From NCBI RefSeq assembly GCF_014775655.1, contig NZ_CP061274.1, positions 372,001-436,000 on the forward strand: 64,000 bases of DNA, read 5' to 3'. Origin of the DNA: Clavibacter zhangzhiyongii (GTDB lineage Bacteria; Actinomycetota; Actinomycetes; Actinomycetales; Microbacteriaceae). Shown here in pieces: positions 1-64,000 of the stretch. Under the pieces are notes generated by a model. That model was not told the DNA's origin. It did no database searches and saw nothing but the letters and a program-made list of their open reading frames with translations. Both the position numbers and the translations under genes were made by a program. Numbering within the stretch: the stretch's first letter is position 1; every line of letters begins with the position of its first letter.

Positions 1-442
1 TCGCCGGGGTGCGCAGGACGATGTCCACGCGGGTGGTCCGATCGGCCGGGGCGGTGAAGAAGCGGGCGTCCCGCCACTCGTTGACCTGGCCGAGGTACTG
101 GGAGACGGGGACCCCGCCGAGCGTGACCCAGGCGCGCAGCGTGTACCGCGTGGCGCGCTGCGACTCGAACCGGAAGGCGCCGTCGACGATGTCGACGCTC
201 TCGCCGAACGGGATGTCCGCGAACTCGAGCGAGACCTCGCCCGTGCGGACGAGGTTCCGGGGATCCACGCGGTCGAGGTAGACGCGGCCGACCACGGTGG
301 TGGTGAGCGGCTGGTCGGAGGCGCTGTCGGCCGTGGGCCGGGAGGCGTCCGCGGACGCGGGGGAGGCGGGGCCGCCCTGGACGGCGGTGATCAGGACCAG
401 GGCGATGAGGCCGACGAGACCGCGTCGGCGGACGGATGGCAT
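1..442 (-). CDS. secreted protein of unknown function, C-terminus outside the window
   Basis: Reading from an ATG at 442-440 gives at least 147 codons that run off the left edge. The N-terminus is a signal peptide: MPSVRRR, then a hydrophobic stretch (GLVGLIALVLITAV) and a small-residue region with a probable cleavage site near ASADA, so the product is exported. The mature part looks beta-rich, with VGRVYLDRV and FRFESQRATRYTLRAWV, compatible with a carboxypeptidase-regulatory or Ig-like fold, but I recognise no family. A GGAG ribosome binding site lies 7 nt before the start. Codon use matches the neighbours. The gene is divergent from the VOC gene at 646. Confidence 0.7.
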   Translation of the reverse strand, partial: MPSVRRRGLVGLIALVLITAVQGGPASPASADASRPTADSASDQPLTTTVVGRVYLDRVDPRNLVRTGEVSLEFADIPFGESVDIVDGAFRFESQRATRYTLRAWVTLGGVPVSQYLGQVNEWRDARFFTAPADRTTRVDIVLRTPA

Positions 443-645
443 GGGGTGCTCCGATGCTCGGACCGGCGGGATGCCGGTCGGGACACCGGTCTACTCCTGC
501 CGGACGCGCCCGTCACCACCCCCGTCGGGGGCGGTGGCAGCGCGCTCATCCGCGCCGCGGGTCCGCCCCGGCCCGGCCGCCACCCCCACCCCGCGCGTAC
601 GTTCGAGGGGAGCCGCCACCCGGGCGGCGGGAACGCGAGGACACC

Positions 646-1020
646 ATGCTCGGAGAGCACCCCGTCGGCGTCGTCCTGCTCACGCAGGACATGGCCGCAT
701 CACGCCGCTTCTACGCCGAGGCGCTCGGGCTGGAGGTCGCCGAGGAGTCCGAGTCGGCGATCACCTACCGGTCCGGCGGCACCGACCTCACGGTCACGAC
801 GAGCACGATCGGCTCGAAGGACGAGCAGACGAAGGCGTCGTGGAAGGTCCGGGACCTGCGGGCCGAGCTCGATCAGCTCGCCGAGCGCGGCGTCACCCCG
901 GAGGACTACGACACCGACGAGCTGAGGACCGTGGACGGCATCGCCGACCACGCGGGCGTCTGGTCCGCCTGGATTACCGACCCCGACGGCAACTCGCTCG
1001 GCATCGAGCAGCCGAAGTAG
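646..1020 (+). CDS. VOC family (glyoxalase/bleomycin-resistance fold) protein
   Basis: A 124-aa cytosolic single-domain protein of the vicinal oxygen chelate superfamily. The N-terminal signature is visible (VVLLTQDMAASRRFYAEALGLEV) and the C-terminal half ends with the usual DPDGNSLGIEQP strand. Length fits one VOC unit (two beta-alpha-beta-beta-beta modules). Such proteins act as dioxygenases, isomerases or drug-binding proteins; the substrate cannot be read from sequence. The ATG at 646 was chosen because it begins the conserved fold and has GCGAGG upstream; an in-frame extension to 436 would add unrelated residues. It appears monocistronic. Confidence 0.85.
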   Translation: MLGEHPVGVVLLTQDMAASRRFYAEALGLEVAEESESAITYRSGGTDLTVTTSTIGSKDEQTKASWKVRDLRAELDQLAERGVTPEDYDTDELRTVDGIADHAGVWSAWITDPDGNSLGIEQPK

Positions 1021-1178
1021 CGGGCGCGGGCGGGCGGTGCTCTCCGGCGCCGCCGCTCGGACCGGCACCCGCGGGGGTCTCCCGTACCGTGGGGCGCGGC
1101 CCGCCGACGGCGGCCGACCTCGCCCGTGCGTCGCACGGCGCGGCACCCGCACACCGCACACCCGCCCGGAGGCACCGC

Positions 1179-1841
1179 ATGGCCGCATCCACCCGCATCC
1201 TCCCGCCCCGCATCAGCGACCCGCGGCTCGACGACCTGGCCGACGGCGACCCGTCCGACCTCGACGCGCACGCGTCCTTCGAGCGGCTGCGCTTCGCCGA
1301 CGCCGACCTGAGCGACGCCGACCTCGTCGACATCGGGTTCGAGGAGTGCGCGCTCGAGCGCATACGCCTGCACGAGGCCGACCTCACCGCCGCGAGCCTC
1401 GTCGACGTGCTGGCCTCCCGTCTCGACGCGCCCGTGCTGAAGGCGCCGCGGATCCGGATGCGCGACGTGCGCCTCGAGGGCTCGCGCGTCGGATCCGCCG
1501 AGCTCTACGACGCGTCCCTCTCCTCCGTGCACATCGTCGACTGCCGGCTCGGCTTCGTGAACCTGCGCGGCTCGAAGATCACCGACCTGCTCATCACCGA
1601 CTGCGCCATCGAGGAGCTCGACCTCCGCGGCACCGCCGGCATGCGCGTCGCCTTCGAGCGCACCACCATCGGCACGCTCGACCTCGCGGACTCGTCGCTC
1701 ACGCACCTCGACCTCCGCGGCGCCGAGATCCACGACCTCGACACCCCCGACGGCCTCCGCGGCGCCGTGCTCGACTCGAACCAGCTCATGGCGCTCGGCC
1801 CGGTCTTCGCGCGGCACTTCCGCGTGCGCGTGGAGGACTGA
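1179..1841 (+). CDS. pentapeptide-repeat protein
   Basis: A 220-aa protein made of A(D/N)L-type repeats: ADLSDADLVDIGF, EADLTAASL, AELYDASL, GFVNLRGSKI, TLDLADSSLTHLDLRGAEI. This pattern predicts a right-handed quadrilateral beta-helix as in Qnr/MfpA-like proteins, though function varies widely in the family. No signal peptide or membrane segment is seen, so it is probably cytosolic. ATG 1179 has GGAGG at 1167-1171. It is convergent with the GNAT gene, with only 5 nt between the two stop codons. Confidence 0.8.
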   Translation: MAASTRILPPRISDPRLDDLADGDPSDLDAHASFERLRFADADLSDADLVDIGFEECALERIRLHEADLTAASLVDVLASRLDAPVLKAPRIRMRDVRLEGSRVGSAELYDASLSSVHIVDCRLGFVNLRGSKITDLLITDCAIEELDLRGTAGMRVAFERTTIGTLDLADSSLTHLDLRGAEIHDLDTPDGLRGAVLDSNQLMALGPVFARHFRVRVED

Positions 1842-1846
1842 GGCGC

Positions 1847-2368
1847 TCAGCCCGCCGGCGGGATCCGCAGCTTGAAGCCCACGTGCGACGGCGCGTAGCC
1901 GAGGCGCTCGTAGAAGCGGTGGGCGTCGACGCGGGCCGCGTCGGAGGTGAGCTGCACGAGCGCCGCGCCGAGGGCGGGCGCGGCGGCGTCCGCGACCCAG
2001 CGCATCATGGCGCCGCCGATGCCCGCGGAGCGCAGGTCGCTGCGGACCCGCACGGCCTCGACCTGGAGGCGGGAGCTGCCGCGGCGGGCCATCCCGGGGA
2101 TGAGCGTCAGCTGCAGCGTGCCGACGAGGGCCCCGTCGTCCGCGACCGCGACGAGCAGCTCGTTGCCGGCATCGGCGACGATGCGGTCGAGCGCGTCCCG
2201 GTAGCGGTCCGCGTCGTCGGGATCCGCGCGGTCGCCCCGCGAGGCGCTCACCGCGTCGTCGGCGAGCAGCGCCATGATGGGCCGGAGGTCGGCGGGCGTC
2301 GCGCGGCGGAGGACCACGCCGGGGACGCGCGCCGGGAGCGGGACGGGGAGGACGAGGGACGCGAGCAC
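1847..2368 (-). CDS. GNAT family N-acetyltransferase
   Basis: A 173-aa acetyltransferase that would move an acetyl group from acetyl-CoA to an amine. The acetyl-CoA pyrophosphate-binding motif A is clear (VRSDLRSAGIGGAMMRWV), followed by the typical end YERLGYAPSHVGFKL. The substrate is unknown. I chose GTG at 2368-2366 because GGGGAGGA lies 8-10 nt upstream and the start precedes VVLRRATPADL, the usual first strand of the fold. It stands 32 nt downstream of the alpha/beta hydrolase gene on the same strand and may be cotranscribed. Confidence 0.85.
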   Translation of the reverse strand: MLASLVLPVPLPARVPGVVLRRATPADLRPIMALLADDAVSASRGDRADPDDADRYRDALDRIVADAGNELLVAVADDGALVGTLQLTLIPGMARRGSSRLQVEAVRVRSDLRSAGIGGAMMRWVADAAAPALGAALVQLTSDAARVDAHRFYERLGYAPSHVGFKLRIPPAG

Positions 2369-2400
2369 GCCCCCATCCTCCCCGCCGCGGGGCGGCCGAC

Positions 2401-3195
2401 CTAGGCCGACGCCCTTCCGTACGCCCGCGCCACGTGCGCGAGCAGCCGCTCGGTGAGCATCCGGCGGAGGTCCATCGACGACCAGCCGTGATCCGCGCCC
2501 TCCACGGCGGTGAACGTCGCGCCCGGCATGAGCTCGCCGTACCGCGCGCCGTAGGCGACGGGCACGACCTCGTCCGCCGTGCCGTGCAGCACGTCGACCG
2601 GGCCGGGATACCCGGAGACCGGCCCGTAGACGTCGACGCCCGCCAGCACCTCGTCCGGGAAGGACAGGCCGAGGCCCATCCCCTGGATGTCGACGACGCC
2701 GCGCTCCCGGGCGGCCGCCAGCGGCTCGCCCATCACGCGGCCGTGCACCGCGACGTCGTCGACGACCACGCCGGCCGGCGACCACAGGGTGAGGCTCGCC
2801 ACGAGCTCCGGCGCACGCGCCGCGGCCAGCGCCGACTCGACGCCGCCGAGGCTGTGGGCGACGACGTGCACGGGGCCGTCCGCGTCCTCGGCGAGGACGC
2901 GGATCATCGCGGACACCTGGTCGACCTCGTCGAGGAGGCGCACGTCGGCGAAGTCGCCGTCGCTCACGCCGTGCCCGAGCCGGTCGTAGGCCCGGGCCGC
3001 CGTGCCGGACGCGGCCAGCGCCCGGGCGACGGGGACCCAGAGGCCGTGGCCGCCGGTGCCCGTGTCGCCGAAGCCGTGCACGAGGAGCGCCGCGGGGGAT
3101 CCGCGTCGCACCGTCCCGTGCTCCCAGCCGCGGATCGTGCGCCCGCCGTGGTCGAGGGCGAGCGGGGCGACGCGCGGCGTCGGGGCCGCGCCCAT
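2401..3195 (-). CDS. alpha/beta-fold hydrolase
   Basis: A 264-aa serine hydrolase. The oxyanion-hole region LLVHGFGDTGTGG, the cap-proximal YDRLGHGVSDG, the nucleophile elbow VVAHSLGG and a late acid/His pair (HGTADEV, EGADHGWSS) are all visible, so the catalytic triad looks complete. It resembles monoacylglycerol-lipase or lysophospholipase-like hydrolases; the substrate is unknown. Its ATG overlaps the stop codon of padC by one base (TGATG), so the two are translationally coupled and probably both controlled by the MarR operator upstream of padC. Confidence 0.87.
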   Translation of the reverse strand: MGAAPTPRVAPLALDHGGRTIRGWEHGTVRRGSPAALLVHGFGDTGTGGHGLWVPVARALAASGTAARAYDRLGHGVSDGDFADVRLLDEVDQVSAMIRVLAEDADGPVHVVAHSLGGVESALAAARAPELVASLTLWSPAGVVVDDVAVHGRVMGEPLAAARERGVVDIQGMGLGLSFPDEVLAGVDVYGPVSGYPGPVDVLHGTADEVVPVAYGARYGELMPGATFTAVEGADHGWSSMDLRRMLTERLLAHVARAYGRASA

Positions 3196-3725
3196 CAGTT
3201 CCGGCGGTCGGCGAACCCGGCCGGGAGGTCGGCGGGGGCGGTGTCGACGACCGTCTCGTCATCGGCGCCCACGAACTCGTCGAGCGTGATGTGCGCGAAC
3301 TCCGGCACCACGTAGATCGGGTAGGTGGGGCCCTCGTCGCGGTGCGCGCGCATCTCGTCGAGGTGATCGTTCTGGAAGAGCACGGTCTTCGAACCGTCCT
3401 CCTCCACCCAGCGCGGGAAGAAGATCGTGCCGTGCAGCACGCGGGCGGCGGGCACGATGTTGACGACGACGCTCGTGCCGGTCGGCTCGTTCCACGAGAC
3501 CTTGAAGACGCCCGCGGCGAGGGCGACGAGGTCGACCGTCTGGTCCTTGACCCAGCGGCCGCCCACCATGCCCGTGTGGATGCGGTAGTCGATGGTCGTG
3601 GCGTTCTTCACGTACATCTCGTACTGCCAGCCGTTGGCGTACGTGTAGATGAGGCGGTGGCCGACGAGGGGGCTGAGGTCCTGAGCGGGCACGGGGTGCT
3701 CGACGCTCGTGGTGATGGTGTCCAT
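3195..3725 (-). CDS. padC: phenolic acid decarboxylase
   Basis: A 176-aa enzyme that removes CO2 from p-coumaric, ferulic and caffeic acids to give vinylphenols, a detoxification step for plant-derived hydroxycinnamates. Family blocks are near diagnostic: [63 protein letters not shown] and [14 protein letters not shown]. Length matches known cytosolic PadC/PAD proteins. It is divergent from a MarR gene with a 21-bp dyad between them. A weak -10 (CAGGAT, 3733-3738 on the complement) ends 7 nt before the ATG, suggesting a nearly leaderless message. The downstream hydrolase overlaps it. Confidence 0.95.
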
Positions 3726-3746
3726 GCCGACGATCCTGTCACCGGA

Positions 3747-3767
3747 ATGCGTTTGTCACAAGCGCAT
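3747..3767. promoter_or_regulatory. dyad operator between padC and its MarR regulator
   Basis: Two 10-bp arms, ATGCGTTTGT and ACAAGCGCAT, flank the central C3757; 9 of 10 positions pair. Each arm carries a -35-like hexamer: TTGTCA on the + strand and TTGTGA on the complement, each spaced 17-18 nt from a -10 box (TATCCT 3777-3782 for the regulator; CAGGAT for padC). A dimer bound here would cover both -35 elements, fitting PadR/MarR-type repression relieved by phenolic acids. Binding is inferred. Confidence 0.75.
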
Positions 3768-3776
3768 CTGCCTGGG

Positions 3777-3782
3777 TATCCT
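3777..3782 (+). promoter_or_regulatory. -10 box of the MarR gene
   Basis: TATCCT ends exactly 6 nt before the ATG at 3789, so transcription would start at or next to the first base of the start codon (leaderless message). The -35 (TTGTCA, 3754-3759) lies inside the dyad operator. Confidence 0.6.
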
Positions 3783-3788
3783 CGGTGC

Positions 3789-4349
3789 ATGCCCTCCGAC
3801 CCGACCGACGCCGACCTGCGGGCCGTCGCCCGTCGCCTCGGCTCGGAGCTCGGGCCCTTCCGGCGCCGGCTGATGAACGCGAGCCGCAGCGCCGCCGACC
3901 TCCCCGACATCCCGGACGCGCAGGTCGAGGTGCTCCGCCGGCTGGAGGCGATCGGCTGGGCCACGCCCACCGCGCTCGGCCGGTCGCTCGGACTCGCGCG
4001 CTCCACCGTCAGCAACCTCATCCTCGCCATGGAGCGCGACGGGCTCGTCGACCGGCGCCTCACGAAGGGCGACGGGCGCAGCACCGAGGTGGGGCTCACG
4101 GATCACGCGCGCGAGCTGCTGCGCACCTTCGACCACTCGGCCGAGGCCGTGCTCGTCGCGGCGCTGCGCAGCCTCAGCGCGGGGGAGCGGCGCGACGTCG
4201 CCCGCGCCCTGCCCGCCCTCGAGGCGCTGCACGCGGCGATCGGCGGGTCGGGCGCGCGTCCCGATGCCCCGGCGTCCCCGGAGGGGGCCCCGGACGCGAC
4301 GACGCGCCGCCGGTCGGGGAGCGCATCCCCGTCCGACGGCGCGTCGTGA
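3789..4349 (+). CDS. MarR family transcriptional regulator, likely repressor of padC
   Basis: A 186-aa winged-helix protein. The HTH reads TPTALGRSLGLARSTVSNLILAMERDGLVDRRLTKGDGRSTEVGLTDHARELL, including the wing motif D-GR. The last ~30 residues (after HAAIGGSG) are low-complexity Pro/Ala/Ser/Arg; they are encoded by DNA that folds into the gene's own terminator hairpin. Divergence from padC and the shared dyad make local autoregulated repression of padC likely; MarR and PadR regulators commonly play this role. The ATG follows a -10 box by 6 nt with no ribosome binding site. Confidence 0.87.
   Translation: MPSDPTDADLRAVARRLGSELGPFRRRLMNASRSAADLPDIPDAQVEVLRRLEAIGWATPTALGRSLGLARSTVSNLILAMERDGLVDRRLTKGDGRSTEVGLTDHARELLRTFDHSAEAVLVAALRSLSAGERRDVARALPALEALHAAIGGSGARPDAPASPEGAPDATTRRRSGSASPSDGAS
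4299..4347 (+). terminator. long hairpin inside the 3' end of the MarR gene
   Basis: Outer arms 4299-4309 and 4337-4347 (ACGACGCGCCG / CGGCGCGTCGT) pair perfectly over 11 bp. Three more pairs and a 6-bp inner stem (CGGGGA / TCCCCG) continue to a 5-nt loop; only two mismatches interrupt. It ends two bases before the end of the stop codon and lies between convergent MarR genes. No T-tract follows. Confidence 0.65.
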
Positions 4350-4367
4350 CGTCCTGAGCCGGTCCGC

Positions 4368-4922
4368 TCAGCCCGCGTGGGCGGGCGTGCGGTCCCCGGT
4401 CCCGTGCTCCGCGTCAGCCGCGTCCGCGACCTGCACGTCCCCGCCCGCGTTGAGCCGCGCGAGGTAGCCGGCGAACGCGTCGAGGTCGGCGCGGCTCCAG
4501 TCGCCGAGGCGGCGGATCAGGCGGCTGCCGCCCTGCGCGTCGTCGGCCTCGATGCCCGCGCGGCCCGCCGGGGTGAGCGCGAGCACGCGCACCCGGCCGT
4601 CCTGCGCGTCGGCGCCGACCTCCACCAGCCCCAGGTCCTGGAGCTGGCGGAGCTGCCGGCTGACGACGCTGCGGTCGACGCCGAGCTGGTCGGCGACGGC
4701 GCTCGCGTGGGCGGCGCCGCAGCGGCGGATCACGCGGAGCATCTTGTAGCCGATGGGCGGCAGGTCCGGGTGGATCGCCGCGGCGGCCTCCCGGGTCGTC
4801 GTCCGGATCCGCTGGGCGAGGGCCGTCATCTGCTCCTCGACCTCGGCGATGCCCGCCGCGATCCCGTCGGGGACGTCGCCCGCGGCGACGCTCCCCGTGC
4901 CGGACAGGTCCTCGTCGTTCAT
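4368..4922 (-). CDS. MarR family transcriptional regulator of the adjacent efflux pump
   Basis: A 184-aa regulator. The winged HTH is clear: IGYKMLRVIRRCGAAHASAVADQLGVDRSVVSRQLRQLQDLGLVEVGADAQDGRVRVLALTPAGR. The N-terminal helix (VEEQMTALAQRIRTTTREAAAAI) would form the dimer interface. Its ATG overlaps the stop of the MFS transporter by one base (TGATG), so it is the second gene of the operon and probably represses its own promoter at 6698-6726. MarR proteins of this arrangement usually respond to the drug exported by the partner pump. Confidence 0.87.
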   Translation of the reverse strand: MNDEDLSGTGSVAAGDVPDGIAAGIAEVEEQMTALAQRIRTTTREAAAAIHPDLPPIGYKMLRVIRRCGAAHASAVADQLGVDRSVVSRQLRQLQDLGLVEVGADAQDGRVRVLALTPAGRAGIEADDAQGGSRLIRRLGDWSRADLDAFAGYLARLNAGGDVQVADAADAEHGTGDRTPAHAG

Positions 4923-6670
4923 CAGCGCGCGTCGACCTCGGCGTCCTCGGCCTCGGGCAGGCGGATGGACCCGGTCGGGTTCGCCTCCCCGGCGGGGGTG
5001 AGCGCGACGGCTCCGGCGGACGCGCCGATGAGCGCGTCCTCGGCGTCCTCGCGGCGCGCGGTGCGCGGGTCGGCGGCCGTGTCGCTCTTCAGCTGCACGG
5101 CGTTCTTGCTGCCGAGCTGCGCGTTGGGCAGGAAGACCACGGCGATGAGCGAGACGATCGCGAGCGGCACGCTGTAGAGGAACACGTCGCCGATACCCAC
5201 GCCGTAGGCGCTCTCGACCACCGTGCGCACCGCGGGGGTGAGCTGCGAGACCTGGGGGATGACGCCGGAGCCGAGGGACTGCGCGGCGGCGGCCTGGTCG
5301 GCGGGGGCGAGCCCGCGGATCCCGGCGCTGATCTCCGACGCGATGATCGTGCCGAGGATGGAGCCGAGCACCGAGACGCCGACGGTGCCGCCGAGGCTGC
5401 GGAAGAACGTGACCGCGCTGGTGGCGACGCCGAGGTTCTTGACCTCGATGGCGTTCTGCACGACGAGGACGAGGTTCTGCATCAGCATGCCGAGGCCCGC
5501 GCCGAGCACGAACATGTAGATGCCGACGAGCACGAAATCGGTGTCGTAGCGGAGCGTGGAGAGCAGGCCCGTGCCGGCGATGATGAGGACGGCGCCCGTG
5601 ATCATGATCGCCTTCCACTTGCCGCGGCGGCTGATCAGGCTGCCGAACACGGTCGAGGAGATGAGCAGGCCCGCCATGAGCGGGATCGTCAGCAGGCCCG
5701 ACTGGGTCGGCGTGGCGCCGCGCGACAGCTGCATGTACTGCGCGAGGAAGACCGACGTGCCGAACAGCGAGATGCCGACCGCGAGGCTCGCGAGGACCGA
5801 GAGCGTGAAGGTGCGGTTGCGGAACATGGTGAGCGGGATGATCGGCTCGGCGACCTTGAGCTCGGTGACGACCGCGGCGATCAGCAGCACGACCGCGCCG
5901 GCGGCCATGAGGTACGACGTGCCCGACGCCCACTCGAACTGCTTGCCGGCCTGCGAGACCCAGATGAGCAGGAGCGAGACGCCGCTCGCGATGAAGACCG
6001 CGCCGAGGTAGTCGACGTGCACCTTGCGCTTCGGGTGCGCGGGCAGGTGGAGGGTGACCTGCAGCAGGATGATGGCGATGATGGCGATCGGCAGCGCGAT
6101 GAAGAAGTTCCAGCGCCAGCCGAACGCGTCCGTCACGACGCCGCCGAGGAGCGGACCGCCGACGGTGCCGACGGCCATGACGGCGCCGAAGAGGCCGGCG
6201 TAGCGGCCGCGGTCACGCGGGCTGATGATGTCGGCCATGATGATCTGGCTGAGCGCCGCGAGCCCGCCGGCGCCGAGGCCCTGGAGCACGCGGAAGGCGA
6301 TGAGCGTCTCGGTGTTCTGCGAGAAGCCGGCGAGGGCGGATCCCAGCACGAAGATCGCGAGCGCGAGCTGGATGAGCAGCTTGCGGTTGAAGAGGTCGGC
6401 GAACTTGCCCCAGAGCGGCGTGCTCACGGTGGTGGCGAGGAGCGTCGCGGTGACGACCCAGGTGTAGCCGGACTGGTCGCCCTTCAGGTCGCTGATGATG
6501 ATGGGCAGCGAGGTCGAGACGACGGTGCCGGCGAGGATCGAGACGAACATGCCGAGGAGGAGGCCCGACAGGGACTCGAGGACCTGGCGCTTCGACATGG
6601 ATCCGTCCGACGAGACGGTGCGGCGGGGGGCCTTCGCGGGTGACGCGGTGGCCGGGTGGTGCTGGGACAT
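4922..6670 (-). CDS. MFS drug efflux transporter, DHA2 (14-TM) family
   Basis: A 582-aa inner-membrane proton antiporter. Visible features are the first helix (LLGMFVSILAGTVVSTSLPIII), motif A-like GKFADLFNRK, the helix-5 motif GPLLGGVVTDAFGWRWNFF, and many later hydrophobic helices matching the 14-TM EmrB/QacA layout. The cytosolic C-tail of about 80 residues is acidic and low-complexity. ATG 6670 was chosen over 6730 because GGAGGA lies 6 nt upstream and the 20-residue extension would overlap the -10 promoter. Expression is probably controlled by the MarR protein encoded next. Confidence 0.92.
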   Translation of the reverse strand: MSQHHPATASPAKAPRRTVSSDGSMSKRQVLESLSGLLLGMFVSILAGTVVSTSLPIIISDLKGDQSGYTWVVTATLLATTVSTPLWGKFADLFNRKLLIQLALAIFVLGSALAGFSQNTETLIAFRVLQGLGAGGLAALSQIIMADIISPRDRGRYAGLFGAVMAVGTVGGPLLGGVVTDAFGWRWNFFIALPIAIIAIILLQVTLHLPAHPKRKVHVDYLGAVFIASGVSLLLIWVSQAGKQFEWASGTSYLMAAGAVVLLIAAVVTELKVAEPIIPLTMFRNRTFTLSVLASLAVGISLFGTSVFLAQYMQLSRGATPTQSGLLTIPLMAGLLISSTVFGSLISRRGKWKAIMITGAVLIIAGTGLLSTLRYDTDFVLVGIYMFVLGAGLGMLMQNLVLVVQNAIEVKNLGVATSAVTFFRSLGGTVGVSVLGSILGTIIASEISAGIRGLAPADQAAAAQSLGSGVIPQVSQLTPAVRTVVESAYGVGIGDVFLYSVPLAIVSLIAVVFLPNAQLGSKNAVQLKSDTAADPRTARREDAEDALIGASAGAVALTPAGEANPTGSIRLPEAEDAEVDAR

Positions 6671-6683
6671 GATCCTCCGGGTA

Positions 6684-6699
6684 GTTGACTGCAAGCAAC
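6684..6699. promoter_or_regulatory. imperfect dyad, likely MarR operator of the efflux operon
   Basis: GTTGACTGCAAGCAAC matches its own reverse complement at 12 of 16 positions and lies across the predicted transcription start of the efflux operon. A second perfect inverted repeat, ACTGT and ACAGT around 5 nt, sits in the promoter spacer (6706-6720). Either could bind the MarR repressor. Confidence 0.6.
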
Positions 6700-6726
6700 C
6701 ATATGACTGTGGTGGACAGTTGTCAA
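6698..6726 (-). promoter_or_regulatory. sigma-70 type promoter of the efflux operon
   Basis: On the complement, TTGACA (6726-6721) and TATGGT (6703-6698) are separated by exactly 17 nt. This is the best consensus promoter I found in the window. The predicted start near 6691 gives a leader of about 20 nt that contains the GGAGGA ribosome binding site. Confidence 0.8.
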
Positions 6727-6825
6727 CCATCTCGGGCGGCAGCGGAGACGGCTCATGCCGCGAGGCCGTGGATCCGCCGACCGCGGGACCCGTCGCGGAG
6801 CCCCGGGAGTAGACCGGAGGGGTGC

Positions 6826-6843
6826 GCCGGTCGACCGACCGGC
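6826..6843. promoter_or_regulatory. perfect dyad upstream of the VOC gene
   Basis: Arms GCCGGTCG and CGACCGGC pair perfectly around 2 nt, ending about 10 nt before the ribosome binding site of the gene at 6865. It could be an operator or a leader hairpin; no regulator is adjacent other than the MarR/MFS pair. Confidence 0.4.
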
Positions 6844-6864
6844 CTCGATGCGAGGAGGAATCCC

Positions 6865-7224
6865 ATGGTCGATTCGGTGGCGACGGTCTGGCTGCCCGTG
6901 CAGGACATGACGCGCGCGGTGGCGTTCTACCGCGACACGCTCGGGCTCACGGTGAAGAGCGAGGACGCGGACTGGAGCGAGATCGACGCGGACGGCCTGA
7001 TGATCGGCCTCAACGCGCGCGAGGAGACGAGCGGCTCGAAGGGCGGCGGCGCGGTCATCTCGTTCACGCCCGAGGGCTCCATCGAGGACGAGCTCGAGCG
7101 GCTCCGCGGTCGCGGCGCCGAGATCACGGGCGAGGTCAGCGACCACGAGTGGGGCCGCATCCTCCCGTTCCAGGACAGCGAGGGCAACGACCTCCAGCTG
7201 TACACGCCGCCCGTCGGCGGCTAG
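6865..7224 (+). CDS. VOC family (glyoxalase-like) protein
   Basis: A 119-aa single-domain protein. The opening VATVWLPVQDMTRAVAFYRDTLGLTV and the closing ILPFQDSEGNDLQLYTPP are the two conserved VOC strands; the E of the D-EGN segment is commonly a metal ligand. Substrate unknown; small cytosolic VOC proteins near efflux genes are often detoxification or antibiotic-binding proteins. GAGGAGGAA precedes the ATG at an ideal distance, one of the strongest ribosome binding sites here. It is divergent from the MFS operon. Confidence 0.87.
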   Translation: MVDSVATVWLPVQDMTRAVAFYRDTLGLTVKSEDADWSEIDADGLMIGLNAREETSGSKGGGAVISFTPEGSIEDELERLRGRGAEITGEVSDHEWGRILPFQDSEGNDLQLYTPPVGG

Positions 7225-7237
7225 TCGCGCGGAGCGC

Positions 7238-7543
7238 TCACGGCAGGGGCTCGAGGTCGACGTGCACGTCGTCGCCGACCGCGAGCCCCTGCGCGTCGCG
7301 CACCGCGCGCTTCACGGGGAGGATCCACGTTCCGTCGCCCTGCGGGAACACGGACGTGCGCCAGGTCGTGGTGCCGACGCGCACGCGCACCGGGACGGAT
7401 CCGAAGCCGCGGCGACCGGCCTGGCCCAGCTCCCGCAGCATCGGGGTGAGGTCGACGGGCAGGGACACGAAGGTTCAGAGCTCGCGCCGGGCCTCCCACG
7501 CCCAGAGCGGCGCGGTGAAGTCGAGGGGGAGGTCGTCGGTCAC
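7238..7543 (-). pseudogene. DUF1905 family gene interrupted by an in-frame TGA
   Basis: Read from GTG at 7543 the frame gives MTDDLPLDFTAPLWAWEARREL, then TGA (7477-7475), then continues in the same frame as TFVSLPVDLTPMLRELGQ and ends 79 codons later at 7238. DUF1905 proteins normally start with an F-x-x-P/L-x-W strand followed by W-x-F-V-x-L-P; one change of TGG to TGA at the family tryptophan explains the break. The downstream part keeps the family end (PVKRAVRDAQGLAVGDDVHVDLEP). Either this is a recent nonsense mutation, a sequencing error, or a 76-aa product starts internally at GTG 7468. The reading frame is otherwise intact and codon use normal. Confidence 0.75.
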
Positions 7544-7552
7544 CTGACGACC

Positions 7553-8113
7553 CTATGGGCGCTGCGCCCAGCCGGCGCGGTCGGCGACGAGCGCCGCGAC
7601 CTCCGCCGGCGTGCGCGAGGTGGTGTCGATCGCGAGGCCGCCCAGCTCCGCGCCGTCGAGGATCGCGTCGAGCTCGGGCGCGCGGGCCAGGTGCCAGTCG
7701 CGGCCGTCGGGGTCGCCGGCGTGGCGTGCGCGGAGGCGCGAGCGGACCGCGTCCGGATCCGCCGTGAGCCGCATCACCAGGGGGTCGCGCGACCCCAGCA
7801 CCTCGGCGTACCGCGGCAGGTCGGCGGCGCGCTCGACGACGGTCGCCACGATGACGACCGCGGCCCCGGCCGCCCGGTAGTTGCGCGCGAGGTCGCGGAG
7901 GTTGCGCAGCTCGACCTCCTGCTGGAACGGATCGTCGGCGGGCGCGGGGTGGAGGAGGCGCACCGCGTCCGCGTCGACGCGGGCGTGCGGCACGTCGCGC
8001 TCGGCGAGGAGCGCGCCGAGCGCGTGCATCGTCGCGGTCTTGCCGGCGCCGACCGTGCCGGTGAGGATCACGCCGTCGACGCCGCCCGCGGCGCCGCCCG
8101 CGGTGTCGCTCAC
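7553..8113 (-). CDS. P-loop NTPase, small-molecule kinase-like
   Basis: A 186-aa cytosolic protein with a Walker A motif at the N-terminus (VILTGTVGAGKTATMHALG), a DADAVR strand resembling adenylylsulfate or shikimate kinase-like proteins, and a Walker B-like AAVVIVATV. The middle carries LRNLRDLARNYRAAGA, common in actinobacterial AAA proteins of unknown role. The substrate is not evident. GTG 8113 overlaps the stop of the upstream membrane-protein gene by 4 nt (GTGA), indicating coupled translation. Confidence 0.8.
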   Translation of the reverse strand: MSDTAGGAAGGVDGVILTGTVGAGKTATMHALGALLAERDVPHARVDADAVRLLHPAPADDPFQQEVELRNLRDLARNYRAAGAAVVIVATVVERAADLPRYAEVLGSRDPLVMRLTADPDAVRSRLRARHAGDPDGRDWHLARAPELDAILDGAELGGLAIDTTSRTPAEVAALVADRAGWAQRP

Positions 8114-8514
8114 GGGCGGGGCTCGTCGCGCACGTCGGTGTCGGCCGCGAGCGGGTCGAAGGCGGGGGCGTCGGGGCCGCGGCGGCGGCGCTCGCGGAGG
8201 CCGCGGACGGTCTTCGCCGCCAGGAAGAGGAAGTAGGCGCCGGCCGCCGCGAGCCCGAGCACCTGGATCCACGCGGGCACCCAGCCGAGGCGACGGCCGC
8301 CGGTGCCGGCCGTCAGGTCGTCGGTCGTGACGAGCATGCCGACGGCCACCGCGATGAGCACGGCGCCCAGCACCGCGGCGGCGACGGCGCGCCCCGTGGT
8401 CGGCACCTGCGGCTCCCGCTCGGCGCGCTCCCGCGCCTTCCGGCGGACGACCTCGCGCAGGACGAAGGCGGCCACGACGACGACGACCGCGATGGCGGCG
8501 AGGGGGAGGTCCAT
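8110..8514 (-). CDS. small membrane protein with two TM helices
   Basis: A 134-aa protein with an N-terminal hydrophobic segment (LAAIAVVVVVAAFVL), a basic loop (RRKARERAEREPQ), a second helix (AVAAAVLGAVLIAVAVGMLV), a possible third (WIQVLGLAAAGAYFLFL) and a charged C-tail. No family recognised. On the complement the box TAGCGT ends 7 nt before the ATG, so it may be leaderless. It forms an operon with the overlapping P-loop protein gene. Confidence 0.65.
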   Translation of the reverse strand: MDLPLAAIAVVVVVAAFVLREVVRRKARERAEREPQVPTTGRAVAAAVLGAVLIAVAVGMLVTTDDLTAGTGGRRLGWVPAWIQVLGLAAAGAYFLFLAAKTVRGLRERRRRGPDAPAFDPLAADTDVRDEPRP

Positions 8515-8618
8515 GCCCTCCACGCTAGGGATCCCCGGCCCGGGCGGCCGGAGCGCCGTGCCCCCACTCGGAGGCACGGCCGGGCCCGACGCGGCCCTGA
8601 CCGGCCATTCCGCGCGGA

Positions 8619-9521
8619 TCAGCAGCTGAGCGTGAGCAGGCCGCCCTCGACCGCGGCCGTCGTCTCGGTGACGACCTCGAAGGCCGCCGCGCCCGCGTGG
8701 ACGGTCACGATCGACATGCCCGCCCACACCCGGTGCGGCTCCGAGGTGGTGGAGGTGATCGCGTGGCGGAGGACCCGCAGCCGGTCGAGCGAGAGCGTCG
8801 CCAGGCGTCGCGGGATCACCTGGTCGCGGCGCGTGACGACCAGCACCTCGCGCGGCGTGCACGCGGCGATGGCGCCGGCGAGGCTCATCGGGCGCAGGCT
8901 GCGGAGGGCGCCCCCCAGGCCGGCCGCGGTGCGGTGCAGCGGGATGCGCGGATGCGACGACAGGAACCGGAGGTCCGGATCCCGTGCCGCCAGCCGCCAG
9001 TACTCGGAGCCGACGCCGGCCTCGTCCGCGCCGACCTCCACGCGCGGCGAGTAGGGCGATCCGCGGGGCGGGACGGGCGGCGCCTGGGCGGCGGTCGCGC
9101 TCGCGAGCTCCACGAGGAGCGCGGTGAGGTCGGCCACGACGTCGGCGGACGCGCCGTTGTAGGGCACGGCGACCGCGGTGCCGTCGGCCGCGTGCAGGGT
9201 GAGCAGCCCGTCGAGGAGGTCCACCCGGTCGCGCACGCCGACCAGCGCGGCGAACGGGATGCGCTGCGACGTGGATCCGCTCCCCACCCGCGTCAGCACC
9301 TCGAGGTCGCGCTCGCCCACCACGAGGAGCCGGTCGTAGAGGTCCATCGTCGGGTCGGTGTCGCGCCGGGCGACGTCCCGCGGCACCTTGAGCGCCAGCC
9401 GTGCGGCCGCGGGGTCCACGCCGTGGGAGCGGAAGGCGCGCGGCACCTCGTCGGGCGTGCGGACGGGGAGGATCCACGGGCCGAAGGCGTCGTGCTCGGC
9501 GGTCCTGGCGGGCGGGGTCAC
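8619..9521 (-). CDS. hypothetical protein with a PH-like segment
   Basis: A 300-aa soluble protein. The central part DLYDRLLVVGERDLEVLTRVGSG...IPFAALVGVRDRVDLLDGLLTLHAADG looks like a bacterial pleckstrin-homology-like sheet; a related stretch recurs near the C-terminus (EVLVVTRRDQVIPRRLATLSLDRLRVLRHAI), so two such units may exist. No catalytic motif or membrane segment is seen. GTG 9521 follows the box TACGGT by 6 nt with no ribosome binding site, the leaderless geometry. I do not know the function. Confidence 0.65.
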   Translation of the reverse strand: MTPPARTAEHDAFGPWILPVRTPDEVPRAFRSHGVDPAAARLALKVPRDVARRDTDPTMDLYDRLLVVGERDLEVLTRVGSGSTSQRIPFAALVGVRDRVDLLDGLLTLHAADGTAVAVPYNGASADVVADLTALLVELASATAAQAPPVPPRGSPYSPRVEVGADEAGVGSEYWRLAARDPDLRFLSSHPRIPLHRTAAGLGGALRSLRPMSLAGAIAACTPREVLVVTRRDQVIPRRLATLSLDRLRVLRHAITSTTSEPHRVWAGMSIVTVHAGAAAFEVVTETTAAVEGGLLTLSC

Positions 9522-9640
9522 GGCTCGACCGTATCCCGGCGCCGGCCCGGGGTGGCGCTCGCGGGCGCACCCCGTCCGGGGCGTCGGATCCGTGCTACGG
9601 GCGCGGAGCGCGGCGGCCGTCCGCCGCCGCCCGGCACCGG

Positions 9641-10270
9641 TCAGCCCTCGATGAGGTCGCGCTCGGGCGGCACGGAGGTCCACAGCCCCACGACCCGCCG
9701 GGCGAGCGCCCGCTCGAGGCCGCCGAGCGCCTTGACGACGAAGATCGTCGTGCGGGCGGGGGAGCCGGCCTTCGAGAAGCCGCGGTCGACGGCGCGCACC
9801 CACGTCTCCGCGGCGATCTTCGCGGTCGAGTAGTTGGCGCCGCCCGGGTAGGGACGCTGCACGGCGGTCGACGAGACGATCGCGAGACGGCCGGCCTCGG
9901 ACGCCTGCAGGTCGGCGTCGAACGCGCGCGTGGTGTTGCGGAGCGTGGTGACGAGCCGCTCGTGCAGGAAGTCCCAGTCGTCGTCGGTCTGGCCCTCGAG
10001 GCCGTTGCCGCCGCGCCATCCGCCGACCAGGTGGATCAGCCCGTCGACGCCGCCGAGGTCCGCGCGGATCCGGCCGGCCAGCTCCACGACGGCCGCGTGG
10101 TCGGCGAGGTCGCACACCTCGCGGCGGGAGGCGTCGACGCCCTCGAGCCGTCCGGCGTCCGTGCCGACCGCGACGACGCGCGCGCCGGCCGCCGTCAGCT
10201 CGGCGCAGACCGCCCGGCCCGCGGCGCTCGACGCCCCGGCGACCACGACCACGCGGCCGTCGACGCTCAC
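9641..10270 (-). CDS. short-chain dehydrogenase/reductase
   Basis: A 209-aa NAD(P)-binding protein. The Rossmann motif (VVVVAGASSAAGRAV), the acidic strand CDLADHAAV and the SSTAVQ...YSTAK catalytic segment are seen, so the Ser-Tyr-Lys triad is present. The substrate is unknown. GTG 10270 overlaps the stop of the DUF6421 gene by 4 nt. The DUF6421-SDR pair is recurrent in actinobacteria, which suggests a shared pathway that has not been worked out to my knowledge. Confidence 0.82.
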   Translation of the reverse strand: MSVDGRVVVVAGASSAAGRAVCAELTAAGARVVAVGTDAGRLEGVDASRREVCDLADHAAVVELAGRIRADLGGVDGLIHLVGGWRGGNGLEGQTDDDWDFLHERLVTTLRNTTRAFDADLQASEAGRLAIVSSTAVQRPYPGGANYSTAKIAAETWVRAVDRGFSKAGSPARTTIFVVKALGGLERALARRVVGLWTSVPPERDLIEG

Positions 10271-11688
10271 GCGGCCTGCCCCGTGATCCCGGCGGTCGAC
10301 CCGATGACGTCGCGCATCTTCCTCTCCAGCGCCTCGAAGAACATGCTGAGCGGGAACTCGTCGTCGAGCACGAGGTCCGTGAGGCCCTTCGGCGGCCCGT
10401 CGAGCGGCAGCGCGTCCGGCCCCTTCGCCCAGGTGGACGCGGGATGCGGCGTCACCGTCTCGGTGACCATCGCGTACGCGGCCAGCCAGTGCGCGGTCTT
10501 CGGCCGGTCGATGGAGCGCCAGTAGAGGTCGTTGACCCGGTCGGCGAGCGCCACGACCACGTCGGCGACGTCGTCCCAGTCGATCGTGAGCCGCGTGTCG
10601 GTCCAGTGCAGCACGTGGTGCTGGTGCAGCCACGCGAACAGCAGCTGGCCGCCGAGGCCGTCGTAGTTGCGGACGCGGGATCCGGTGATGGCGAAGCGGA
10701 AGATGCGGTCGAAGATCACCGCGTGCTGCACGAGCCCGGCGCGCTCGAGGAGGGCGTCGTCGGCGGCGGTGCGCTCGGCGGGATCCACGGCGGCGAGCCG
10801 GCGCTGGATGCCGACGGCCTCGCGGAAGGCCGTGAGGTCGCAGCGCAGCTCCTCGATCGAGTAGAGGAAGAAGGGCATCCGCTGCTTGATCATGAACGGG
10901 TCGAACGGCAGGTCGCCGCGCATGTGGGTGCGATCGTGGATGAGGTCCCACATGACGAAGGTCTCCTCCGCGAGCCGCTGGTCGTCCAGCAGGCGGCGCG
11001 CGTCCTCCGGCAGCTCCAGCTTCGTGACCTCGGCGGCGTGGCGCACCACGCGGCGGAAGCGGGCCGCCTCGCGGTCGGCGAAGATCGCGCCCCAGGTGAA
11101 GGTCGGGATCTCGCGCATGGCCACGGTCTCGGGGAACAGCACCGCGGAGTTGGTGTCGTAGCCGGGCGTGAAGTCGACGAAGCGGATGGGGACGAACAGC
11201 GCGTTGCCGTAGTCGCCCGCCTCCAGCTCCGCCACGAACTCGGGCCAGACGACCTCGATCAGCACGGCCTCGACGAGGCGGCTGGCGCTGCCGTTCTGCG
11301 TGGTCATGGGGAACACGACGAGGTGCCGGATCCCGTCGACGCGGTCGCGCTGCGGCTGGAAGGCGCTCAGCGAGTCGAGGAAGTCGGGGACGCCGAGGCC
11401 GGCGTCGACCCAGCGCGCGAAGTCCACGTCGAGGGCCGCGAGGTAGGCGGCGTCGTGCGGGAAGAGCGGGGCGAGCGCGCGCACCGAGTCGCGGATCACG
11501 CCGACGAGGCGCGCGGCCTCGGCGTGGTGCGCGGCTTCCGGGACCGAGCCGTCCTTCACCTGCATCGGCTGGAGCGCGACGGCGGCGTCCTTGAGGGCGA
11601 GCCAGGCGGGGGAGGAGGCGACGCGCGCGACGTCCTCGACGACCTCGGGCTCGCCGATGACGGCTGCGGGGGCTGCGGCGCTGGACAT
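10267..11688 (-). CDS. DUF6421 family protein
   Basis: A 473-aa soluble protein matching a conserved actinobacterial family of unknown function. Distinctive blocks are VVFPMTTQNGSASRLVEAVLIEVVWPEFVAELE, LFVPIRFVDFTPGYDTNSAVLFPETV, the His-rich MWDLIHDRTHMRGDLPFDPFMIKQRMPFF and LLFAWLHQHHVLHWTD, which might bind a metal. Start ATG 11688 has GGAGG 8 nt upstream; a longer reading to 11805 has no support. It is the first gene of a two-gene operon with the SDR. A TACGGT box about 55 nt upstream could be its -10. Confidence 0.8.
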   Translation of the reverse strand: MSSAAAPAAVIGEPEVVEDVARVASSPAWLALKDAAVALQPMQVKDGSVPEAAHHAEAARLVGVIRDSVRALAPLFPHDAAYLAALDVDFARWVDAGLGVPDFLDSLSAFQPQRDRVDGIRHLVVFPMTTQNGSASRLVEAVLIEVVWPEFVAELEAGDYGNALFVPIRFVDFTPGYDTNSAVLFPETVAMREIPTFTWGAIFADREAARFRRVVRHAAEVTKLELPEDARRLLDDQRLAEETFVMWDLIHDRTHMRGDLPFDPFMIKQRMPFFLYSIEELRCDLTAFREAVGIQRRLAAVDPAERTAADDALLERAGLVQHAVIFDRIFRFAITGSRVRNYDGLGGQLLFAWLHQHHVLHWTDTRLTIDWDDVADVVVALADRVNDLYWRSIDRPKTAHWLAAYAMVTETVTPHPASTWAKGPDALPLDGPPKGLTDLVLDDEFPLSMFFEALERKMRDVIGSTAGITGQAA

Positions 11689-11827
11689 GGATCGACCTCC
11701 GATCGTGCGGGTGGCGTGCGGTGCCTCCACCGTATCCGCGGGTCCGGCGCGGGATCGTGTCCGAGGAGCGGGATCCGCGCGTGCATCGGAGCGCTCGCGC
11801 AGCATCCGTGCGCGGGGGCCGCGCGGA

Positions 11828-12382
11828 TCAGTCGCCGTCGTCCCAGACGACCGGCGTCGTCGCCCCCGCCTCGTGGTCGCGGCGGAGGATCCCGTAGCCG
11901 ACCGAGGCGCGCGGCTCGCCGCCCGCGACGGGCCAGCCGTCGCGGTAGTGCGCCTCCTTCACGAAGCCCGCGCGCACGAGCGTCCGGCGCATCGCCCGGT
12001 TGTCCTCGCGGGTCTGCCCCTCGAAGCGCGTGACGTGCGGGTAGGTGCGGAACACGTGGTCGGTCAGCGCGCGGAGCACGTGCGCGCCGAGGCCCCGGCC
12101 GCGCGCCGACTCGGCGAGGCGGAGGTCGAACATGGCCCCCGGATCCTCGAGGTCGTCGAGCACCGCGAGGCCCACGCGCCCGGATCCCGCGACCTCGACC
12201 CACAGCGCGGCGTGCTCGGGCGCGTCGAAGTCGCCGTCGGCGATGCGCGCGTCGACGGCCTCGGCGGTCGGCCGGGGCCTCACGTGGAACGGGAACGCGT
12301 TCGAGGTGAGGAACGCGCGGAGGTCGTCCGCCTCGGCGCGCGGGTCGACGGGCACCAGCGCGACGCGCGGGTCCGGGCTCAC
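11828..12382 (-). CDS. GNAT family N-acetyltransferase (RimJ/RimL-like)
   Basis: A 184-aa acetyltransferase: first strand RVALVPVDPRAEADDLRAFL, motif A LAESARGRGLGAHVLRALTDHVF, then FEGQTREDNRAMRRTLVRAGFVKEAHYRDGWP, the pattern of RimJ-like enzymes that acetylate protein N-termini or aminoglycoside-like small molecules. GTG 12382 overlaps the stop of the upstream GNAT gene by 4 nt (GTGA), which decides the start over the adjacent GTG three bases earlier. The two acetyltransferase genes form a coupled pair. Confidence 0.85.
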   Translation of the reverse strand: MSPDPRVALVPVDPRAEADDLRAFLTSNAFPFHVRPRPTAEAVDARIADGDFDAPEHAALWVEVAGSGRVGLAVLDDLEDPGAMFDLRLAESARGRGLGAHVLRALTDHVFRTYPHVTRFEGQTREDNRAMRRTLVRAGFVKEAHYRDGWPVAGGEPRASVGYGILRRDHEAGATTPVVWDDGD

Positions 12383-12906
12383 CACGGCGGGCCGCACAGG
12401 TCGAGCTCGCCGTCCTCGGGCGCGGGCAGGCGCCCGGGGCGGATCCGGGTGGGCTCGTAGTCGAGGAGCACGCGCTCGCCGGCCTGCCGCATCCACGTCG
12501 TGCCGGCGAACGGCACGAAGCCCACCTGCGCGTAGTAGCCGGACATGCGCGGCGCGCAGATGAGCTGCGTGAGGTCGGGGTCGTGCTCGTCGACGGCCTC
12601 GAGCGCCCGGTCGAGCGCGGCGCGGCCGTAGCCCCGGCCGCGCACGGACGGGTGGCTCGCGACGCCGCCGATGCCGGCCAGCCGCACGGGGCGCCCGTCG
12701 AGCAGGCCGTCGCGGTGCACGACGACGACCATCGCCGCGACGCCGCCGTCGGGATCCCGCGCGATCACGGTCTCGTCGGCGGCGGCCCAGACCATGCGGC
12801 TCGCGGGGTCGTCCGGCGGCAGCGCGAAGGCCAGGTCGGCGAGGGCGCCGGTGGCGGCGCGGTCCGCGGGGGAGAGGGCGGAGGCGACGTGCAGCTCGGT
12901 GATCAC
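12379..12906 (-). CDS. GNAT family N-acetyltransferase
   Basis: A 175-aa acetyltransferase with RLAGIGGVASHPSVRGRGYGRAALDRALE as motif A and an AGTTWMRQAGERVLLDYEP end; the YYAQVGFVPFAGT segment is typical of Eis-like or YjcF-like enzymes. Substrate unknown. I chose GTG 12906 because CGAGGA lies about 9 nt upstream; ATG 12951 has no usable site and its extra residues are unlike the family. First gene of the coupled GNAT pair. Confidence 0.82.
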   Translation of the reverse strand: MITELHVASALSPADRAATGALADLAFALPPDDPASRMVWAAADETVIARDPDGGVAAMVVVVHRDGLLDGRPVRLAGIGGVASHPSVRGRGYGRAALDRALEAVDEHDPDLTQLICAPRMSGYYAQVGFVPFAGTTWMRQAGERVLLDYEPTRIRPGRLPAPEDGELDLCGPPW

Positions 12907-13022
12907 GGGGGTCCTCGGGGTTCGGCGGGCCGCGTCGCCCGTCCGCCCCATTCTCCACAGGCACGGGTGAACAGCCGATGAACCCGACGGTCCCCCGTAG
13001 AGGGGACCCGAGGGCAGGGCGC

Positions 13023-14252
13023 ATGCTCATCGCCGTGGATCCCTTCATACTGCTCGTGCTCGTCGTCATCACGGCGCTCGCCTTCGACTTCACCAACGGC
13101 TTCCATGACACGGCGAACGCGATGGCCACCTCCATCGCCACCGGCGCGTTGAAGCCCAAGGCCGCCGTCACGCTCTCCGCCGTGCTCAACCTGGTGGGCG
13201 CGTTCCTCAGCATCGAGGTCGCGCTCACGGTCACGAACGCCGTGGTGAAGATCCAGGACAAGACGGGCGCGCCCGACCCGGCACTGCTGGAGGGCGGCGG
13301 ATCCGCGCTGCTGCTCATCGTGCTGGCCGGCCTCATCGGCGGCATCGTCTGGAACCTCCTCACCTGGCTGCTCGGCCTCCCGTCGAGCTCGTCGCACGCG
13401 CTGTTCGGCGGCCTCATCGGCTCGACGCTCGCGGGCCTCGGGCTGAACGGGGTGAACTGGGCGGGCGACGGCTCGAAGCTCGACGGCGTCGTCGGCAAGG
13501 TGATCCTGCCGGCGCTCATGTCGCCGATCCTCGCGGGGGCGGTGGCCGCCATCGGCACCTGGCTGGTGTTCCGCGTCGTCGGGAACCTCGCCGGGCGCGG
13601 CCTCGACCGCACCTTCCGCATCGGCCAGATCGGCAGCGCCTCGCTCGTCTCGCTCGCCCACGGCACGAACGACGCGCAGAAGACGATGGGCGTCATCACG
13701 CTCGCGCTCATCGCGGCGGGCGGCTGGACCGACACCGGGTCGGTGCCGTTCTGGGTGAAGATCAGCTGCGCGCTCGCCATCTCGCTCGGCACCTACATCG
13801 GCGGGTGGCGGATCATCCGCACGGTCGGCAAGGGCCTCGTCGAGATCGACACGCCCCAGGGCATGGCGGCCGAGAGCTCGTCGGCCGCGGTCATCCTCGC
13901 CTCCAGCCACCTCGGCTTCGCGCTCTCCACCACCCACGTCGCCACCGGCTCCATCCTCGGCTCCGGCCTCGGCCGCCCGGGTGCGCAGGTGCGCTGGAAG
14001 GTGGCGCTGCGGATGGTCGTGGCGTGGGTCATCACGCTCCCGGCCGCCGCGCTCGTCGGCGCGGTCATGTGGTGGCTCGGCCACCTCATCGGCGGTGCCG
14101 GAGGCGGCATCGCCATGACGCTGGTGCTCGTGGCCGTCGCGGTCACCGTCTACGTCCGCTCGCGCAAGGACGACGTCGGCGCGCACAACGTGAACGACGA
14201 GTGGTCCGACGAGAAGGCCGCCCGCCCCGCCCCCCAGTCCGCCGACGCCTGA
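13023..14252 (+). CDS. low-affinity inorganic phosphate transporter, PiT family
   Basis: A 409-aa inner-membrane symporter for metal-phosphate complexes. Both PiT signature motifs are visible: FDFTNGFHDTANAMATSIATGAL near the N-terminus and LVSLAHGTNDAQKTMGVITLAL in the second half, the inverted repeat typical of the family. About ten hydrophobic helices are present and the C-tail is acidic. ATG 13023 was chosen since 12978 would place 15 charged residues before the first helix. It is followed by two short same-strand genes, probably an operon. Confidence 0.93.
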   Translation: MLIAVDPFILLVLVVITALAFDFTNGFHDTANAMATSIATGALKPKAAVTLSAVLNLVGAFLSIEVALTVTNAVVKIQDKTGAPDPALLEGGGSALLLIVLAGLIGGIVWNLLTWLLGLPSSSSHALFGGLIGSTLAGLGLNGVNWAGDGSKLDGVVGKVILPALMSPILAGAVAAIGTWLVFRVVGNLAGRGLDRTFRIGQIGSASLVSLAHGTNDAQKTMGVITLALIAAGGWTDTGSVPFWVKISCALAISLGTYIGGWRIIRTVGKGLVEIDTPQGMAAESSSAAVILASSHLGFALSTTHVATGSILGSGLGRPGAQVRWKVALRMVVAWVITLPAAALVGAVMWWLGHLIGGAGGGIAMTLVLVAVAVTVYVRSRKDDVGAHNVNDEWSDEKAARPAPQSADA

Positions 14253-14263
14253 AGGATCCCGCC

Positions 14264-14575
14264 ATGCTCCCCCTCTTCCTCTCCGCGGTCGGCCAGGTCG
14301 CCCTCGTCGCCCTCGTCCTCGGCGCGGGCCTGCCCGCCCTCTTCGCGCTGGGAGTGCGGTCCTTCGGGCTCGCCAGCCCCGAGACCAGCGGCCGCGTCGC
14401 CGGATCCGACTCCGCGCGCCGGCTGCCGCCGCCCGTGCTGCAGGCGCTCGGCGCCCTCTGCTTCGCGGTGGTCGTGCTCGCGGTCGTGGCCGGGCTCACG
14501 CTCATCATCGCGACGGGCCTCGGCCAGACCGTGAGCTTCGAGCACGTCATCCCGACCTTCACGTCGAAGGCCTGA
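14264..14575 (+). CDS. small membrane protein of the pit operon
   Basis: A 103-aa protein with two hydrophobic segments (LFLSAVGQVALVALVLGAGL and ALGALCFAVVVLAVVAGLTLIIATGL) and a short loop. It begins 11 nt after the phosphate transporter stop with AAGGATC as a ribosome binding site. Similar small proteins follow PiT transporters in Microbacteriaceae; a regulatory or assembly role is only a guess from position. Confidence 0.7.
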   Translation: MLPLFLSAVGQVALVALVLGAGLPALFALGVRSFGLASPETSGRVAGSDSARRLPPPVLQALGALCFAVVVLAVVAGLTLIIATGLGQTVSFEHVIPTFTSKA

Positions 14576-14577
14576 CC

Positions 14578-15264
14578 GTGGCCGACAGCGGATCCGCCGA
14601 CGCCGTCGAGGCGCACCCCGCCGCCGAGCGCGGCATCGTCCAGCGGGTCGTGGGCTGGCTGCGCGCCGGCTACCCGTCCGGCGTGCCGGACCAGGACTAC
14701 GTGCCGCTGCTCGGGATCCTCCGCCGCAGCCTCACGCCGGAGGAGCTCGAGCAGGTCGTCGACCAGCTCGTGGAGGACGCGACCGCGGCCGACGCGGCGG
14801 GCGAGGAGATCGGCGGGCGCCAGCTGCGCGATCGCGTCGAGGAGCTGCTGCTCGGGCCGGCCCTGCCGGAGGACCTCGTGCGCGTCTCCGCCCGGCTCGC
14901 CGCCGCGGGCTGGCCCCTCGGATCCCCCGACGACCTGCACGAGCCCGACCCGGCCGACGCGCGCGCCGCCGAGCGCACGGGCCTCGTCGCGCGCGTCGTC
15001 GCGTGGCTGCGCGCCGGCTACCCCGCCGGCCTCCCGGAGCGCGACTTCGTGCCGCTCGTCGCGCTGCTCCGCCGACGGCTGAGCGACGACGAGGTCCGGG
15101 AGGTCGCCGCCCGCCTCGCGGCCGAGGGCGGCCTGCCCGCCCGGCGGATCGACGTGGCCGACGCCATCGCGGGCCTCACCTCCGAGATGCCGTCCGACGA
15201 GGACGTCGAGCGCGTGCGCGCCTATCTCGCGACGCACGGCTGGCCCGACGGGTTCGGGATCTGA
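14578..15264 (+). CDS. tandem DUF3349 protein
   Basis: A 228-aa soluble protein built of two copies of a ~100-residue unit. Copy 1 has VQRVVGWLRAGYPSGVPDQDYVPLLGILRRSLTPEEL and copy 2 has VARVVAWLRAGYPAGLPERDFVPLVALLRRRLSDDEV, each followed by a helical part that ends with a G-W-P motif. DUF3349 is an actinobacterial helical domain of unknown role, usually one copy. GTG 14578 starts 2 nt after the preceding stop, so it is coupled to the pit operon. Confidence 0.8.
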   Translation: MADSGSADAVEAHPAAERGIVQRVVGWLRAGYPSGVPDQDYVPLLGILRRSLTPEELEQVVDQLVEDATAADAAGEEIGGRQLRDRVEELLLGPALPEDLVRVSARLAAAGWPLGSPDDLHEPDPADARAAERTGLVARVVAWLRAGYPAGLPERDFVPLVALLRRRLSDDEVREVAARLAAEGGLPARRIDVADAIAGLTSEMPSDEDVERVRAYLATHGWPDGFGI

Positions 15265-15299
15265 CGCCGCCGGGCCCGTGACGCCGTGGCTAATGGTGC

Positions 15300-15312
15300 T
15301 AGCTTGTAGCTA
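15300..15312. promoter_or_regulatory. inverted repeat upstream of the hydrolase-TetR operon
   Basis: Arms TAGCT and AGCTA pair perfectly around TGT. Further copies of GCTAA/TTAGC flank it and an outer pair GTGGC/GCCAC encloses the region (15286-15325). The site is about 40 nt before the hydrolase start and is a natural operator for the TetR protein encoded second in the operon; the A+T-rich TAGCTT could also be the -10. Confidence 0.6.
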
Positions 15313-15353
15313 ACGCGGTAAGCCACCGCGACCATCCGCACCTGGAGGCGAAC

Positions 15354-16187
15354 ATGTCCGAGTCCCTGACCATCGACGGCGGCACCCTCGCCTACGAGCT
15401 GAGCGGCAGCACCGGCCCGCTCCTCGTGCTCGCCCACGGCATGGGCGACAGCCGGGAGGCGTACCGCTTCCTCACGCCCCTCCTGGTGGAGGCGGGCTAC
15501 CGGGTCGCCGCCGTGGACCTGCGCGGCCACGGCGAGTCGAGCGTCGGATGGGCCGGCCACACCCGCACCGACATCGCGGGCGACCTGATCCGGCTCATCG
15601 AGCACCTGGGCGGCCCCGCGGTCCTGGTCGGCCACTCCATCGCCGGCGGCGCCGTGACCATCGCCGCGGCGACGGCCCCGCACCTCGTCACCGCCCTGGT
15701 CGAGCTGGCGCCGTTCACCCGGAGGCAGTCGCTCTCGCTCTCCGACCTCCGCGACCCCGCCTTCCGCCGGGGCATGCGCCACCTCCTGGGCACGACCCTG
15801 CTGCGCAGCTCGCGGGAGTGGCTGCGGTACCTCGACGTCGCCTACCCCGGCATCCGGCCCGCCGACCACGCCGCCCGCCTGGAGCGAATCCGCGCGATGC
15901 TGGCCGAGCCCGGCCGGATGGCGGCCCTCCGGGCCATGGGCTCGGGCACCCCGGCGGACGCCGGCGCGCAGCTGGGGAACGTGCGCTGCCCGGTCCTCGT
16001 GGTGCAGGGCGGCGCCGACTGCGACTGGGTCGATCCGCGCGCCGAGGGGGAGGCGATCGTCGCCGCCCTGCCCGCCGGACTCGGTCGTCTGGAGGTCATC
16101 GAGGGCGCCGGGCACTACCCGCACACCCAGTACCCTGCCGAGGTGGCGACCGCGATGACGACCTTCCTGGCGAGCGCGCGTGCCTAG
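15354..16187 (+). CDS. alpha/beta-fold hydrolase
   Basis: A 277-aa serine hydrolase: HGMGDSREAYRFLTPLL (oxyanion region), VDLRGHGESSVGW, nucleophile motif LVGHSIAGGAVTIAA, VVQGGADCDWVD (acid) and EGAGHYPHTQYP (His). It resembles haloperoxidase/esterase-type hydrolases. GGAGGCGAAC precedes the ATG. It overlaps the downstream TetR gene by 8 nt, so the regulator probably controls this enzyme, whose substrate may be the inducer. Confidence 0.88.
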   Translation: MSESLTIDGGTLAYELSGSTGPLLVLAHGMGDSREAYRFLTPLLVEAGYRVAAVDLRGHGESSVGWAGHTRTDIAGDLIRLIEHLGGPAVLVGHSIAGGAVTIAAATAPHLVTALVELAPFTRRQSLSLSDLRDPAFRRGMRHLLGTTLLRSSREWLRYLDVAYPGIRPADHAARLERIRAMLAEPGRMAALRAMGSGTPADAGAQLGNVRCPVLVVQGGADCDWVDPRAEGEAIVAALPAGLGRLEVIEGAGHYPHTQYPAEVATAMTTFLASARA

Positions 16188-16752
16188 GGCCGGCCTCGAC
16201 ACGGCCTCCGTCGTCGCCGCCGGCGCGGACCTCGCCGACGAGATCGGCTTCGCCGAGCTGACCATGGGCCGGCTGGCCGAGCGAGTCGGCGTCCGCACCC
16301 CCTCCCTCTACAAGCACGTCGCCGGCCAGGACGACCTGACCCGGCGCATCGCCGCCCGCGCCCTCGACGAGGTGGCGGACGCGATCGGCGCCGCCATCCA
16401 GGGGCGCGCGGGCCGCGACGCCCTGCGGGCCGCCGCCCACGCGCTCCGCGGCTTCATCCTCGCCCACCCGGGCCGGTATGCCGCCACCGTCGGCATCGAG
16501 GTCACGGGCCCCGAGGATCCGATCGCCGTCGCGTCGGCGCGCGGGCTCGAGCCCTTCGTCGCGGTGCTCCGCGGATACGACCTCCCGGAGGCCGACGCCA
16601 CCCACGCGCTGCGCGCGCTCCGCAGCATCTTCCACGGCTTCGCGACCATCGAGGCCGACGGCGGCTTCCAGTGGGGCACGGCCACCGACGCGAGCTTCGA
16701 CTGGCTCATCGACCTCGTCGACCTCGGCCTGCGCGCGAAGCCGGGGGAGTAG
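16180..16752 (+). CDS. TetR/AcrR family regulator (WHG-domain type)
   Basis: A 190-aa repressor starting at GTG 16180. The N-terminal HTH is typical (FAELTMGRLAERVGVRTPSLYKHVAGQDDLTRRIAARAL) and the C-terminal half ends with IFHGFATIEADGGFQWGTATDASFDWLIDLV, the WHG-type ligand domain. It is translated from inside the end of the hydrolase gene. Its operator is likely the TAGCT-TGT-AGCTA site upstream of the operon. Confidence 0.87.
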   Translation: MPRAGLDTASVVAAGADLADEIGFAELTMGRLAERVGVRTPSLYKHVAGQDDLTRRIAARALDEVADAIGAAIQGRAGRDALRAAAHALRGFILAHPGRYAATVGIEVTGPEDPIAVASARGLEPFVAVLRGYDLPEADATHALRALRSIFHGFATIEADGGFQWGTATDASFDWLIDLVDLGLRAKPGE

Positions 16753-16775
16753 CGCCGCTCTCGCCTCCCCGTAGC

Positions 16776-19162
<2,387 letters not shown>

Positions 19163-19190
19163 CGCCGGCGGCCGCCGGGCGCACGGGCCG

Positions 19191-19219
19191 TTGACACGGC
19201 CGCGCGCGGCTGGTGGGAT
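19191..19219 (+). promoter_or_regulatory. candidate promoter of the SRPBCC gene
   Basis: TTGACA (19191-19196) and TGGGAT (19214-19219) are 17 nt apart. The -35 is perfect, the -10 weak (three of six). The leader would be about 65 nt. Confidence 0.5.
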
Positions 19220-19291
19220 CGCCGGAGGGCCGTCGTCTCCTCGCGGGGGCGGCGGCCCTCCCCCGTCCGCACCGCACCATCGGAGGTCGCC

Positions 19292-19735
19292 GTGAGCGAG
19301 CCCATCGTCATCACCCGCACGTTCGCCGCCCCGCGGGAGCGCGTCTTCGTCGCGTGGACCACGCCGGCCGACTTCTCCGCCTGGTTCGGCACCGCCGCCG
19401 TCGAGGTCCCGCTCGACACCCTGCGCATGGACGTGCGCGAGGGCGGCGCGTGGAGCGCGGTGATGCGGCTGCCCGACGGCGGATCCATCGACTGGGCCGG
19501 CGAGTACGTCGAGGTCGACCGGCCGGCGCGCCTCGCGATGACGATGACCGACCGGCCCGACGAGCCCGCGGGCGAGCCGCTCACGGTGGATCTCGAGGAG
19601 GTCGCCGGCGGCGCGACGCGCATGACGGTGACGCAGACCGCGGGCGAGTTCACGCCCGAGCAGCGCGAGATGACGATCCAGGGGTGGAGCTCGTTCCTCG
19701 ACGTGATGGAGGGGCTGGTCGCACCGACGGCCTAG
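19292..19735 (+). CDS. SRPBCC (AHSA1-like) domain protein
   Basis: A 147-aa single-domain protein with the family opening VITRTFAAPRERVFVAWTTPADFSAWFG, the middle REGGAWSAVMRLPDGGSIDWAGEYVEVDRPARLAMT and the closing long helix GWSSFLDVMEGLVAP. This START-like fold binds hydrophobic ligands; many members are single-gene stress proteins. GTG 19292 has CGGAGG 6 nt upstream. It is the last gene before the atypical hip region. Confidence 0.87.
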   Translation: MSEPIVITRTFAAPRERVFVAWTTPADFSAWFGTAAVEVPLDTLRMDVREGGAWSAVMRLPDGGSIDWAGEYVEVDRPARLAMTMTDRPDEPAGEPLTVDLEEVAGGATRMTVTQTAGEFTPEQREMTIQGWSSFLDVMEGLVAPTA

Positions 19736-19772
19736 CGCCGGGCCAGCTGTCGCGTTGATGCGCGGTGACCGC

Positions 19773-19792
19773 ATGGAATGGCAGCATTCCAT
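19773..19792. promoter_or_regulatory. perfect inverted repeat, likely HipB operator
   Basis: Arms ATGGAATG (19773-19780) and CATTCCAT (19785-19792) pair perfectly over 8 bp around GCAG. It sits in the A+T-rich 19780-19850 stretch, which differs sharply from the rest of the window, about 80-100 nt upstream of hipB. Confidence 0.72.
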
Positions 19793-19801
19793 ATGCATAT
19801 G
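19790..19801. promoter_or_regulatory. second palindrome in the hip control region
   Basis: CATATGCATATG is a perfect 12-bp palindrome overlapping the right edge of the first operator by three bases. It may be a second repressor site or contain the -10 element; I could not fix the promoter. Confidence 0.5.
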
Positions 19802-19872
19802 ACACATACACATCCCATTTGAAGATGTAACATGCACGTACCACATCGCCCAAAGCTGCTGGAGGAGGTCCC

Positions 19873-20340
19873 GTGCTCGCGAGTTGGCCAGAAGATCTAG
19901 GGAACGTCGCGCGTCAGCGCCGCCAGGATCTCGGACTCTCGCAGGAGGAGCTCGCCCATCGCTCGGGCGTGACGAGGCAGTGGCTCACGCGATTCGAGAC
20001 CGCGAAGGGTGACGCGGCCCTGTCCAAGGTGATGCGTGTCCTGAGGGAACTCGATCTCCGCCTCGAGGTCGAGGCGAAGGCGCCGTGGGTCGCCGGTGCG
20101 AATGGACGTCGAGCTCATCGCTCCTCGGCCGATGGCGAGGAGGCCTTGGCGGCGTTGATGGCCAGGGTCGGCCAGGAGCCCGCGTCCCACCTCGTCGCAT
20201 CAGGCTCACGCGCGGCCGAGGAGTTCCTCCGTCGAAACCACGACGTGAGGTCGATGGTCGAGAAGATCGGCAAGGCGGGCGAGGCCCCCGCCAGCAAGGA
20301 CATCGCTTCCGCTCCCGGCTCGAAGCAGCCGCGTCCGTGA
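19873..20340 (+). CDS. hipB: HipB-type antitoxin / autorepressor
   Basis: A 155-aa DNA-binding protein that would neutralise HipA and repress the operon. The Xre HTH is at residues ~10-55 (LGNVARQRRQDLGLSQEELAHRSGVTRQWLTRFETAKGDAALSKVMRVLREL). It is longer than E. coli HipB (about 88 aa); the extra ~75 residues (LMARVGQEPASHLVASGSRAAEEFLRR) are helical and unfamiliar, perhaps the HipA-contact part. GTG 19873 has GGAGGAGG upstream. It overlaps hipA by 4 nt. Codon use includes CGA, AGG, ATA-type triplets rare elsewhere here. Confidence 0.85.
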   Translation: MLASWPEDLGNVARQRRQDLGLSQEELAHRSGVTRQWLTRFETAKGDAALSKVMRVLRELDLRLEVEAKAPWVAGANGRRAHRSSADGEEALAALMARVGQEPASHLVASGSRAAEEFLRRNHDVRSMVEKIGKAGEAPASKDIASAPGSKQPRP

Positions 20341-21653
20341 GCACGCGGGTGCTCGACGTCTACCTCCATGGGGGCTTGGCAGCGAAGCTGGAACGAAGCG
20401 CGCCTCTGCGATACCGCTTGGAGTACGACGCTGCCTGGCTGGCTGTCGGGGGACCGTCCATCTCCCTGTCGCTTCCGACGGCGCGCCGTGTCCACACCGG
20501 CGCGCCGCTTGTGAACTTCCTGGACAACCTGCTTCCTGAGGACGACGCGGTACGGAGATCCTGGGCTCGGGAGGATGACTCCGGGTCTGTAGAGCCGTTC
20601 CATCTGCTCAGCTCTCATGGTGCTGATGTGGCGGGCGCTTTGGAGTTCCATCCCGAGGGGACCCCCGCCCGGACCGACGGCTCCCTGGTCGCGCTCGCGG
20701 ACGCCCAGATAGCCGACCGGATCCGCGCGATCCGAGAGGACCGGGAGCCGGGAGCCGGGGCCGGTGTTCGACCGGGGCAATTCTCACTCGCTGGAGCACA
20801 GGGCAAGTTCGCCTTGGCGCGTTCGGACGGGGCGTGGCACGAGCCGACCGGGGCGCAGCCGTCCACGCACATCTTCAAACCACGGGTTCGAGGAATGGAA
20901 GACGCTGAGCTCGTCGAGCACGTCACCATGACCGCTGCTGCGGTGCTGGGGCTGGACGCAGCTGCGACGGAGATCAGGTCATTTGCCGATCAGCACTCAC
21001 TGGTGGTCACGAGATTCGACAGATACCTCGACGAGCGAGGCGCGACGATACGGATCCACCAGGAGGACCTCGTCCAGGCGCTCGGGCTCCCGGCATTCCG
21101 CAAATTCGAGGAGCGTGGGGGGCCGAGCGTGGTCTCGATTCGAAGAATCCTTGATCGGATCGACGACGGCGAGGTTCGTGCGGCTGCCAAGGAGCGGTTT
21201 ATGCAGCACCTGCTCTTCTCGTGGATGGTGCTCGACACCGATGCCCACGCGAAGAACTACTCCCTGCGCCGCTGGTCGACCGGATTCGATCTGGCGCCCA
21301 TGTACGACGCATCCTCCTTCCTGCCCTACATCGAGACAGGCGGAGGTGACGCAAGCAACCTGCGCGCCGCCTTCGACGCGACTCTTCTGGCGACACGACT
21401 TGTGGATTCCTACCGAGTCGGAGACATGGGCGCGTTCCAGTGGGCTGCTGTCGCTCGCGACATGGGTCTCGACGGCGAGAGCTTCCTGGCATGGGGTCGA
21501 GACGTCGCCGCCGCTCTCCCCGCCGTGTTCGGAGCGGTTATCGGTGAGATGGACTCGTCTTTCCAGACGGCGGTGGTCGAGCGGTTGTCGGAACGGATGA
21601 CGGTGAGGTCGAACCAGGTACTCGAAGTGCTGGGGCGCTCGGTCCCCGTGTGA
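20337..21653 (+). CDS. hipA: HipA-type serine/threonine kinase toxin
   Basis: A 438-aa kinase-fold toxin. Conserved elements in order: N-subdomain (LDVYLHGGLAAKLER...LSLPTARR), FLDNLLPEDD, the P-loop-like FSLAGAQGKFAL with Ser150, STHIFKP with ATP-binding Lys181, VVTRFDRY, QEDLVQALG, the catalytic loop DTDAHAKNYSL (Asp302) and the metal-binding PMYD (Asp324). All active-site residues are present, so it should be functional. E. coli HipA phosphorylates glutamyl-tRNA synthetase; the target here is unknown. Start GTG 20337 overlaps hipB (GTGA). The stop is 1 nt from that of the convergent phosphatase gene. Confidence 0.93.
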   Translation: MSTRVLDVYLHGGLAAKLERSAPLRYRLEYDAAWLAVGGPSISLSLPTARRVHTGAPLVNFLDNLLPEDDAVRRSWAREDDSGSVEPFHLLSSHGADVAGALEFHPEGTPARTDGSLVALADAQIADRIRAIREDREPGAGAGVRPGQFSLAGAQGKFALARSDGAWHEPTGAQPSTHIFKPRVRGMEDAELVEHVTMTAAAVLGLDAAATEIRSFADQHSLVVTRFDRYLDERGATIRIHQEDLVQALGLPAFRKFEERGGPSVVSIRRILDRIDDGEVRAAAKERFMQHLLFSWMVLDTDAHAKNYSLRRWSTGFDLAPMYDASSFLPYIETGGGDASNLRAAFDATLLATRLVDSYRVGDMGAFQWAAVARDMGLDGESFLAWGRDVAAALPAVFGAVIGEMDSSFQTAVVERLSERMTVRSNQVLEVLGRSVPV

Positions 21654-21654
21654 G

Positions 21655-23298
21655 TCAGGGACGGCGCGGCCGCCGCACCATGCCGACCGCGGTGATGCCA
21701 GCGGCGCCGAGCGCGAACGCCAGCACCGCGAGGAACGGCAGCTCGTCGGCGGACATGCCCGTCGCGGCGAGCGTGTCGCCGCGTGCGGCCGAGGCGTCGG
21801 CCGCGGCGAGCTCCGCGGGGGAGCCGGGCACCGTGGATCCGGCCGCGGCACCGGCCGGGGCGGTCGCGCCGGGGTCCGTCGCGGCGCCCGTGAGGCAGCG
21901 CCGCACCTCGCCCACGTCGTAGAACAGGGAGCCCGGCGCGATGGGCGCGCAGCCGGCGCGGAACGGGATCGCCCGCTCGTCGGCGAGCATCCGCACGACG
22001 GCCCGGCCGTCGGCGGCGCGGTACACGTCCCACTGCACGTTCGCCGCCATGGGCGTGACGGTCTCGCCGCGCCAGGCGTTCGTCGCGTACGCGTACGGCT
22101 GCTCGGGCGTCACCTGCTGCGTCGAGCCCGGCAGCCCGAGGAGCACCGCGAACGGGATGATCGTCTCCGCGTGCGCGAAGCGGAAGGTGGCGGCGGTGGC
22201 GGATCCGGCGAGCCGCGCGTCCATGGAGTCGAGGAAGTCGTCGAGCAGCGGCGTCGCCATCCGGTAGGTGATGTCGCTGCCCCGGAACGCGGGGCCCTTG
22301 GAGTAGAAGTCCTCCGCGTCGAGCAGGTACGCGAACCATTCGGAGTCGGCGCTCGTGATGTAGCGGTCGAAGTCGACGGAGACCTCGTCGGCCATGTCGG
22401 GCGCGATGATGTAGAGGTTGTAGAGCATCATCGCGGCGTCGACCTCGTCGTCGACGGTGGTCTTCCCGTCCCCGCCGTCCACGAAGTGGTACGCGCCGGC
22501 GGCGAGGCGGTCGACGAAGGCGGGCGCGTAGATCCGCTCGAGCGTCTCGCGGGCCACCTCGTGGCTCCGCGGCTGGTCGGTGATCGCGTCGACCGCGGCC
22601 GTCACCGCCGGGCCGTCCTCGTACGCCTGGTAGTCGGCGTTCGCGTCGGACTTGTGGAAGTACAGCGTGTCCGGGTCCTTCGTGATCTCCGTCGGCAGGT
22701 GGCCGGCGAGGAGCGGATCCGCCGAGGTCAGGCCCGTGGCGAACGCCTTCCCCGACGCCGTGGCGCGGGCCTCGCCCGAGCTCTCGAGCGCGATGGTGTC
22801 GGATCCGGCGTCGACGGCCGCGAACAGCGACGGCAGCCGCTCGACGACTCGGCTGCCGATGCCGCGGTGCTGGTCGGCGCCCTGACCGGTGAGGTTGCCG
22901 TAGCCGAGCCTCTCGTTCGCGGCCGTGAGCTTCGCCACCTCCGGCCCGAGCGTCCGCCCGAGCGCCGTGAGCGCGCCCTCGGAACGCGCCTGCTCCCACA
23001 CCTGCGTGGTGAGCGAGTCGTACTTGAAGCTCGACAGCGCGCGCGACCCGTGGCGCGCGACCGACTCCGTGTACACCGGCGCGAAGCCGGCGGGCGCCGG
23101 CGCCAGGTCGGCCGGCGTCCCCTGCGGGAGGTACGGGGTCTTGCTGCTGTAGTGCGGGCGGTCGGCCGCCCCCGGGTCGGTGCCCGTGGCGGCGCCGGTC
23201 GCAGCCAGGGCCGGCAGGGCGGATCCGCCGACGGCGAGCCCCAGCGCGAGGACGAGGGCGGAGGCGGAGGCGAGCGGGCGGCGGGTGCGGTGGCGCAT
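21655..23298 (-). CDS. secreted, surface-anchored histidine acid phosphatase (phytase/MINPP-like)
   Basis: A 547-aa exported phosphatase. Signal peptide at residues 1-33 (ends ALPALAATG). The catalytic RHG motif is at 82-84 (SVARHGSRALSS) and the proton-donor motif is HAE in ATFRFAHAETIIPF, matching multiple inositol-polyphosphate phosphatase and phytase-like enzymes that free phosphate from organic esters outside the cell. The C-terminus has a sorting signal: LAATG, a hydrophobic stretch (FLAVLAFALGAAGITAVGMV) and RRPRRP, consistent with LAxTG sortase substrates. AGGAA precedes the ATG. It may serve phosphate scavenging together with the PiT transporter. Confidence 0.87.
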   Translation of the reverse strand: MRHRTRRPLASASALVLALGLAVGGSALPALAATGAATGTDPGAADRPHYSSKTPYLPQGTPADLAPAPAGFAPVYTESVARHGSRALSSFKYDSLTTQVWEQARSEGALTALGRTLGPEVAKLTAANERLGYGNLTGQGADQHRGIGSRVVERLPSLFAAVDAGSDTIALESSGEARATASGKAFATGLTSADPLLAGHLPTEITKDPDTLYFHKSDANADYQAYEDGPAVTAAVDAITDQPRSHEVARETLERIYAPAFVDRLAAGAYHFVDGGDGKTTVDDEVDAAMMLYNLYIIAPDMADEVSVDFDRYITSADSEWFAYLLDAEDFYSKGPAFRGSDITYRMATPLLDDFLDSMDARLAGSATAATFRFAHAETIIPFAVLLGLPGSTQQVTPEQPYAYATNAWRGETVTPMAANVQWDVYRAADGRAVVRMLADERAIPFRAGCAPIAPGSLFYDVGEVRRCLTGAATDPGATAPAGAAAGSTVPGSPAELAAADASAARGDTLAATGMSADELPFLAVLAFALGAAGITAVGMVRRPRRP

Positions 23299-23434
23299 GG
23301 GTTCCTGGCGGAGCGGGCGCGGCGCGACGGTGCGCGCGGCGGATGCGGAGCGGTCGCGGGCGCGACGCGCCCGACGCTAGGCGGCCGCGATGACGCGTCG
23401 GGGGCCCGTCGGTGTCGCGCCGCTGAACGCGCGG

Positions 23435-23482
23435 GGCGCAGGGCGAGGCGCAGGGCGGGGCGCAGGGCGAGGCGCCGGGCGG
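23435..23482 (+). repeat. 12-bp minisatellite, four copies
   Basis: Four head-to-tail copies of a 12-bp unit GGCGCAGGGCGR (the fourth has one change) lie between the phosphatase and the AEC transporter genes, about 55 nt before the latter's start. Such tracts can vary in length by slippage. Confidence 0.7.
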
Positions 23483-23537
23483 GCGGCGGCGCCCCGGGCC
23501 GCCCGTAGGGTGGGAGGACGCGCGCGAGGGGAGACGG

Positions 23538-24467
23538 ATGATCGGGGTGCTGACCGGCTTCGCCATCATCGGCTTCATCATCGCCGTGGGCTACGGCGTC
23601 GGCCGCTCCGGGATCGCCGGGCCGGGCGCGCAGCACTCGCTCAACCGGGTCGCGTTCTTCGTCGCGACGCCCGCGCTGCTGTTCACCGTCCTCGCGAAGG
23701 CCGACCTGCACGTCGTGTTCTCGGCGTTCCTGCTCGCGTCAGCGTCTGCGGTGGCCGTGGCGGCGATCCTGTACCTGATCGTGGCGCGCGTGCTGTTCCG
23801 GCGGCCGGTGGCGGAGACGACCATCGGCGCGGCGTCGGCGAGCTACGTGAACGCCAACAACATCGGGCTGCCGGTGGCGATCTACGTGCTCGGCGACGCG
23901 CAGCTCGTCGCGCCCGTGCTGCTGCTCCAGCTGCTCGTGCTCGCGCCGACGACGCTGACGATCCTCGACATCTCGAGCCGCGGATCCGCCTCGGTGGTCG
24001 GGATCCTCACGCAGCCGCTGCGGAACCCGATGATCATCGCGTCGATGCTCGGCATCCTCATCGCGGTCACGGGCCTGCCGGTGCCGGACGCCGTCTACGA
24101 GCCGTTCCGGCTGATCGGCGGCGCGGCGATCCCCATCGTGCTGATGGCGTTCGGCATGTCGCTCGTGGGGCGGAAGCCGCTCGCGCCGGGGTCGGGGCGC
24201 GGCGAGATCGTGGTGGCGTCGGCGATCAAGACGCTGGTCATGCCGCTCGCGGCGTTCCTGCTGGCGCGCTTCGCGTTCCACCTCGACGCCGACCAGACCT
24301 TCGCGGCGACCGTGATCGCGGGCCTGCCGACGGCGCAGAACATCTTCAACTTCGCGTCGCGCTACGAGCGCGGCGTGGTGCTCGCGCGCGACACCGTGCT
24401 GATCACGACGGTCGCGTCGATCCCCGTGCTCCTGGTGGTCGCGGCGCTGCTCGCGCCCGGGACCTAG
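23538..24467 (+). CDS. AEC (auxin efflux carrier) family transporter
   Basis: A 309-aa membrane protein with ten predicted helices in two bundles of five, e.g. VLTGFAIIGFIIAVGYGVGRSGI, VAFFVATPALLFTVLAKADL, SYVNANNIGLPVAIYVLGDA (the N-N-x-G-x-P crossover), and IAGLPTAQNIFNFASRY. The family exports or imports organic acids such as malate or malonate. GAGGGGAGA precedes the ATG. No operon partner. Confidence 0.88.
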   Translation: MIGVLTGFAIIGFIIAVGYGVGRSGIAGPGAQHSLNRVAFFVATPALLFTVLAKADLHVVFSAFLLASASAVAVAAILYLIVARVLFRRPVAETTIGAASASYVNANNIGLPVAIYVLGDAQLVAPVLLLQLLVLAPTTLTILDISSRGSASVVGILTQPLRNPMIIASMLGILIAVTGLPVPDAVYEPFRLIGGAAIPIVLMAFGMSLVGRKPLAPGSGRGEIVVASAIKTLVMPLAAFLLARFAFHLDADQTFAATVIAGLPTAQNIFNFASRYERGVVLARDTVLITTVASIPVLLVVAALLAPGT

Positions 24468-24560
24468 CGTCGGCCGGACCGCGGCGGCGAGCGCGCGGAC
24501 GGCGGGCGGATCCGGTCGCGCGACGCGGATCCGCCCGGTGCCCGGCGGGGGCGACCCGGC

Positions 24561-24719
24561 CTAGCGGCGGCGGGTCGCGGCGGTGCGCTGGGCCGCGCGC
24601 TTCTGCGAGCGCTTGGCCATCTGCGCCTTGCCCTTGGCGATCGCGGCCTTGCCCTGGCGGCTGCGCAGGAACTTCCGGATCACGGGGACGGCGACGAACA
24701 GGAAGCGGATGAGCGGCAT
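24561..24719 (-). CDS. small basic membrane-associated protein (52 aa)
   Basis: ATG at 24719 with GAGGAGA 5 nt upstream opens a 52-aa frame: MPLIRFLFVAVPVIRKFLRSRQ, then GKAAIAKGKAQMAKRSQKRA and RTAATRRR. A short hydrophobic N-terminus is followed by a strongly basic, Lys/Arg/Ala-rich tail, so it may sit on the membrane or bind nucleic acid. No family recognised. The clean ribosome binding site and regular codon use support it being real. Confidence 0.65.
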   Translation of the reverse strand: MPLIRFLFVAVPVIRKFLRSRQGKAAIAKGKAQMAKRSQKRAAQRTAATRRR

Positions 24720-24842
24720 GGTTCTCCTCGGGTGATCGCGCGGGCCGGCGGGCCCGCCTCTCGACCCTGCCAGGTCCGCGCGCGCGTGACCGGGTCGCGG
24801 GCGGATCGGGCGCGGGACGGCCAGCCGGTCGCGGGCGGCGCG

Positions 24843-25805
24843 TCAGGCGCGCGGGCGCCCGCCGTCGCGGATCCACGCGACCTCGGCGCGCAGCAGCTCC
24901 GCGCCCGCGCCGACCGGCGCGTAGCCGAGGGCGACGGCCGCGCGCGTGTCGAGCACGATCGGGTGCGCGGCGGCCCACGGGTGCGCGCCGCCCCCGGCGC
25001 CCGGCTCCAGCGGCACGATGCGGCCGCGCCAGCCGAGCTCGTCCGCGATGACGGCGACGATCTCCGCGGCCGTCAGCGTGTCCGGGTCGGCCGCGTTGAG
25101 GATCCGGGCGCCCGGGGCGTCGGCGACCCGCGCGACGAGGGCTGCCGCGTTCGCGGCCGCGGTGAGGTGGTCGACGGAGGCGCCGCGGTCGGCGAGCTCG
25201 ATCGTCGGGGCGCCCGCGAGCATCCGCTCGACGAGGTCGAGCGTGCGGGCGTTCCGCGCCCACCGGCCGTGCACCTTGGACGGGCGGATCACCGTCACCG
25301 GCAGCCCGTCGTCGAGGGCCGCGCGCTCCACCGCGACCTTGGAGGGCGCGTAGCCCTCGCGCGTGAAGGGATCGGTGCCGGGCGAGGCGGGCGGGAGGGT
25401 CGGGGTCGACTCGGGGATCGGCACGGGGAAGCGCGGCGGCTCGTCGCCGTTGACGTGCCGGCCCCGGGCGTCGACGTACACGGCGCGGGAGGACGTGACG
25501 ACGACGGATCCGCTCGCGCGCATCGCCGGCCGGAGCGCCTCGACCTCGGCCGCGGTGAACGCCACGAGGTCGACGAGCAGGTCGACCCCGTCGCCGACGA
25601 GGCGCTCGATCCCGCGGACGTCGGCGCGGTCGACGGCGTGGAAGCGCACGCCGGCGTCCGCGAGCGCGGCGGGCATGGCGCGCGGATCACGGCCGGTCAC
25701 GTCCACCGACCAGCCGTCGCGCGCCAGGCGCTCCGCGGTCGCGCCGCCGATCGCGCCCGTGCCGCCGAGGAGGAGGGCGCGTCGCGGGGACGGGGAGGAG
25801 GGCAT
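24843..25805 (-). CDS. NAD-dependent epimerase/dehydratase family protein
   Basis: A 320-aa extended-SDR protein. Rossmann motif ALLLGGTGAIGGATAERLARDGW, DRADVRGIERLVGDGVDLLVDLVAF, SSRAVYVD, EGYAPSKVAVE (Tyr-x-x-x-Lys active site), VTVIRPSKVHG and WIRDGG. It would modify a nucleotide sugar or a related ketone; the substrate is unknown. On the complement TAGGCT lies 8 nt before the ATG and no ribosome binding site is present, suggesting a near-leaderless transcript. Divergent from the GrpB gene. Confidence 0.85.
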   Translation of the reverse strand: MPSSPSPRRALLLGGTGAIGGATAERLARDGWSVDVTGRDPRAMPAALADAGVRFHAVDRADVRGIERLVGDGVDLLVDLVAFTAAEVEALRPAMRASGSVVVTSSRAVYVDARGRHVNGDEPPRFPVPIPESTPTLPPASPGTDPFTREGYAPSKVAVERAALDDGLPVTVIRPSKVHGRWARNARTLDLVERMLAGAPTIELADRGASVDHLTAAANAAALVARVADAPGARILNAADPDTLTAAEIVAVIADELGWRGRIVPLEPGAGGGAHPWAAAHPIVLDTRAAVALGYAPVGAGAELLRAEVAWIRDGGRPRA

Positions 25806-25852
25806 GGTCGTCGAGCCTAGGGGGAGGGGCGCGGCTGGGTAGGGTGGGCCCG

Positions 25853-26380
25853 ATGATCCGCCTCGAGGAGCACCGCCCGGAGTGGGCGGAGGCGTTCCGG
25901 GTCGAGGCGGAGCGGATCCGGCGGGCGGCGGGCGACGCGCTCACGGCCGTCGAGCACATCGGCAGCACCGCCGTGCCGGGACTCCGCGCGAAGCCGATCA
26001 TCGACCTCGCCGCCGCGGCCGCTCCCGGCGTGGACCCGTTCGGCCTCGACGCGACGCTCGGGCCGCTGGGCTACGCGCAGCACCGCACGGGCCCGCGGAA
26101 CCACGGCGTGCACGTGCGCATGGCGGGCGGCGCGCGGATCCGCATCCTCCACGTCTTCGCGGCGGAGGCCTGGGCGACGTGCCCGCAGCGGCTCTTCCGC
26201 GACCGGCTGCTGCGGGACCCGGATGCGCGGCGCCGCTACGACGCGCTCAAGGCGGATGTCGCGATGACGGCCGCCGACGGCCGCGCGTACACCGCGGCGA
26301 AGCAGGGCCTAGTGCAGGAGCTGGTCGACGCCGAGCGCGCGGACCGCGGACTGCCGCCGGTCCGCGTGGGCGACAAGTGA
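25853..26380 (+). CDS. GrpB/UPF0157 family protein
   Basis: A 175-aa protein of the nucleotidyltransferase-fold GrpB family: RLEEHRPEWAEAFRVEAERIRRAAGDALTAVEHIGSTAVPGLRAKPIIDLAAAA, then HVFAAEAWATCPQRLFRDRLLRDPDARRRYDALKADVA. The G-S-T-x-V-x-G-L-x-A-K-P-I-I-D signature is intact. The family's role is not settled; it occurs fused to dephospho-CoA kinase. ATG 25853 is preferred to GTG 25844 because TAGGGT (25840-25845) ends 7 nt before it. Confidence 0.87.
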   Translation: MIRLEEHRPEWAEAFRVEAERIRRAAGDALTAVEHIGSTAVPGLRAKPIIDLAAAAAPGVDPFGLDATLGPLGYAQHRTGPRNHGVHVRMAGGARIRILHVFAAEAWATCPQRLFRDRLLRDPDARRRYDALKADVAMTAADGRAYTAAKQGLVQELVDAERADRGLPPVRVGDK

Positions 26381-26418
26381 CCGCGCGCGGGCGGGCGGTC
26401 GCGCGGCAGGATGTCCGC

Positions 26419-26811
26419 ATGCCCCTCCACGACGCCGAGCGCCGGCTCATCGACGCGGCCGCCGCGCTCGCGCGCACGCTCGGCGCCGACCCCGACCACA
26501 CCATGGCCGCCGCGGCCCTCGACGCCGAGGGGCGGATCCACGTCGGCGTCAACGTCCTGCACTTCACGGGCGGGCCGTGCGCGGAGCTCGTCGCGCTGGG
26601 CGCCGCCGTCGCGGCGCACGCGGGACCGCTCGTGGCGATGGCGGCCGTGGGCGACGGCGGGCGGGGCGTCGTGCCGCCGTGCGGCCGGTGCCGGCAGGTG
26701 ATGCTGGACCTGCAGCCGGGCATCCACGTGGCCGTCCCGGGGACGGACGGGCCCGAGATGGTCGCGATCCGGGAGCTGCTGCCGGTGTCGTACGCGCGAC
26801 CCGACGCCTAG
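26419..26811 (+). CDS. cytidine deaminase-like protein
   Basis: A 130-aa zinc-dependent deaminase-fold protein. The metal site is visible as GPCAEL (Cys/Glu) and PPCGRCRQ (two Cys), and the HVGVNV strand fits the substrate-side N-A/E region of Cdd. It probably hydrolyses cytidine/deoxycytidine or a related base such as blasticidin; at 130 aa it matches the tetrameric Cdd class. CAGGAT ends 6 nt before the ATG, the leaderless geometry. Confidence 0.83.
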   Translation: MPLHDAERRLIDAAAALARTLGADPDHTMAAAALDAEGRIHVGVNVLHFTGGPCAELVALGAAVAAHAGPLVAMAAVGDGGRGVVPPCGRCRQVMLDLQPGIHVAVPGTDGPEMVAIRELLPVSYARPDA

Positions 26812-26855
26812 GGGCACGGACCGCACGGCGACGCGCGTGCCGCGATGGCGGCGAG

Positions 26856-26911
26856 TGGTGGAGAGCTCCGGAAATCGAACCAGACGAGGCACCCCGATAG
26901 GTGCGCTCCCC
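26856..26911 (-). ncRNA. 56-nt tRNA-like element with G3:U70 and ACCA end
   Basis: On the complement, 5' GGGGAGC (26911-26905) pairs with GCTCTCC (26866-26860) as a 7-bp acceptor stem in which the third pair is G:U; ACCA follows directly (26859-26856). Between them are one hairpin (GCACC and GGTGC, 6-nt loop), four nt CTCG, and a T-arm-like hairpin: TCTGG and CCGGA around TTCGATTT. G3:U70 plus A73 is the known identity set for alanyl-tRNA synthetase and is shared by tmRNA. The loop has 8 nt, not 7, and D and anticodon arms are missing. It lies about 90 nt downstream of the stop of the 26998 gene on the same strand. It could be a functional tRNA-like RNA or a decayed tRNA-Ala. Confidence 0.5.
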
Positions 26912-26997
26912 GAACGCAGGACAACGTACCGCATCGAGCCGGGCGGATGCGGCGGCGGGGGAGCCCGGTCCCGCCGACGGCCGCAGGCTGCTGTGCC

Positions 26998-27696
26998 TCA
27001 GCCGCCGACGGTGCGGACCCGGACCGTCTCGCCGCCCTCCTCCAGCTCGAACGACAGGGTCGTGCCGAGCGGGAACGCGTCGCGGAGCTCCTGCGGCTGG
27101 TCGGCCGTGACGACGAGGGCGGTGCGCGCGGGGAGGGCGCCGGAGCCGCATCCGGACGGGCCGCTCACGGAGCCGTCCTGGCCCGGGGGACCGGCGACCA
27201 GGCAGGTCGTCTCCGCACCGGGGCTGCCGGGGCCGGGCACGCGCGCCACCGAGATCCCGTGGAACGCGGCGAACAGGGAGCCGGGCACGATGGATCCGGT
27301 GTCGACCGAGAGGTAGGTGGCGTTGTCGGGCACCGGCGGCGGCTCGAGCGCCAGGACCTCGACCGTGCCGCGCTCGTCGCCGAGCCACCAGGCGGTCGCG
27401 CCCGCACCCGCGAGGGCGGCGACGACGACCGAGGCGGACCAGACGGCGGCGACGCGGGGGCGGATCCGGGGAGCGCGGCCCGGGCGTCGCCGGGGCACGG
27501 CGGCGGAGGCGAGGCCGGCCTCCTCGCCGCGCGCCTCGTCGGGCTCGCCGGGATCGGGATCCGCGGCCGTCGCCGGATCCCGCCCCTCCAGCTCCCGCAG
27601 CCGCTCGCGCGCGACCGCGTCGGCCGGGTCGGCGTCCGGCCCGAAGACCCGGCGGCGCAGCTCCGCGACCTCCGCGCGCCGGTCGTCGTCGTCCAT
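26998..27696 (-). CDS. membrane-anchored protein with an extracytoplasmic domain, unknown function
   Basis: A 232-aa protein. Residues 1-75 are charged and low-complexity (with a short DDDRRAEVAELRRRVFG helix also found in unrelated actinobacterial membrane proteins). One TM helix (VAAVWSASVVVAALAGAGATAWWL) is followed by a ~130-residue domain with two Cys (TTCLVAGP, SGCGSG), probably outside the membrane. Layout resembles anti-sigma or septal accessory proteins but no family is recognised. CACGAT ends 6 nt before the ATG. The tRNA-like element would lie in its 3' UTR. Confidence 0.7.
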   Translation of the reverse strand: MDDDDRRAEVAELRRRVFGPDADPADAVARERLRELEGRDPATAADPDPGEPDEARGEEAGLASAAVPRRRPGRAPRIRPRVAAVWSASVVVAALAGAGATAWWLGDERGTVEVLALEPPPVPDNATYLSVDTGSIVPGSLFAAFHGISVARVPGPGSPGAETTCLVAGPPGQDGSVSGPSGCGSGALPARTALVVTADQPQELRDAFPLGTTLSFELEEGGETVRVRTVGG

Positions 27697-27729
27697 CCCC
27701 GCATCGTGCCACGCGGCGGGCGATCCGGG

Positions 27730-28608
27730 TCAGCAGGCGCGGTACGCGTACCCCCGCGTGCCGACGGGCACCAGGTCGCGGTCGCGCACGATCGCGGCCG
27801 GCGCGGGATCCAGCGCGCGGATGCGGCGGCACGCGCCGGTCGCGGAGTCGCGCAGGTCGTCGGTGTACTCGACGTCGAGGACGCGCGCGCCGTAGACGTC
27901 GGTGTACGCCGCGCACTCCTTCCAGCGGTCGCACTCCTCGGCGATCGCGAAGTCGAAGCGCGCCTCGTCGCGGCCGCGGGAGCCGAGGTCGGTCGCGTTC
28001 TTCTGCGCCGCGGCGAGGCCGCGGTCGTGCGCGCGGGCGACGAGGAGTGTCGCGAACGCGAGCGCGTCGTCCTCGTCGAGGGCGCCGGCGGAGCGGGTCC
28101 ACGAGTCGAGGTTGTCGAACTCGACGGCGCGGTACCCGGCGGCCGCGCACCCGTCGATCACGGGCGCGATCCGGGCGGCGTTCGCGGTGCGGGCCGCGGC
28201 CGTGGAGACGTCGAGGATGCGCTCGTCGGGCCAGCCCGGATCCACGATCGGCTTCCCGTCGGCGCCACGCACGAGGAGGTCGGCGGGCCACTCCGCGCCC
28301 GGCTGCGTCTGGAACCCGTTGACGTAGCAGACGCCGTAGACGCCGGGAGCGGGGGCGTCGGTGCTGTCGCGCACGACGATCCCGACGCCCGTCGGCACCT
28401 TCGAGGCACCGCCGAGCTGGTAGTCGAAGCGCGTGCCGGTGGGCGGGAGGGTGACGGCCGCGGCCACCGCGGTGGAGCCGGTGGCGGTCTCCGCGACCGC
28501 GGCGACGGCCGGATCCGCGACGGCCGCCCCCGGCGGATGCGCGGGCGAGCTGCAGCCGGCGACGGCGAGGGTGGCGACGACGAGGGCCGCGGCGAGGAGG
28601 GAGCGCAT
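27730..28608 (-). CDS. lipoprotein, GH114-type endo-alpha-1,4-polygalactosaminidase
   Basis: A 292-aa exported lipoprotein: signal MRSLLAAALVVATL with lipobox LAVAGC at residues 14-19. The mature part has the GH114 TIM-barrel signatures: FDYQLGGA, GVYGVCYVNGFQTQP (family: V-C-Y-x-N/S), YRAVEFDNLDSW, LAAAQKNATDL and FAIAEECDRWKEC. Conserved acids (E-F-D-N and E-E-C) are likely catalytic. The family cleaves galactosamine-containing exopolysaccharide. TAGGGT ends 6 nt before the ATG. Confidence 0.87.
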   Translation of the reverse strand: MRSLLAAALVVATLAVAGCSSPAHPPGAAVADPAVAAVAETATGSTAVAAAVTLPPTGTRFDYQLGGASKVPTGVGIVVRDSTDAPAPGVYGVCYVNGFQTQPGAEWPADLLVRGADGKPIVDPGWPDERILDVSTAAARTANAARIAPVIDGCAAAGYRAVEFDNLDSWTRSAGALDEDDALAFATLLVARAHDRGLAAAQKNATDLGSRGRDEARFDFAIAEECDRWKECAAYTDVYGARVLDVEYTDDLRDSATGACRRIRALDPAPAAIVRDRDLVPVGTRGYAYRAC

Positions 28609-28658
28609 GGTCCGACCCTAGGCGCGCGCCACCGCCCCGTCCGCGGCCGCGCCCCCGC

Positions 28659-29072
28659 TCAGCGCACGACGCGGAAGCGCTCCATCACGATCTCGGTGTC
28701 GTCGGCGAGGCGGAACCCGGCCGGCAGCTCCGCCAGGACCTCGGCCGACGTCCAGAACCCCTCGTGCCCGGCGCGCCACTCGGCGACCGTCGTGAAGCCC
28801 TCGCCCTCGTCCACCGCGTGCGCGAGCGGCACGTCGGCCAGCCGGCGGATCTCCACGGCCGTCGTCTCGACCACGAGCACGGGCTGCCCGGCGGAGTCGA
28901 TGACCGAGCCGCGGGACCCGACGACCGGCAGCTCCTCGCCGTCGGCCGCGTACTGGGCCAGCAGCGAGCTGGTCGAGGTCTTCGCGCCCGACGCGATCGC
29001 GGCCACGAGCCGATCGCGCAGCGGACCCGGGAACGCGAACTCGACGGGCGGGAGGTCGGGGGCGGCGGGCAT
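28659..29072 (-). CDS. ASCH domain protein
   Basis: A 137-aa cytosolic protein with the PUA-like ASCH fold: FAFPGPLRDRLVAAIASGAKTSTSSLLAQY (G-x-K-T-x-T motif), PVLVVETTAVEIRRLADVPLAHAVDEGEGF and W-x-x-x-H-E-G-F-W. ASCH proteins bind RNA or hydrolyse modified cytidines; the G-x-K-T surface is intact. TACGCT ends 6 nt before the ATG on the complement, no ribosome binding site. Confidence 0.86.
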   Translation of the reverse strand: MPAAPDLPPVEFAFPGPLRDRLVAAIASGAKTSTSSLLAQYAADGEELPVVGSRGSVIDSAGQPVLVVETTAVEIRRLADVPLAHAVDEGEGFTTVAEWRAGHEGFWTSAEVLAELPAGFRLADDTEIVMERFRVVR

Positions 29073-29184
29073 GCGTCGAGCGTACGGGCGCGCCGCCCGT
29101 CAACCCCCTGCCGGACCCGGACGCCGCGGAGCGCACGGGCCAGGGTGGAAGGGACCCCACGACCCCCGAAGGAAGGCGCAGCGC

Positions 29185-30093
29185 ATGAGCGAGATCCGCA
29201 ACGGCGGCAACCAGTACGAGATCCAGGACCCGATCGCGCAGTACCCGTCCCCGCCGTTCCCGCAGCAGGAGCAGACCGGCGCGGGCGACGAGCAGCGCTT
29301 CGAGCCGACCCCCGACCACGGCCAGGACAGCTACGTCGGCTTCGGCCGCCTGAAGGGCCGCAAGGTCCTCATCACGGGCGCGGACTCCGGCATCGGCAAG
29401 GCCGTCGCCATCGCGTTCGCGCGCGAGGGCGCCGACATCGCGCTCAACTTCCTCGACGAGGAGCTCGAGGACGCACGCGACACCGCGTCCACCATCGAGG
29501 CCGACGGCCGGAAGGCTGCGCTCGTGCCCGGCGACATCTCCGACGAGACCACCTGCCAGGACATCGTGCAGGCCTCGGTCGACGCGCTCGGCGGCCTCGA
29601 CTGCCTCGTGATGGTGGCCGGCTACCAGCGCAACGAGGAGGACATCCTCGACCTCGCCACGGAGCAGCTCGACCGCACGCTGAAGACCAACGTGTACTCG
29701 CTGTTCTGGCTGAGCAAGGCCGTGCTCCCGCACCTGCCCAAGGGCGGCAGCATCATCACGACCAGCTCCTCGCAGGCGTACCAGCCGAGCGCGAACAAGC
29801 TCGACTACGCGACCTCGAAGGGCGCGATCCGCAACTTCACGCAGGGCCTCGCGCAGCAGCTCGCGCCGAAGGGCATCCGCGTGAACTCCGTCGCGCCCGG
29901 CCCGTTCTGGACCGTGCTGCAGCCCGTCGGCCAGTCCGCGGAGGACGTCGAGCAGTTCGGCTCCCAGTCGGTCTACGGCCGCCCCGGCCAGCCGGCGGAG
30001 ATCGCGGCGACCTACGTGTTCCTCGCGAGCCAGGAGTCGAGCTTCACGAGCGGCGAGACCATCGCGGTCACGGGCGGCACGCCCGTCCACTGA
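29185..30093 (+). CDS. short-chain dehydrogenase (general-stress/YhdF-like)
   Basis: A 302-aa NAD(P) oxidoreductase with a ~50-residue N-terminal extension (YPSPPFPQQEQTGAGDE...PDHGQDSYVG) typical of the YhdF/GSP39-type SDRs. GADSGIGKAVAIAFAREGADIAL is the cofactor motif; TTSSSQAYQPSANKLDYATSKGA carries Ser-Tyr-Lys; the end is SQESSFTSGETIAVTGGTPVH. In Bacillus such proteins are induced by general stress. GAAGGAAGG lies about 9 nt before the ATG. Confidence 0.9.
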   Translation: MSEIRNGGNQYEIQDPIAQYPSPPFPQQEQTGAGDEQRFEPTPDHGQDSYVGFGRLKGRKVLITGADSGIGKAVAIAFAREGADIALNFLDEELEDARDTASTIEADGRKAALVPGDISDETTCQDIVQASVDALGGLDCLVMVAGYQRNEEDILDLATEQLDRTLKTNVYSLFWLSKAVLPHLPKGGSIITTSSSQAYQPSANKLDYATSKGAIRNFTQGLAQQLAPKGIRVNSVAPGPFWTVLQPVGQSAEDVEQFGSQSVYGRPGQPAEIAATYVFLASQESSFTSGETIAVTGGTPVH

Positions 30094-30132
30094 CCCGCGG
30101 CGGTCACGGCGGCGGATCCGCGGCGGGGCGCG

Positions 30133-30720
30133 TCAGAACAGGCGCGCCCCGTCGCCGTCCCCGTCGTCGAGCGGGCGCTCGGTGCGGAGCACGGCCGGGC
30201 CGACCGTGAGGATCCCGTCGCCGAGCGGCTCGCAGCGCACGCCCCCGCGGCCGCGGAGCGCGCGGAAGGCGCCGGGCGCGAGCATCACGTCCATCCACGC
30301 GCACGGGTTCGCCGGGCGGTGACCCTGGAACTCGACGGGCCCGTCGCCCGAGTCGAGGCTGAAGCGCATGCCGCGCAGCCGATCCGCGTCCACGCCGCGG
30401 AGCAGCACGTTGCGGCGCGTGTCGACGGGATCCAGTCCCGCGTCCACCCCGAGCTCGCGCGCCACCCGCTCCACCGACTCGACCGCCATCACGGTGACCG
30501 CGGCCGTGCGGTGCGCGCGCTGGCCGAAGTAGCGGTCGCCGACGATCCCGAGGTGGGCGCGCACCCGCACCGACGTGCGCGACGGCGGCTCGCCCGGCTC
30601 GTCGCGCGGCCCGTCCGCCGGCCGGCCCTCGAGCCGGTGCACGGGCGAGGCGACGAGGTGCGCGATCTCCACGCGGGTCGCGTGCGGCAGGTCGGCCGCC
30701 GGGGCAGCGAGGTCGGTCAC
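30133..30720 (-). CDS. MOSC domain protein
   Basis: A 195-aa protein of the molybdenum-cofactor sulfurase C-terminal family: VEIAHLVASPVHRLEGRP, LGIVGDRYFGQRAHRTAAVTVM, DPVDTRRNVLLRGVD (the R-R-N signature) and CAWMDVMLAPGAFRALRGRGGVRCEPL. The conserved Cys in CAWMD would carry sulfur. Likely role: sulfur transfer or N-hydroxylated base detoxification as in YiiM. GTG 30720 is preferred to ATG 30750: TACGCT (30732-30727) ends exactly 6 nt before it and would otherwise be inside the gene. Confidence 0.84.
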   Translation of the reverse strand: MTDLAAPAADLPHATRVEIAHLVASPVHRLEGRPADGPRDEPGEPPSRTSVRVRAHLGIVGDRYFGQRAHRTAAVTVMAVESVERVARELGVDAGLDPVDTRRNVLLRGVDADRLRGMRFSLDSGDGPVEFQGHRPANPCAWMDVMLAPGAFRALRGRGGVRCEPLGDGILTVGPAVLRTERPLDDGDGDGARLF

Positions 30721-30833
30721 CTCGGAAGCGTACGCGGCTCCCCATATCACGGGGTACGCGAGGCCGGGGCGGAAGCTCCACGCGCGGTTAGGATCGAGGA
30801 GCGGCCCGGGGACGACCGCAACCGGGGGGTCAC

Positions 30834-32519
30834 GTGGGCGAGCAGGCTCCCTCCGCCGTCCGTCGCGGACCGTCCGGCCGCATCCAGGCCGCCCTCCGCA
30901 GCATGACCTTCTCGAAGCCGCTGCACGCGCAGCTCCCCTTCATCCTCAGCCTCGCCGTGCTCGGGATCGTGACGGGCGTCGGCGACCTCGCCGCGGTCTC
31001 CGAGCCCGGCTTCGTCGCGGGCACGGCCATCGCCGCGCTCGTCACGATCGTGGCGGCGATCGTGCCCTGGCAGCGGATCGACTCCGACTGGGTCGCCGTG
31101 CTGCCGATGCTCGACTTCGTGGCGCTCGCGCTCTGCAACTACGCCATCGGCGGCCAGGTGCCGTCCACCGCGTTCCTCCTCGTCTTCCCCGTCATCTGGC
31201 TGGCCTACGCCTTCGCGCTGCACGTGCTGTGGCTCGGGGCGCTCGGCACCGCGGCGGTCCTCGGGCTGCCGATCATCCGCTCGGGGGAGCTGTCGGGGGG
31301 AGCCGCCGGCTGGTCGCACCTCGTCGTCCTGCCCGTCGTGATGCTGCTCGTCGCGGTGGCCGTCAACCTCCTCGCGCAGCAGCTGATCCGGCAGCACGCC
31401 CGGCTGGAGGAGCTGCGGCACGAGCTCACGGGCACGCTCGTCGACCTGCAGGAGCGCGAGTCGATCATCGACGGCGTGCTCGACGCCATCGACGACACGG
31501 TCATCGTGCTCGACGCCCGCGGTCGCATCATGGTGCGCAACCGCGCGGCCGTGGACCTCATGGCGCTCGCCGACCCGGCGGATCCCGACGACCCGTTGGT
31601 CGGCCGCCTCGTGTACGAGGAGGACCGCACCACCGTCGTCCCGCCCGAGCGGCAGCTCGTCGCGCGCGGCCGCGCGGGCGAGGTCTCCGGCCGCGAGGTG
31701 TACTGGGTCGGTGACGGCGGCGCCCAGAAGGCCGTGCTCGAGTCGCTCTCCCCGCTCGTGGACGCGTCCGGGCGCCACTTCGGCGCGGTCCTGGTGGGCA
31801 CGGACGTCACCGCGCTCGCGCTCGCCGTCACCGAGCGCGAGGAGTTCGTGGCGAGCGTCTCGCACGAGCTGAAGACGCCGCTCACCTCGATCCTCGGCTA
31901 CGTCGAGCTCATCGCCGACGACCTCGAGGAGGAGGACCTCGAGGACCGGATCACCGCGGCCCGCCTCGCCATCGTCGAGCGCAACGCGCAGCGCCTCCTC
32001 GGCCTCATCGGCGACCTGCTCACGGCCGCGCAGCACCGGCTCGAGGTCAACCGCAACCTCGTCGACGTCGGCGAGATCGTCGAGAACGCGCTCGACGTGA
32101 TCCGCCCGCACGCGCAGGCCAGCGGCGTCGCGCTCGTCGAGCCCGAGTACGAGGAGCTCGTCGCCGAGGTCGACGCCGTGCGCATCGGCCAGGTGCTCGA
32201 CAACCTGCTCAGCAACGCCGTGAAGTACACGCCGGAGGGCGGCACGGTCACCACCGAGGTCGGCGTCGACGGCGACCACCTCGAGGTGCGGGTCACGGAC
32301 GACGGCGTCGGGATGTCCGACGAGGACACGAGCCAGCTCTTCACGCGCTTCTTCCGCACCAGCACCGCGCGCGCCAGCACGGTCGCGGGCGTGGGGCTCG
32401 GCCTCAGCATCACCCGCTCGATCGTGGACGCGCACGACGGCACCATCGAGGTGCGGAGCGCGCTCGGCGCCGGCACCACGATGCGCGTGCGGCTGCCGCT
32501 GCGGGTCGCCGAGGACTAG
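30834..32519 (+). CDS. membrane sensor histidine kinase
   Basis: A 561-aa kinase. N-terminal half: about six TM helices (ILSLAVLGIVTGVGDL through VVLPVVMLLVAVAVNLLAQ) forming a MASE-like sensor; a coiled helix; a PAS domain (ESIIDGVLDAIDDTVIVLDARGRIMVRNRAAVDLM); HisKA with His344 in VASVSHELKTPLTSILGYVELI; HATPase with N box NLLSNAVKYTPEGG, G1 DDGVGM and G2 GVGLGLSI. All boxes are intact. GTG 30834 has GGGGGG upstream; TAGGAT at 30789 is a likely -10. Its partner is probably the response regulator at 33684. Confidence 0.92.
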   Translation: MGEQAPSAVRRGPSGRIQAALRSMTFSKPLHAQLPFILSLAVLGIVTGVGDLAAVSEPGFVAGTAIAALVTIVAAIVPWQRIDSDWVAVLPMLDFVALALCNYAIGGQVPSTAFLLVFPVIWLAYAFALHVLWLGALGTAAVLGLPIIRSGELSGGAAGWSHLVVLPVVMLLVAVAVNLLAQQLIRQHARLEELRHELTGTLVDLQERESIIDGVLDAIDDTVIVLDARGRIMVRNRAAVDLMALADPADPDDPLVGRLVYEEDRTTVVPPERQLVARGRAGEVSGREVYWVGDGGAQKAVLESLSPLVDASGRHFGAVLVGTDVTALALAVTEREEFVASVSHELKTPLTSILGYVELIADDLEEEDLEDRITAARLAIVERNAQRLLGLIGDLLTAAQHRLEVNRNLVDVGEIVENALDVIRPHAQASGVALVEPEYEELVAEVDAVRIGQVLDNLLSNAVKYTPEGGTVTTEVGVDGDHLEVRVTDDGVGMSDEDTSQLFTRFFRTSTARASTVAGVGLGLSITRSIVDAHDGTIEVRSALGAGTTMRVRLPLRVAED

Positions 32520-32570
32520 GCCGTCCGCACCCGGACCTCGCGGCCCGATCCTTGCGGCGACGGACTTGAG

Positions 32571-32595
32571 CCGATCTTGTCCACAACTTGATCGG
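32571..32595. promoter_or_regulatory. dyad with an embedded DnaA-box-like sequence
   Basis: CCGATC (32571-32576) and GATCGG (32590-32595) are inverted around a region containing TTGTCCACAA, itself an inverted repeat whose first nine bases match the high-G+C actinobacterial DnaA box. It precedes the short ORF and Hpt-like gene by about 75 nt and follows the kinase stop by 50 nt. Confidence 0.5.
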
Positions 32596-32670
32596 ATCCC
32601 GCATGCGGCGCTGCCAGGCTCGGTGATCGACGGGGACCACCCCGTCCGACACGAGCGATCGAAGGACCGG

Positions 32671-32808
32671 ATGACCCCCCACGACCACCCCGCGAGCGGC
32701 ACCCGAGCCGCCCGCACCGGGTGCCGTACCGGGTCGACGGCTGCGCTGCCGGTACCCGACGGCGGCCGCCCCGGTCCTTCCGATCGTCTCGTCGGCGGCC
32801 GGGCGTGA
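32671..32808 (+). CDS. short ORF (45 aa) coupled to the Hpt-like gene
   Basis: ATG 32671 has GAAGGA 5 nt upstream. The 45-aa product (MTPHDHPASGTRAARTG...) is rich in Pro, Gly and Arg with no recognisable domain. Its TGA overlaps the GTG of the Hpt-like gene by 4 nt, the coupling seen in true operons of this window. It may be a translated leader that sets Hpt-gene expression rather than a functional protein. Confidence 0.4.
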   Translation: MTPHDHPASGTRAARTGCRTGSTAALPVPDGGRPGPSDRLVGGRA

Positions 32809-33479
32809 ACGCCCATGCCGCCCGTGCCCCGCAGATCCCCCCGCTCCTCGACGTCCGCGTCCTGGAGCAGCTGCTGGTCGAGCTGTCGGACGAACCCGGC
32901 CCCGCCCGCCTGTCCGTCGTTCCCGCGACGGACGCCCCCGCTCCGCCCCTCGGCGCCCCCGCGCCGGGGAGCGAGAGCCCGCCGCGCGGCCTCCCCGAGC
33001 CGCGCCGCGGGACCCCGTCGTCCGGATCCCTCCGTCCGGACGACAGCCTCGCGACCCGCGGTGCCCCCGCACCCGGGCGCGACGCGGCGCCGGCCGGATC
33101 CCCCCGTCCGGTCGGCGCCCCTTCCCCTCGCGTCCCCGCGTCCCCCGCGCACGCGCTGACCGACGGGCAGCACGCCTGCGTCGACTTCCTGCGCTTCTTC
33201 GTCGACCTGTGGCCGAGCCGCTGGGAGCGCGTCGACCGCGCGGTGCGCGCCGACGACTGCGCGGCCGCCCTCGACGCCTGCCTCAGCGTGAAGAGCTCGG
33301 CGGCGATGGTCGGCGCGCTCCGCCTCAGCGGCGTCGCGAGCGACCTCGAGCGGGCGATCCGGGCGAACGACCCGACCGCGTCCCGCGCCCTGCTCCCGCA
33401 GCTGGGCGAGGTGGGCGAGCGGAGCATGGACGCCATGCGCTCGTGGATCCGCGCCGAGGCGGGACACCCGCCCGACTAG
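32805..33479 (+). CDS. Hpt-like domain protein lacking the phospho-histidine
   Basis: A 224-aa protein. Residues 1-35 contain a short helix (LLDVRVLEQLLVELSDEPG), 36-120 are Pro/Arg/Ser-rich linker, and 125-224 form an Hpt-type four-helix bundle: VDFLRFFVDLWPSRWERVDRAVRADDCAAALDACLSVKSSAAMVGALRLSGVASDLERAI. In Hpt proteins this block reads H-x-L-K-x-S-A-x-x-x-G-A; here the His position is Leu (CTC; His would be CAC), all else is kept. It therefore cannot relay phosphate in the usual way and may act as a decoy or dimerisation partner of the neighbouring kinase or regulator. Confidence 0.7.
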   Translation: MNAHAARAPQIPPLLDVRVLEQLLVELSDEPGPARLSVVPATDAPAPPLGAPAPGSESPPRGLPEPRRGTPSSGSLRPDDSLATRGAPAPGRDAAPAGSPRPVGAPSPRVPASPAHALTDGQHACVDFLRFFVDLWPSRWERVDRAVRADDCAAALDACLSVKSSAAMVGALRLSGVASDLERAIRANDPTASRALLPQLGEVGERSMDAMRSWIRAEAGHPPD

Positions 33480-33594
33480 ACCCGTGCGCGCAGCCGACCC
33501 GACGGCCGACGCGCACGCCCGATCGGCTCCCGCGACAGGCCGGTCGGTTCGACGGACCGGGATCCCACCCGAGGGGACCCCGATCCACGGCGCA

Positions 33595-33626
33595 GCTGCC
33601 GCGGAGCCCATCGGCTCCGCGGCAGC
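33595..33626. terminator. perfect 14-bp hairpin between convergent genes
   Basis: GCTGCCGCGGAGCC (33595-33608) and its exact complement (33613-33626) flank the loop CATC. It lies between the stops of the Hpt-like gene and the response regulator and can serve both strands. No T-tract follows. Confidence 0.8.
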
Positions 33627-33683
33627 CCCTCCCGCCCGACGTCCGCCCGGCCCCGCGCGGGATCCGCCGCGGCGGGACGCGCC

Positions 33684-34595
33684 TCAGTCGCGCGGCGGCG
33701 CGAGCCGGTAGCCGACGCCGCGAACGGTCTGGATCCACCGCGCCTGGCGCGGGTCGTCGTGCAGCTTCCGGCGCAGGTTGCCGAGGTGCACCTCGACGGC
33801 GCGCTCCTCGGGCTCCGTGGAGGAGGAGACGGCGTACGAGCCGCTGCGGATGTCGCGCACGAGGTCGCCCTTGGTGCGCACCCGGCCGCCGCTCGCGAGG
33901 ATCGACGCGAGCAGGTCGAACTCGGTGCGCGTGAGGTCGACGGGCTCGCCGTCGACCGTGACATGGCGCGTGCCCTCGTCGAGGACGAGGCCGTTGTGGC
34001 GGAGGACGTCCTCGGCGTCCTCCGCGGGCGCGGATGCGGGCGCCGCCTCGGCGGGCATCGCGGGGGAGACGACGGTGGTGGTCGCGAAGGCGGCCGGCTG
34101 CACGGGCTCGTCGGCCGGCGCGGCCGGCGCGGCGCCCGGGGCTGCCGTGGCGTCCGCGGTGTCGGCGGCCACGGCCGCGACGCCGGCCGCGGGCGTGGAC
34201 GCGCCCGCCTGCGCCTCGCCGCCGCCGCGCGGTCGCCGCATCATCGCGGAGATGCGGGCGCGCAGCTCGCGCGGGCGGAACGGCTTCACGATGTAGTCGT
34301 CGGCGCCGGCCTCGAGGCCGAGCAGGGTGTCGACCTCCTCGCCCTGCGCCGTGAGCATGACGATGTAGGCGTCGCTCACGAGGCGGATCCGGCGCGCGGC
34401 CTCGAAGCCGTCGAAGTCGGGCAGTCCCACGTCGAGCGTGATGACGTCGGGCGCGACCTCCTCGGCGAGCCGCACGCCCTCGGCGGCCGTGCCGGCCGAG
34501 TGCACGGCGAAGCCGCCCTGGCGCAGGACCACCTCGAGCAGCTGGCGGATGTCGCCGTCGTCCTCGATGACCAGTGCCACACGTCCGCTGTCCAC
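33684..34595 (-). CDS. OmpR/PhoB-type response regulator with a long linker
   Basis: A 303-aa regulator. Receiver residues: acid pocket E11-D12-D13, phospho-acceptor D55 in ITLDVGLPD, T82 and K104 (IVKPF). A C-terminal winged HTH (residues ~195-300: VLRHNGLVLDEGTRHVTVDGEPVDLTRTEFDLLASIL...VRTKGDLVRDI...VEVHLGNLRRKL...RGVGYRL) binds DNA. Between them is an Ala/Pro-rich linker of about 75 residues, where family members have 5-20. GTG 34595 has GAGGGGG upstream. Likely partner of the kinase at 30834. Confidence 0.92.
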   Translation of the reverse strand: MDSGRVALVIEDDGDIRQLLEVVLRQGGFAVHSAGTAAEGVRLAEEVAPDVITLDVGLPDFDGFEAARRIRLVSDAYIVMLTAQGEEVDTLLGLEAGADDYIVKPFRPRELRARISAMMRRPRGGGEAQAGASTPAAGVAAVAADTADATAAPGAAPAAPADEPVQPAAFATTTVVSPAMPAEAAPASAPAEDAEDVLRHNGLVLDEGTRHVTVDGEPVDLTRTEFDLLASILASGGRVRTKGDLVRDIRSGSYAVSSSTEPEERAVEVHLGNLRRKLHDDPRQARWIQTVRGVGYRLAPPRD

Positions 34596-34736
34596 TACCG
34601 CCCCCTCGCAGGCCGCGCGCCGGGTGCACGCGGCCGAACCCCCCGGATCCGCGTGAGACGCGCCGGTCCTCCCACGGTAGCGGACCCCCGAGGGGCGGCG
34701 ATCCGCGGTCGAGGTCCCGCGGGCCGCGGGCGCGGA

Positions 34737-35348
34737 TCAGGTCAGCGGGGAGGAGCCGGGCACCGCGACGAGCACGAGCACCGTGCCGAGGACGTAGGCC
34801 GCGAGCGACGCCCCGAACCCGATGAGCAGCACGAGCCAGGGCCGCGTGCGCCCGCGGGCCATGCCGACGAGCGCCACGATCAGCGCGATGCCCGTGAGCA
34901 CCAGCGGACCCGCGACGGCGATCCCGTAGCCCGCGGTGAAGAGCGTGTCGCGGCACACGTACGCGTCGACGTCGCACCCGTCGGTGACGAAGATGAGGCC
35001 GAGGCCGAGGGACGCGACGACGCCGCCGAGGATCGCGGCGACGAGCATGCCCACGAGCGTGGTGACGAGGATCCGGCGGTCGACGCGGCGCACCCAGCGC
35101 GGCACCCAGGCCGGGCCGGCGGGCTCGTCCCCGCGGGCGTCCTCCTGGGTATCGCGCGGGCGGTCGGCGCGTCCGCGGCGGACCGGGGCGTCGTCGGACC
35201 CGTCGCGCGGTCGGCGCCGGGGGATCGTGGGCAGCGTGATGCGCGGAACCTCCGGGAGGCGCCCTCCCCGGCGGGCCGGGGCGGCGGATCGGCGTCCGCG
35301 GGCGGCGCGGCGGCCGGGTCCCGGGGTCGCGTCATCGTCGGAGGTCAC
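34737..35348 (-). CDS. membrane protein with a basic disordered N-terminus
   Basis: A 203-aa protein. The first ~85 residues are Arg/Pro/Asp-rich and cytosolic; then three TM helices (ILVTTLVGMLVAAILGGVVASLGLGLIF, LFTAGYGIAVAGPLVLTGIALIVALVG, WLVLLIGFGASLAAYVLGTVLVLVAV) with a Cys pair in the first outside loop (DGCDVDAYVCRD). No family recognised. TAGTCT ends 6 nt before the GTG, no ribosome binding site. Confidence 0.7.
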   Translation of the reverse strand: MTSDDDATPGPGRRAARGRRSAAPARRGGRLPEVPRITLPTIPRRRPRDGSDDAPVRRGRADRPRDTQEDARGDEPAGPAWVPRWVRRVDRRILVTTLVGMLVAAILGGVVASLGLGLIFVTDGCDVDAYVCRDTLFTAGYGIAVAGPLVLTGIALIVALVGMARGRTRPWLVLLIGFGASLAAYVLGTVLVLVAVPGSSPLT

Positions 35349-35412
35349 GTCACGAGACTACGGGTCGCGCCGGGCAGGGCCGGGATAGGCGGGGACGCGG
35401 TCGCACGGCGGA

Positions 35413-36249
35413 TCAGAAGATCATCGGCCGGTCGTCGTCGAGCTCGGTCTCCACGTCGAGGTCGACGGCCACCGGCACGTGGTCGCTCGGCCCGTCGCCC
35501 TTGCGCTCGTCGCGGTGGATCCGCGGGGCGCTCACGAGCTCGGCGAAGCGGTCGCTGCCGAGGATGAAGTCGATCCGCATGCCCTCGTCCCGCGGGAACC
35601 GCAGCTGCTGGTAGTCCCAGTAGGTGTACCCCTCGGGGATCGACGGGCGGACGACGTCGGCGAGGCCCGCGTCCGCGAACGCGGCGAAGGCGGCGCGCTC
35701 GGGCGCGGACGTGTGGGTCTTCCCCTCGAACAGGCGCGGGTCCCACACGTCGGTGTCGAGCGGCGCCACGTTCCAGTCGCCCATGAGCGCGAGGGGGGTG
35801 TCGGGATCCGCCGCGAGCCAGGCGCGCGTGTTCGCCGCGAGGGCCGCGAGCCACTCGAGCTTGTACGTGTAGTGCGGGTCGTCGAGGGAGCGGCCGTTGG
35901 GCACGTAGAGGCTCCAGAGGCGGACGCCCGCGACCGTCGCGCCGAGCGCGCGGGCCTCGAGCGGCGGCTGGCCGGAGGCGTCGGGCTTGCCGAAGCGCGG
36001 CATCCCCTCGAAGGTCGTCACGACGTCGTCGAGCGGCAGCCGGCTGGCGATCGCGACGCCGTTCCACTGGCTGAGGCCGTGGACGGCGACCTCGTAGCCC
36101 GCCTCCTCGAACGCCTCCATCGGGAACTGCTCGGGCTTGCACTTGATCTCCTGCATGGCCAGCACGTCGACGTCCTCGCGCACGAGCCAGTCGACGACGC
36201 GGCCCACGCGGGTGCGGATGGAGTTGACGTTCCAGGTGGCGACGCGCAT
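35413..36249 (-). CDS. xth: exodeoxyribonuclease III
   Basis: A 278-aa AP endonuclease / 3'-5' exonuclease of base excision repair. Conserved blocks: RVATWNVNSIRTR, VLAMQEIKC (metal-binding Glu), SLYVPNGRSLDDPHYTYKLEWL (Tyr and Asn), MGDWNVAP (Asp-Asn), YTYWDYQQLRFPRDEGMRIDFIL and GDGPSDHVPV (Asp-His dyad). All catalytic residues are present. TACCGT ends exactly 6 nt before the ATG with no ribosome binding site, so the message looks leaderless. Confidence 0.95.
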   Translation of the reverse strand: MRVATWNVNSIRTRVGRVVDWLVREDVDVLAMQEIKCKPEQFPMEAFEEAGYEVAVHGLSQWNGVAIASRLPLDDVVTTFEGMPRFGKPDASGQPPLEARALGATVAGVRLWSLYVPNGRSLDDPHYTYKLEWLAALAANTRAWLAADPDTPLALMGDWNVAPLDTDVWDPRLFEGKTHTSAPERAAFAAFADAGLADVVRPSIPEGYTYWDYQQLRFPRDEGMRIDFILGSDRFAELVSAPRIHRDERKGDGPSDHVPVAVDLDVETELDDDRPMIF

Positions 36250-36325
36250 GCGTCCACGGTACCGGGAGCGCGACGGGCGTCCGGCCGGCCGGGTCGCGGG
36301 CGGGCGCCCTCGGGAGGGCGGCGGG

Positions 36326-36739
36326 TCAGCCGATGCTGCCGACGCGGACCGTCACGGTCGCGAGCGCGGCGGCCTCGGCGCCGACCGCCTCGGCCAGGCG
36401 CGCGCGGATGGCGTCGACCGCGGCGCGCGCGGTGTCGCTCGCGCGGCTCGACGCGTCGACCGCGATGGACGCCTGCACGACCACGGTGCCCTCGCCGGTC
36501 TCGACGGCGACGAGCTGGTCGGCCCGGTCGGATCCGCCGGACACGACGCCCTCGACCACCTGCTGCGCGACGAGCAGCACCGACGACCGCGGCGCGTAGA
36601 CGTCGGCGACGCCCGACACGTCGCGGAGCGCGACGGTGAGGTCGCGCGACAGCTCGGCGGGCGCGGGGAGCGGGACGGGCACGGGAGAGGCAGCGGGCAC
36701 GGCGGCCGGGGCCGCCGACGCGTCATCGTCGAGGGTCAT
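36326..36739 (-). CDS. small protein of the sigma/Asp23 operon, likely Asp23-related
   Basis: A 137-aa protein: a 30-residue Ala/Pro-rich start, then RDLTVALRDVSGVADVYAPRSSVLLVAQQVVEGVV and a C-terminal Asp23/Gls24-like sheet and helix (VAVETGEGTVVVQASIAVDASSRASDTARAAVDAIRARL...LATVTVRVGSIG). The gene overlaps the upstream Asp23 gene by 17 nt. It is last in the operon and probably works with the two Asp23 proteins in the envelope stress response. Confidence 0.65.
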   Translation of the reverse strand: MTLDDDASAAPAAVPAASPVPVPLPAPAELSRDLTVALRDVSGVADVYAPRSSVLLVAQQVVEGVVSGGSDRADQLVAVETGEGTVVVQASIAVDASSRASDTARAAVDAIRARLAEAVGAEAAALATVTVRVGSIG

Positions 36740-37373
36740 CGCCGGCCTCCTCCTGCACGGGACGCGGCTGCACGTCCACCACGGTCACGTCGATGCCCTC
36801 GACGCGCAGCTCGGTGTGCCGCAGCAGGGCCGCGTGCACGCGCTCGCGCACGCGCTGCGCGAGGCCGGGCAGCGGATCCCCCCAGACGGCGCTCATCGTG
36901 AGCGCGACCCGCACGGGCTCGCCGGCGCGGGTGACGTCGCCGTCGAGCGTGCACCGCCCGATGAGGACGCCGGGCACCTCGTCGCCCGCCTGCCGCACGA
37001 GCGCGCGCACGGCGCCCTCGGTGAGCGCGAGGCGGACGCCCGGATCCGGGTGGGAGAGCGGGATGTCGCGGCCGGCGCGCGACTCGCGGCTGATGTGGCT
37101 GAGCACGCCGCGGAAGAAGTCGTCGCCGGGCGCCTCCGCCTCCTCGGCCTCGACCTGCACGAGCTCGCGGCCGAGGTCGCGCACGTGCTCGAGGGAGCGG
37201 AGGGCGGTGCGGATCTCGGGGTCGTCCTCGTAGGCGGCGACGCGCGGCGTGCGGCCGCGGTCGAGGTAGTCGGCGAGGGCGGCCATGTCGAGGGGCTCGC
37301 CGTCGGCGTCGAGCGCGGGGACGGGATCCACCGGAGGGCGCTGACCGGGATCGCCGGGTCGGGTGCCGCTCAT
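36723..37373 (-). CDS. Asp23/Gls24 family envelope stress protein, operon member
   Basis: A 216-aa protein. N-terminal ~100 residues are acidic and helical (LADYLDRGRTPRVAAYEDDPEIRTALRSLEHVRDLGRELVQVEAEEAEAPGDDFFRGVLSHISRES); the C-terminal ~110 form the Asp23 fold (LTEGAVRALVRQAGDEVPGVLIGRCTLDGDVTRAGEPVRVALTMSAVWGDPLPGLAQRVRERV...GIDVTVVDVQP). The ATG overlaps the sigma factor's stop by 4 nt, so it could also act as a sigma-linked regulator. Known Asp23 proteins respond to alkaline or envelope stress. Confidence 0.72.
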   Translation of the reverse strand: MSGTRPGDPGQRPPVDPVPALDADGEPLDMAALADYLDRGRTPRVAAYEDDPEIRTALRSLEHVRDLGRELVQVEAEEAEAPGDDFFRGVLSHISRESRAGRDIPLSHPDPGVRLALTEGAVRALVRQAGDEVPGVLIGRCTLDGDVTRAGEPVRVALTMSAVWGDPLPGLAQRVRERVHAALLRHTELRVEGIDVTVVDVQPRPVQEEAGDDPRR

Positions 37374-37924
37374 CGCCACGCCTCCATGCTCGTCATCACC
37401 GCGGTGCGCGCCCGGGACAGCCGGCCGCGGATGGTCGAGGGCGTCGCCCCGAGCCGCTCGGCGATCTCCTCGTAGGAGAAGCCTCCCACCTCGCGCAGCA
37501 TCCACACCTCGCGCTGCTCGCGCGGCAGCGCGTCGAGGACCGCCGACAGCGCGCGCATCTGCGACGACGTCTCGGCGTCGCGCTCGGGCGAGGTGAGGCG
37601 GTCGGCGATCTCGTGGTCGTCGATGTCGTCGACGGGCCGCCGGGCGCGGATCCGGTCGATGGACTTGCGGCTCACGATCTGCAGCAGCCAGCTCTTGACG
37701 CGCTCGGGCTTCTCGAGCGTCGGCAGGCGATCCCACGCGGTGATGAGCGCCTCCTGCACGGCGTCGTCCGCGTCGGCGCGGGAGCCGGTGAGCCGGATCG
37801 CGAAGGCCCGCATGTAGGAGGCGTGCCGGCGGACGAGGACCTCGAACGCCCGGGCGTCGCCGTCGGCCGCGCGCTCCGCGAGGATCCCGTCGCCCGCGTC
37901 CTGCAGGGAGGAGGAGAGGGCCAT
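37370..37924 (-). CDS. ECF-type RNA polymerase sigma factor
   Basis: A 184-aa sigma factor with only regions 2 and 4. Region 2: RAFEVLVRRHASYMRAFAIRLTGSRADADDAVQEALITAWDRLPTLEKPERVKSWLLQIVSRKSID; region 4: LDALPREQREVWMLREVGGFSYEEIAERLGATPSTIRGRLSRARTAV (the HTH). ATG 37924 has GGAGG 8 nt upstream. First gene of a three-gene operon with Asp23-type proteins and divergent from a third Asp23 gene, suggesting these are its targets. No classic anti-sigma factor is adjacent. Confidence 0.9.
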   Translation of the reverse strand: MALSSSLQDAGDGILAERAADGDARAFEVLVRRHASYMRAFAIRLTGSRADADDAVQEALITAWDRLPTLEKPERVKSWLLQIVSRKSIDRIRARRPVDDIDDHEIADRLTSPERDAETSSQMRALSAVLDALPREQREVWMLREVGGFSYEEIAERLGATPSTIRGRLSRARTAVMTSMEAWR

Positions 37925-38044
37925 GCCGTACCTCCGTGTGCGCTGTGAGACGACGTGGATCCGTGACGGACCGCGACGTCGGGCCGTCACCTCCATGAGT
38001 ACCACAGCAGCGCCCGGCCGACGGGCCCCACGAGGAGGAACCCC

Positions 38045-38509
38045 ATGAGCGACACCACGACCCCCACCCCCGCCGACGTCACCCGCATCGCCCCCGCCGG
38101 CACCGCGGTCACCGGCAGCGGCCTCGCCGAGGGCGACACCACCGTCACCGACGCCGTCATCGGCAAGGTCGCCGGCCTCGCCGTCCGCGACATCCCGGGC
38201 GTCCACGCGCTGGGCGGCGGCGCGGCCCGCGTCATCGGCCAGCTCCGCGACCGCATCGGCCAGACCGACCTCACGCAGGGCATCTCCGTCGACGCGCAGG
38301 AGACCGGCGTCTCCTTCCAGGTGACCCTGGTCGCCGAGTACGGCGTGCCGCTCCAGGACGTGGCCGCCGACGTGCGCGCCGCCATCTCCGACGCCGTCAC
38401 CGAGCTCGTCGGCCGTCCCGTGACGCGCGTCGACGTGACCGTCGCCGACATCGTGCTGCCGGGCGAGGGATCCGACGACGACAACGCCGCCGAGGCGCCC
38501 GCCGTCTGA
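38045..38509 (+). CDS. Asp23/Gls24 family envelope stress response protein
   Basis: A 154-aa protein with the canonical Asp23 core: TTVTDAVIGKVAGLAVRDIPGVHALGGGAARVIGQLRDRIGQ, GISVDAQETGVSFQVTLVAEYGVPLQDVAADVRAAISDAVTELVGRPVTRVDVTVADIVLPG. The N- and C-termini are disordered. GAGGAGG precedes the ATG. Divergent from the ECF sigma operon, with 120 nt between them; the sigma factor may read both directions. In Firmicutes Asp23 coats the membrane; here the role is inferred. Confidence 0.87.
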   Translation: MSDTTTPTPADVTRIAPAGTAVTGSGLAEGDTTVTDAVIGKVAGLAVRDIPGVHALGGGAARVIGQLRDRIGQTDLTQGISVDAQETGVSFQVTLVAEYGVPLQDVAADVRAAISDAVTELVGRPVTRVDVTVADIVLPGEGSDDDNAAEAPAV

Positions 38510-38524
38510 CGCACCCCGCATCGC

Positions 38525-38562
38525 CCGACGGGCCGCCGGTCACCCGACCGGCGGCCCGTCGG
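38525..38562 (+). terminator. perfect 17-bp hairpin after the Asp23 gene
   Basis: Arms 38525-38541 and 38546-38562 are exact complements around the loop ACCC, beginning 15 nt after the Asp23 stop. It is strong enough to work without a T-tract; GGCGCG follows. Confidence 0.78.
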
Positions 38563-38618
38563 CGCGTCCGGACCGCGGCGTCCGCGGTCCTCGCAGATCG
38601 CGGGCGTACCGTCGGGGG

Positions 38619-39554
38619 ATGACCGACGCCACCGCTGCCGTGCCCGCCTCCGCCCCCGACGCCGACCGCCCGCCCCGCGTGGCGCTCCTCGGCACCGGCA
38701 TGATGGGCTCCGGCATGAGCCGCTCGATCCTCCGCGCGGGCCTGCCGCTCACCGTCTGGAACCGCAGCGCCGAGAAGGCCGCGCCCCTCGCGGACGACGG
38801 CGCGACGGTCGCCGACAGCGCCGCCGACGCGGTGCGCGACGCGGACGTCGTGGTGGTCATGCTGTTCGACCAGGACGCCGTGCTCGAGGTCCTCGCCGAG
38901 GTCGCGCCCGCGCTCCGGCCCGACGCCGTCGTCCTCCAGTCCTCCACCGTCGGCGTCGAGGGCACCCGCCGGATCGCCGCGCTCGCCGCCGAGCACGGCC
39001 TCCGCCTCGTGGACGCGCCCGTCCTCGGCACGCGGGGCCCCGCCGAGCAGGGCCTCCTCGTGCACCTCGTCTCCGGATCCGAGGACGACCTCGCCGTCGC
39101 CCGCCCCGTGCTCGAGGCCACCGGCTCGCGCACCGTGGTCGCCGGGTCGGAGGCCGGTCCGGGATCCGCGCTCAAGCTCGCCTGCAACGCCTGGATCGCC
39201 TCCGTCACCGCCGCGACCGGCCAGTCGCTCGGCCTCGCGCGGCTGCTCGGCGTCGAGCCGCGCCTCTTCCTCGACGCGATCGCGGGCGGCGCCGCCGACA
39301 CCCCGTACGCGCACCTCAAGGGCGGCGCGATGCTCGCCGGCGAGCTCGCGCCGTCGTTCGCGCTCGACGGCCTGCTCAAGGACGTGACGCTCATGCTCGC
39401 CGCGCTCGACGGCGCCGACGCGCACGACTTCGACACGGCGATGCTCGAGGCGCTCCGCGAGACGTACGCGGAGGCGTCGGCGGCGGGTCACGGCGGCGAC
39501 GACGTGGCCGCCGTCGGGACCGTCTTCGGCCTGCCGACCGCGCCCGACGCCTGA
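38619..39554 (+). CDS. NAD(P)-dependent reductase, beta-hydroxyacid dehydrogenase family
   Basis: A 311-aa enzyme of the 6-phosphogluconate/3-hydroxyisobutyrate dehydrogenase family: cofactor motif VALLGTGMMGSGMSRSILRAGLPLTVWNRS, substrate motif VDAPVLGTRGPAEQGLL, catalytic GSALKLACNAWI (Lys) and LLKDVTLMLAALDGADAH. May reduce glyoxylate, succinic semialdehyde or a related compound. TACCGT ends 6 nt before the ATG, no ribosome binding site. Confidence 0.88.
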   Translation: MTDATAAVPASAPDADRPPRVALLGTGMMGSGMSRSILRAGLPLTVWNRSAEKAAPLADDGATVADSAADAVRDADVVVVMLFDQDAVLEVLAEVAPALRPDAVVLQSSTVGVEGTRRIAALAAEHGLRLVDAPVLGTRGPAEQGLLVHLVSGSEDDLAVARPVLEATGSRTVVAGSEAGPGSALKLACNAWIASVTAATGQSLGLARLLGVEPRLFLDAIAGGAADTPYAHLKGGAMLAGELAPSFALDGLLKDVTLMLAALDGADAHDFDTAMLEALRETYAEASAAGHGGDDVAAVGTVFGLPTAPDA

Positions 39555-39620
39555 TCCGGTCGGCGTCGCGCCCGCCCGTCGCTCCGGTCGGCGCGGGCCC
39601 CCGCCCGTAGGATCGGCTGC

Positions 39621-40175
39621 GTGACGACCACCGACGCGCGCCAGCAGCTCATTGCCCACATCAAGGAGGACGCCGTCTTCCACGGCGACTTCACCCTGAC
39701 GAGCGGCAAGAAGGCCAGCTACTACGTCGACCTCCGCCGCGTGAGCCTCGACCACCGCGTCGCCCCGCTCATCGGGCAGGTGATGCTCGACCTCATCGCG
39801 GACGTGCCCGACGTCGCCGCGGTCGGCGGGCTGACGATGGGCGCGGATCCCATCGCCGCCGCGATCCTGCACCAGGGCGCCGCGGTCGGCCGCGGCTACG
39901 ACGCGTTCGTCGTCCGCAAGGAGCCCAAGGACCACGGCCGAGGCCGCCAGGTCGAGGGCCCCGACCTCCAGGGCAAGCGCGTCATCGTCGTCGAGGACAC
40001 CTCCACCACCGGCGGCTCGCCGTTGAAGGCCATCGAGGCGCTGGAGAAGGTGGGCGCGGTGATCGCCGCGGTCGCCGTGGTCGTCGACCGCTCCACCGAC
40101 GCCCGCGAGGTGATCGAGGCCGCGGGCCACCGGTACCTGTACGCGATCGGCCTCGAGGACCTGGGGCTCGCGTAG
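39621..40175 (+). CDS. pyrE: orotate phosphoribosyltransferase
   Basis: A 184-aa enzyme making orotidine 5'-phosphate from orotate and PRPP in pyrimidine synthesis. Seen: FTLTSGKKASYYVDLRRVSLD, GLTMGADPIAAAI, FVVRKEPKDHGRGRQVEGP (flexible catalytic loop) and the PRPP motif RVIVVEDTSTTGGSPLKAIEAL. GTG 39621 follows TAGGAT by 7 nt. It is far from other pyr genes, and overlaps the next gene by one base (TAGTG). Confidence 0.95.
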   Translation: MTTTDARQQLIAHIKEDAVFHGDFTLTSGKKASYYVDLRRVSLDHRVAPLIGQVMLDLIADVPDVAAVGGLTMGADPIAAAILHQGAAVGRGYDAFVVRKEPKDHGRGRQVEGPDLQGKRVIVVEDTSTTGGSPLKAIEALEKVGAVIAAVAVVVDRSTDAREVIEAAGHRYLYAIGLEDLGLA

Positions 40176-42469
40176 TGAGCGGCGAGGCGACCGGCGGCGG
40201 ATCCGGATCCGGGCGCGACGACGACGACCCGTTCGCGATCCGACCCGCCACCGACGCCGACCGCGAGCGCCCCGTGCGGCCGCTCGCGCCGATCGGCTGG
40301 GGCCGCGCCGCGGACCGCGAGGCCGTGCCGGCCGAGCACGAGGACGCGGACGGGGTCGCCGGCGATCCCGATGACGCGACCGCCGCGGCCGTCGCCGCAC
40401 AGGAGCAGGGCTTCGACCCCGCGCCCGCCGATCCGCCGCGGGCCCCCGAGGGCGACATCCTCGCCGGCATCGTCCCCCTCGACCCGACGGAGGACGTCGA
40501 CCGCATCGCCCCGCTCGACCAGGCCGACGCGTCCGCCGACGCCGACCCCGCGGACGAGGCGCCCGCCCCGGCGCCCGAGCCCGAGATCGCGGACGCGCCG
40601 TTCATCGCCGACGACCTGGAGCTGGGCGAGCCGGACCCCGGATACGCGCCGGCGGAGGCGCCGCACCCCGGCAGCCCGTCGGACGACGCCCCGCTCACGG
40701 GCGAGGTGCTCACGGGCGAGGTCGAGGCGGATCCCGAGCCGGTCGACGACGCGACGGCCGAGCTGGTGCTCGAGCCGATCGACGACGGCGCGGACGATCT
40801 GCGCCTCCCGGAGCCCGCGGCTCAGCCCGCAGCCGAGTCCGACGTGGTGGACGCCGAGCTCGTCGACGATCCCGCCCCCGAGCAGCCCTCGGAGCCGTCC
40901 GCGGACGAGTCCGTGCAGCTGACGCCCCTCCGCGACGAGGGCTTCGACGAGGACGCGGAGGTCGTCGACGATCCCGTCGGCGCGGCCGATGCTCCCGCCG
41001 CGGCCGCGGCCGCGCTCGAGGCGCCCGCGGGGGAGGACGAGATCGTCGATCCCGTCGCCGCGGACGGCGCTGCGGACGCTGACGACGACCTCGACGACGA
41101 CCGCGATGACGTCGCCCCGGCCCCGCTCGCGCCCGCCGCCGCGGCCGCGCGTGCCGCCGCCATGGCGTGGGCGGCCGGGTCCGCGCCCGCCGCCGCGCCT
41201 GCGTCCGCGGCGCCTGCTGGCCCTGCCGTGCCCGCCGTGCCCGCCGCGCCCGCCGTGGACGAGCGTCCGGACGATGGCGCCCCCGAGCCCGCCGCCGCGC
41301 CCGCGTCCGAGGCCCCGGCGCTCGACGAGCACCCGGCCGCCGCCGTGCTCGCCGCCCCGACCCCCGAGGTCGCTCCCGATGCCGGGCGCCGACCGGTCGA
41401 GGAGGACCCCCGGGATCGGGCGGCCGACCGCGACGACGCCGCATCACCCGAGCCCGTCGACGCCGACGCCGACGCCGACGCCGCCGACCGCGACGCTGCC
41501 GCGTCCGATGACGAGCCCGTCGACGCCCTGGCCCTCCTCTTCGGCGATGCCGCCGAGGATCCGGCCGTCGACCGCCGCACCGCGGACGACGCCGACGACG
41601 ACCGCTCCGCGCCGGCCGCCGACGAGGACCGCACGCACGTCCTCCCCGCCGTCGGCGCAGCCGCCGCCGTCGCCGGAGCCGCTGCCCCGGCCGCGCATCC
41701 GCGTCCCGACGAGGCAACGGCCGCGTTGCCCGCCGCCCCGCGCCCCGAGGCCGCCTCCCGCCCCGCACCGGTCCCGCCCCCGTACGTCGCGCCGGCCGCG
41801 TCCGCTGCACCGCGTCCGCCCGCGCCCGTCCGCGACGACGCCCGCGTCCCCGGCCCGCCCACGCCGCCGCGCAGCGCGTCCGGCCCGCGCGGCCCACGCC
41901 GCACCGGCCTCTGGGTCGGCGGCGCGATCCTCCTGGTGCTGCTCCTCGTCGGCCTCTTCTACCTGGGCCAGCGCCTGACCTCCTCCGCCGCGCCCGATGC
42001 CGCCCCCGCGGCGACCGCGACCGCCGACGCTTCGCCGACCCCGTCGCCCACCCCCACGGATCCCGTCCAGGGTCCGGCCGCCGCCGGCCCCCAGGCCTGG
42101 GACGCGCTGCTCGGCGGCGAGTGCATCGACCCGTACACGACGCCGTGGGAGGAGGAGTTCACGGTCGTCGACTGCGGCTCCGAGCACCACGCGCAGATGG
42201 TCGCGCGCGTCGCGCTGCCGCAGACCGATGACGCGTTCCCCGGCGAGGACGTCGTGCGCGACTCCGCCGACGAGCTCTGCATCGCCGACACCGTGATCGA
42301 CTACGGCGCGGCCCGCGCCTACGAGGACGTGCAGTACCAGTCGGCCTACCCCATCACGCAGGACGAGTGGGCGGCGGGCGACCGCGACGCCTACTGCTTC
42401 GTCTCGCGCGCCGGCGGCGGCACCTTCACGGGCAGCATCGGCAAGCCGCAGCCGCCCGTCGTCCCCTAG
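40175..42469 (+). CDS. large acidic membrane protein with a septum-formation domain
   Basis: A 764-aa bitopic protein. Residues 1-570 are disordered, made mostly of Ala, Asp, Pro and Glu. One TM helix lies near 577-600 (GLWVGGAILLVLLLVGLFYLGQRL), so the long part is cytosolic. The last ~125 residues form the Septum_form-type extracytoplasmic domain with paired cysteines (GGECIDPYT, TVVDCGSEHHAQMVARV, DELCIADTV, RDAYCFVSR). Starts at GTG 40175, sharing a base with the pyrE stop. Such proteins are linked to division in actinobacteria by homology only. The disordered stretch is unusually long. Confidence 0.82.
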   Translation: MSGEATGGGSGSGRDDDDPFAIRPATDADRERPVRPLAPIGWGRAADREAVPAEHEDADGVAGDPDDATAAAVAAQEQGFDPAPADPPRAPEGDILAGIVPLDPTEDVDRIAPLDQADASADADPADEAPAPAPEPEIADAPFIADDLELGEPDPGYAPAEAPHPGSPSDDAPLTGEVLTGEVEADPEPVDDATAELVLEPIDDGADDLRLPEPAAQPAAESDVVDAELVDDPAPEQPSEPSADESVQLTPLRDEGFDEDAEVVDDPVGAADAPAAAAAALEAPAGEDEIVDPVAADGAADADDDLDDDRDDVAPAPLAPAAAAARAAAMAWAAGSAPAAAPASAAPAGPAVPAVPAAPAVDERPDDGAPEPAAAPASEAPALDEHPAAAVLAAPTPEVAPDAGRRPVEEDPRDRAADRDDAASPEPVDADADADAADRDAAASDDEPVDALALLFGDAAEDPAVDRRTADDADDDRSAPAADEDRTHVLPAVGAAAAVAGAAAPAAHPRPDEATAALPAAPRPEAASRPAPVPPPYVAPAASAAPRPPAPVRDDARVPGPPTPPRSASGPRGPRRTGLWVGGAILLVLLLVGLFYLGQRLTSSAAPDAAPAATATADASPTPSPTPTDPVQGPAAAGPQAWDALLGGECIDPYTTPWEEEFTVVDCGSEHHAQMVARVALPQTDDAFPGEDVVRDSADELCIADTVIDYGAARAYEDVQYQSAYPITQDEWAAGDRDAYCFVSRAGGGTFTGSIGKPQPPVVP

Positions 42470-42497
42470 CGCCGCCTGTCCGTTCGGAGTCCGCGGG

Positions 42498-43295
42498 TCA
42501 GAGCTCGGACTCGACCGGCTCCGGGTCCAGCAGCTCGGTGACGCCCGAGAGCACCTCGTCGGGGCGGAACGGGTAGCGCTCGATCTCGGCGCGGTCGCTG
42601 ATGCCCGTGAGCACGAGCACGGTGTGGAGGCCCGCCTCGATGCCCGCGATGATGTCGGTGTCCATGCGGTCGCCGATCATGCCGGTGCTCTCGGAGTGCG
42701 CGCCGATCTTGTTGAGCGCCGAGCGGAACATCATCGGGTTGGGCTTGCCCACGATGTAGGGCTCCTTGCCCGTCGCCTTCGAGATGAGCGCGAGCACCGC
42801 GCCCGTCGCGGGCAGCACGCCCTCGGCGCTCGGCCCGGTCGCGTCGGGGTTCGTCGCGATGTAGCGCGCGCCGCCGTTGATGAGGCGGATGGCGCGGGTG
42901 ATCGCCTCGAACGAGTAGTTGCGCGTCTCGCCGATGACCACGAAGTCGGGCTTCGTGTCGGTCATGATGAAGCCCGCCTCGTGCAGCGCGGTGGTGAGGC
43001 CGGCCTCGCCGATGACGAACGCGGATCCGCCGGGCATCTGCTGCTCGAGGAACGCCGCCGTCGCCAGCGCCGAGGTCCAGATCGCCGACTCGGGCACGTT
43101 CAGCCCGGACGCGCGGAGCCGGGCCGCGAGGTCGCGCGGCGTGAAGATGCTGTTGTTCGTGAGCACGAGGAAGGGCTTCCCCTGGTCCTGCCACTGCTGG
43201 ATGAGGGCCGCCGCGCCGGGCAGGGCCTGGTTCTCGTGCACCAGCACGCCGTCCATGTCGGTGAGCCAGCAGTCCATCTCGTCGCGCGTCGCCAT
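42498..43295 (-). CDS. HAD-IIA family phosphatase (NagD-like)
   Basis: A 265-aa hydrolase: nucleophile motif CWLTDMDGVLVHENQALPGA (Asp-Met-Asp), motif II VLTNNSIF, the cap region FVVIGETRNYSFEAITRAIRLI, KPNPMMFRSAL (motif III Lys) and MIGDRMDTDIIAGIEAGL (motif IV). Acts on small phosphate monoesters, possibly nucleotides or sugar phosphates. AGGGAAC precedes the ATG. The gene ends 28 nt from the convergent membrane protein. Confidence 0.92.
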   Translation of the reverse strand: MATRDEMDCWLTDMDGVLVHENQALPGAAALIQQWQDQGKPFLVLTNNSIFTPRDLAARLRASGLNVPESAIWTSALATAAFLEQQMPGGSAFVIGEAGLTTALHEAGFIMTDTKPDFVVIGETRNYSFEAITRAIRLINGGARYIATNPDATGPSAEGVLPATGAVLALISKATGKEPYIVGKPNPMMFRSALNKIGAHSESTGMIGDRMDTDIIAGIEAGLHTVLVLTGISDRAEIERYPFRPDEVLSGVTELLDPEPVESEL

Positions 43296-43424
43296 GGGGT
43301 TCCCTCTCGTCGTGGGACGAGGCTACCGCCGGGGGATGCGCGGGCGCCGGGCCCGCGGGGCGGCGTCACCGGATGTCCGCCCGGCGTCCTCCGCGCTGTC
43401 GGTCCGCGGCCGTAGGGTCGGCGC

Positions 43425-44330
43425 ATGCACGCACTGCCTCCCGGATCCCTGCGCCTCGTCCACCTCAGCGACACCCATCTCCTCCGCGACGGCGGCCTGC
43501 ACCAGGGCGTCGTCGACACGGGCGCCGCGCTCGACCGCGTCCTCGCCGAGGCCGACCGCGTGCCGGACGTGCGGCTGCTCGTCGGATCCGGTGACCTCTC
43601 GGAGGACGGCACGCCGGAGTCGTACGCGCTCCTCCGCGAGCGGCTGGATCCGTGGGCCGCGTCGCGCGGCGCCGCCGTCGTGCTCGCGCCCGGCAACCAC
43701 GACGTGCGCTCCGGCTTCCGGCTCGTGCTCGGCGACGGCCACGGCGGCCCGGGCACCGACGACGGGCGTGATCCCGCGGCCGTGCCGCCCATCGACGGCG
43801 TCACCCTCGTGGACGGCTGGCGCGTCGTCACGCTCGACACCTCCGTGCCGGCCAAGGGCTACGGCGCGCTCCGCGAGCAGCAGCTCGACGCGCTCCGCGA
43901 GCTGCTCGCGACCCCGTCCGAGCATGGCACCGTGCTCGTGCTGCACCACCCGCCGGTGCCCGCGCCCACCGTGCTGCACGAGTCGCTCGCGCTGCAGGGG
44001 CCGGAGCGGCTCGCGGAGGTCGTGCGCGGGAGCGACGTGCGGGTGATCCTCTCGGGCCACTACCACCACCACATCGTGGGATCCCTCGCGGGCGTGCCCG
44101 TGCTCGTCGCGCCCGGCGTCGCGAACGAGACGGACGTCGCGGCGACGCCGGGCACGGAGCGCATCGTGCGCGGATCCGGCTTCCTCGTGGTCGACGTGCA
44201 GCCCGGCGGCGACGTCGTCTCGGTCGTGGTGCGCGCGCACGCGGCGGACGACGGCGAGGAGGTCGCGGTGCTCGACGCCGAGGTGGTGGAGCGGATCATC
44301 GAGGCGGCCGGAGCGCCCGCGGCACCGTGA
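43425..44330 (+). CDS. calcineurin-like metallophosphoesterase (cyclic nucleotide phosphodiesterase type)
   Basis: A 301-aa phosphodiesterase. Metal ligands: LVHLSDTHLL (D-x-H), GSGDLSEDG (G-D), APGNHDVR (G-N-H-D), VLHHPP and LSGHYHHHIVG (G-H-x-H). Pattern and length match CpdA-like class III enzymes that hydrolyse cAMP or other phosphodiesters. Cytosolic. TAGGGT ends 6 nt before the ATG. Confidence 0.92.
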   Translation: MHALPPGSLRLVHLSDTHLLRDGGLHQGVVDTGAALDRVLAEADRVPDVRLLVGSGDLSEDGTPESYALLRERLDPWAASRGAAVVLAPGNHDVRSGFRLVLGDGHGGPGTDDGRDPAAVPPIDGVTLVDGWRVVTLDTSVPAKGYGALREQQLDALRELLATPSEHGTVLVLHHPPVPAPTVLHESLALQGPERLAEVVRGSDVRVILSGHYHHHIVGSLAGVPVLVAPGVANETDVAATPGTERIVRGSGFLVVDVQPGGDVVSVVVRAHAADDGEEVAVLDAEVVERIIEAAGAPAAP

Positions 44331-44409
44331 CCGCGCGCCCGCGGTGAACCGCAGGTGAACGGATCCGCCGCCCGTGGTCGCCGACCAGCGCCGGTGCGAG
44401 GGTGGATCC

Positions 44410-44661
44410 ATGTCGATGAGCGAGCCCCTCGTGCCCCGTGACCACTCGGACGACGCGGAGATCACCGCGGCCGACGCCGGCGACGGCGCGCCCGTCGAGA
44501 CGACGACCGAGCCGACCCGCGAGGACGTCCGGCCGGACGCCCCCGCGGCCGAGGCGACCGACGCCGACGCCGCGGAGGGCGCGGCCGCCCGGGACTCCGT
44601 GCTGCGCCGTCCCTCCGGCGAGCGGCTCGCCCCGGAGGAGCTGGCCGCCGAGTCCGAGTGA
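44410..44661 (+). CDS. small acidic protein of unknown function
   Basis: An 83-aa protein: MSMSEPLVPRDHSDDAEITAADAG, then Asp/Glu/Ala-rich sequence and the end RDSVLRRPSGERLAPEELAAESE. It is probably disordered. AGGGTGGAT upstream is a modest ribosome binding site. No family recognised; similar small acidic proteins are common in this group. Confidence 0.55.
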   Translation: MSMSEPLVPRDHSDDAEITAADAGDGAPVETTTEPTREDVRPDAPAAEATDADAAEGAAARDSVLRRPSGERLAPEELAAESE

Positions 44662-44711
44662 CCGGCGCGGGCGCGCGCCCTCGAGGCGTCGCGCCGTCGC
44701 CCCGCACATGA

Positions 44712-44746
44712 GGAGAGGCGGCGACCCGATGGGTCGCCGCCTCTCC
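44712..44746. terminator. perfect 16-bp hairpin between convergent genes
   Basis: GGAGAGGCGGCGACCC (44712-44727) and its exact complement (44731-44746) flank the loop GAT, between the small acidic protein and csbD-like stops. Serves both strands; no T-tract. Confidence 0.82.
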
Positions 44747-44761
44747 CGGTGTCGCTGAGGT

Positions 44762-44932
44762 CTACTTGAAGACGTCCTTGACGTCCTCGCCGGCCTTCTT
44801 GGCGGACGCGGCGGTCTGGTCCTTCTGGCCCTCGGCCTTGAGGTCCTGGTCGCCCTTGTGCTCGCCGAGCGCCTCCTTGGCCTTGCCCGCGATGTCCTGG
44901 GCGGCGTTCTTGATCTTGTCGTCGAGACCCAT
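44762..44932 (-). CDS. CsbD-like stress protein
   Basis: A 56-aa protein with the family pattern MGLDDKIKNAAQDIAGKAKEALGEHKGDQDLKAEGQKDQTAASAKKAGEDVKDVFK: repeated K-x-x-A amphipathic helices and a GDQDLKAEGQ core. CsbD was described as a sigma-B general-stress gene in Bacillus; molecular function unknown. GAGGAGGAG precedes the ATG, one of the strongest ribosome binding sites in the window, suiting an abundant protein. Confidence 0.92.
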   Translation of the reverse strand: MGLDDKIKNAAQDIAGKAKEALGEHKGDQDLKAEGQKDQTAASAKKAGEDVKDVFK

Positions 44933-45115
44933 GATCTCCTCCTCACTGAGGCCGCCGGGTGCGGCCCTCATCCGGACTGTAGGACCGACGGCTCCTGGGG
45001 AGCTGACAGGTGCGAGGTGGGTGTCCGCCGAGCGAATCGCGGGCCGCCGCACGGGCGTGGGCGTTCGCGCAAGGACCTTCCGCGCGGCCCCGGGGCGCCC
45101 CTATGCTCCGGGATC

Positions 45116-45535
45116 GTGATCCTCTTCGGGCTGCTCCCCCTCCTCGTCGACATGTGCGCGCTCGTCGACCTCATCACCCGACCCGACGACCAGGTGCGGC
45201 ACCTGCCGAAGCTCGTCTGGATCCTGCTCATCGTGTTCCTGCCGCTCATCGGCAGCATCGTGTGGTTCTGCGTCGGCCACGATTGGGACGCGCGGCGCGA
45301 GCCGGTCGGCCCGCCCGACCGCAGCGCCGCCTACGAGCGCGCGGCCGTCGCGGTCGACCGGCGGGTGCGCAGCACCGAGCAGCAGATCGCCGACCTCGAG
45401 GAGGAGGAGCGGCACTACGCGCGCATCGCGCGGATGCGGCAGCTCCAGGCGGAGCAGGCGGTGCAGGCCGCGCGCGCCGCGGGACCCGCGCGCCCGCAGC
45501 GGGCCGTCGAGCCCGGATCCGCGCCCGAGCGGTAG
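45116..45535 (+). CDS. small membrane protein with a PLDc_N-type domain
   Basis: A 139-aa protein: two N-terminal TM helices (ILFGLLPLLVDMCALVDLI and LVWILLIVFLPLIGSIVWFCVG, with the R-x-L-P-K-L-x-W motif of PLDc_N), then a long charged helix (RRVRSTEQQIADLEEEERHYARIARMRQLQAEQAVQAARA), probably a coiled coil. Function unknown. TATGCT lies 8 nt before GTG 45116. Confidence 0.78.
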   Translation: MILFGLLPLLVDMCALVDLITRPDDQVRHLPKLVWILLIVFLPLIGSIVWFCVGHDWDARREPVGPPDRSAAYERAAVAVDRRVRSTEQQIADLEEEERHYARIARMRQLQAEQAVQAARAAGPARPQRAVEPGSAPER

Positions 45536-45621
45536 CCCTCCCCAGGCTCGCGGCCGCTCCGGAGTCCCCGACGGGACCGCCGCGTCGGGGCGCGGTCGGG
45601 GGCGGATGGGAGCATGGCCCC

Positions 45622-47796
45622 ATGCCCGACACCGCCACGCCGCCCTCCTCCGCCGCGCCCGCCGACCTCCGGTCCGCCGCCCGCGAGCACCTCTCCCGGC
45701 TGGTCGGCGTCGCGGGCGCCGACTTCCACGACGGCCAGTTCGAGGCCATCGAGGCGCTCGTGCAGGACCGCTCCCGCGCCCTCGTCGTGCAGCGCACCGG
45801 ATGGGGCAAGTCGGCCGTCTACTTCGTCGCCACCCTGCTCCTCCGCCAGCAGGGCCTCGGCCCCACGCTCCTCGTCTCGCCGCTGCTCGCCCTCATGCGC
45901 GACCAGGTCGCCGCCGCCCGCCGCGCCGGGGTCCGCGCCGTCGCCATGAACTCCAGCAACGCCCACGAGTGGGACGACCTGCTGCGCGCGCTCGACGCCG
46001 ACGAGGTCGACCTGCTGCTCGTCTCGCCGGAGCGCCTCAACAACCCGCGCTTCCGCGACGAGCAGCTGCCCGCCCTCCGCGCACGGCTCGGCCTCCTCGT
46101 GGTCGACGAGGCGCACTGCATCTCCGACTGGGGCCACGACTTCCGGCCCGACTACCGCCGCCTGCGCGACCTCATCTCCTCGGTCGACGAGCGCGTGCCC
46201 GTGCTCGCCACCACCGCCACCGCCAACTCGCGCGTGGTCGCCGACGTGGAGGAGCAGCTGAGCGTGGGATCCACCGGGAGCGGCGCCGTCGAGACGGAGC
46301 GCGTGCCCGTGGTCACCATCCGCGGGCCGCTCGCCCGTCGGTCGCTGCGGCTCGGCGTGCTGCGGCTCGAGAACAGCCGCGATCGGCTCGGCTGGCTCCT
46401 CAGCCACCTCGACGAGCTGCCCGGCAGCGGCATCATCTACGCGCTCACGGTCTCGGCCGCGCAGGACACCGCGCGGCTGCTGCGCGACGCCGGCCACGCC
46501 GTGAAGGCGTACACGGGCCGCGACGACCCGGCCGACCGCGAGCAGGCCGAGGGCGAGCTGCAGCGCAACGAGGTCAAGGCGCTCGTCGCCACCAGCGCGC
46601 TCGGCATGGGCTTCGACAAGCCCGACCTCGGCTTCGTCGTGCACCTCGGCGCCCCGTCGTCGCCCGTCTCCTACTACCAGCAGGTCGGTCGCGCGGGCCG
46701 CGGGTCGGCCGACGCCGACGTGCTGCTCCTGCCCGGCCGCGAGGATCCGGACATCTGGCAGTACTTCGCCACCGCGTCCATGCCGGACGAGCAGCAGGCC
46801 GCGTCCGTCATCCAGGCGCTCGGGGAGAGCGACCGGCCGCTGTCGGTGCCCGCGCTCGAGTCGCGGGTCAGCCTCTCGCGCAGCCGGCTCGACCTCCTGC
46901 TCAAGGTGCTCGACGTCGACGGCGCCGTGCGGCGCGACACGTCCGGGTGGTCGGCCACGGGCGTCCCGTGGGTCTACGACCGCGCCCGGTACGAGCAGGT
47001 CGCGGCCGCGCGCGTGCGCGAGCAGCAGGCGATGCTCGACTACGAGACCACCCTCGGCTGCCGGATGGAGTTCCTCCAACGCCAGCTCGACGACGACACC
47101 GCGGCGCCGTGCGGCCGCTGCGACCGATGCGCCGGCGCGTGGTACCCGGCGTCGCTGGATCAGCAGGCGTCGGCCAACGCGTCGCAGGCGCTCGACCGCG
47201 TCGGCCTGCCGGTCGAGCCGCGGCTGCGCTGGCCCACGGGCGCGTCCAGCGTCGGCGTGCCGCTCAGCGGCGCCATCGCGGCCGGCGAGCAGGTCGACGA
47301 GGGCCGCGCGCTCGCGCGCCTCACCGACCTCGGCTGGGGCGGCCGCCTGCGCACGGTGTTCGCGGCCGGTGCCGAGGACGCCCCGGTCGACGACGCGCTC
47401 GTCGCCGCCTGCGTCCGGGTGCTCGCCGAGTGGGGCTGGGCCGAGCGGCCGCGCGCCGTCGTCCACGTGCCGTCGGCCAGCCGCCCGCAGCTCGTCGGGA
47501 GCCTCGCCCAGCGCATCGCGGAGGTGGGGCGGCTGCCGTTCCTCGGGTCGCTCGACCTGGTCGATCCGGGGGCGCCCGGGGCCGCCCGCGGCAACAGCGT
47601 CTACCGGCTCGGGCGGGTGCACCCGCGGTTCCAGGTGCCCGCGCACCTGGCGGAGGACCTCGCGGCGGATCCGCGTCCGGTGCTCCTCGTCGACGACCTC
47701 GTCGACACCCGGTGGACCCTCACGGTCGCCGGGCGCCTGCTGCGGAAGGCGGGCGCCACGCGCGTGCTGCCGTTCGCACTCGCGCAGCAGGGGTAG
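45622..47796 (+). CDS. recQ: RecQ-type DNA helicase with C-terminal phosphoribosyltransferase-like segment
   Basis: A 724-aa DNA helicase (3'-5', recombination repair). Motifs: FHDGQFEAIEAL (Q/0), Walker A QRTGWGKS (57-64), VVDEAHCISDWGHDFRPDYRRL (II plus aromatic loop), ATATA (III), IIYALTVSAAQDTARLL (IV), GMGFDKPDLGFVVHLG (V), QQVGRAGR (VI), zinc site C...CGRCDRC. The last ~40 residues (VLLVDDLVDTRWTLTVAGRLLRKAGA) match the PRPP-binding loop of type I phosphoribosyltransferases, and the preceding ~130 (VGVPLSGAIAAGEQVDEGRALARLTDLGWGGRL) may complete that domain. The fusion replaces the usual HRDC end. Confidence 0.92.
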   Translation: MPDTATPPSSAAPADLRSAAREHLSRLVGVAGADFHDGQFEAIEALVQDRSRALVVQRTGWGKSAVYFVATLLLRQQGLGPTLLVSPLLALMRDQVAAARRAGVRAVAMNSSNAHEWDDLLRALDADEVDLLLVSPERLNNPRFRDEQLPALRARLGLLVVDEAHCISDWGHDFRPDYRRLRDLISSVDERVPVLATTATANSRVVADVEEQLSVGSTGSGAVETERVPVVTIRGPLARRSLRLGVLRLENSRDRLGWLLSHLDELPGSGIIYALTVSAAQDTARLLRDAGHAVKAYTGRDDPADREQAEGELQRNEVKALVATSALGMGFDKPDLGFVVHLGAPSSPVSYYQQVGRAGRGSADADVLLLPGREDPDIWQYFATASMPDEQQAASVIQALGESDRPLSVPALESRVSLSRSRLDLLLKVLDVDGAVRRDTSGWSATGVPWVYDRARYEQVAAARVREQQAMLDYETTLGCRMEFLQRQLDDDTAAPCGRCDRCAGAWYPASLDQQASANASQALDRVGLPVEPRLRWPTGASSVGVPLSGAIAAGEQVDEGRALARLTDLGWGGRLRTVFAAGAEDAPVDDALVAACVRVLAEWGWAERPRAVVHVPSASRPQLVGSLAQRIAEVGRLPFLGSLDLVDPGAPGAARGNSVYRLGRVHPRFQVPAHLAEDLAADPRPVLLVDDLVDTRWTLTVAGRLLRKAGATRVLPFALAQQG

Positions 47797-47809
47797 CGGG
47801 AGGCGCTGA

Positions 47810-49057
47810 TCAGTCGGCGCGCGTGGAGGCGGGCGGCGGGGCCGGCTTCGGCGCCGCGGGGACGGCGGGTGTGCGCGTCGCGGGGGCCTTCGGCTTCGTG
47901 GTCGGCTTCGCGGGGGTCTTCGCCTTCGCGGTCGCCTTCGCCTTCGCCTTCGCGGGGGTCTTCGCCTTCGCGGGTGCGGCGCTCTTCGCCTTCGCCGGCG
48001 CCTTCGCCTTCGCCGGCGCCTCGGCCTTCGCGGGCGCCTCGGTCTCCGTGGGCGCCTCCGGCTCCGGGGGGATCGGGTCCCCGTCCGCCGCGAGGAAGAC
48101 CGTCCCGGCTCCCGCGAGCCGCGCGCGCATCACCTCGAGGGCCTGCGGGTTCTCGTCCACCAGCACGAAGCGACGGCCGAGCTCGCGGGCCGCGGCGCCC
48201 GTGGTGCCGGATCCGGCGAAGAAGTCGAGCACCCAGTCGCCCGGCCGGCTCGACGCCTGCACGATGCGGCGCAGCACGCCGAGCGGCTTCTGCGTCGCGT
48301 AGCCGGTCTTCTCGCGGCCCGTGGGGGAGACGATCGTGTGCCACCACACGTCCGTCGGGAGCTTGCCGCGCTCGCGCTTCTCGGGCGTCACGAGGCCGGG
48401 CGCCATGTAGGGCTCGCGGTCGACGCCCTCGGAGTCGAAGCGGTAGCGGATCGGGTCCTTGACGTAGACGAGGATCGTGTCGTGCTTCGCCGGCCAGCGC
48501 CGTCGGGACTTCGCGCCGTAGTCGTACGCCCACACGATCTCGTTGAGGAACGAACGGCGCCCGAAGAGCGCGTCGAGCACGACCTTGGCGTAGTGCACCT
48601 CGCGGTAGTCGAGGTGCAGGTAGAGGGTGCCGGTGGGATCCAGCAGCCGCCACGCCTCGATGAGCCGCGGCTCGAGGAAGTCCCAGTAGTCGGCGAACGA
48701 GTCGTCGAAGCCGTAGAGGAGGCCCTTGACGGAGTCGTAGCTGCGGCCCTGGAACCCGACGCGCGCGCCGGGCGGCCGGACGGGCTCGGGGGTCGCGGTG
48801 CTCGCGGGCGCGAGCGCGGCGGAAGCGGCAGCGGCAGCGGCGGCGCCGGCGGCCGGGGGATCGGCGTCGGGTGCGGGATCCGGATCCGGGCTCCGCGCCA
48901 CCGTCATGTTCTGCCGCTCCTGCGTGCGGCCGGTGTTGAACGGCGGATCCAGGTAGATCAGCTGGAAGGCGCCGTCGGGGAGCGCGCGGACGGCCTCGAG
49001 GTTCTCGCCGTGGATCACGAGGTCGGGGCCGTCGGGGGTCCAGGCGGGCGGGGGCAC
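47810..49057 (-). CDS. orphan beta-class DNA methyltransferase with a histone-H1-like tail
   Basis: A 415-aa methyltransferase. Motif IV DPPFNTG is at 37-43 and motif I DFFAGSGTTG at 278-287, the IV-before-I order of beta-class adenine-N6 / cytosine-N4 enzymes. Between motifs IV and X an Ala/Pro insert (residues 55-95) is present. The C-terminal ~85 residues are repeats of Ala-Lys-Ala and Pro (EAPAKAEAPAKAKAPAKAKS...TPAKAKAKATAKAKTP), as in linker histones, likely nonspecific DNA binding. No restriction endonuclease is adjacent. TAACCT ends 7 nt before GTG 49057. Recognition site unknown. Confidence 0.9.
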   Translation of the reverse strand: MPPPAWTPDGPDLVIHGENLEAVRALPDGAFQLIYLDPPFNTGRTQERQNMTVARSPDPDPAPDADPPAAGAAAAAAASAALAPASTATPEPVRPPGARVGFQGRSYDSVKGLLYGFDDSFADYWDFLEPRLIEAWRLLDPTGTLYLHLDYREVHYAKVVLDALFGRRSFLNEIVWAYDYGAKSRRRWPAKHDTILVYVKDPIRYRFDSEGVDREPYMAPGLVTPEKRERGKLPTDVWWHTIVSPTGREKTGYATQKPLGVLRRIVQASSRPGDWVLDFFAGSGTTGAAARELGRRFVLVDENPQALEVMRARLAGAGTVFLAADGDPIPPEPEAPTETEAPAKAEAPAKAKAPAKAKSAAPAKAKTPAKAKAKATAKAKTPAKPTTKPKAPATRTPAVPAAPKPAPPPASTRAD

Positions 49058-49119
49058 GACCCCGAGGTTAACGGACCCGGCCCCTGTCCTCCGCGGGCGG
49101 CGCCGGTCATGATGGGCCC

Positions 49120-49527
49120 GTGCCCGCCGCCGATCCCGACGCCTCCCGCCGCGACGTGGACGCCCGCCTCGCCGCGCTCGCGCATCCGCTCGCGCCGGCC
49201 GTCGACGTGATCCGCGACGCCGTGCGCTCCGCCTGCCCCGACGCGGTCGAGTCGTGGAAGTGGAACGCCCCGAGCTGGTCCCTCGGCGACCACTTCGCGA
49301 CCCTCGCCCTGCGGAAGCCCGACGAGGTGCTGCTCGTGCTGCACGCGGGAGCGCGGACGGCGCCGGATCGCCCGGCGATCGAGGTCGCGGATCCGGCCGG
49401 CCTCCTCCGCGCGGCCGGACCGCACCGCGCCATCGCGAAGTTCCGCGACGCCGCCGAGGTGCGCGACGCGCGTCCCGCGCTCGACGCCGTCGTCCGCGCA
49501 TGGGTCGCGCAGCTCGACCCCTCGTAG
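49120..49527 (+). CDS. DUF1801 family protein
   Basis: A 135-aa protein with the DUF1801/YdhG-like core: LAPAVDVIRDAVRSACPDAVESWKWNAPSWSLGDHFATLALRKPDEVLLVLHAGA, ending in LDAVVRAWVAQLDPS. The W-x-x-P motif is intact. Function unknown; related to a Bacillus iron-chaperone-like fold only distantly. CATGAT ends 6 nt before GTG 49120. Its stop codon is part of the next gene's -10 box. Confidence 0.8.
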   Translation: MPAADPDASRRDVDARLAALAHPLAPAVDVIRDAVRSACPDAVESWKWNAPSWSLGDHFATLALRKPDEVLLVLHAGARTAPDRPAIEVADPAGLLRAAGPHRAIAKFRDAAEVRDARPALDAVVRAWVAQLDPS

Positions 49528-49536
49528 GCTGCGGAC

Positions 49537-50790
49537 GTGACACCCGACGCGCACGCCGCATCCGACGCCCCCGCCTCCTCCGCCCCCATCCCGGCCGCCG
49601 CCGACCTCGACGCCCGCGACCCGCTCGCGCGCTTCCGCGACCTGTTCGTGCAGTCCGACGACGTGGTCGCGTACCTCGACGGCAACTCGCTCGGGCGCCC
49701 GACCCGGGCGAGCGTCGACCGCGTCGCCGGCTTCGTGCGCGATCAGTGGGGCGGCCGCCTCATCCGCGGCTGGGACGAGGACTGGCTCGACATGCCGACC
49801 CGCATCGGCGACGACCTCGGCCGCGTAGCGTACGGCGCCGCGGCCGGCCAGACCTTCGTCGGCGACTCGACCACCGTGATCCTCTACAAGCTCGTCCGCG
49901 CCGCGGTCCGCGCGCGCCCCGGCCGTGACGAGCTCGTCATCGACACCGACAACTTCCCCACCGACCGCTTCGTGCTCGAGGGCGTCGCCGAGGAGTGCGG
50001 CATGACGATCCGCTGGATCGACGTGCAGCCCGACGCCGGGGTCACCCCCGAGCTCGTCGCGGAGGCGTTGGGGGAGCGCACCGCGCTCGTCGTGCTCAGC
50101 CAGGTCGCGTACCGCTCCGGGTTCCTCGCGGACGTGCCGCGGATCACCCGCATCGTGCACGACGCCGGCGCCCTCGTGCTCTGGGACACCTGCCACTCCG
50201 TCGGCGTGATCCCCACCGAGCTCGACGCGTGGGGCGTCGACCTTGCCGTCGGCTGCAGCTACAAGTACCTCGACGGCGGCCCCGGCGCGCCCGCCCACGG
50301 CTACGTGCGGAGCGACCTGCAGCGGGAGCTGCGCCAGCCGATCCAGGGCTGGATGGGCGCGCAGGACGTGTTCGCGATGGGCCCGGAGTACGTGCCCGCC
50401 GACGGGATCCGCCGCTTCCTCAGCGGCACGCCGCCCATCGTCGGCATGCTCGCGATGCAGGACATGATCGCGCTCATCGAGGAGGCGGGCATGGCCGCGA
50501 TCCGCGCCAAGTCACTCGCCCTCACCGGCTTCGCGCTCGACCTCGTCGACCGCGACCTCGTGCCGCTCGGCGCGCGCGTCGCGAGCCCCCGCGAGGAGGA
50601 CCGCCGCGGCAGCCACGTGAGCGTCGACCACCCGCGCTTCCGCGAGATCGTCGGCGCCCTGTGGGAGGAGGGCGTGATCCCCGACTTCCGCGCGCCGTCC
50701 GGCCTCCGCCTCGGCCTCAGCCCGCTCACGACGTCGTTCCGCGAGGTGGAGCTCGGCGTCGAGGCGATCCGGCGGCACCTGGCGGGCTGA
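49537..50790 (+). CDS. kynU: kynureninase
   Basis: A 417-aa PLP enzyme that cleaves kynurenine (or 3-hydroxykynurenine) to anthranilate and alanine in tryptophan breakdown. Seen: VVAYLDGNSLGRPTRASVDRV, GDSTTVILYKL, DTDNFPTDRF, WDTCHSVGVIPTELD (PLP Asp217), and Lys243 in SYKYLDGGPG, plus GWMGAQDVFAMGPEY. All fold-type I landmarks are intact. No other kyn gene is nearby. TAGGCT (49525-49530) ends 6 nt before GTG 49537, and its TAG is the previous gene's stop. Confidence 0.94.
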   Translation: MTPDAHAASDAPASSAPIPAAADLDARDPLARFRDLFVQSDDVVAYLDGNSLGRPTRASVDRVAGFVRDQWGGRLIRGWDEDWLDMPTRIGDDLGRVAYGAAAGQTFVGDSTTVILYKLVRAAVRARPGRDELVIDTDNFPTDRFVLEGVAEECGMTIRWIDVQPDAGVTPELVAEALGERTALVVLSQVAYRSGFLADVPRITRIVHDAGALVLWDTCHSVGVIPTELDAWGVDLAVGCSYKYLDGGPGAPAHGYVRSDLQRELRQPIQGWMGAQDVFAMGPEYVPADGIRRFLSGTPPIVGMLAMQDMIALIEEAGMAAIRAKSLALTGFALDLVDRDLVPLGARVASPREEDRRGSHVSVDHPRFREIVGALWEEGVIPDFRAPSGLRLGLSPLTTSFREVELGVEAIRRHLAG

Positions 50791-50801
50791 CCCGCCCCGC
50801 C

Positions 50802-51596
50802 CTACGGCAGGATCGCGTCCACGTACCCGCCGTCGACGCGCAGCGCCCCGCCGGTCGTCGCCGACGCCTGCTTCGAGGCGAGGTACACGCACATGTGCGC
50901 GATCTCCTCCGGCTCGATCAGCCGCTGGATGAGCGACTGCGGCCGGTGCTGCCGCATGAACTCGCGCTGCGCCTCGTCCCACGGCAGGTCGTCGCCGACG
51001 AGCTCGCGCGCGAACGCCTCGACGCCGCCGGTGTGCGTGGGGCCGGCCATGACGCAGTTGACCGTGACGCCGGATCCGGCCGCCGCCTTGGCGAAGCCGC
51101 GCGAGACCCCGAGGAGCGCGGTCTTCGAGACGCCGTAGTGGATCATCTCGACGGGCGTCACGACGGCCGAGTCGCTCGCGATGTACTGCACCCGGCCCCA
51201 GCCGCGGGACATCATGCCGGGCAGGTAGGCGCGGGTGAGGCGCACGGCCGCGAGCACGTTGACCTCGAAGTAGCGGCGCCACTCGTCGTCGGTGATGCCG
51301 AGGGGGTCGGCCGAGCCGAAGATCCCGAGGTTATTGACGAGCACGTCGACCTCGGGGAACGCCTCGACTGCGCGGGCCGCGCCCTCCTCGGTCGCGACGT
51401 CGGCCGCGAGCACCTCGACGGGCGCGTCCGGGTGCGCGGCGAGCAGCCGGTCGCGCGCGGCCGCCGTGCCCTCCTCGCCGCGGCCGTTGACGATCACGCG
51501 GGCGCCCGCCTCGAGGAGGCCCTCCGCGATGGCGTAGCCGATGCCCTGGGTGGAGCCCGTGACGAGGGCGGTGGATCCGGTGAGGTCGATGCGCAT
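50802..51596 (-). CDS. short-chain dehydrogenase/reductase
   Basis: A 264-aa classical SDR: TALVTGSTQGIGYAIAEGLLEAGARVIVNGR, LVNNLGIFGSADPL, YIASDSAVVTPVEMIHYGVSKTALLGVSRGFAKAAAGSGVTVNCVMAGPTHT and the end VYLASKQASATTGGALRVDGGYVDAILP. Ser-Tyr-Lys is intact. Probably a 3-oxoacyl-type or sugar-alcohol dehydrogenase. GGAAGGC precedes the ATG. It lies 38 nt downstream of the Gfo/Idh gene on the same strand, so the two oxidoreductases may act together. Confidence 0.92.
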   Translation of the reverse strand: MRIDLTGSTALVTGSTQGIGYAIAEGLLEAGARVIVNGRGEEGTAAARDRLLAAHPDAPVEVLAADVATEEGAARAVEAFPEVDVLVNNLGIFGSADPLGITDDEWRRYFEVNVLAAVRLTRAYLPGMMSRGWGRVQYIASDSAVVTPVEMIHYGVSKTALLGVSRGFAKAAAGSGVTVNCVMAGPTHTGGVEAFARELVGDDLPWDEAQREFMRQHRPQSLIQRLIEPEEIAHMCVYLASKQASATTGGALRVDGGYVDAILP

Positions 51597-51634
51597 GGGG
51601 GTGCCTTCCGTGGGAGGTGGGGAGGAGGGGTCGG

Positions 51635-52729
51635 TCAGTCGGCCCAGGCCCGTCGGGTGCTGCGGACGGGCTGCCCGGTGGTCGCGGCCTCGTGCATGAG
51701 GAGCGCGAGGTGGTGGTCCTGCGACGCCTCCGCGAGCGAGTTCGTGGATGGCCCGCCGGCCGCGTGCGCGTGCATCTCGACGAGGCACTGCGCGATCGCG
51801 ATCTCGTCGTCCGCGAGCCGGCCGGGCGCGAAGGGGTTCTCGTAGACCCACTCGGAGCCGAGCAGCAGCCCGCGGAGGTGGTGCCCCTCGAGGTTGCCGC
51901 CCTGCCCGGTCTCGACGCGCGTGATGTCGGCCCACGTCGGCGTCGTCGCATCCAGCAGCCAGCTCACGTGCTCGTCGACGATCTCGCCGCGCTCGCCGCG
52001 GACGAGCAGGCGGTTCCGGCGGATCCAGGAGAAGTACTGCCGGTCGGCGAAGTCGTAGACGCCGAGGCGGTCGCCGAAGTCGAAGCGCGCGGTGGTCTGC
52101 ACGGCGGTGACGACCTCCTCGCGCACGGGGTCGCCGTCGCGGTCGGGCCCGGCGACGAGCGGCGACGAGAAGCGGGACGCCGTGATGGTCGCGTCCTCGA
52201 AGCCGATGCCGAGGGCCCGGCGCATCACGCGGACGCCGTGGTAGTCGTGGCACTGCGCGACCGTCGCCTGGCTGACGCGCCCGAGCCGGCCTCCCGCTGC
52301 GATGGCGAGCTGCGCGGCGAGCAGCGGCGAGAGCGGGTACTGCTCGGCCACCTCGATCCGCGCGCCCTGCCGCACGAGCGCGTCGAGCCGTTCGAGGTCC
52401 TCGACGGTCGCGCCGGGCGGCGTCTCGGTGAGGACGGCGACTCCGCGGTCGACGAGGTCGGCGATCACGTCCGGCGCGGCGGATCTGGGTACGGAGACGA
52501 CCGCGAACGACGGCGCCTCCGCGGCGAGCAGCTCGGCCGCGGTGCGGAAGGTGCGGATCCCCCACTCCTCCTCCAGCGCACGGCCGGTGTCCGCGCTGCG
52601 GGTCACGAGGCCGGTGACCGCGAAGCGCTCCGGGAGGGCCCGCGCGATGCGCAGGAAGAAGGCGCTGCGCCAGCCGCTGCCGACGATGCCGAAGCGGATC
52701 TGCGGGGGCGGCGTCGCGGGGTGGGGCAT
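51635..52729 (-). CDS. Gfo/Idh/MocA family oxidoreductase
   Basis: A 364-aa NAD(P)-dependent sugar or inositol dehydrogenase-type protein: Rossmann motif RFGIVGSGWRSAFFLRIARAL, FAVVSVPRSAAPDVIADLVDRGVAVLTETPPGATVEDL (the usual E-K-P is T-E-T-P here), IEVAEQYPL and a C-terminal sheet. The lysine of the E-K-P motif is replaced, as in some sub-families, so activity is uncertain. First gene of an operon with the SDR; divergent from the glycosyltransferases. Confidence 0.85.
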   Translation of the reverse strand: MPHPATPPPQIRFGIVGSGWRSAFFLRIARALPERFAVTGLVTRSADTGRALEEEWGIRTFRTAAELLAAEAPSFAVVSVPRSAAPDVIADLVDRGVAVLTETPPGATVEDLERLDALVRQGARIEVAEQYPLSPLLAAQLAIAAGGRLGRVSQATVAQCHDYHGVRVMRRALGIGFEDATITASRFSSPLVAGPDRDGDPVREEVVTAVQTTARFDFGDRLGVYDFADRQYFSWIRRNRLLVRGERGEIVDEHVSWLLDATTPTWADITRVETGQGGNLEGHHLRGLLLGSEWVYENPFAPGRLADDEIAIAQCLVEMHAHAAGGPSTNSLAEASQDHHLALLMHEAATTGQPVRSTRRAWAD

Positions 52730-52818
52730 CCCGCCAGCGTACGCGCGGGGCCCCGCGTGACGGCCCGCTGGAGTTCTCGCAGCCGACTGGGGAATACTCG
52801 CGAGGGCCGGGAGGCTGT

Positions 52819-52852
52819 CCCGGGAGCGAACGCTCCCGGGTGAGGCGCCTCA
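52819..52852 (+). other. hairpin and palindrome in the glycosyltransferase leader
   Basis: CCCGGGAGCG (52819-52828) and CGCTCCCGGG (52831-52840) form a perfect 10-bp stem with loop AA; a 12-bp palindrome TGAGGCGCCTCA (52841-52852) follows directly. A weak -10 (AATACT, 52793-52798) would put them in a ~90-nt leader. They may be operator sites or an attenuator. Confidence 0.5.
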
Positions 52853-52893
52853 CGGCTCCGTCGCAGGAGTATGACCCGAGAAGGGGCACGAGC

Positions 52894-55155
52894 ATGGGGA
52901 TCCAGACGAGCCTCGACCAGGTCGCGCAGGCCGCGCGCATCCTCGACGTGATGCAGGAGGCCGACGAGCTCACGGTCGCCGCCAGCCGCGACGGCGGCGG
53001 ACGCGCGGTGCGGCTCCTCGCCCGCGCCGCCGCGGATCCCGCCGACCAGCTCACCGCCGTCGCCGCCATCCACGCGCTCGCCCAGGTCTTCGACGAGGCC
53101 GCCGACCTCGCCCTCGTCGCGCTCCTCGACCACGAGGTCCGGTGGATCCGCGAGCACGCCGCCTGGGCGTTCGGCACCCGCCTGCCGCGCTTCGACGCGG
53201 TCTCGGGCCTCGTCGCCATGGTGGTCGAGGGCGGCTTCCCGGGCATGCTCGCGCAGCGGACGCTGCAGCAGTGGGCGGGATCCGCGCCCGACCACCTCTC
53301 CCTCGCGCTCGAGAACGCGCTGCTCGGCGTCCGCGGCGACGGCGCCCGGTCGCGTCTCGTCGAGACCGTGGGACTCGTGCGGGGCCGGATCCCGGAGCGC
53401 GTGCTCCTCCGCGTCGCGCAGGATCCCCGCGAGGGCCCGCTCACCCGCTCCGCCGCCGTCGCCGCGCTCGGCGACCGGCCCGCGGGCGAGGCGACCCTCG
53501 GCATCGTCTCCGACATCGCGCGCGGCGACGACGAGGTGGCCGCGGTCGCGCGCCTCGCCGTCCTCGACATCGCGCGCCAGCACGGCGACCACCCGGCGGC
53601 GCCCGAACGTCCGGGCCTCACGGTCGTCCAGCTCTTCCTCCACGCCGACATCGACGCGGGCCTCACCCACGTGGGCGCCGGCGACAACGGCGGCATCGCG
53701 ACGCTGCTCGTGCGCCTCGGCGACGCGCTCGTGGATCCCGCGGGCCCGGCCGGCGACGCCCCCGGGGCGCACGACGTGACCGCCACGACCGTCGCCGACC
53801 GCCCGGTCGACCGCGTCATCACCCTCTCCCGCGGCACCGCCGACCAGGCGCTCGCCTCCCTCGCGCGCGTGACCGCGGGCGGCGACGGGCACGTCTTCGC
53901 GCACATCCCGCTCCTCGGCGGCCCGCGCTCGCTGCCCGAGGCGTGGCCGCACCGCGTCGAGGCCGAGCGGGGGATCCGCCGCGTGCTCCGCGCGGCCGGC
54001 CGCGTCGACGCCGTGCACCTCCGCATGGCCGACGTGGGCACGCTCGCCGCCTCCACGGTCGCCCGCGAGCTCGGCATCCCCGTCGTCTTCACGGTGGCGC
54101 CGGATCCGCACGGCGTCGTCGACGCGCTCGACCGCTCCGGCGCCCTCACCCGCGACGGCTTCGGCGCGGTCGACGCGCGCGAGCACTACTGGTTCCGCGT
54201 GCGGCTCGTGCAGCGCCTGGCCGCCGACGCGGCGCACACCGTCCTCTTCCCGCGGCCGGAGCTCAAGCGCGACATGCGCCGGCTCGTCGGCATCGACGTG
54301 GATGCGCACCCCGAGCGCCACAGCGTCGTCGCCGAGGGCATCGACGTCGCCGCCATCGAGCGCTCCCGCGACGACGCGCTGCTCGGCGCCGACGCGGAGG
54401 GCGCGCCCGCCCGCGCGTTCGTCGAGCTCGACGAGCTGCTCGCCGGCCTCCCCGCCGAGCGCCGCGGCCTCCCGCTCGTCGTCTCCGTGGGCCGCCTCGC
54501 GCGGGTCAAGGGCATGGCGTCGCTCGCGCACGTCTGGGCGGCGGATCCCGCGCTCCGGTCCCGCGCGAACCTCCTCGTCGTGGGCGGCGACCTCGACGCG
54601 CCCTCCGCGGAGGAGCGCGACCAGCTCGCGCGGATCCTCGAGGCCGTGCCCGGCGCGGATCCCGCCCACGCCGCCGACCCCCGCGCCGCCGCCGCGGACG
54701 CCGCGCGCCACGGCCTCCTCCTCGCCGGCCACCGCGGCAACGACACCGTCACGCGCTGGCTCGCCGCCGTCCGCTACGGCCGCCCCGGGCTCACCGCACC
54801 GGGCGGCGCGTACGCGTGCGCGAGCATCAAGGAGGAGTTCGGCGTCGCCCTCCTCGAGGCGATGTCGATGGGCCTGCCCGTCGTCGCGCCGGCGTCCGGC
54901 GGACCCGCGACCTACGTGGAGGACGGCGTCACGGGCCTCCTCGTCGACACGACGGATCCGGCCGCGCTCGCCGTCGGCATCGGCCGCGCGCTCGACATCG
55001 CGGCCGGTCCCGAGGCGGACGCCGCCGCCGACCGCGCCCGCGCGATGGTCGCCCGCACCTTCACCATCCAGGCCATGGCGGGCACCCTGTCCCGCGTCTA
55101 CCGCGACGTCGCCGCAGCCGACGACCGAACCCTCTGGGAGCTCAGCGCCTCATGA
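52894..55155 (+). CDS. GT4-type glycosyltransferase with N-terminal HEAT-like helices
   Basis: A 753-aa protein. The first ~220 residues are helical repeats (LLARAAADPADQLTAVAAIHALAQVFDEAADLALVALLDHEVRWIREHAAWAFG), like HEAT/armadillo solenoids. Then a GT4 fold: LFLHADIDAGLTHVGAGDNGGIATLLVRLGDAL (donor-side glycine loop as in sucrose-phosphate synthases), and SVGRLARVKGMASL, ASIKEEFGVALLEAMSMGLPVVAPASGGPATYVEDGVTGLLVD (E-x7-E motif). Acceptor unknown. AAGGGG precedes ATG 52894; a GTG at 52840 would add 18 residues. Coupled (ATGA) to the next glycosyltransferase. Confidence 0.83.
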   Translation: MGIQTSLDQVAQAARILDVMQEADELTVAASRDGGGRAVRLLARAAADPADQLTAVAAIHALAQVFDEAADLALVALLDHEVRWIREHAAWAFGTRLPRFDAVSGLVAMVVEGGFPGMLAQRTLQQWAGSAPDHLSLALENALLGVRGDGARSRLVETVGLVRGRIPERVLLRVAQDPREGPLTRSAAVAALGDRPAGEATLGIVSDIARGDDEVAAVARLAVLDIARQHGDHPAAPERPGLTVVQLFLHADIDAGLTHVGAGDNGGIATLLVRLGDALVDPAGPAGDAPGAHDVTATTVADRPVDRVITLSRGTADQALASLARVTAGGDGHVFAHIPLLGGPRSLPEAWPHRVEAERGIRRVLRAAGRVDAVHLRMADVGTLAASTVARELGIPVVFTVAPDPHGVVDALDRSGALTRDGFGAVDAREHYWFRVRLVQRLAADAAHTVLFPRPELKRDMRRLVGIDVDAHPERHSVVAEGIDVAAIERSRDDALLGADAEGAPARAFVELDELLAGLPAERRGLPLVVSVGRLARVKGMASLAHVWAADPALRSRANLLVVGGDLDAPSAEERDQLARILEAVPGADPAHAADPRAAAADAARHGLLLAGHRGNDTVTRWLAAVRYGRPGLTAPGGAYACASIKEEFGVALLEAMSMGLPVVAPASGGPATYVEDGVTGLLVDTTDPAALAVGIGRALDIAAGPEADAAADRARAMVARTFTIQAMAGTLSRVYRDVAAADDRTLWELSAS

Positions 55156-56477
55156 CCCTGCTCGTCATCAGCCCGGACTACGCGTCCCACCTCTTCCCCC
55201 TCCTCACGCTCGCGTCCGCGTGGCAGAAGGCGGGCGAGCGCGTGGTCGTGGCCACCGGGTCCGCCACCGCCGGCATCGTCGAGGCGTCCGGCTTCGAGCG
55301 GGTCGACCTCCGGCTCGGGCGCGGATCCAACCCCGGCACCATCAAGGCCGAGGAGCAGCCGACCGGCGAGGACGACGCCCTCCGCGGCTTCTTCGCCGCC
55401 ACCCGCCGCGGCATGGTCGAGACCCTGCGCTTCCAGGCCGAGGCCCGCAGCGACGACCTGCTCTGGGAGCCGGTGGAGACCGCGCGCGCCGTGCAGCGGA
55501 TCCTCGACGAGGTGCGCCCCGACCAGGTCATCGTCGACCACCTCGCCTTCAGCGCCCGCCTCGCCCTGCTCGCCTCCGGCACGCGCCACGCGGACGTCGT
55601 GCTCGGCCACCCCAGCGCCCTGCCCGTGGGCGACGAGGTCTACGGCTTCCCGCCCGCCTGGCCCGCCGCCTTCGAGCCCGAGGAGGACGACCTCGACGAG
55701 CTGCACGCGCTGTGCGAGCGCGTCCGCGACCGCTTCACCGCGCAGTGGAACGACGCCCTCGCGGTGCTCGCGCCGCAGCTCCCGCCCGTCCGCGACGCCT
55801 TCGCCCTGGCCGGCGACGTGCTCCTGCTCAACTACCCCGAGGAGCTGCACGACCCCGACCGCTCCGAGCTGCTGCCGCCGCACGCCTTCATCGGCTCGGC
55901 CGTCCGCCGCGAGGCGCCGGACGCGGACGTGCAGGACTGGATCGACGAGGGCGGCGACCCGATCGTCTACGTGTCGCTCGGCAGCTTCCTCTCCGTGCGC
56001 GGCGACGTGCTCGCGCGCATCGCGGCGGCCCTCCGCGACCTCGACGTGCGCGTGGCGCTGGCGACCGGATCCACCGCCCTCGACGAGCTCGGCGACCTCC
56101 CGTCCGACTGGCTCGTCCGCCCGTTCCTCCCGCAGGTGACGCTCCTCGGCCACGCCGACCTCGCGGTCACGCACGGCGGCAACAACTCCGTCACGGAGGC
56201 GGCGACCGCGGGCGTCCCGATGCTCGTGCTGCCCCTCTCGACCGACCAGTTCGCGGGCGCCGCCGCGCTCGAGGACGCCGGGCTCGGGCTCGCGCTCGCC
56301 CCGAACGTCGCGACGGTCACCGAGCTGCGGCAGGCGGCCAAGCTCCTGCTCAACCCGTCGGGCGGGCAGCGCGCCATGCTCGACGCGGTCGCGTCGTCGC
56401 TCACCCGCTCGCCCGGGCCGCAGCGCGCGTACCAGGCGCTGGCCGGCGGGATCCGCCCGGAGCAGGCCGCGCGCTGA
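55152..56477 (+). CDS. GT1-type (UGT-like) glycosyltransferase
   Basis: A 441-aa GT-B enzyme: N-terminal acceptor side TLLVISPDYASHLFPLLTLASAWQKAGERVVVATG, C-terminal donor side PIVYVSLGSFLSVRGDVLARIAAALRDLDVRVALATG, LPQVTLLGHADLAVTHGGNNSVTEAATAGVPMLVLPLSTDQFAGAAALEDAG, the H-G-G motif of macrolide and flavonoid glucosyltransferases. It starts inside the stop of the GT4 gene. A two-step glycosylation of one acceptor (a lipid or secondary metabolite) is a fair guess. Confidence 0.88.
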   Translation: MTLLVISPDYASHLFPLLTLASAWQKAGERVVVATGSATAGIVEASGFERVDLRLGRGSNPGTIKAEEQPTGEDDALRGFFAATRRGMVETLRFQAEARSDDLLWEPVETARAVQRILDEVRPDQVIVDHLAFSARLALLASGTRHADVVLGHPSALPVGDEVYGFPPAWPAAFEPEEDDLDELHALCERVRDRFTAQWNDALAVLAPQLPPVRDAFALAGDVLLLNYPEELHDPDRSELLPPHAFIGSAVRREAPDADVQDWIDEGGDPIVYVSLGSFLSVRGDVLARIAAALRDLDVRVALATGSTALDELGDLPSDWLVRPFLPQVTLLGHADLAVTHGGNNSVTEAATAGVPMLVLPLSTDQFAGAAALEDAGLGLALAPNVATVTELRQAAKLLLNPSGGQRAMLDAVASSLTRSPGPQRAYQALAGGIRPEQAAR

Positions 56478-56528
56478 TCCCGTCGCCCCGCCGGGCGACG
56501 CCCGCGCCTGGATCTCGTAGACTCGACC

Positions 56529-56597
56529 ATGACCGCACGTCGCCTCGCGCGCCTCGGTCGCCCCCAGTCTCGTCAACGGATCCAGGTGCCCTCGTGA
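56529..56597 (+). CDS. 22-codon leaderless ORF coupled to a small membrane protein
   Basis: ATG 56529 lies 5 nt after TAGACT (56518-56523). The product would be a basic 22-residue peptide (MTARRLARLGRPQSRQRIQV...). Its stop TGA overlaps the GTG of the next gene by 4 nt. The next gene has no ribosome binding site of its own, so ribosomes finishing this ORF would supply its translation. Probably a translational leader, not a functional peptide. Confidence 0.5.
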   Translation: MTARRLARLGRPQSRQRIQVPS

Positions 56598-56767
56598 ACA
56601 TCGTCGCTTTCATCATCGCGTTCGCCCTCTTCATGGCGGGCATGGCGCTGTTCGCGTTCGCGTTCTACATCGAGGGCTTCGAGCTGCTGAGCTTCTTCGC
56701 CGGCATCCTGCTCGTCTCGGCCTCCATCGCCATCCCGGCGCACGTGCTCAAGCGCACCGACGCCTGA
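56594..56767 (+). CDS. small membrane protein, two TM helices (57 aa)
   Basis: GTG 56594 opens a 57-aa product with helices NIVAFIIAFALFMAGMALFAFAFYI and LLSFFAGILLVSASIAIPAHVL, and a short basic end KRTDA. No family recognised. Translation is probably coupled to the upstream 22-codon ORF. Confidence 0.7.
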   Translation: MNIVAFIIAFALFMAGMALFAFAFYIEGFELLSFFAGILLVSASIAIPAHVLKRTDA

Positions 56768-56835
56768 TCCGCGGCGTCGCGCCGCGCCCCGAGCGCGGAA
56801 ACACCCCCGACACACGCCCCCGTTAGTCTGCGGCC

Positions 56836-58551
56836 ATGGGTGATCTGTTCGAGGGATACGGCACGCTCGCGGCCGCACGGCGAGCCTCCGGCGGCGCGAT
56901 GCCGTTCGACGAGATGTTCCGAGATCCGCCGGCCGACGGGGAGCCCGCGGCCACCCGGGCCGCCTACCGCGAGATCCACGCGGCGCTCTCCCGCATGACC
57001 AAGGAGGAGCTGAAGGACCGAACGGACGCGCTCGCCACCAGCTACCTCGCGCAGGGCGTCACCTTCGACTTCGCGGGCGAGGAGCGGCCCTTCCCGCTCG
57101 ACGCCGTGCCGCGCGTCATCGAGCAGGCCGAGTGGAGCCGCCTCGAGAAGGGCGTCGCGCAGCGCGTCCGGGCGCTCGAGGCGTTCCTCGCCGACGTGTA
57201 CGGGCCGCAGCGCGCGATCCGCGACGGCGTCATCCCCGCGCGCCTCATCAGCTCCTCGAGCCACTTCCACCGCCAGGCCGCCGGCATCGACCCGGCCAAC
57301 GGCGTCCGCATCCAGGTCTCCGGCATCGACCTGGTGCGCGACGAGGCCGGCGAGATGCGCGTCCTCGAGGACAACGTGCGCGTCCCCTCCGGCGTCAGCT
57401 ACGTCATCTCCAACCGCCGCGTCATGGCGCAGACGCTGCCCGAGCTGTTCGTCTCGATGCGGGTCCGCCCGGTCGGCGACTACCCGAACAAGCTCCTCCA
57501 GGCCCTCCGCGCGAGCGCGCCCGACGGCGTCGACGACCCGAACGTGGTCGTCCTCACGCCCGGCGTCTACAACAGCGCCTACTTCGAGCACACGCTCCTC
57601 GCGCGCCTCATGGGCGTCGAGCTCGTCGAGGGCCGCGACCTGTTCTGCTCCGGCGGCCGCGTCTGGATGCGCACCACGGGCGGCCCCATGCGCGTCGACG
57701 TCATCTACCGCCGCGTCGACGACGAGTTCCTGGATCCGCTGCAGTTCCGCGCCGACTCCATGCTCGGCTCGCCCGGCCTCATGCTCGCCGCCCGCCTCGG
57801 CAACGTCACCATCGCGAACGCGGTGGGCAACGGCGTCGCCGACGACAAGCTCGTCTACACGTACCTGCCCGACCTCATCCGCTACTACCTGGCCGAGGAC
57901 GCGATCATCCCGAACGTCGACACCTGGCGCCTCGAGGAGCCCGACTCGCTCGAGGAGGTGCTCGACCGGCTGCCGGAGCTCGTCGTGAAGCCCGTCGACG
58001 GATCCGGCGGCAAGGGCCTCGTGGTCGGCCCGGCGGCGTCCGCAGGCGAGCTCGCCGAGCTGCGCGCGCGTCTCCTCAAGGACCCGCGCGGCTGGATCGC
58101 GCAGCCCGTCGTGCAGCTCTCCACCATCCCCACGCTCGTGGAGGACGGCATGCGCCCGCGGCACGCCGACCTCCGCCCCTTCGCCGTCAACGACGGCCGC
58201 GACATCTGGGTGCTGCCCGGCGGGCTCACGCGCGTCGCGCTCCCCGAGGGCCAGCTCGTGGTCAACAGCAGCCAGGGCGGCGGATCCAAGGACACCTGGG
58301 TCGTCGGCGACGCCGGCTTCCCGACGGCGACGCGCGAGCGCAGCGTGCAGACGCTCGTGGCCGACCAGGCGGCGGTCACGACGTCGATCCCGGTGATCGC
58401 GCCGGGGGAGAAGGCGCCCGACCAGTCGCCGCACGACGCCCCGCGCAACCGCGACCAGCACGAGCAGCAGCAGCAGGCGGGCCCGGCGTCCGCCGCGGTC
58501 GCCGCGCCTCCCGCCGACGACACGACCGACACCACCGAGGGGGACCGCTGA
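56836..58551 (+). CDS. circularly permuted ATP-grasp type 2 family protein
   Basis: A 571-aa protein of the family found next to alpha-E and transglutaminase-like proteins. Motifs: GDLFEGYGTLAAARRASGGAMPFDEMF, YLAQGVTFDFAGEERPFPLDAVPRVIEQAEW, SSSSHFHRQAAGIDPANGVRIQVSGIDLVRDEAGEMRVLEDNVRVPSGVSYVISNRRVM, and LPELVVKPVDGSGGKGLVVGP (ATP-binding). Predicted to ligate peptides or amino acids; the pathway is not established. The last ~60 residues are low-complexity, ending in an acidic tail. TAGTCT ends 6 nt before the ATG. Confidence 0.9.
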   Translation: MGDLFEGYGTLAAARRASGGAMPFDEMFRDPPADGEPAATRAAYREIHAALSRMTKEELKDRTDALATSYLAQGVTFDFAGEERPFPLDAVPRVIEQAEWSRLEKGVAQRVRALEAFLADVYGPQRAIRDGVIPARLISSSSHFHRQAAGIDPANGVRIQVSGIDLVRDEAGEMRVLEDNVRVPSGVSYVISNRRVMAQTLPELFVSMRVRPVGDYPNKLLQALRASAPDGVDDPNVVVLTPGVYNSAYFEHTLLARLMGVELVEGRDLFCSGGRVWMRTTGGPMRVDVIYRRVDDEFLDPLQFRADSMLGSPGLMLAARLGNVTIANAVGNGVADDKLVYTYLPDLIRYYLAEDAIIPNVDTWRLEEPDSLEEVLDRLPELVVKPVDGSGGKGLVVGPAASAGELAELRARLLKDPRGWIAQPVVQLSTIPTLVEDGMRPRHADLRPFAVNDGRDIWVLPGGLTRVALPEGQLVVNSSQGGGSKDTWVVGDAGFPTATRERSVQTLVADQAAVTTSIPVIAPGEKAPDQSPHDAPRNRDQHEQQQQAGPASAAVAAPPADDTTDTTEGDR

Positions 58552-59486
58552 TGCCCATGCTGTCGCGCATCGCCGAGTCGCTGTTCTGGATCGGCCGCTA
58601 CATCGAGCGGTCGGACGGAACCGCCCGCATCCTCGACGTGCACCTCCAGCTCCTGCTCGAGGACCCGTGGATCGACGAGGACACCGCCTGCCGCTCCCTC
58701 CTCAGCGTGATGGGCAGCGACGTGCCCTCCGAGGACGTGCTCGGCCGCCACGACGTCCTCGCGCTGCTCGCGGTCGACCGCACGCAGCCCGCCTCCATCG
58801 CCTACTCGCTCGGCGCCGCGCGCGAGAACGCACGGCGGGCCCGCGAGATCGTCTCCAGCGAGCTGTGGGAGTGCCTCAACACGACGCGCGCCCGCATGCC
58901 GCGGAAGATCGCCAACGACCGCGTGCACGAGTTCTTCGGCTGGGTGCGCGAGCGCTCGGCCCTCGCGGTCGGGCTCGTCGAGTCCGGCACCAGCCGCGAC
59001 GAGGCGTGGCAGTTCTTCACCCTCGGCCGATCCATCGAGCGCGCCGACATGACCGCCCGCCTCCTCGCGACCCGCGCCCTCACCGAGGCCAGCGGCCCGT
59101 CGTGGACCACGATCCTCCGCTCCTGCGGCGCGTACGAGGCGTACCTCCGCACGTACCGCGGGGTGCCCAGCGCGCGCAACGCGGCCGAGTTCCTGCTGCT
59201 CGACCGGCTGTTCCCGCGGTCGATCACGCACTCCATCCGCCGCGCCGAGCAGTGCCTGCACGACATCGAGCCGCGTACCGACCGCCTCGGGGTGTCCGAC
59301 CAGGCGCAGCGGCTGCTCGGGCAGATCCGGAGCGAGCTGGAGTACCGGCCGATCCAGGAGATCCTCGACGACCTCCCGCGCTTCATGGACGCCGTGCAGG
59401 AGGCCACCTCCGCCACCAGCGAGGCCGTCCGCCAGCGCTACTTCCCCACCAACGCGGCACCGAGCTGGGTAGGAGAGAACTCGTGA
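58551..59486 (+). CDS. alpha-E domain protein
   Basis: A 311-aa all-helical protein: MLSRIAESLFWIGRYIERSDGTARILDVHLQLLLED, the invariant opening of the family, then FFTLGRSIERADMTARLLATRAL, which repeats the I-E-R-A-D motif. Always found with the ATP-grasp type 2 and transglutaminase-like proteins, probably as the third subunit of one pathway. The ATG shares a base with the stop of the ATP-grasp gene (TGATG) and the gene overlaps the next by 4 nt. Confidence 0.92.
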   Translation: MPMLSRIAESLFWIGRYIERSDGTARILDVHLQLLLEDPWIDEDTACRSLLSVMGSDVPSEDVLGRHDVLALLAVDRTQPASIAYSLGAARENARRAREIVSSELWECLNTTRARMPRKIANDRVHEFFGWVRERSALAVGLVESGTSRDEAWQFFTLGRSIERADMTARLLATRALTEASGPSWTTILRSCGAYEAYLRTYRGVPSARNAAEFLLLDRLFPRSITHSIRRAEQCLHDIEPRTDRLGVSDQAQRLLGQIRSELEYRPIQEILDDLPRFMDAVQEATSATSEAVRQRYFPTNAAPSWVGENS

Positions 59487-60328
59487 ACCGCCTGCGCATC
59501 ACCCACCGGACCGGCTTCCACTACGAGGGCGAGGTCACCGCGTCGTACAACGAGGCGCGGATGCTGCCCGTGTCGAGCGAGAACCAGTTCGTCCTGTACT
59601 CGAACCTCGACATCCAGCCGAAGCCGGGGCACCACACCTACGTCGACTACTTCGGCACCCGCGTCTCCTCGTTCGAGATCCTGAGCCCCCACCGCTCGCT
59701 CGAGCTCACGGCCACGAGCCTCGTCGAGGTGCGGCCGCGCACGCACGAGCCGCACCAGCGCGGCTGGGACGACCTCGCGGTCGAGGTGCAGCGCGCGACC
59801 GAGCACGTGGAGCAGGTCGCGCAGACCGGGCGCACCGAGCCGCACGAGGAGGTCGTCGCGCTCGCGGAGGAGATCGCGGGCGGCGCGGGGACCCCGTGCG
59901 AGGCGGCCGCGGAGATCGCGCGGGCCATCGGCGAGAAGGTCGAGTACATGGCCGGCGTCACGAGCGTGCAGTCGACCGCGCGCGAGGCGTGGGAGCAGGG
60001 TCGGGGCGTCTGCCAGGACATCACGCACATCGTCATCGGCGCGCTCCGGCACGTCGGGATCCCCGCGCGCTACGTCAGCGGCTACCTGCACCCGAAGCCG
60101 AACGCGGCCGTGGGCGAGACCGTCACGGGCGAGTCGCACGCGTGGGTCGAGTGGTTCTGCGGCGAGTGGCGCGGCTGGGATCCGACGAACCTCATCGACA
60201 TCGGCGACCGCCACGTGCTCGTCGGCCGCGGCCGCGACTACCGCGACGTCGCCCCGCTGCGCGGCATCTACGCGGGGCCGTTCCGGTCGAAGCTGTTCGT
60301 GCGGGTGGAGATCACGCGCGAGTCCTGA
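59483..60328 (+). CDS. transglutaminase-like protease/amidase
   Basis: A 281-aa protein: N-terminal beta domain (RLRITHRTGFHYEGEVTASYNEARMLPVS) and a papain-fold core with the triad Cys in GRGVCQDITH, His in GESHAWVEWFCG and Asp in GWDPTNLIDIG. This set matches the bacterial transglutaminase-like family that is paired with ATP-grasp type 2 proteins. Overlaps the alpha-E gene by 4 nt; third gene of a conserved operon. Confidence 0.92.
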   Translation: MNRLRITHRTGFHYEGEVTASYNEARMLPVSSENQFVLYSNLDIQPKPGHHTYVDYFGTRVSSFEILSPHRSLELTATSLVEVRPRTHEPHQRGWDDLAVEVQRATEHVEQVAQTGRTEPHEEVVALAEEIAGGAGTPCEAAAEIARAIGEKVEYMAGVTSVQSTAREAWEQGRGVCQDITHIVIGALRHVGIPARYVSGYLHPKPNAAVGETVTGESHAWVEWFCGEWRGWDPTNLIDIGDRHVLVGRGRDYRDVAPLRGIYAGPFRSKLFVRVEITRES

Positions 60329-60366
60329 CCCGCGGCGGCCGGGCGGGCCCGCCCTAGTCTGGATCC

Positions 60367-61257
60367 ATGCCCGACGACGAGCGCTCCACCGACGGAGCCG
60401 ACCACCGCACCCTCGTGGACGCCGAGGGCGTGACCCTCCACTACTACGTGTGGGAGGCGGAGCGTCCGCGGGCCGTCGTGCACATCGCGCACGGCGTCGG
60501 CGAGCACGCGCTGCGCTACGCCCGGCTCGCGCGGGAGCTGAACGCGATGGGGTTCACGGTCGCGGCCGACGACCACCGCGGGCACGGCGCCACGGGCCTC
60601 GGGCACCTGGGCATCGGCGTGCTGGGGCCGCGGCGGCACCGGGCGGCGCTCGACGGGATCCAGCTGGTCAGCGAGCAGCTCCGCCGCGACCTGCCCGACC
60701 TCCCGCTCGTGCTCCTCGGCCACAGCTGGGGCGCGCTCCTCGCGCAGCGCATCGTCGCGCGGGCGTCGCACCTGTACGCGGGGCTGGTGCTGAGCGGGGC
60801 GACGCTCGCGATGCCCGGCGTCGTCAACACGGGCGACCTCAACAAGCGCTGGCGGCACCCGGCGGCATCGGGCTTCGAGTGGCTCTCGCGGGATCCGGAG
60901 GCGCAGCGCGCGTTCGGCGCCGACGACCGCAACTTCGACGTCAACGCGCTGAAGCCGTACCGGATGCGCGACTCCGTGCAGATCATGGGCCGTCCGCCGC
61001 GGAAGCTCGCCACCGACCTGCCCGTGCTGATCCAGGGCGGGGAGGAGGACTCGCTCGGAGGCCGCCGCGGGATGCAGCTCCTCGCGCGCGACTACAGCCG
61101 CCGCTCGCGCCTCAGCGACGTGCTGCTGATCATCTACCCGGGCGCGCGCCACGAGATCTACAACGAGACGAACCGCGACGAGGTGGTCGCGGACCTCCGG
61201 AGCTGGCTGGAGTCGCGCGTGGTGCCGGCGGCTCCCGCGGAGGGGGAGCCCGCGTGA
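60367..61257 (+). CDS. alpha/beta hydrolase, monoacylglycerol lipase-like
   Basis: A 296-aa serine hydrolase: HIAHGVGEHALRYARLARELNAMGFTVAADDHRGHGATG (the G-x-G-E-H and D-H-R-G-H-G signatures of lysophospholipase L2/MGL), nucleophile LLGHSWGALLAQ, LPVLIQGGEEDSLGG (Asp) and YPGARHEIYNE (His). Likely hydrolyses monoacylglycerols or lysophospholipids. TAGTCT (60355-60360) and the 6-nt spacer GGATCC precede the ATG. Confidence 0.9.
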   Translation: MPDDERSTDGADHRTLVDAEGVTLHYYVWEAERPRAVVHIAHGVGEHALRYARLARELNAMGFTVAADDHRGHGATGLGHLGIGVLGPRRHRAALDGIQLVSEQLRRDLPDLPLVLLGHSWGALLAQRIVARASHLYAGLVLSGATLAMPGVVNTGDLNKRWRHPAASGFEWLSRDPEAQRAFGADDRNFDVNALKPYRMRDSVQIMGRPPRKLATDLPVLIQGGEEDSLGGRRGMQLLARDYSRRSRLSDVLLIIYPGARHEIYNETNRDEVVADLRSWLESRVVPAAPAEGEPA

Positions 61258-61748
61258 CCGACGCGGGACCGGCGCTCCGCCCCGCGCGCGCCGACGACCT
61301 GCCGTTCCTCGAGGACATGCTGCTCGCGTCGATGGACTGGCGCGGTGACGGGTCCATGACGCGGGAGCGGATGCTGGCCACCCCCGAGATCGCGCACTAC
61401 GTGGCGGGCTGGCCGCGCGCCGGCGACGTGGGCGTGGTCGCGGAGGTCGACGGCGATCCCGTGGGCGCCGGGTGGGCGCGCCTCTTCGCGGACGACGACC
61501 GCGGCTACGGGTTCGTCGCGGCGGACGTCCCGGAGCTGGGCATGGCGCTCGTCCCGGCGGCACGCGGCCGGGGAGTCGGGCGGCGGATGCTCGTGGCGCT
61601 CGTCGAGGCGGTCCGCGCATCGGGTGCGCCGGGCGTGAGCCTCAGCGTGGAGGACGGGAACGACCGTGCGCGGTCACTGTACGAGTCGCTCGGGTTCGCG
61701 GCCGTGGGGCGCGAGGGCGGATCCGACGTGCTGCTGCTCCGCCTCTGA
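61254..61748 (+). CDS. GNAT family N-acetyltransferase
   Basis: A 164-aa acetyltransferase: LRPARADDLPFLEDMLLASMDW, then GMALVPAARGRGVGRRMLVALVEAV (motif A) and VSLSVEDGNDRARSLYESLGFAAVGREGGSDVLL (motif B). Substrate unknown. GTG 61254 overlaps the lipase stop by 4 nt (GTGA), so they form an operon. Confidence 0.87.
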   Translation: MTDAGPALRPARADDLPFLEDMLLASMDWRGDGSMTRERMLATPEIAHYVAGWPRAGDVGVVAEVDGDPVGAGWARLFADDDRGYGFVAADVPELGMALVPAARGRGVGRRMLVALVEAVRASGAPGVSLSVEDGNDRARSLYESLGFAAVGREGGSDVLLLRL

Positions 61749-61754
61749 CGCGCG

Positions 61755-61793
61755 CCGCCCTCCGGCCCGCGGGAGGCGGGACGGAGGGCGGCG
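61755..61793. terminator. hairpin between convergent genes
   Basis: GCCGCCCTCCG (61755-61765) pairs perfectly with CGGAGGGCGGC (61783-61793); the loop holds the palindrome CCCGCGGG. Lies between the GNAT gene and the surface-protein gene. Confidence 0.7.
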
Positions 61794-61809
61794 GCGTCGC
61801 GGTGCCGGG

Positions 61810-64000
61810 TCAGGCTCGCGTCGGGCGGCCCGTGCGCGCGCGGCGTCGGCGTCGGGCGTCGAGCGCGGCCGCGGATCCGGCCGCCAGCAGCAGCGCCGCG
61901 AGGGCGAGCGTCGCCGCTGGCGAGGACCCGGTGCGCGGCAGCGACCCGCGGAGTCCGGCGGCCGCGCTCGCGCCCGAGGTGCCGGCCGGGCTGGAGCCGT
62001 CCGCCGACAGGGCGCCGGGGGACGCGGAGCCCCCGCCGGCCGACGACGGTCCGCCGGGTGCGGCGCCGCCCGAGCCGGACGGGCCGGGCGTCGTGCCGGG
62101 GTCGCCGGATCCGCCCGGGTCGACGGCCACCGCGGCCGTCGTGACCACGGCCGCGGACACGTCCGCGTCGAGGCCCGACGCGTCGACCAGGTGCAGGCCG
62201 GTGACCGTGCGGGACGCGCCCGCGGTCACGTCCTCGGCGAGCACCGCGGATCCGCCGTCGGGCAGCGCGAACCGCGTGCCCGGGGCGATGTCGCCGGCCG
62301 CGAGCACGGCGCCGGCGATGCTGCCGCCGTCGCTGGAGACGCGCGCGGTGCCGCCGTCGACGTCGACCCGGAGGCCCCGGATGGCGACCGCGAGGCGGCT
62401 GCCCGGGTAGAGCGCGACGTCGTCGAGGGCGGCGCTGCCGGATGCGCCGCTCAACGCGAGGCGGATGCCGGTGGCGCGGATCTGGCCCGCGGCGCCGTCG
62501 CCGACGGTGGTCCCGGTGTCGGTCCCCGAGTCGGCGGCGGTCGCAGCGGAGGCGCGGAGCGCGTCCGGCGCGACCGCGGATGCGGCCGGCGAGGCGGTCG
62601 ATGCCGTCCCCGCGTCGTCCGGCCGGGCCACGGGCGCCGCCGTGACGGCGCTCGGCCCCGTCGCGCGGATCCCGTACGCCGACCAGCCGGTGGGCGCCGC
62701 GTCCGGCGTGATCGGGGTGGGCGACGGCGCCGGATCCGGCGCGGGCGTCGCGCCGCCGCCCGCCGCCACGGTCACGACGCCCAGCCGCACCTCGGGGTGG
62801 CGGCCGGTGAGGTCGCGGTAGTGCAGCGCCGTGAGGGTCACCGTGCCGTCGGCCGCGACCGACCGCTCCCCGAAGCGGACCTCGACGCGCGGGGTGCCGT
62901 GCTCGTCGACGCCGGTGTGGAGGTCGGTGGCGGTGTCGATCCACACGCCGTTCACGAACACCGCGTTCCCCGCGTCGGCGAACGACACGGTCATGGCGCC
63001 CGCGGCGGAGACGGCCGCGTGGAGGCCGGCGACCCGGAGGGCCGGCCAGCGGTAGTCGGCGAGCGGATCCGTCGCGGCGTCGGGCACCTGCCGGAACGCG
63101 CCCACGTCGACCGTCGCGGTGCCCGCGGCGTCGCCCGTGCCGATGTCGACGGCGACGCCCGTCGCGGTGTCGGCATCCGTGCCCGTGCCGGTGACGGCGG
63201 CCGCCGCCGCGTGCGGGGCCTGCGCCGACGCGCGCGGCTGCGGCGCGACGAGCACCGAGCCGTCCGCCGCGGTGACGCCGACCCCGTACGCGCCCGTGAC
63301 CCGCCCGGCCGCAGCCGGCACGACGACCGTGCCGAGGCGCACGTCCGGGTGCGCGCCCGTCAGGTCGCGGTAGTGGATCGCGGTCACCGTGACGGTGCCG
63401 TCCGCCGCCGTCTCGTGCTCGCCGAACGCCACGGTGACGCGGGGCGCGCCCTGCTCGTCGACGCCCGTGTAGAGGTCGGTGGTGGTGTCGATCCAGCGGC
63501 CGTCCACGAAGACGGCGCTGCCGGGATCCGCGAACTCGGTCGACACGGCGCCCGCGGGCGTGACCGTGGCGGTGAGCCCGTAGACGCGGAACGCCGTCCA
63601 GCGGTACTCGGCGAGCGGATCCGCGGGGGCGCCCGGCAGCTGCTCGAACGAGCCGACGCCGATCGTGGTGGTGCCGGCCGCGTCGGTGGCGACGCGCACG
63701 GATGCGGCGTGCTCGGCGGATCCGTCCGTCGCGGCGAGCGCGTCGGCCGTGGCCTGCCGGTCGAGGCCGGCGACGCGCGGCTGCCCGTCGATCACGCGCG
63801 TGCCGTCGGGGGCCGTGACGGTGACGCCCGTCGCGACGCGGCCGGCGGCGGGCGCGGGATCCGGCGCCGGGGCCGGATCGGGTGCGGGTGCGGGGGTCGG
63901 CGCAGGGGTGGGCGAGGCCGACGGCGTCGGGACGGGCACGGGGGATGCCGCGCACGTCACGGATCCCGCGCGCACGCGCCAGATCTCCGACGCCCCGGCC
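61810..64000 (-). CDS. LPxTG-anchored surface protein with a tandem repeat domain, N-terminus outside the window
   Basis: At least 730 codons, open at the right edge (the frame continues through EIWRVRAGSVTCAASP). After a Pro/Ala/Thr linker there are two copies of a ~150-residue beta-rich domain; compare DPLAEYRWTAFRVYGL...VFVDGRWIDTTTDLYTGVDEQGAP...HYRDLTGAHPDVRLG with DPLADYRWPALRVAGL...VFVNGVWIDTATDLHTGVDEHGTP...HYRDLTGRHPEVRLG. A third, diverged domain follows, then a Gly/Ser/Pro stalk and the sorting signal LPRTG, hydrophobic AATLALAALLLAAGSAAAL and RRRRRARTGR. Exported and covalently attached to the wall by sortase. GATCC-rich codons throughout. Confidence 0.85.
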   Translation of the reverse strand, partial: AGASEIWRVRAGSVTCAASPVPVPTPSASPTPAPTPAPAPDPAPAPDPAPAAGRVATGVTVTAPDGTRVIDGQPRVAGLDRQATADALAATDGSAEHAASVRVATDAAGTTTIGVGSFEQLPGAPADPLAEYRWTAFRVYGLTATVTPAGAVSTEFADPGSAVFVDGRWIDTTTDLYTGVDEQGAPRVTVAFGEHETAADGTVTVTAIHYRDLTGAHPDVRLGTVVVPAAAGRVTGAYGVGVTAADGSVLVAPQPRASAQAPHAAAAAVTGTGTDADTATGVAVDIGTGDAAGTATVDVGAFRQVPDAATDPLADYRWPALRVAGLHAAVSAAGAMTVSFADAGNAVFVNGVWIDTATDLHTGVDEHGTPRVEVRFGERSVAADGTVTLTALHYRDLTGRHPEVRLGVVTVAAGGGATPAPDPAPSPTPITPDAAPTGWSAYGIRATGPSAVTAAPVARPDDAGTASTASPAASAVAPDALRASAATAADSGTDTGTTVGDGAAGQIRATGIRLALSGASGSAALDDVALYPGSRLAVAIRGLRVDVDGGTARVSSDGGSIAGAVLAAGDIAPGTRFALPDGGSAVLAEDVTAGASRTVTGLHLVDASGLDADVSAAVVTTAAVAVDPGGSGDPGTTPGPSGSGGAAPGGPSSAGGGSASPGALSADGSSPAGTSGASAAAGLRGSLPRTGSSPAATLALAALLLAAGSAAALDARRRRRARTGRPTRA

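What the first reader, a model, noticed from the sequence alone, without database searches (positions are those of the whole stretch)
1..64000. The palindrome GGATCC is strongly over-represented and is used in all three codon phases
By eye I count about 20 GGATCC sites in the first 9.6 kb (near 260, 1450, 1492, 1860, 2220, 3097, 6332, 6600, 6768, 7322 and others). Random sequence at 73 % G+C predicts roughly 3. It occurs as GGA-TCC (Gly-Ser, although GGA is otherwise rare), as xxG-GAT-CCx (Asp-Pro with GAT where GAC is the rule) and as xGG-ATC-Cxx, and also in non-coding DNA (even as the spacer at 60361-60366). Independence from reading phase argues for selection or biased mutation on the DNA itself, like HIP1 in cyanobacteria, rather than codon bias. 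Possible causes are methylation, repair or a nucleoid protein; the orphan methyltransferase at 47810 is one candidate partner. I do not know whether this has been described.
Basis: partly seen in the sequence, partly recalled or inferred. Interest (0 to 1): 0.72.

Follow-up and report, generated by a model that had tools for sequence, protein, structure and literature searches.

The report
Genome-wide GGATCC word with species dialects
This bacterium (genus Clavibacter) carries the six-letter word GGATCC thousands of times across its chromosome and keeps the copies from mutating away, while its relatives use different but related words, a pattern that resembles the self tags some bacteria use to recognise their own DNA.

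Summary
Confirmed, and larger than claimed. The window holds 157 GGATCC: 4.3-fold over an order-2 Markov model and 4.9-fold over synonymous-codon resampling, split 48/42/47 over codon phases. The genome, a Clavibacter, holds 5,368; all 10 Clavibacter genomes searched hold 5,368-6,455. Codons inside the word are conserved far better than the same codons elsewhere. A Clavibacter phage shows no excess and low-GC stretches nearly lack the word. The proposed methyltransferase partner fails: its sequence is equally conserved in GGATCC-rich and GGATCC-poor genomes. Relatives carry other words of similar density sharing GGAT: GGATGCC in most Microbacterium and Humibacter genomes counted, GGATGCTG in one Microbacterium. 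All 12 of 398 genomes above 1.0 GGATCC per kb have at most 0.37 GGATGCC per kb. Among 198 Microbacterium genomes GGATCC is bimodal: 10 at 1.5-2.2 per kb, 188 at 0.58 or less. This resembles the DNA-uptake-sequence dialects of Neisseriaceae and cyanobacterial HIPs. I favour an uptake-sequence-like self word read by a factor whose specificity switches (0.42). The factor is unknown and uptake was not tested.

The parts
261..63966. 157 dispersed GGATCC sites over the window (palindrome, no strand); full list of starts
   Evidence: positions; rank among hexamers; codon phase and codon-aware expectation
1450..1455 (.). one GGATCC site; a second starts at 1491
53034..53426 (.). locally dense run of five sites (53034, 53144, 53278, 53387, 53421)
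60361..60366 (.). GGATCC between gene calls, directly before the gene call at 60367
47810..49057 (-). PF01555 DNA methyltransferase (415 aa as called); proposed partner, judged not part of the system
   Evidence: Pfam N6_N4_Mtase, 149.7 bits on the longer ORF; family distribution; 31 orthologues aligned

Best explanation
GGATCC is a genome-wide self word: a short sequence read on the DNA by a trans-acting factor whose specificity differs between related species. Shown here: the excess is in all codon phases and outside genes; codons inside the word are kept; the word belongs to high-GC resident chromosome and is not in excess in a phage of the genus; relatives use alternative words of similar density sharing GGAT. 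Inferred: the factor takes part in uptake or recombination of DNA during natural transformation. DNA carrying the local word would be taken up or fixed more often, so new copies are favoured, foreign DNA stays word-poor, and a change in the factor makes a genome drift to a new dialect.
For: Excess in three phases. GGA identical in 105 of 124 comparisons inside the word against 36 of 105 elsewhere, GAT 96 of 111 against 50 of 127. Dialects sharing GGAT: strongly enriched words contain GGAT in 30 of 71 sampled genomes, the most frequent of all tetramers. Near-exclusive use of GGATCC or GGATGCC and bimodality in Microbacterium, 10 against 188 of 198. GGATGCC is strand-symmetric: 349 against 335, and 303 sense against 296 antisense in genes. 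Phage CN1A observed/expected 0.74. Low-GC bins 0.17 per kb against 2.47 in the highest-GC bins. ComEC in 80 of 80 genomes tested. Precedent: eight DUS dialects in Neisseriaceae with a CTG core, one differing by a one-base insertion, and 5,918 copies in 2.4 Mb (PMC3630211, passages). Natural transformation shown in two freshwater Actinobacteria, Rhodoluna lacicola and Aurantimicrobium photophilum (PMC11577799, abstract and passages); that they belong to this family is from my own knowledge.
Against: No receptor was identified, and ComEC presence does not discriminate because word-poor genomes have it too. No report of natural transformation in Clavibacter was seen (listing). The word is 6-8 bases and, in Clavibacter, palindromic, shorter than the 10-base Neisseria DUS. 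Small low-GC members of the family sampled at 20 kb (G013, G030, G059) show no clear GGAT word, so proven competence and the word have not been seen together. Whole-site conservation (71-80%) is not above some control palindromes such as GAGCTC (75-83%). A one-step test found no excess of recent gains (2 against 3.0 expected) and only a weak deficit of losses (39 against 50.8, p 0.05). G126 has both words raised (0.86 GGATCC and 1.37 GGATGCC per kb). 41 of 71 sampled genomes show no GGAT word at the threshold used.
Confidence: 0.42

Rival explanations
1. The word is the binding site of a chromosome-organising, replication or repair protein whose specificity varies between species. Selection keeps thousands of sites for chromosome structure or maintenance, with no role in DNA uptake.
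For: All DNA-level facts fit it equally: phase-independent excess, codon conservation, dialects, scarcity in low-GC stretches and phages.
Against: No known structural site comes in species dialects that replace one another at such density (own knowledge). No spacing periodicity. Strand-polar sites are excluded for GGATGCC.
Confidence: 0.28
2. HIP-like mechanism: a DNA methyltransferase of cognate specificity marks the word, and methylation-directed repair or another methylation-dependent process fixes mutations that create it.
For: HIP words in cyanobacteria have similar density (about 500-2500 per Mb), change between lineages and track methyltransferases; GGGATCCC is the top octamer of two Synechococcus (PMC4390886, passages and section 3.4 in part).
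Against: The PF01555 gene of the window is conserved in word-poor genomes too; GGATCC-rich G151 shows only weaker PF01555 matches (70.7 and 61.3 bits). PF00145 is absent from G000, four other Clavibacter, G164 and G126. PF02086 is absent from G000 and G164. PF02384 is absent from 5 of 10 Clavibacter. MutL (PF01119) is absent from 11 of 11 genomes, so the published MutL/MutS model cannot apply as written. Other methyltransferase families were not searched.
Confidence: 0.15
3. Biased mutation or very-short-patch repair creates the word without selection.
For: Excess in all phases and in non-coding DNA.
Against: Differences between species at the word involve all three positions of the half-site and many transversions: A3-G 38, G2-C 30, A3-C 22, G1-C 20, against G1-A 4. 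The rare codons inside the word are kept far better than elsewhere. PF00145 m5C methylases, the usual partners of such repair, are absent from several word-rich genomes.
Confidence: 0.07
4. Codon or amino-acid bias.
For: Some coding hexamers (CGAGCA, AGCAGC) are also common in this GC-rich genome.
Against: 4.9-fold above synonymous resampling, with 15.7-, 2.0- and 12.2-fold in the three phases; Microbacterium stretches of 70-72% G+C have 0.12-0.35 per kb against 2.82 in their congener G164.
Confidence: 0.01

Closest known systems
DNA uptake sequence (DUS) dialects of Neisseriaceae
   Same: Thousands of copies, dialects among close relatives with a shared core, one dialect made by a one-base insertion, some genomes with two dialects (PMC3630211, passages); strand symmetry and scarcity in low-GC and phage DNA found here.
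   Different: DUS are 10 bases or more and not palindromes; receptor ComP is known and uptake proven there. Here the word is 6-8 bases, palindromic in Clavibacter, in Gram-positive actinobacteria, receptor and uptake unknown.
Highly iterated palindromes (HIP1 and variants) of cyanobacteria
   Same: Short palindrome, similar density, lineage-specific alternatives, one of them GGGATCCC (PMC4390886).
   Different: HIPs are tied there to cognate methyltransferases and a MutS/MutL model; here no methyltransferase of the four families searched tracks the word and MutL is absent from 11 of 11 genomes.
Chi and KOPS-type polar chromosome words
   Same: Short, frequent, chromosome-wide words.
   Different: Those are strand-polar (own knowledge); GGATGCC is strand-symmetric in 23 stretches and GGATCC is a palindrome.

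Membership tests
DNA uptake sequences (DUS/USS) | Thousands of copies, far above expectation | tested here: met
   5,368 copies in 3.10 Mb; 3.55-fold over order 2 in 464 kb
DNA uptake sequences (DUS/USS) | Dialects with a shared core in related species | tested here: met
   GGAT-containing words in 30 of 71 sampled genomes; whole-genome GGATCC/GGATGCC counts
DNA uptake sequences (DUS/USS) | Scarce in phages and acquired DNA | tested here: met
   Phage CN1A observed/expected 0.74; low-GC bins 0.17 per kb. That low-GC stretches are acquired is inferred
DNA uptake sequences (DUS/USS) | Length of about 9-12 bases, not a palindrome | tested here: not met
   GGATCC with only mild C/G flanks; GGATGCC and GGATGCTG are 7-8 bases
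DNA uptake sequences (DUS/USS) | Host is naturally transformable | tested here: inconclusive
   ComEC in 80 of 80 genomes; transformation reported for Rhodoluna and Aurantimicrobium, not for Clavibacter
DNA uptake sequences (DUS/USS) | The word raises DNA uptake through a receptor | not testable with these tools
   Needs a bench assay; no receptor identified
Cyanobacterial HIP words | Over-represented short palindrome at about 0.5-2.5 per kb | tested here: met
   1.73 per kb in G000
Cyanobacterial HIP words | Cognate methyltransferase tracks the word | tested here: inconclusive
   None found in PF01555, PF00145, PF02086, PF02384; other families not searched
Cyanobacterial HIP words | MutS/MutL repair available for the published model | tested here: not met
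   PF01119 in 0 of 11 genomes; the control rang in 11 of 14
Chi / KOPS | Strand asymmetry along the replichore | tested here: not met
   GGATGCC 349 against 335 over 23 stretches, chi-square 13.8 on 23 df
Restriction-modification site | Strong avoidance of the word in phages of the host | tested here: not met
   Clavibacter phage CN1A has 14 GGATCC in 50 kb, 19 expected

The most novel reading that the evidence does not exclude
Microbacteriaceae, and possibly other Micrococcales, have an independent radiation of DNA self words: a receptor reads a short GGAT-cored word, its specificity switches even within one genus (Microbacterium: GGATGCC, GGATCC, GGATGCTG), and each switch rewrites thousands of sites and sets a barrier to DNA exchange between species. 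As far as I know it would be the first uptake-sequence dialect system in Gram-positive bacteria.
Probability: 0.35. Interest if true: 0.9.

Novelty: new variant of a known kind. Interest (0 to 1): 0.74.

Why it matters
If the word is a self tag for DNA exchange, this family offers many natural experiments in which a genome replaced one tag by another within a genus, so that the unknown receptor could be found by association alone, and patterns of DNA exchange among soil, plant and freshwater bacteria could be predicted. If it is not, thousands of sites per genome are still held by selection or drive for an unknown protein, in bacteria in which MutL was not found, where the published HIP model cannot apply as it stands. 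In practice the word also flags low-GC, probably acquired, stretches.

Tried and rejected
Methyltransferase partner: DNA alignments first suggested that G164 and the window share a region lost in word-poor congeners. Protein alignment of 31 orthologues showed the region is conserved in all; rejected. m5C/Vsr repair: not supported. Chi or KOPS polarity: rejected. Restriction: no strong avoidance in phage CN1A. Codon bias: rejected. Spacing periodicity: none. ComEA as receptor: recovered in 10 of 60 loci by a motif I wrote; they look standard and the lead was dropped. One-step gain/loss test: no excess of gains, weak deficit of losses; kept as a result against. Order-4 Markov tells little about a six-letter word because it is trained on the word. 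Papers: no description of the word or dialects was found in the listings, in a library that lacks most subscription journals and preprints.

Limits: sampled stretches are small (20-84 kb per genome). For G227 the 40 kb sampled missed a word that its whole genome carries at 1.77 per kb. Whether the 10 GGATCC-type Microbacterium genomes form one clade is unknown. Genome sizes outside G000 are given to 0.1 Mb, so densities are rounded.

Of the loci, 72 of 80 (longer than 12 kb) were analysed. The codon comparisons pool four genomes against one reference and are not independent.
Full report
What was checked. The window (75.0% G+C) holds 157 GGATCC, 20 in the first 9.6 kb, at the stated places. It is the most over-represented hexamer by order-2 Markov z among hexamers counted at least 20 times (28.4). 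With 71 genes called, synonymous-codon resampling expects 3.0, 21.1 and 3.8 copies in the three phases; 48, 42 and 47 are found, and composition-matched GGTACC is at expectation. 48 of the 104 GGA codons in the called genes are part of this word. The excess therefore acts on DNA. The flanks add only a mild C before (91 of 157) and G after (90 of 157).

Where it is. The window lies in a 3.10-Mb single-contig genome with 5,368 copies. Named loci place it in Clavibacter: a C. lycopersici contig aligns at 91-94% and has 2.54 copies per kb. In a draw of 398 genomes of the family, all 10 of its genus have 5,368-6,455 copies. Elsewhere there are sharp exceptions such as G164 (6,067, against 783-1,632 in its seven congeners of that draw) and G151 (2,680 in 1.9 Mb, against 137-592 in four congeners). 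In 396 genomes across the phylum, none besides G000 and G164 exceeds about 0.9 per kb.

It is kept. Among Clavibacter species about 10% apart, GGA is identical in 105 of 124 comparisons inside GGA|TCC against 36 of 105 elsewhere, and GAT in 96 of 111 against 50 of 127. Whole sites are intact in 71-80% of pairs, which is not above every control palindrome (GAGCTC 75-83%); the contrast lies in the rare codons. Over 27,532 hexamer positions aligned in five genomes, the word is in 1, 2, 3, 4 or 5 genomes at 21, 12, 11, 24 and 40 places. Inferred terminal gains (21) and losses (24) are about equal, and gains mostly show two or more differences (15 of 21, against 171 of 486 for 14 control palindromes, p 0.0018). 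A simpler one-step test did not show more gains than expected (2 against 3.0), and losses were only slightly rarer (39 against 50.8, p 0.05). Replacements are spread over all positions and include many transversions.

What does not explain it. The methyltransferase at 47810-49057 is a conserved gene with the same central sequence in word-rich and word-poor genomes, and GGATCC-rich G151 has only weaker PF01555 matches. PF00145 methylases are absent from five of ten Clavibacter, from G164 and from G126, though present in G151. PF02086 is absent from G000 and G164. PF02384 genes are present in G000 (two) and G164 (one) but absent from five of ten Clavibacter. MutL is absent from 11 of 11. Clavibacter phage CN1A has 14 sites in 50 kb, 19 expected.

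The dialects. The word-poor congeners of G164 have their own words: GGATGCC in G215 and G328 (61 and 74 in 40 kb, both strands, expected 8.7 and 11.1) and GGATGCTG in G380 (25, expected 1.3). Among the 72 named loci analysed, GGATGCC or its one-base extensions are among the top three words in 3 of 3 Microbacterium, 3 of 3 Agromyces, one Humibacter, one Salinibacterium, one Rhodoglobus and 2 of 7 Cryobacterium. Variants lead elsewhere: GGATGCG in Herbiconiux and Pseudoclavibacter, GGAGGCGC in Frigoribacterium, GGACGCC-like words in three Rothia. Arthrobacter-group loci have unrelated words such as CGACGTCG. AGGATCC and GCAGGATC lead in G004 and G087, distant kin of Frigoribacterium. Under a double null (Markov and codon), ATCC/GGAT is the commonest tetramer in strongly enriched words, in 30 of 71 genomes; 41 show none at that threshold in the DNA sampled. 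Whole-genome counts show the exclusivity: all 12 of 398 genomes above 1.0 GGATCC per kb have at most 0.37 GGATGCC per kb, while six of eight Microbacterium have 1.22-1.65 and four of five Humibacter 1.37-1.89 GGATGCC per kb; G126 has both raised (0.86 and 1.37). In 198 Microbacterium genomes, 10 have 1.54-2.23 GGATCC per kb and 188 have 0.58 or less, with nothing between. GGATGCC shows no preference for DNA strand or gene strand, and 1.37 per kb lie outside genes against 1.49 inside.

Resident DNA. In 400 kb sampled evenly from G000, density rises with G+C from 0.17 per kb (6 bins of 4 kb at 0.66-0.70) to 2.47 (23 bins above 0.76); base composition alone would predict a slight fall (own calculation). 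The 20-kb stretch from 2.75 Mb has 0.30 per kb. Four phages show host-type words at 0.74 to 1.82 of expectation, against 4.3 to 7.0 in the host-genus samples of the same call; the dialect of their exact hosts was not determined.

How it most likely works. The dialects, their switching and the scarcity in phage and low-GC DNA point to a trans-acting factor that reads the word on chromosomal DNA. Of factors with a precedent for dialects, the uptake system of Neisseriaceae fits best: shared core, a dialect made by one inserted base, up to 5,918 copies in 2.4 Mb (PMC3630211, passages). ComEC is present in 80 of 80 genomes, and natural transformation has been shown in Rhodoluna lacicola and Aurantimicrobium photophilum (PMC11577799, abstract and passages). 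In Micrococcus luteus it needs Flp pili (PMC6370729, passages). For Clavibacter these steps are inferred, not shown. A structural or repair protein is the main rival. A methyltransferase-linked HIP mechanism is weaker here because no methyltransferase of the four families searched tracks the word and MutL is missing.

Verdict.

Noticed in passing
L222 and L223 (Microbacterium foliorum phages BAjuniper and Bernstein): GGATCC is nearly absent: 0 and 1 sites where about 14 and 16 are expected, which suggests a GGATCC-cutting restriction system in that host.
   Followed up: no
L193, L173, L184, L142, L159, L149, L172: Other strongly iterated words in Micrococcales: CATCGATG (24, expected 1.2), AGGAGGCGC in Frigoribacterium (20, 0.4), GGAGGCC in Leifsonia sp. 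Leaf336 (50, 8.9), AGGACGCC in Rothia (11, 0.6), CGACGTCG in Paenarthrobacter (28, 3.3), CTCGAG in Sinomonas (94, 36.4), ACCGGT in Yaniella (52, 16.8); counts on both strands.
   Followed up: partly
L242 (G000:C1:2750001-2770000) and 4-kb bins at 1848001, 2608001 and 788001: Stretches with almost no GGATCC, most of low G+C, probably acquired DNA.
   Followed up: no
L186 (record titled Planococcus sp. APC 4015): 71% G+C, a Microbacterium-like methyltransferase and the GGATGCC word: the record is probably a mislabelled Microbacterium.
   Followed up: no
window 47810-49057: The Clavibacter form of this methyltransferase carries a long low-complexity insertion after the DPPF motif, and the window's copy has an alanine-lysine-proline-rich C-terminal tail that most others lack.
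   Followed up: no
L252 (G049) and L155 (Arthrobacter sp. HY1533): Long words repeated many times within 20 kb (CACTCAAG 13 copies, GACAGGCTC 16, both strands), probably local repeats and not dialects.
   Followed up: no
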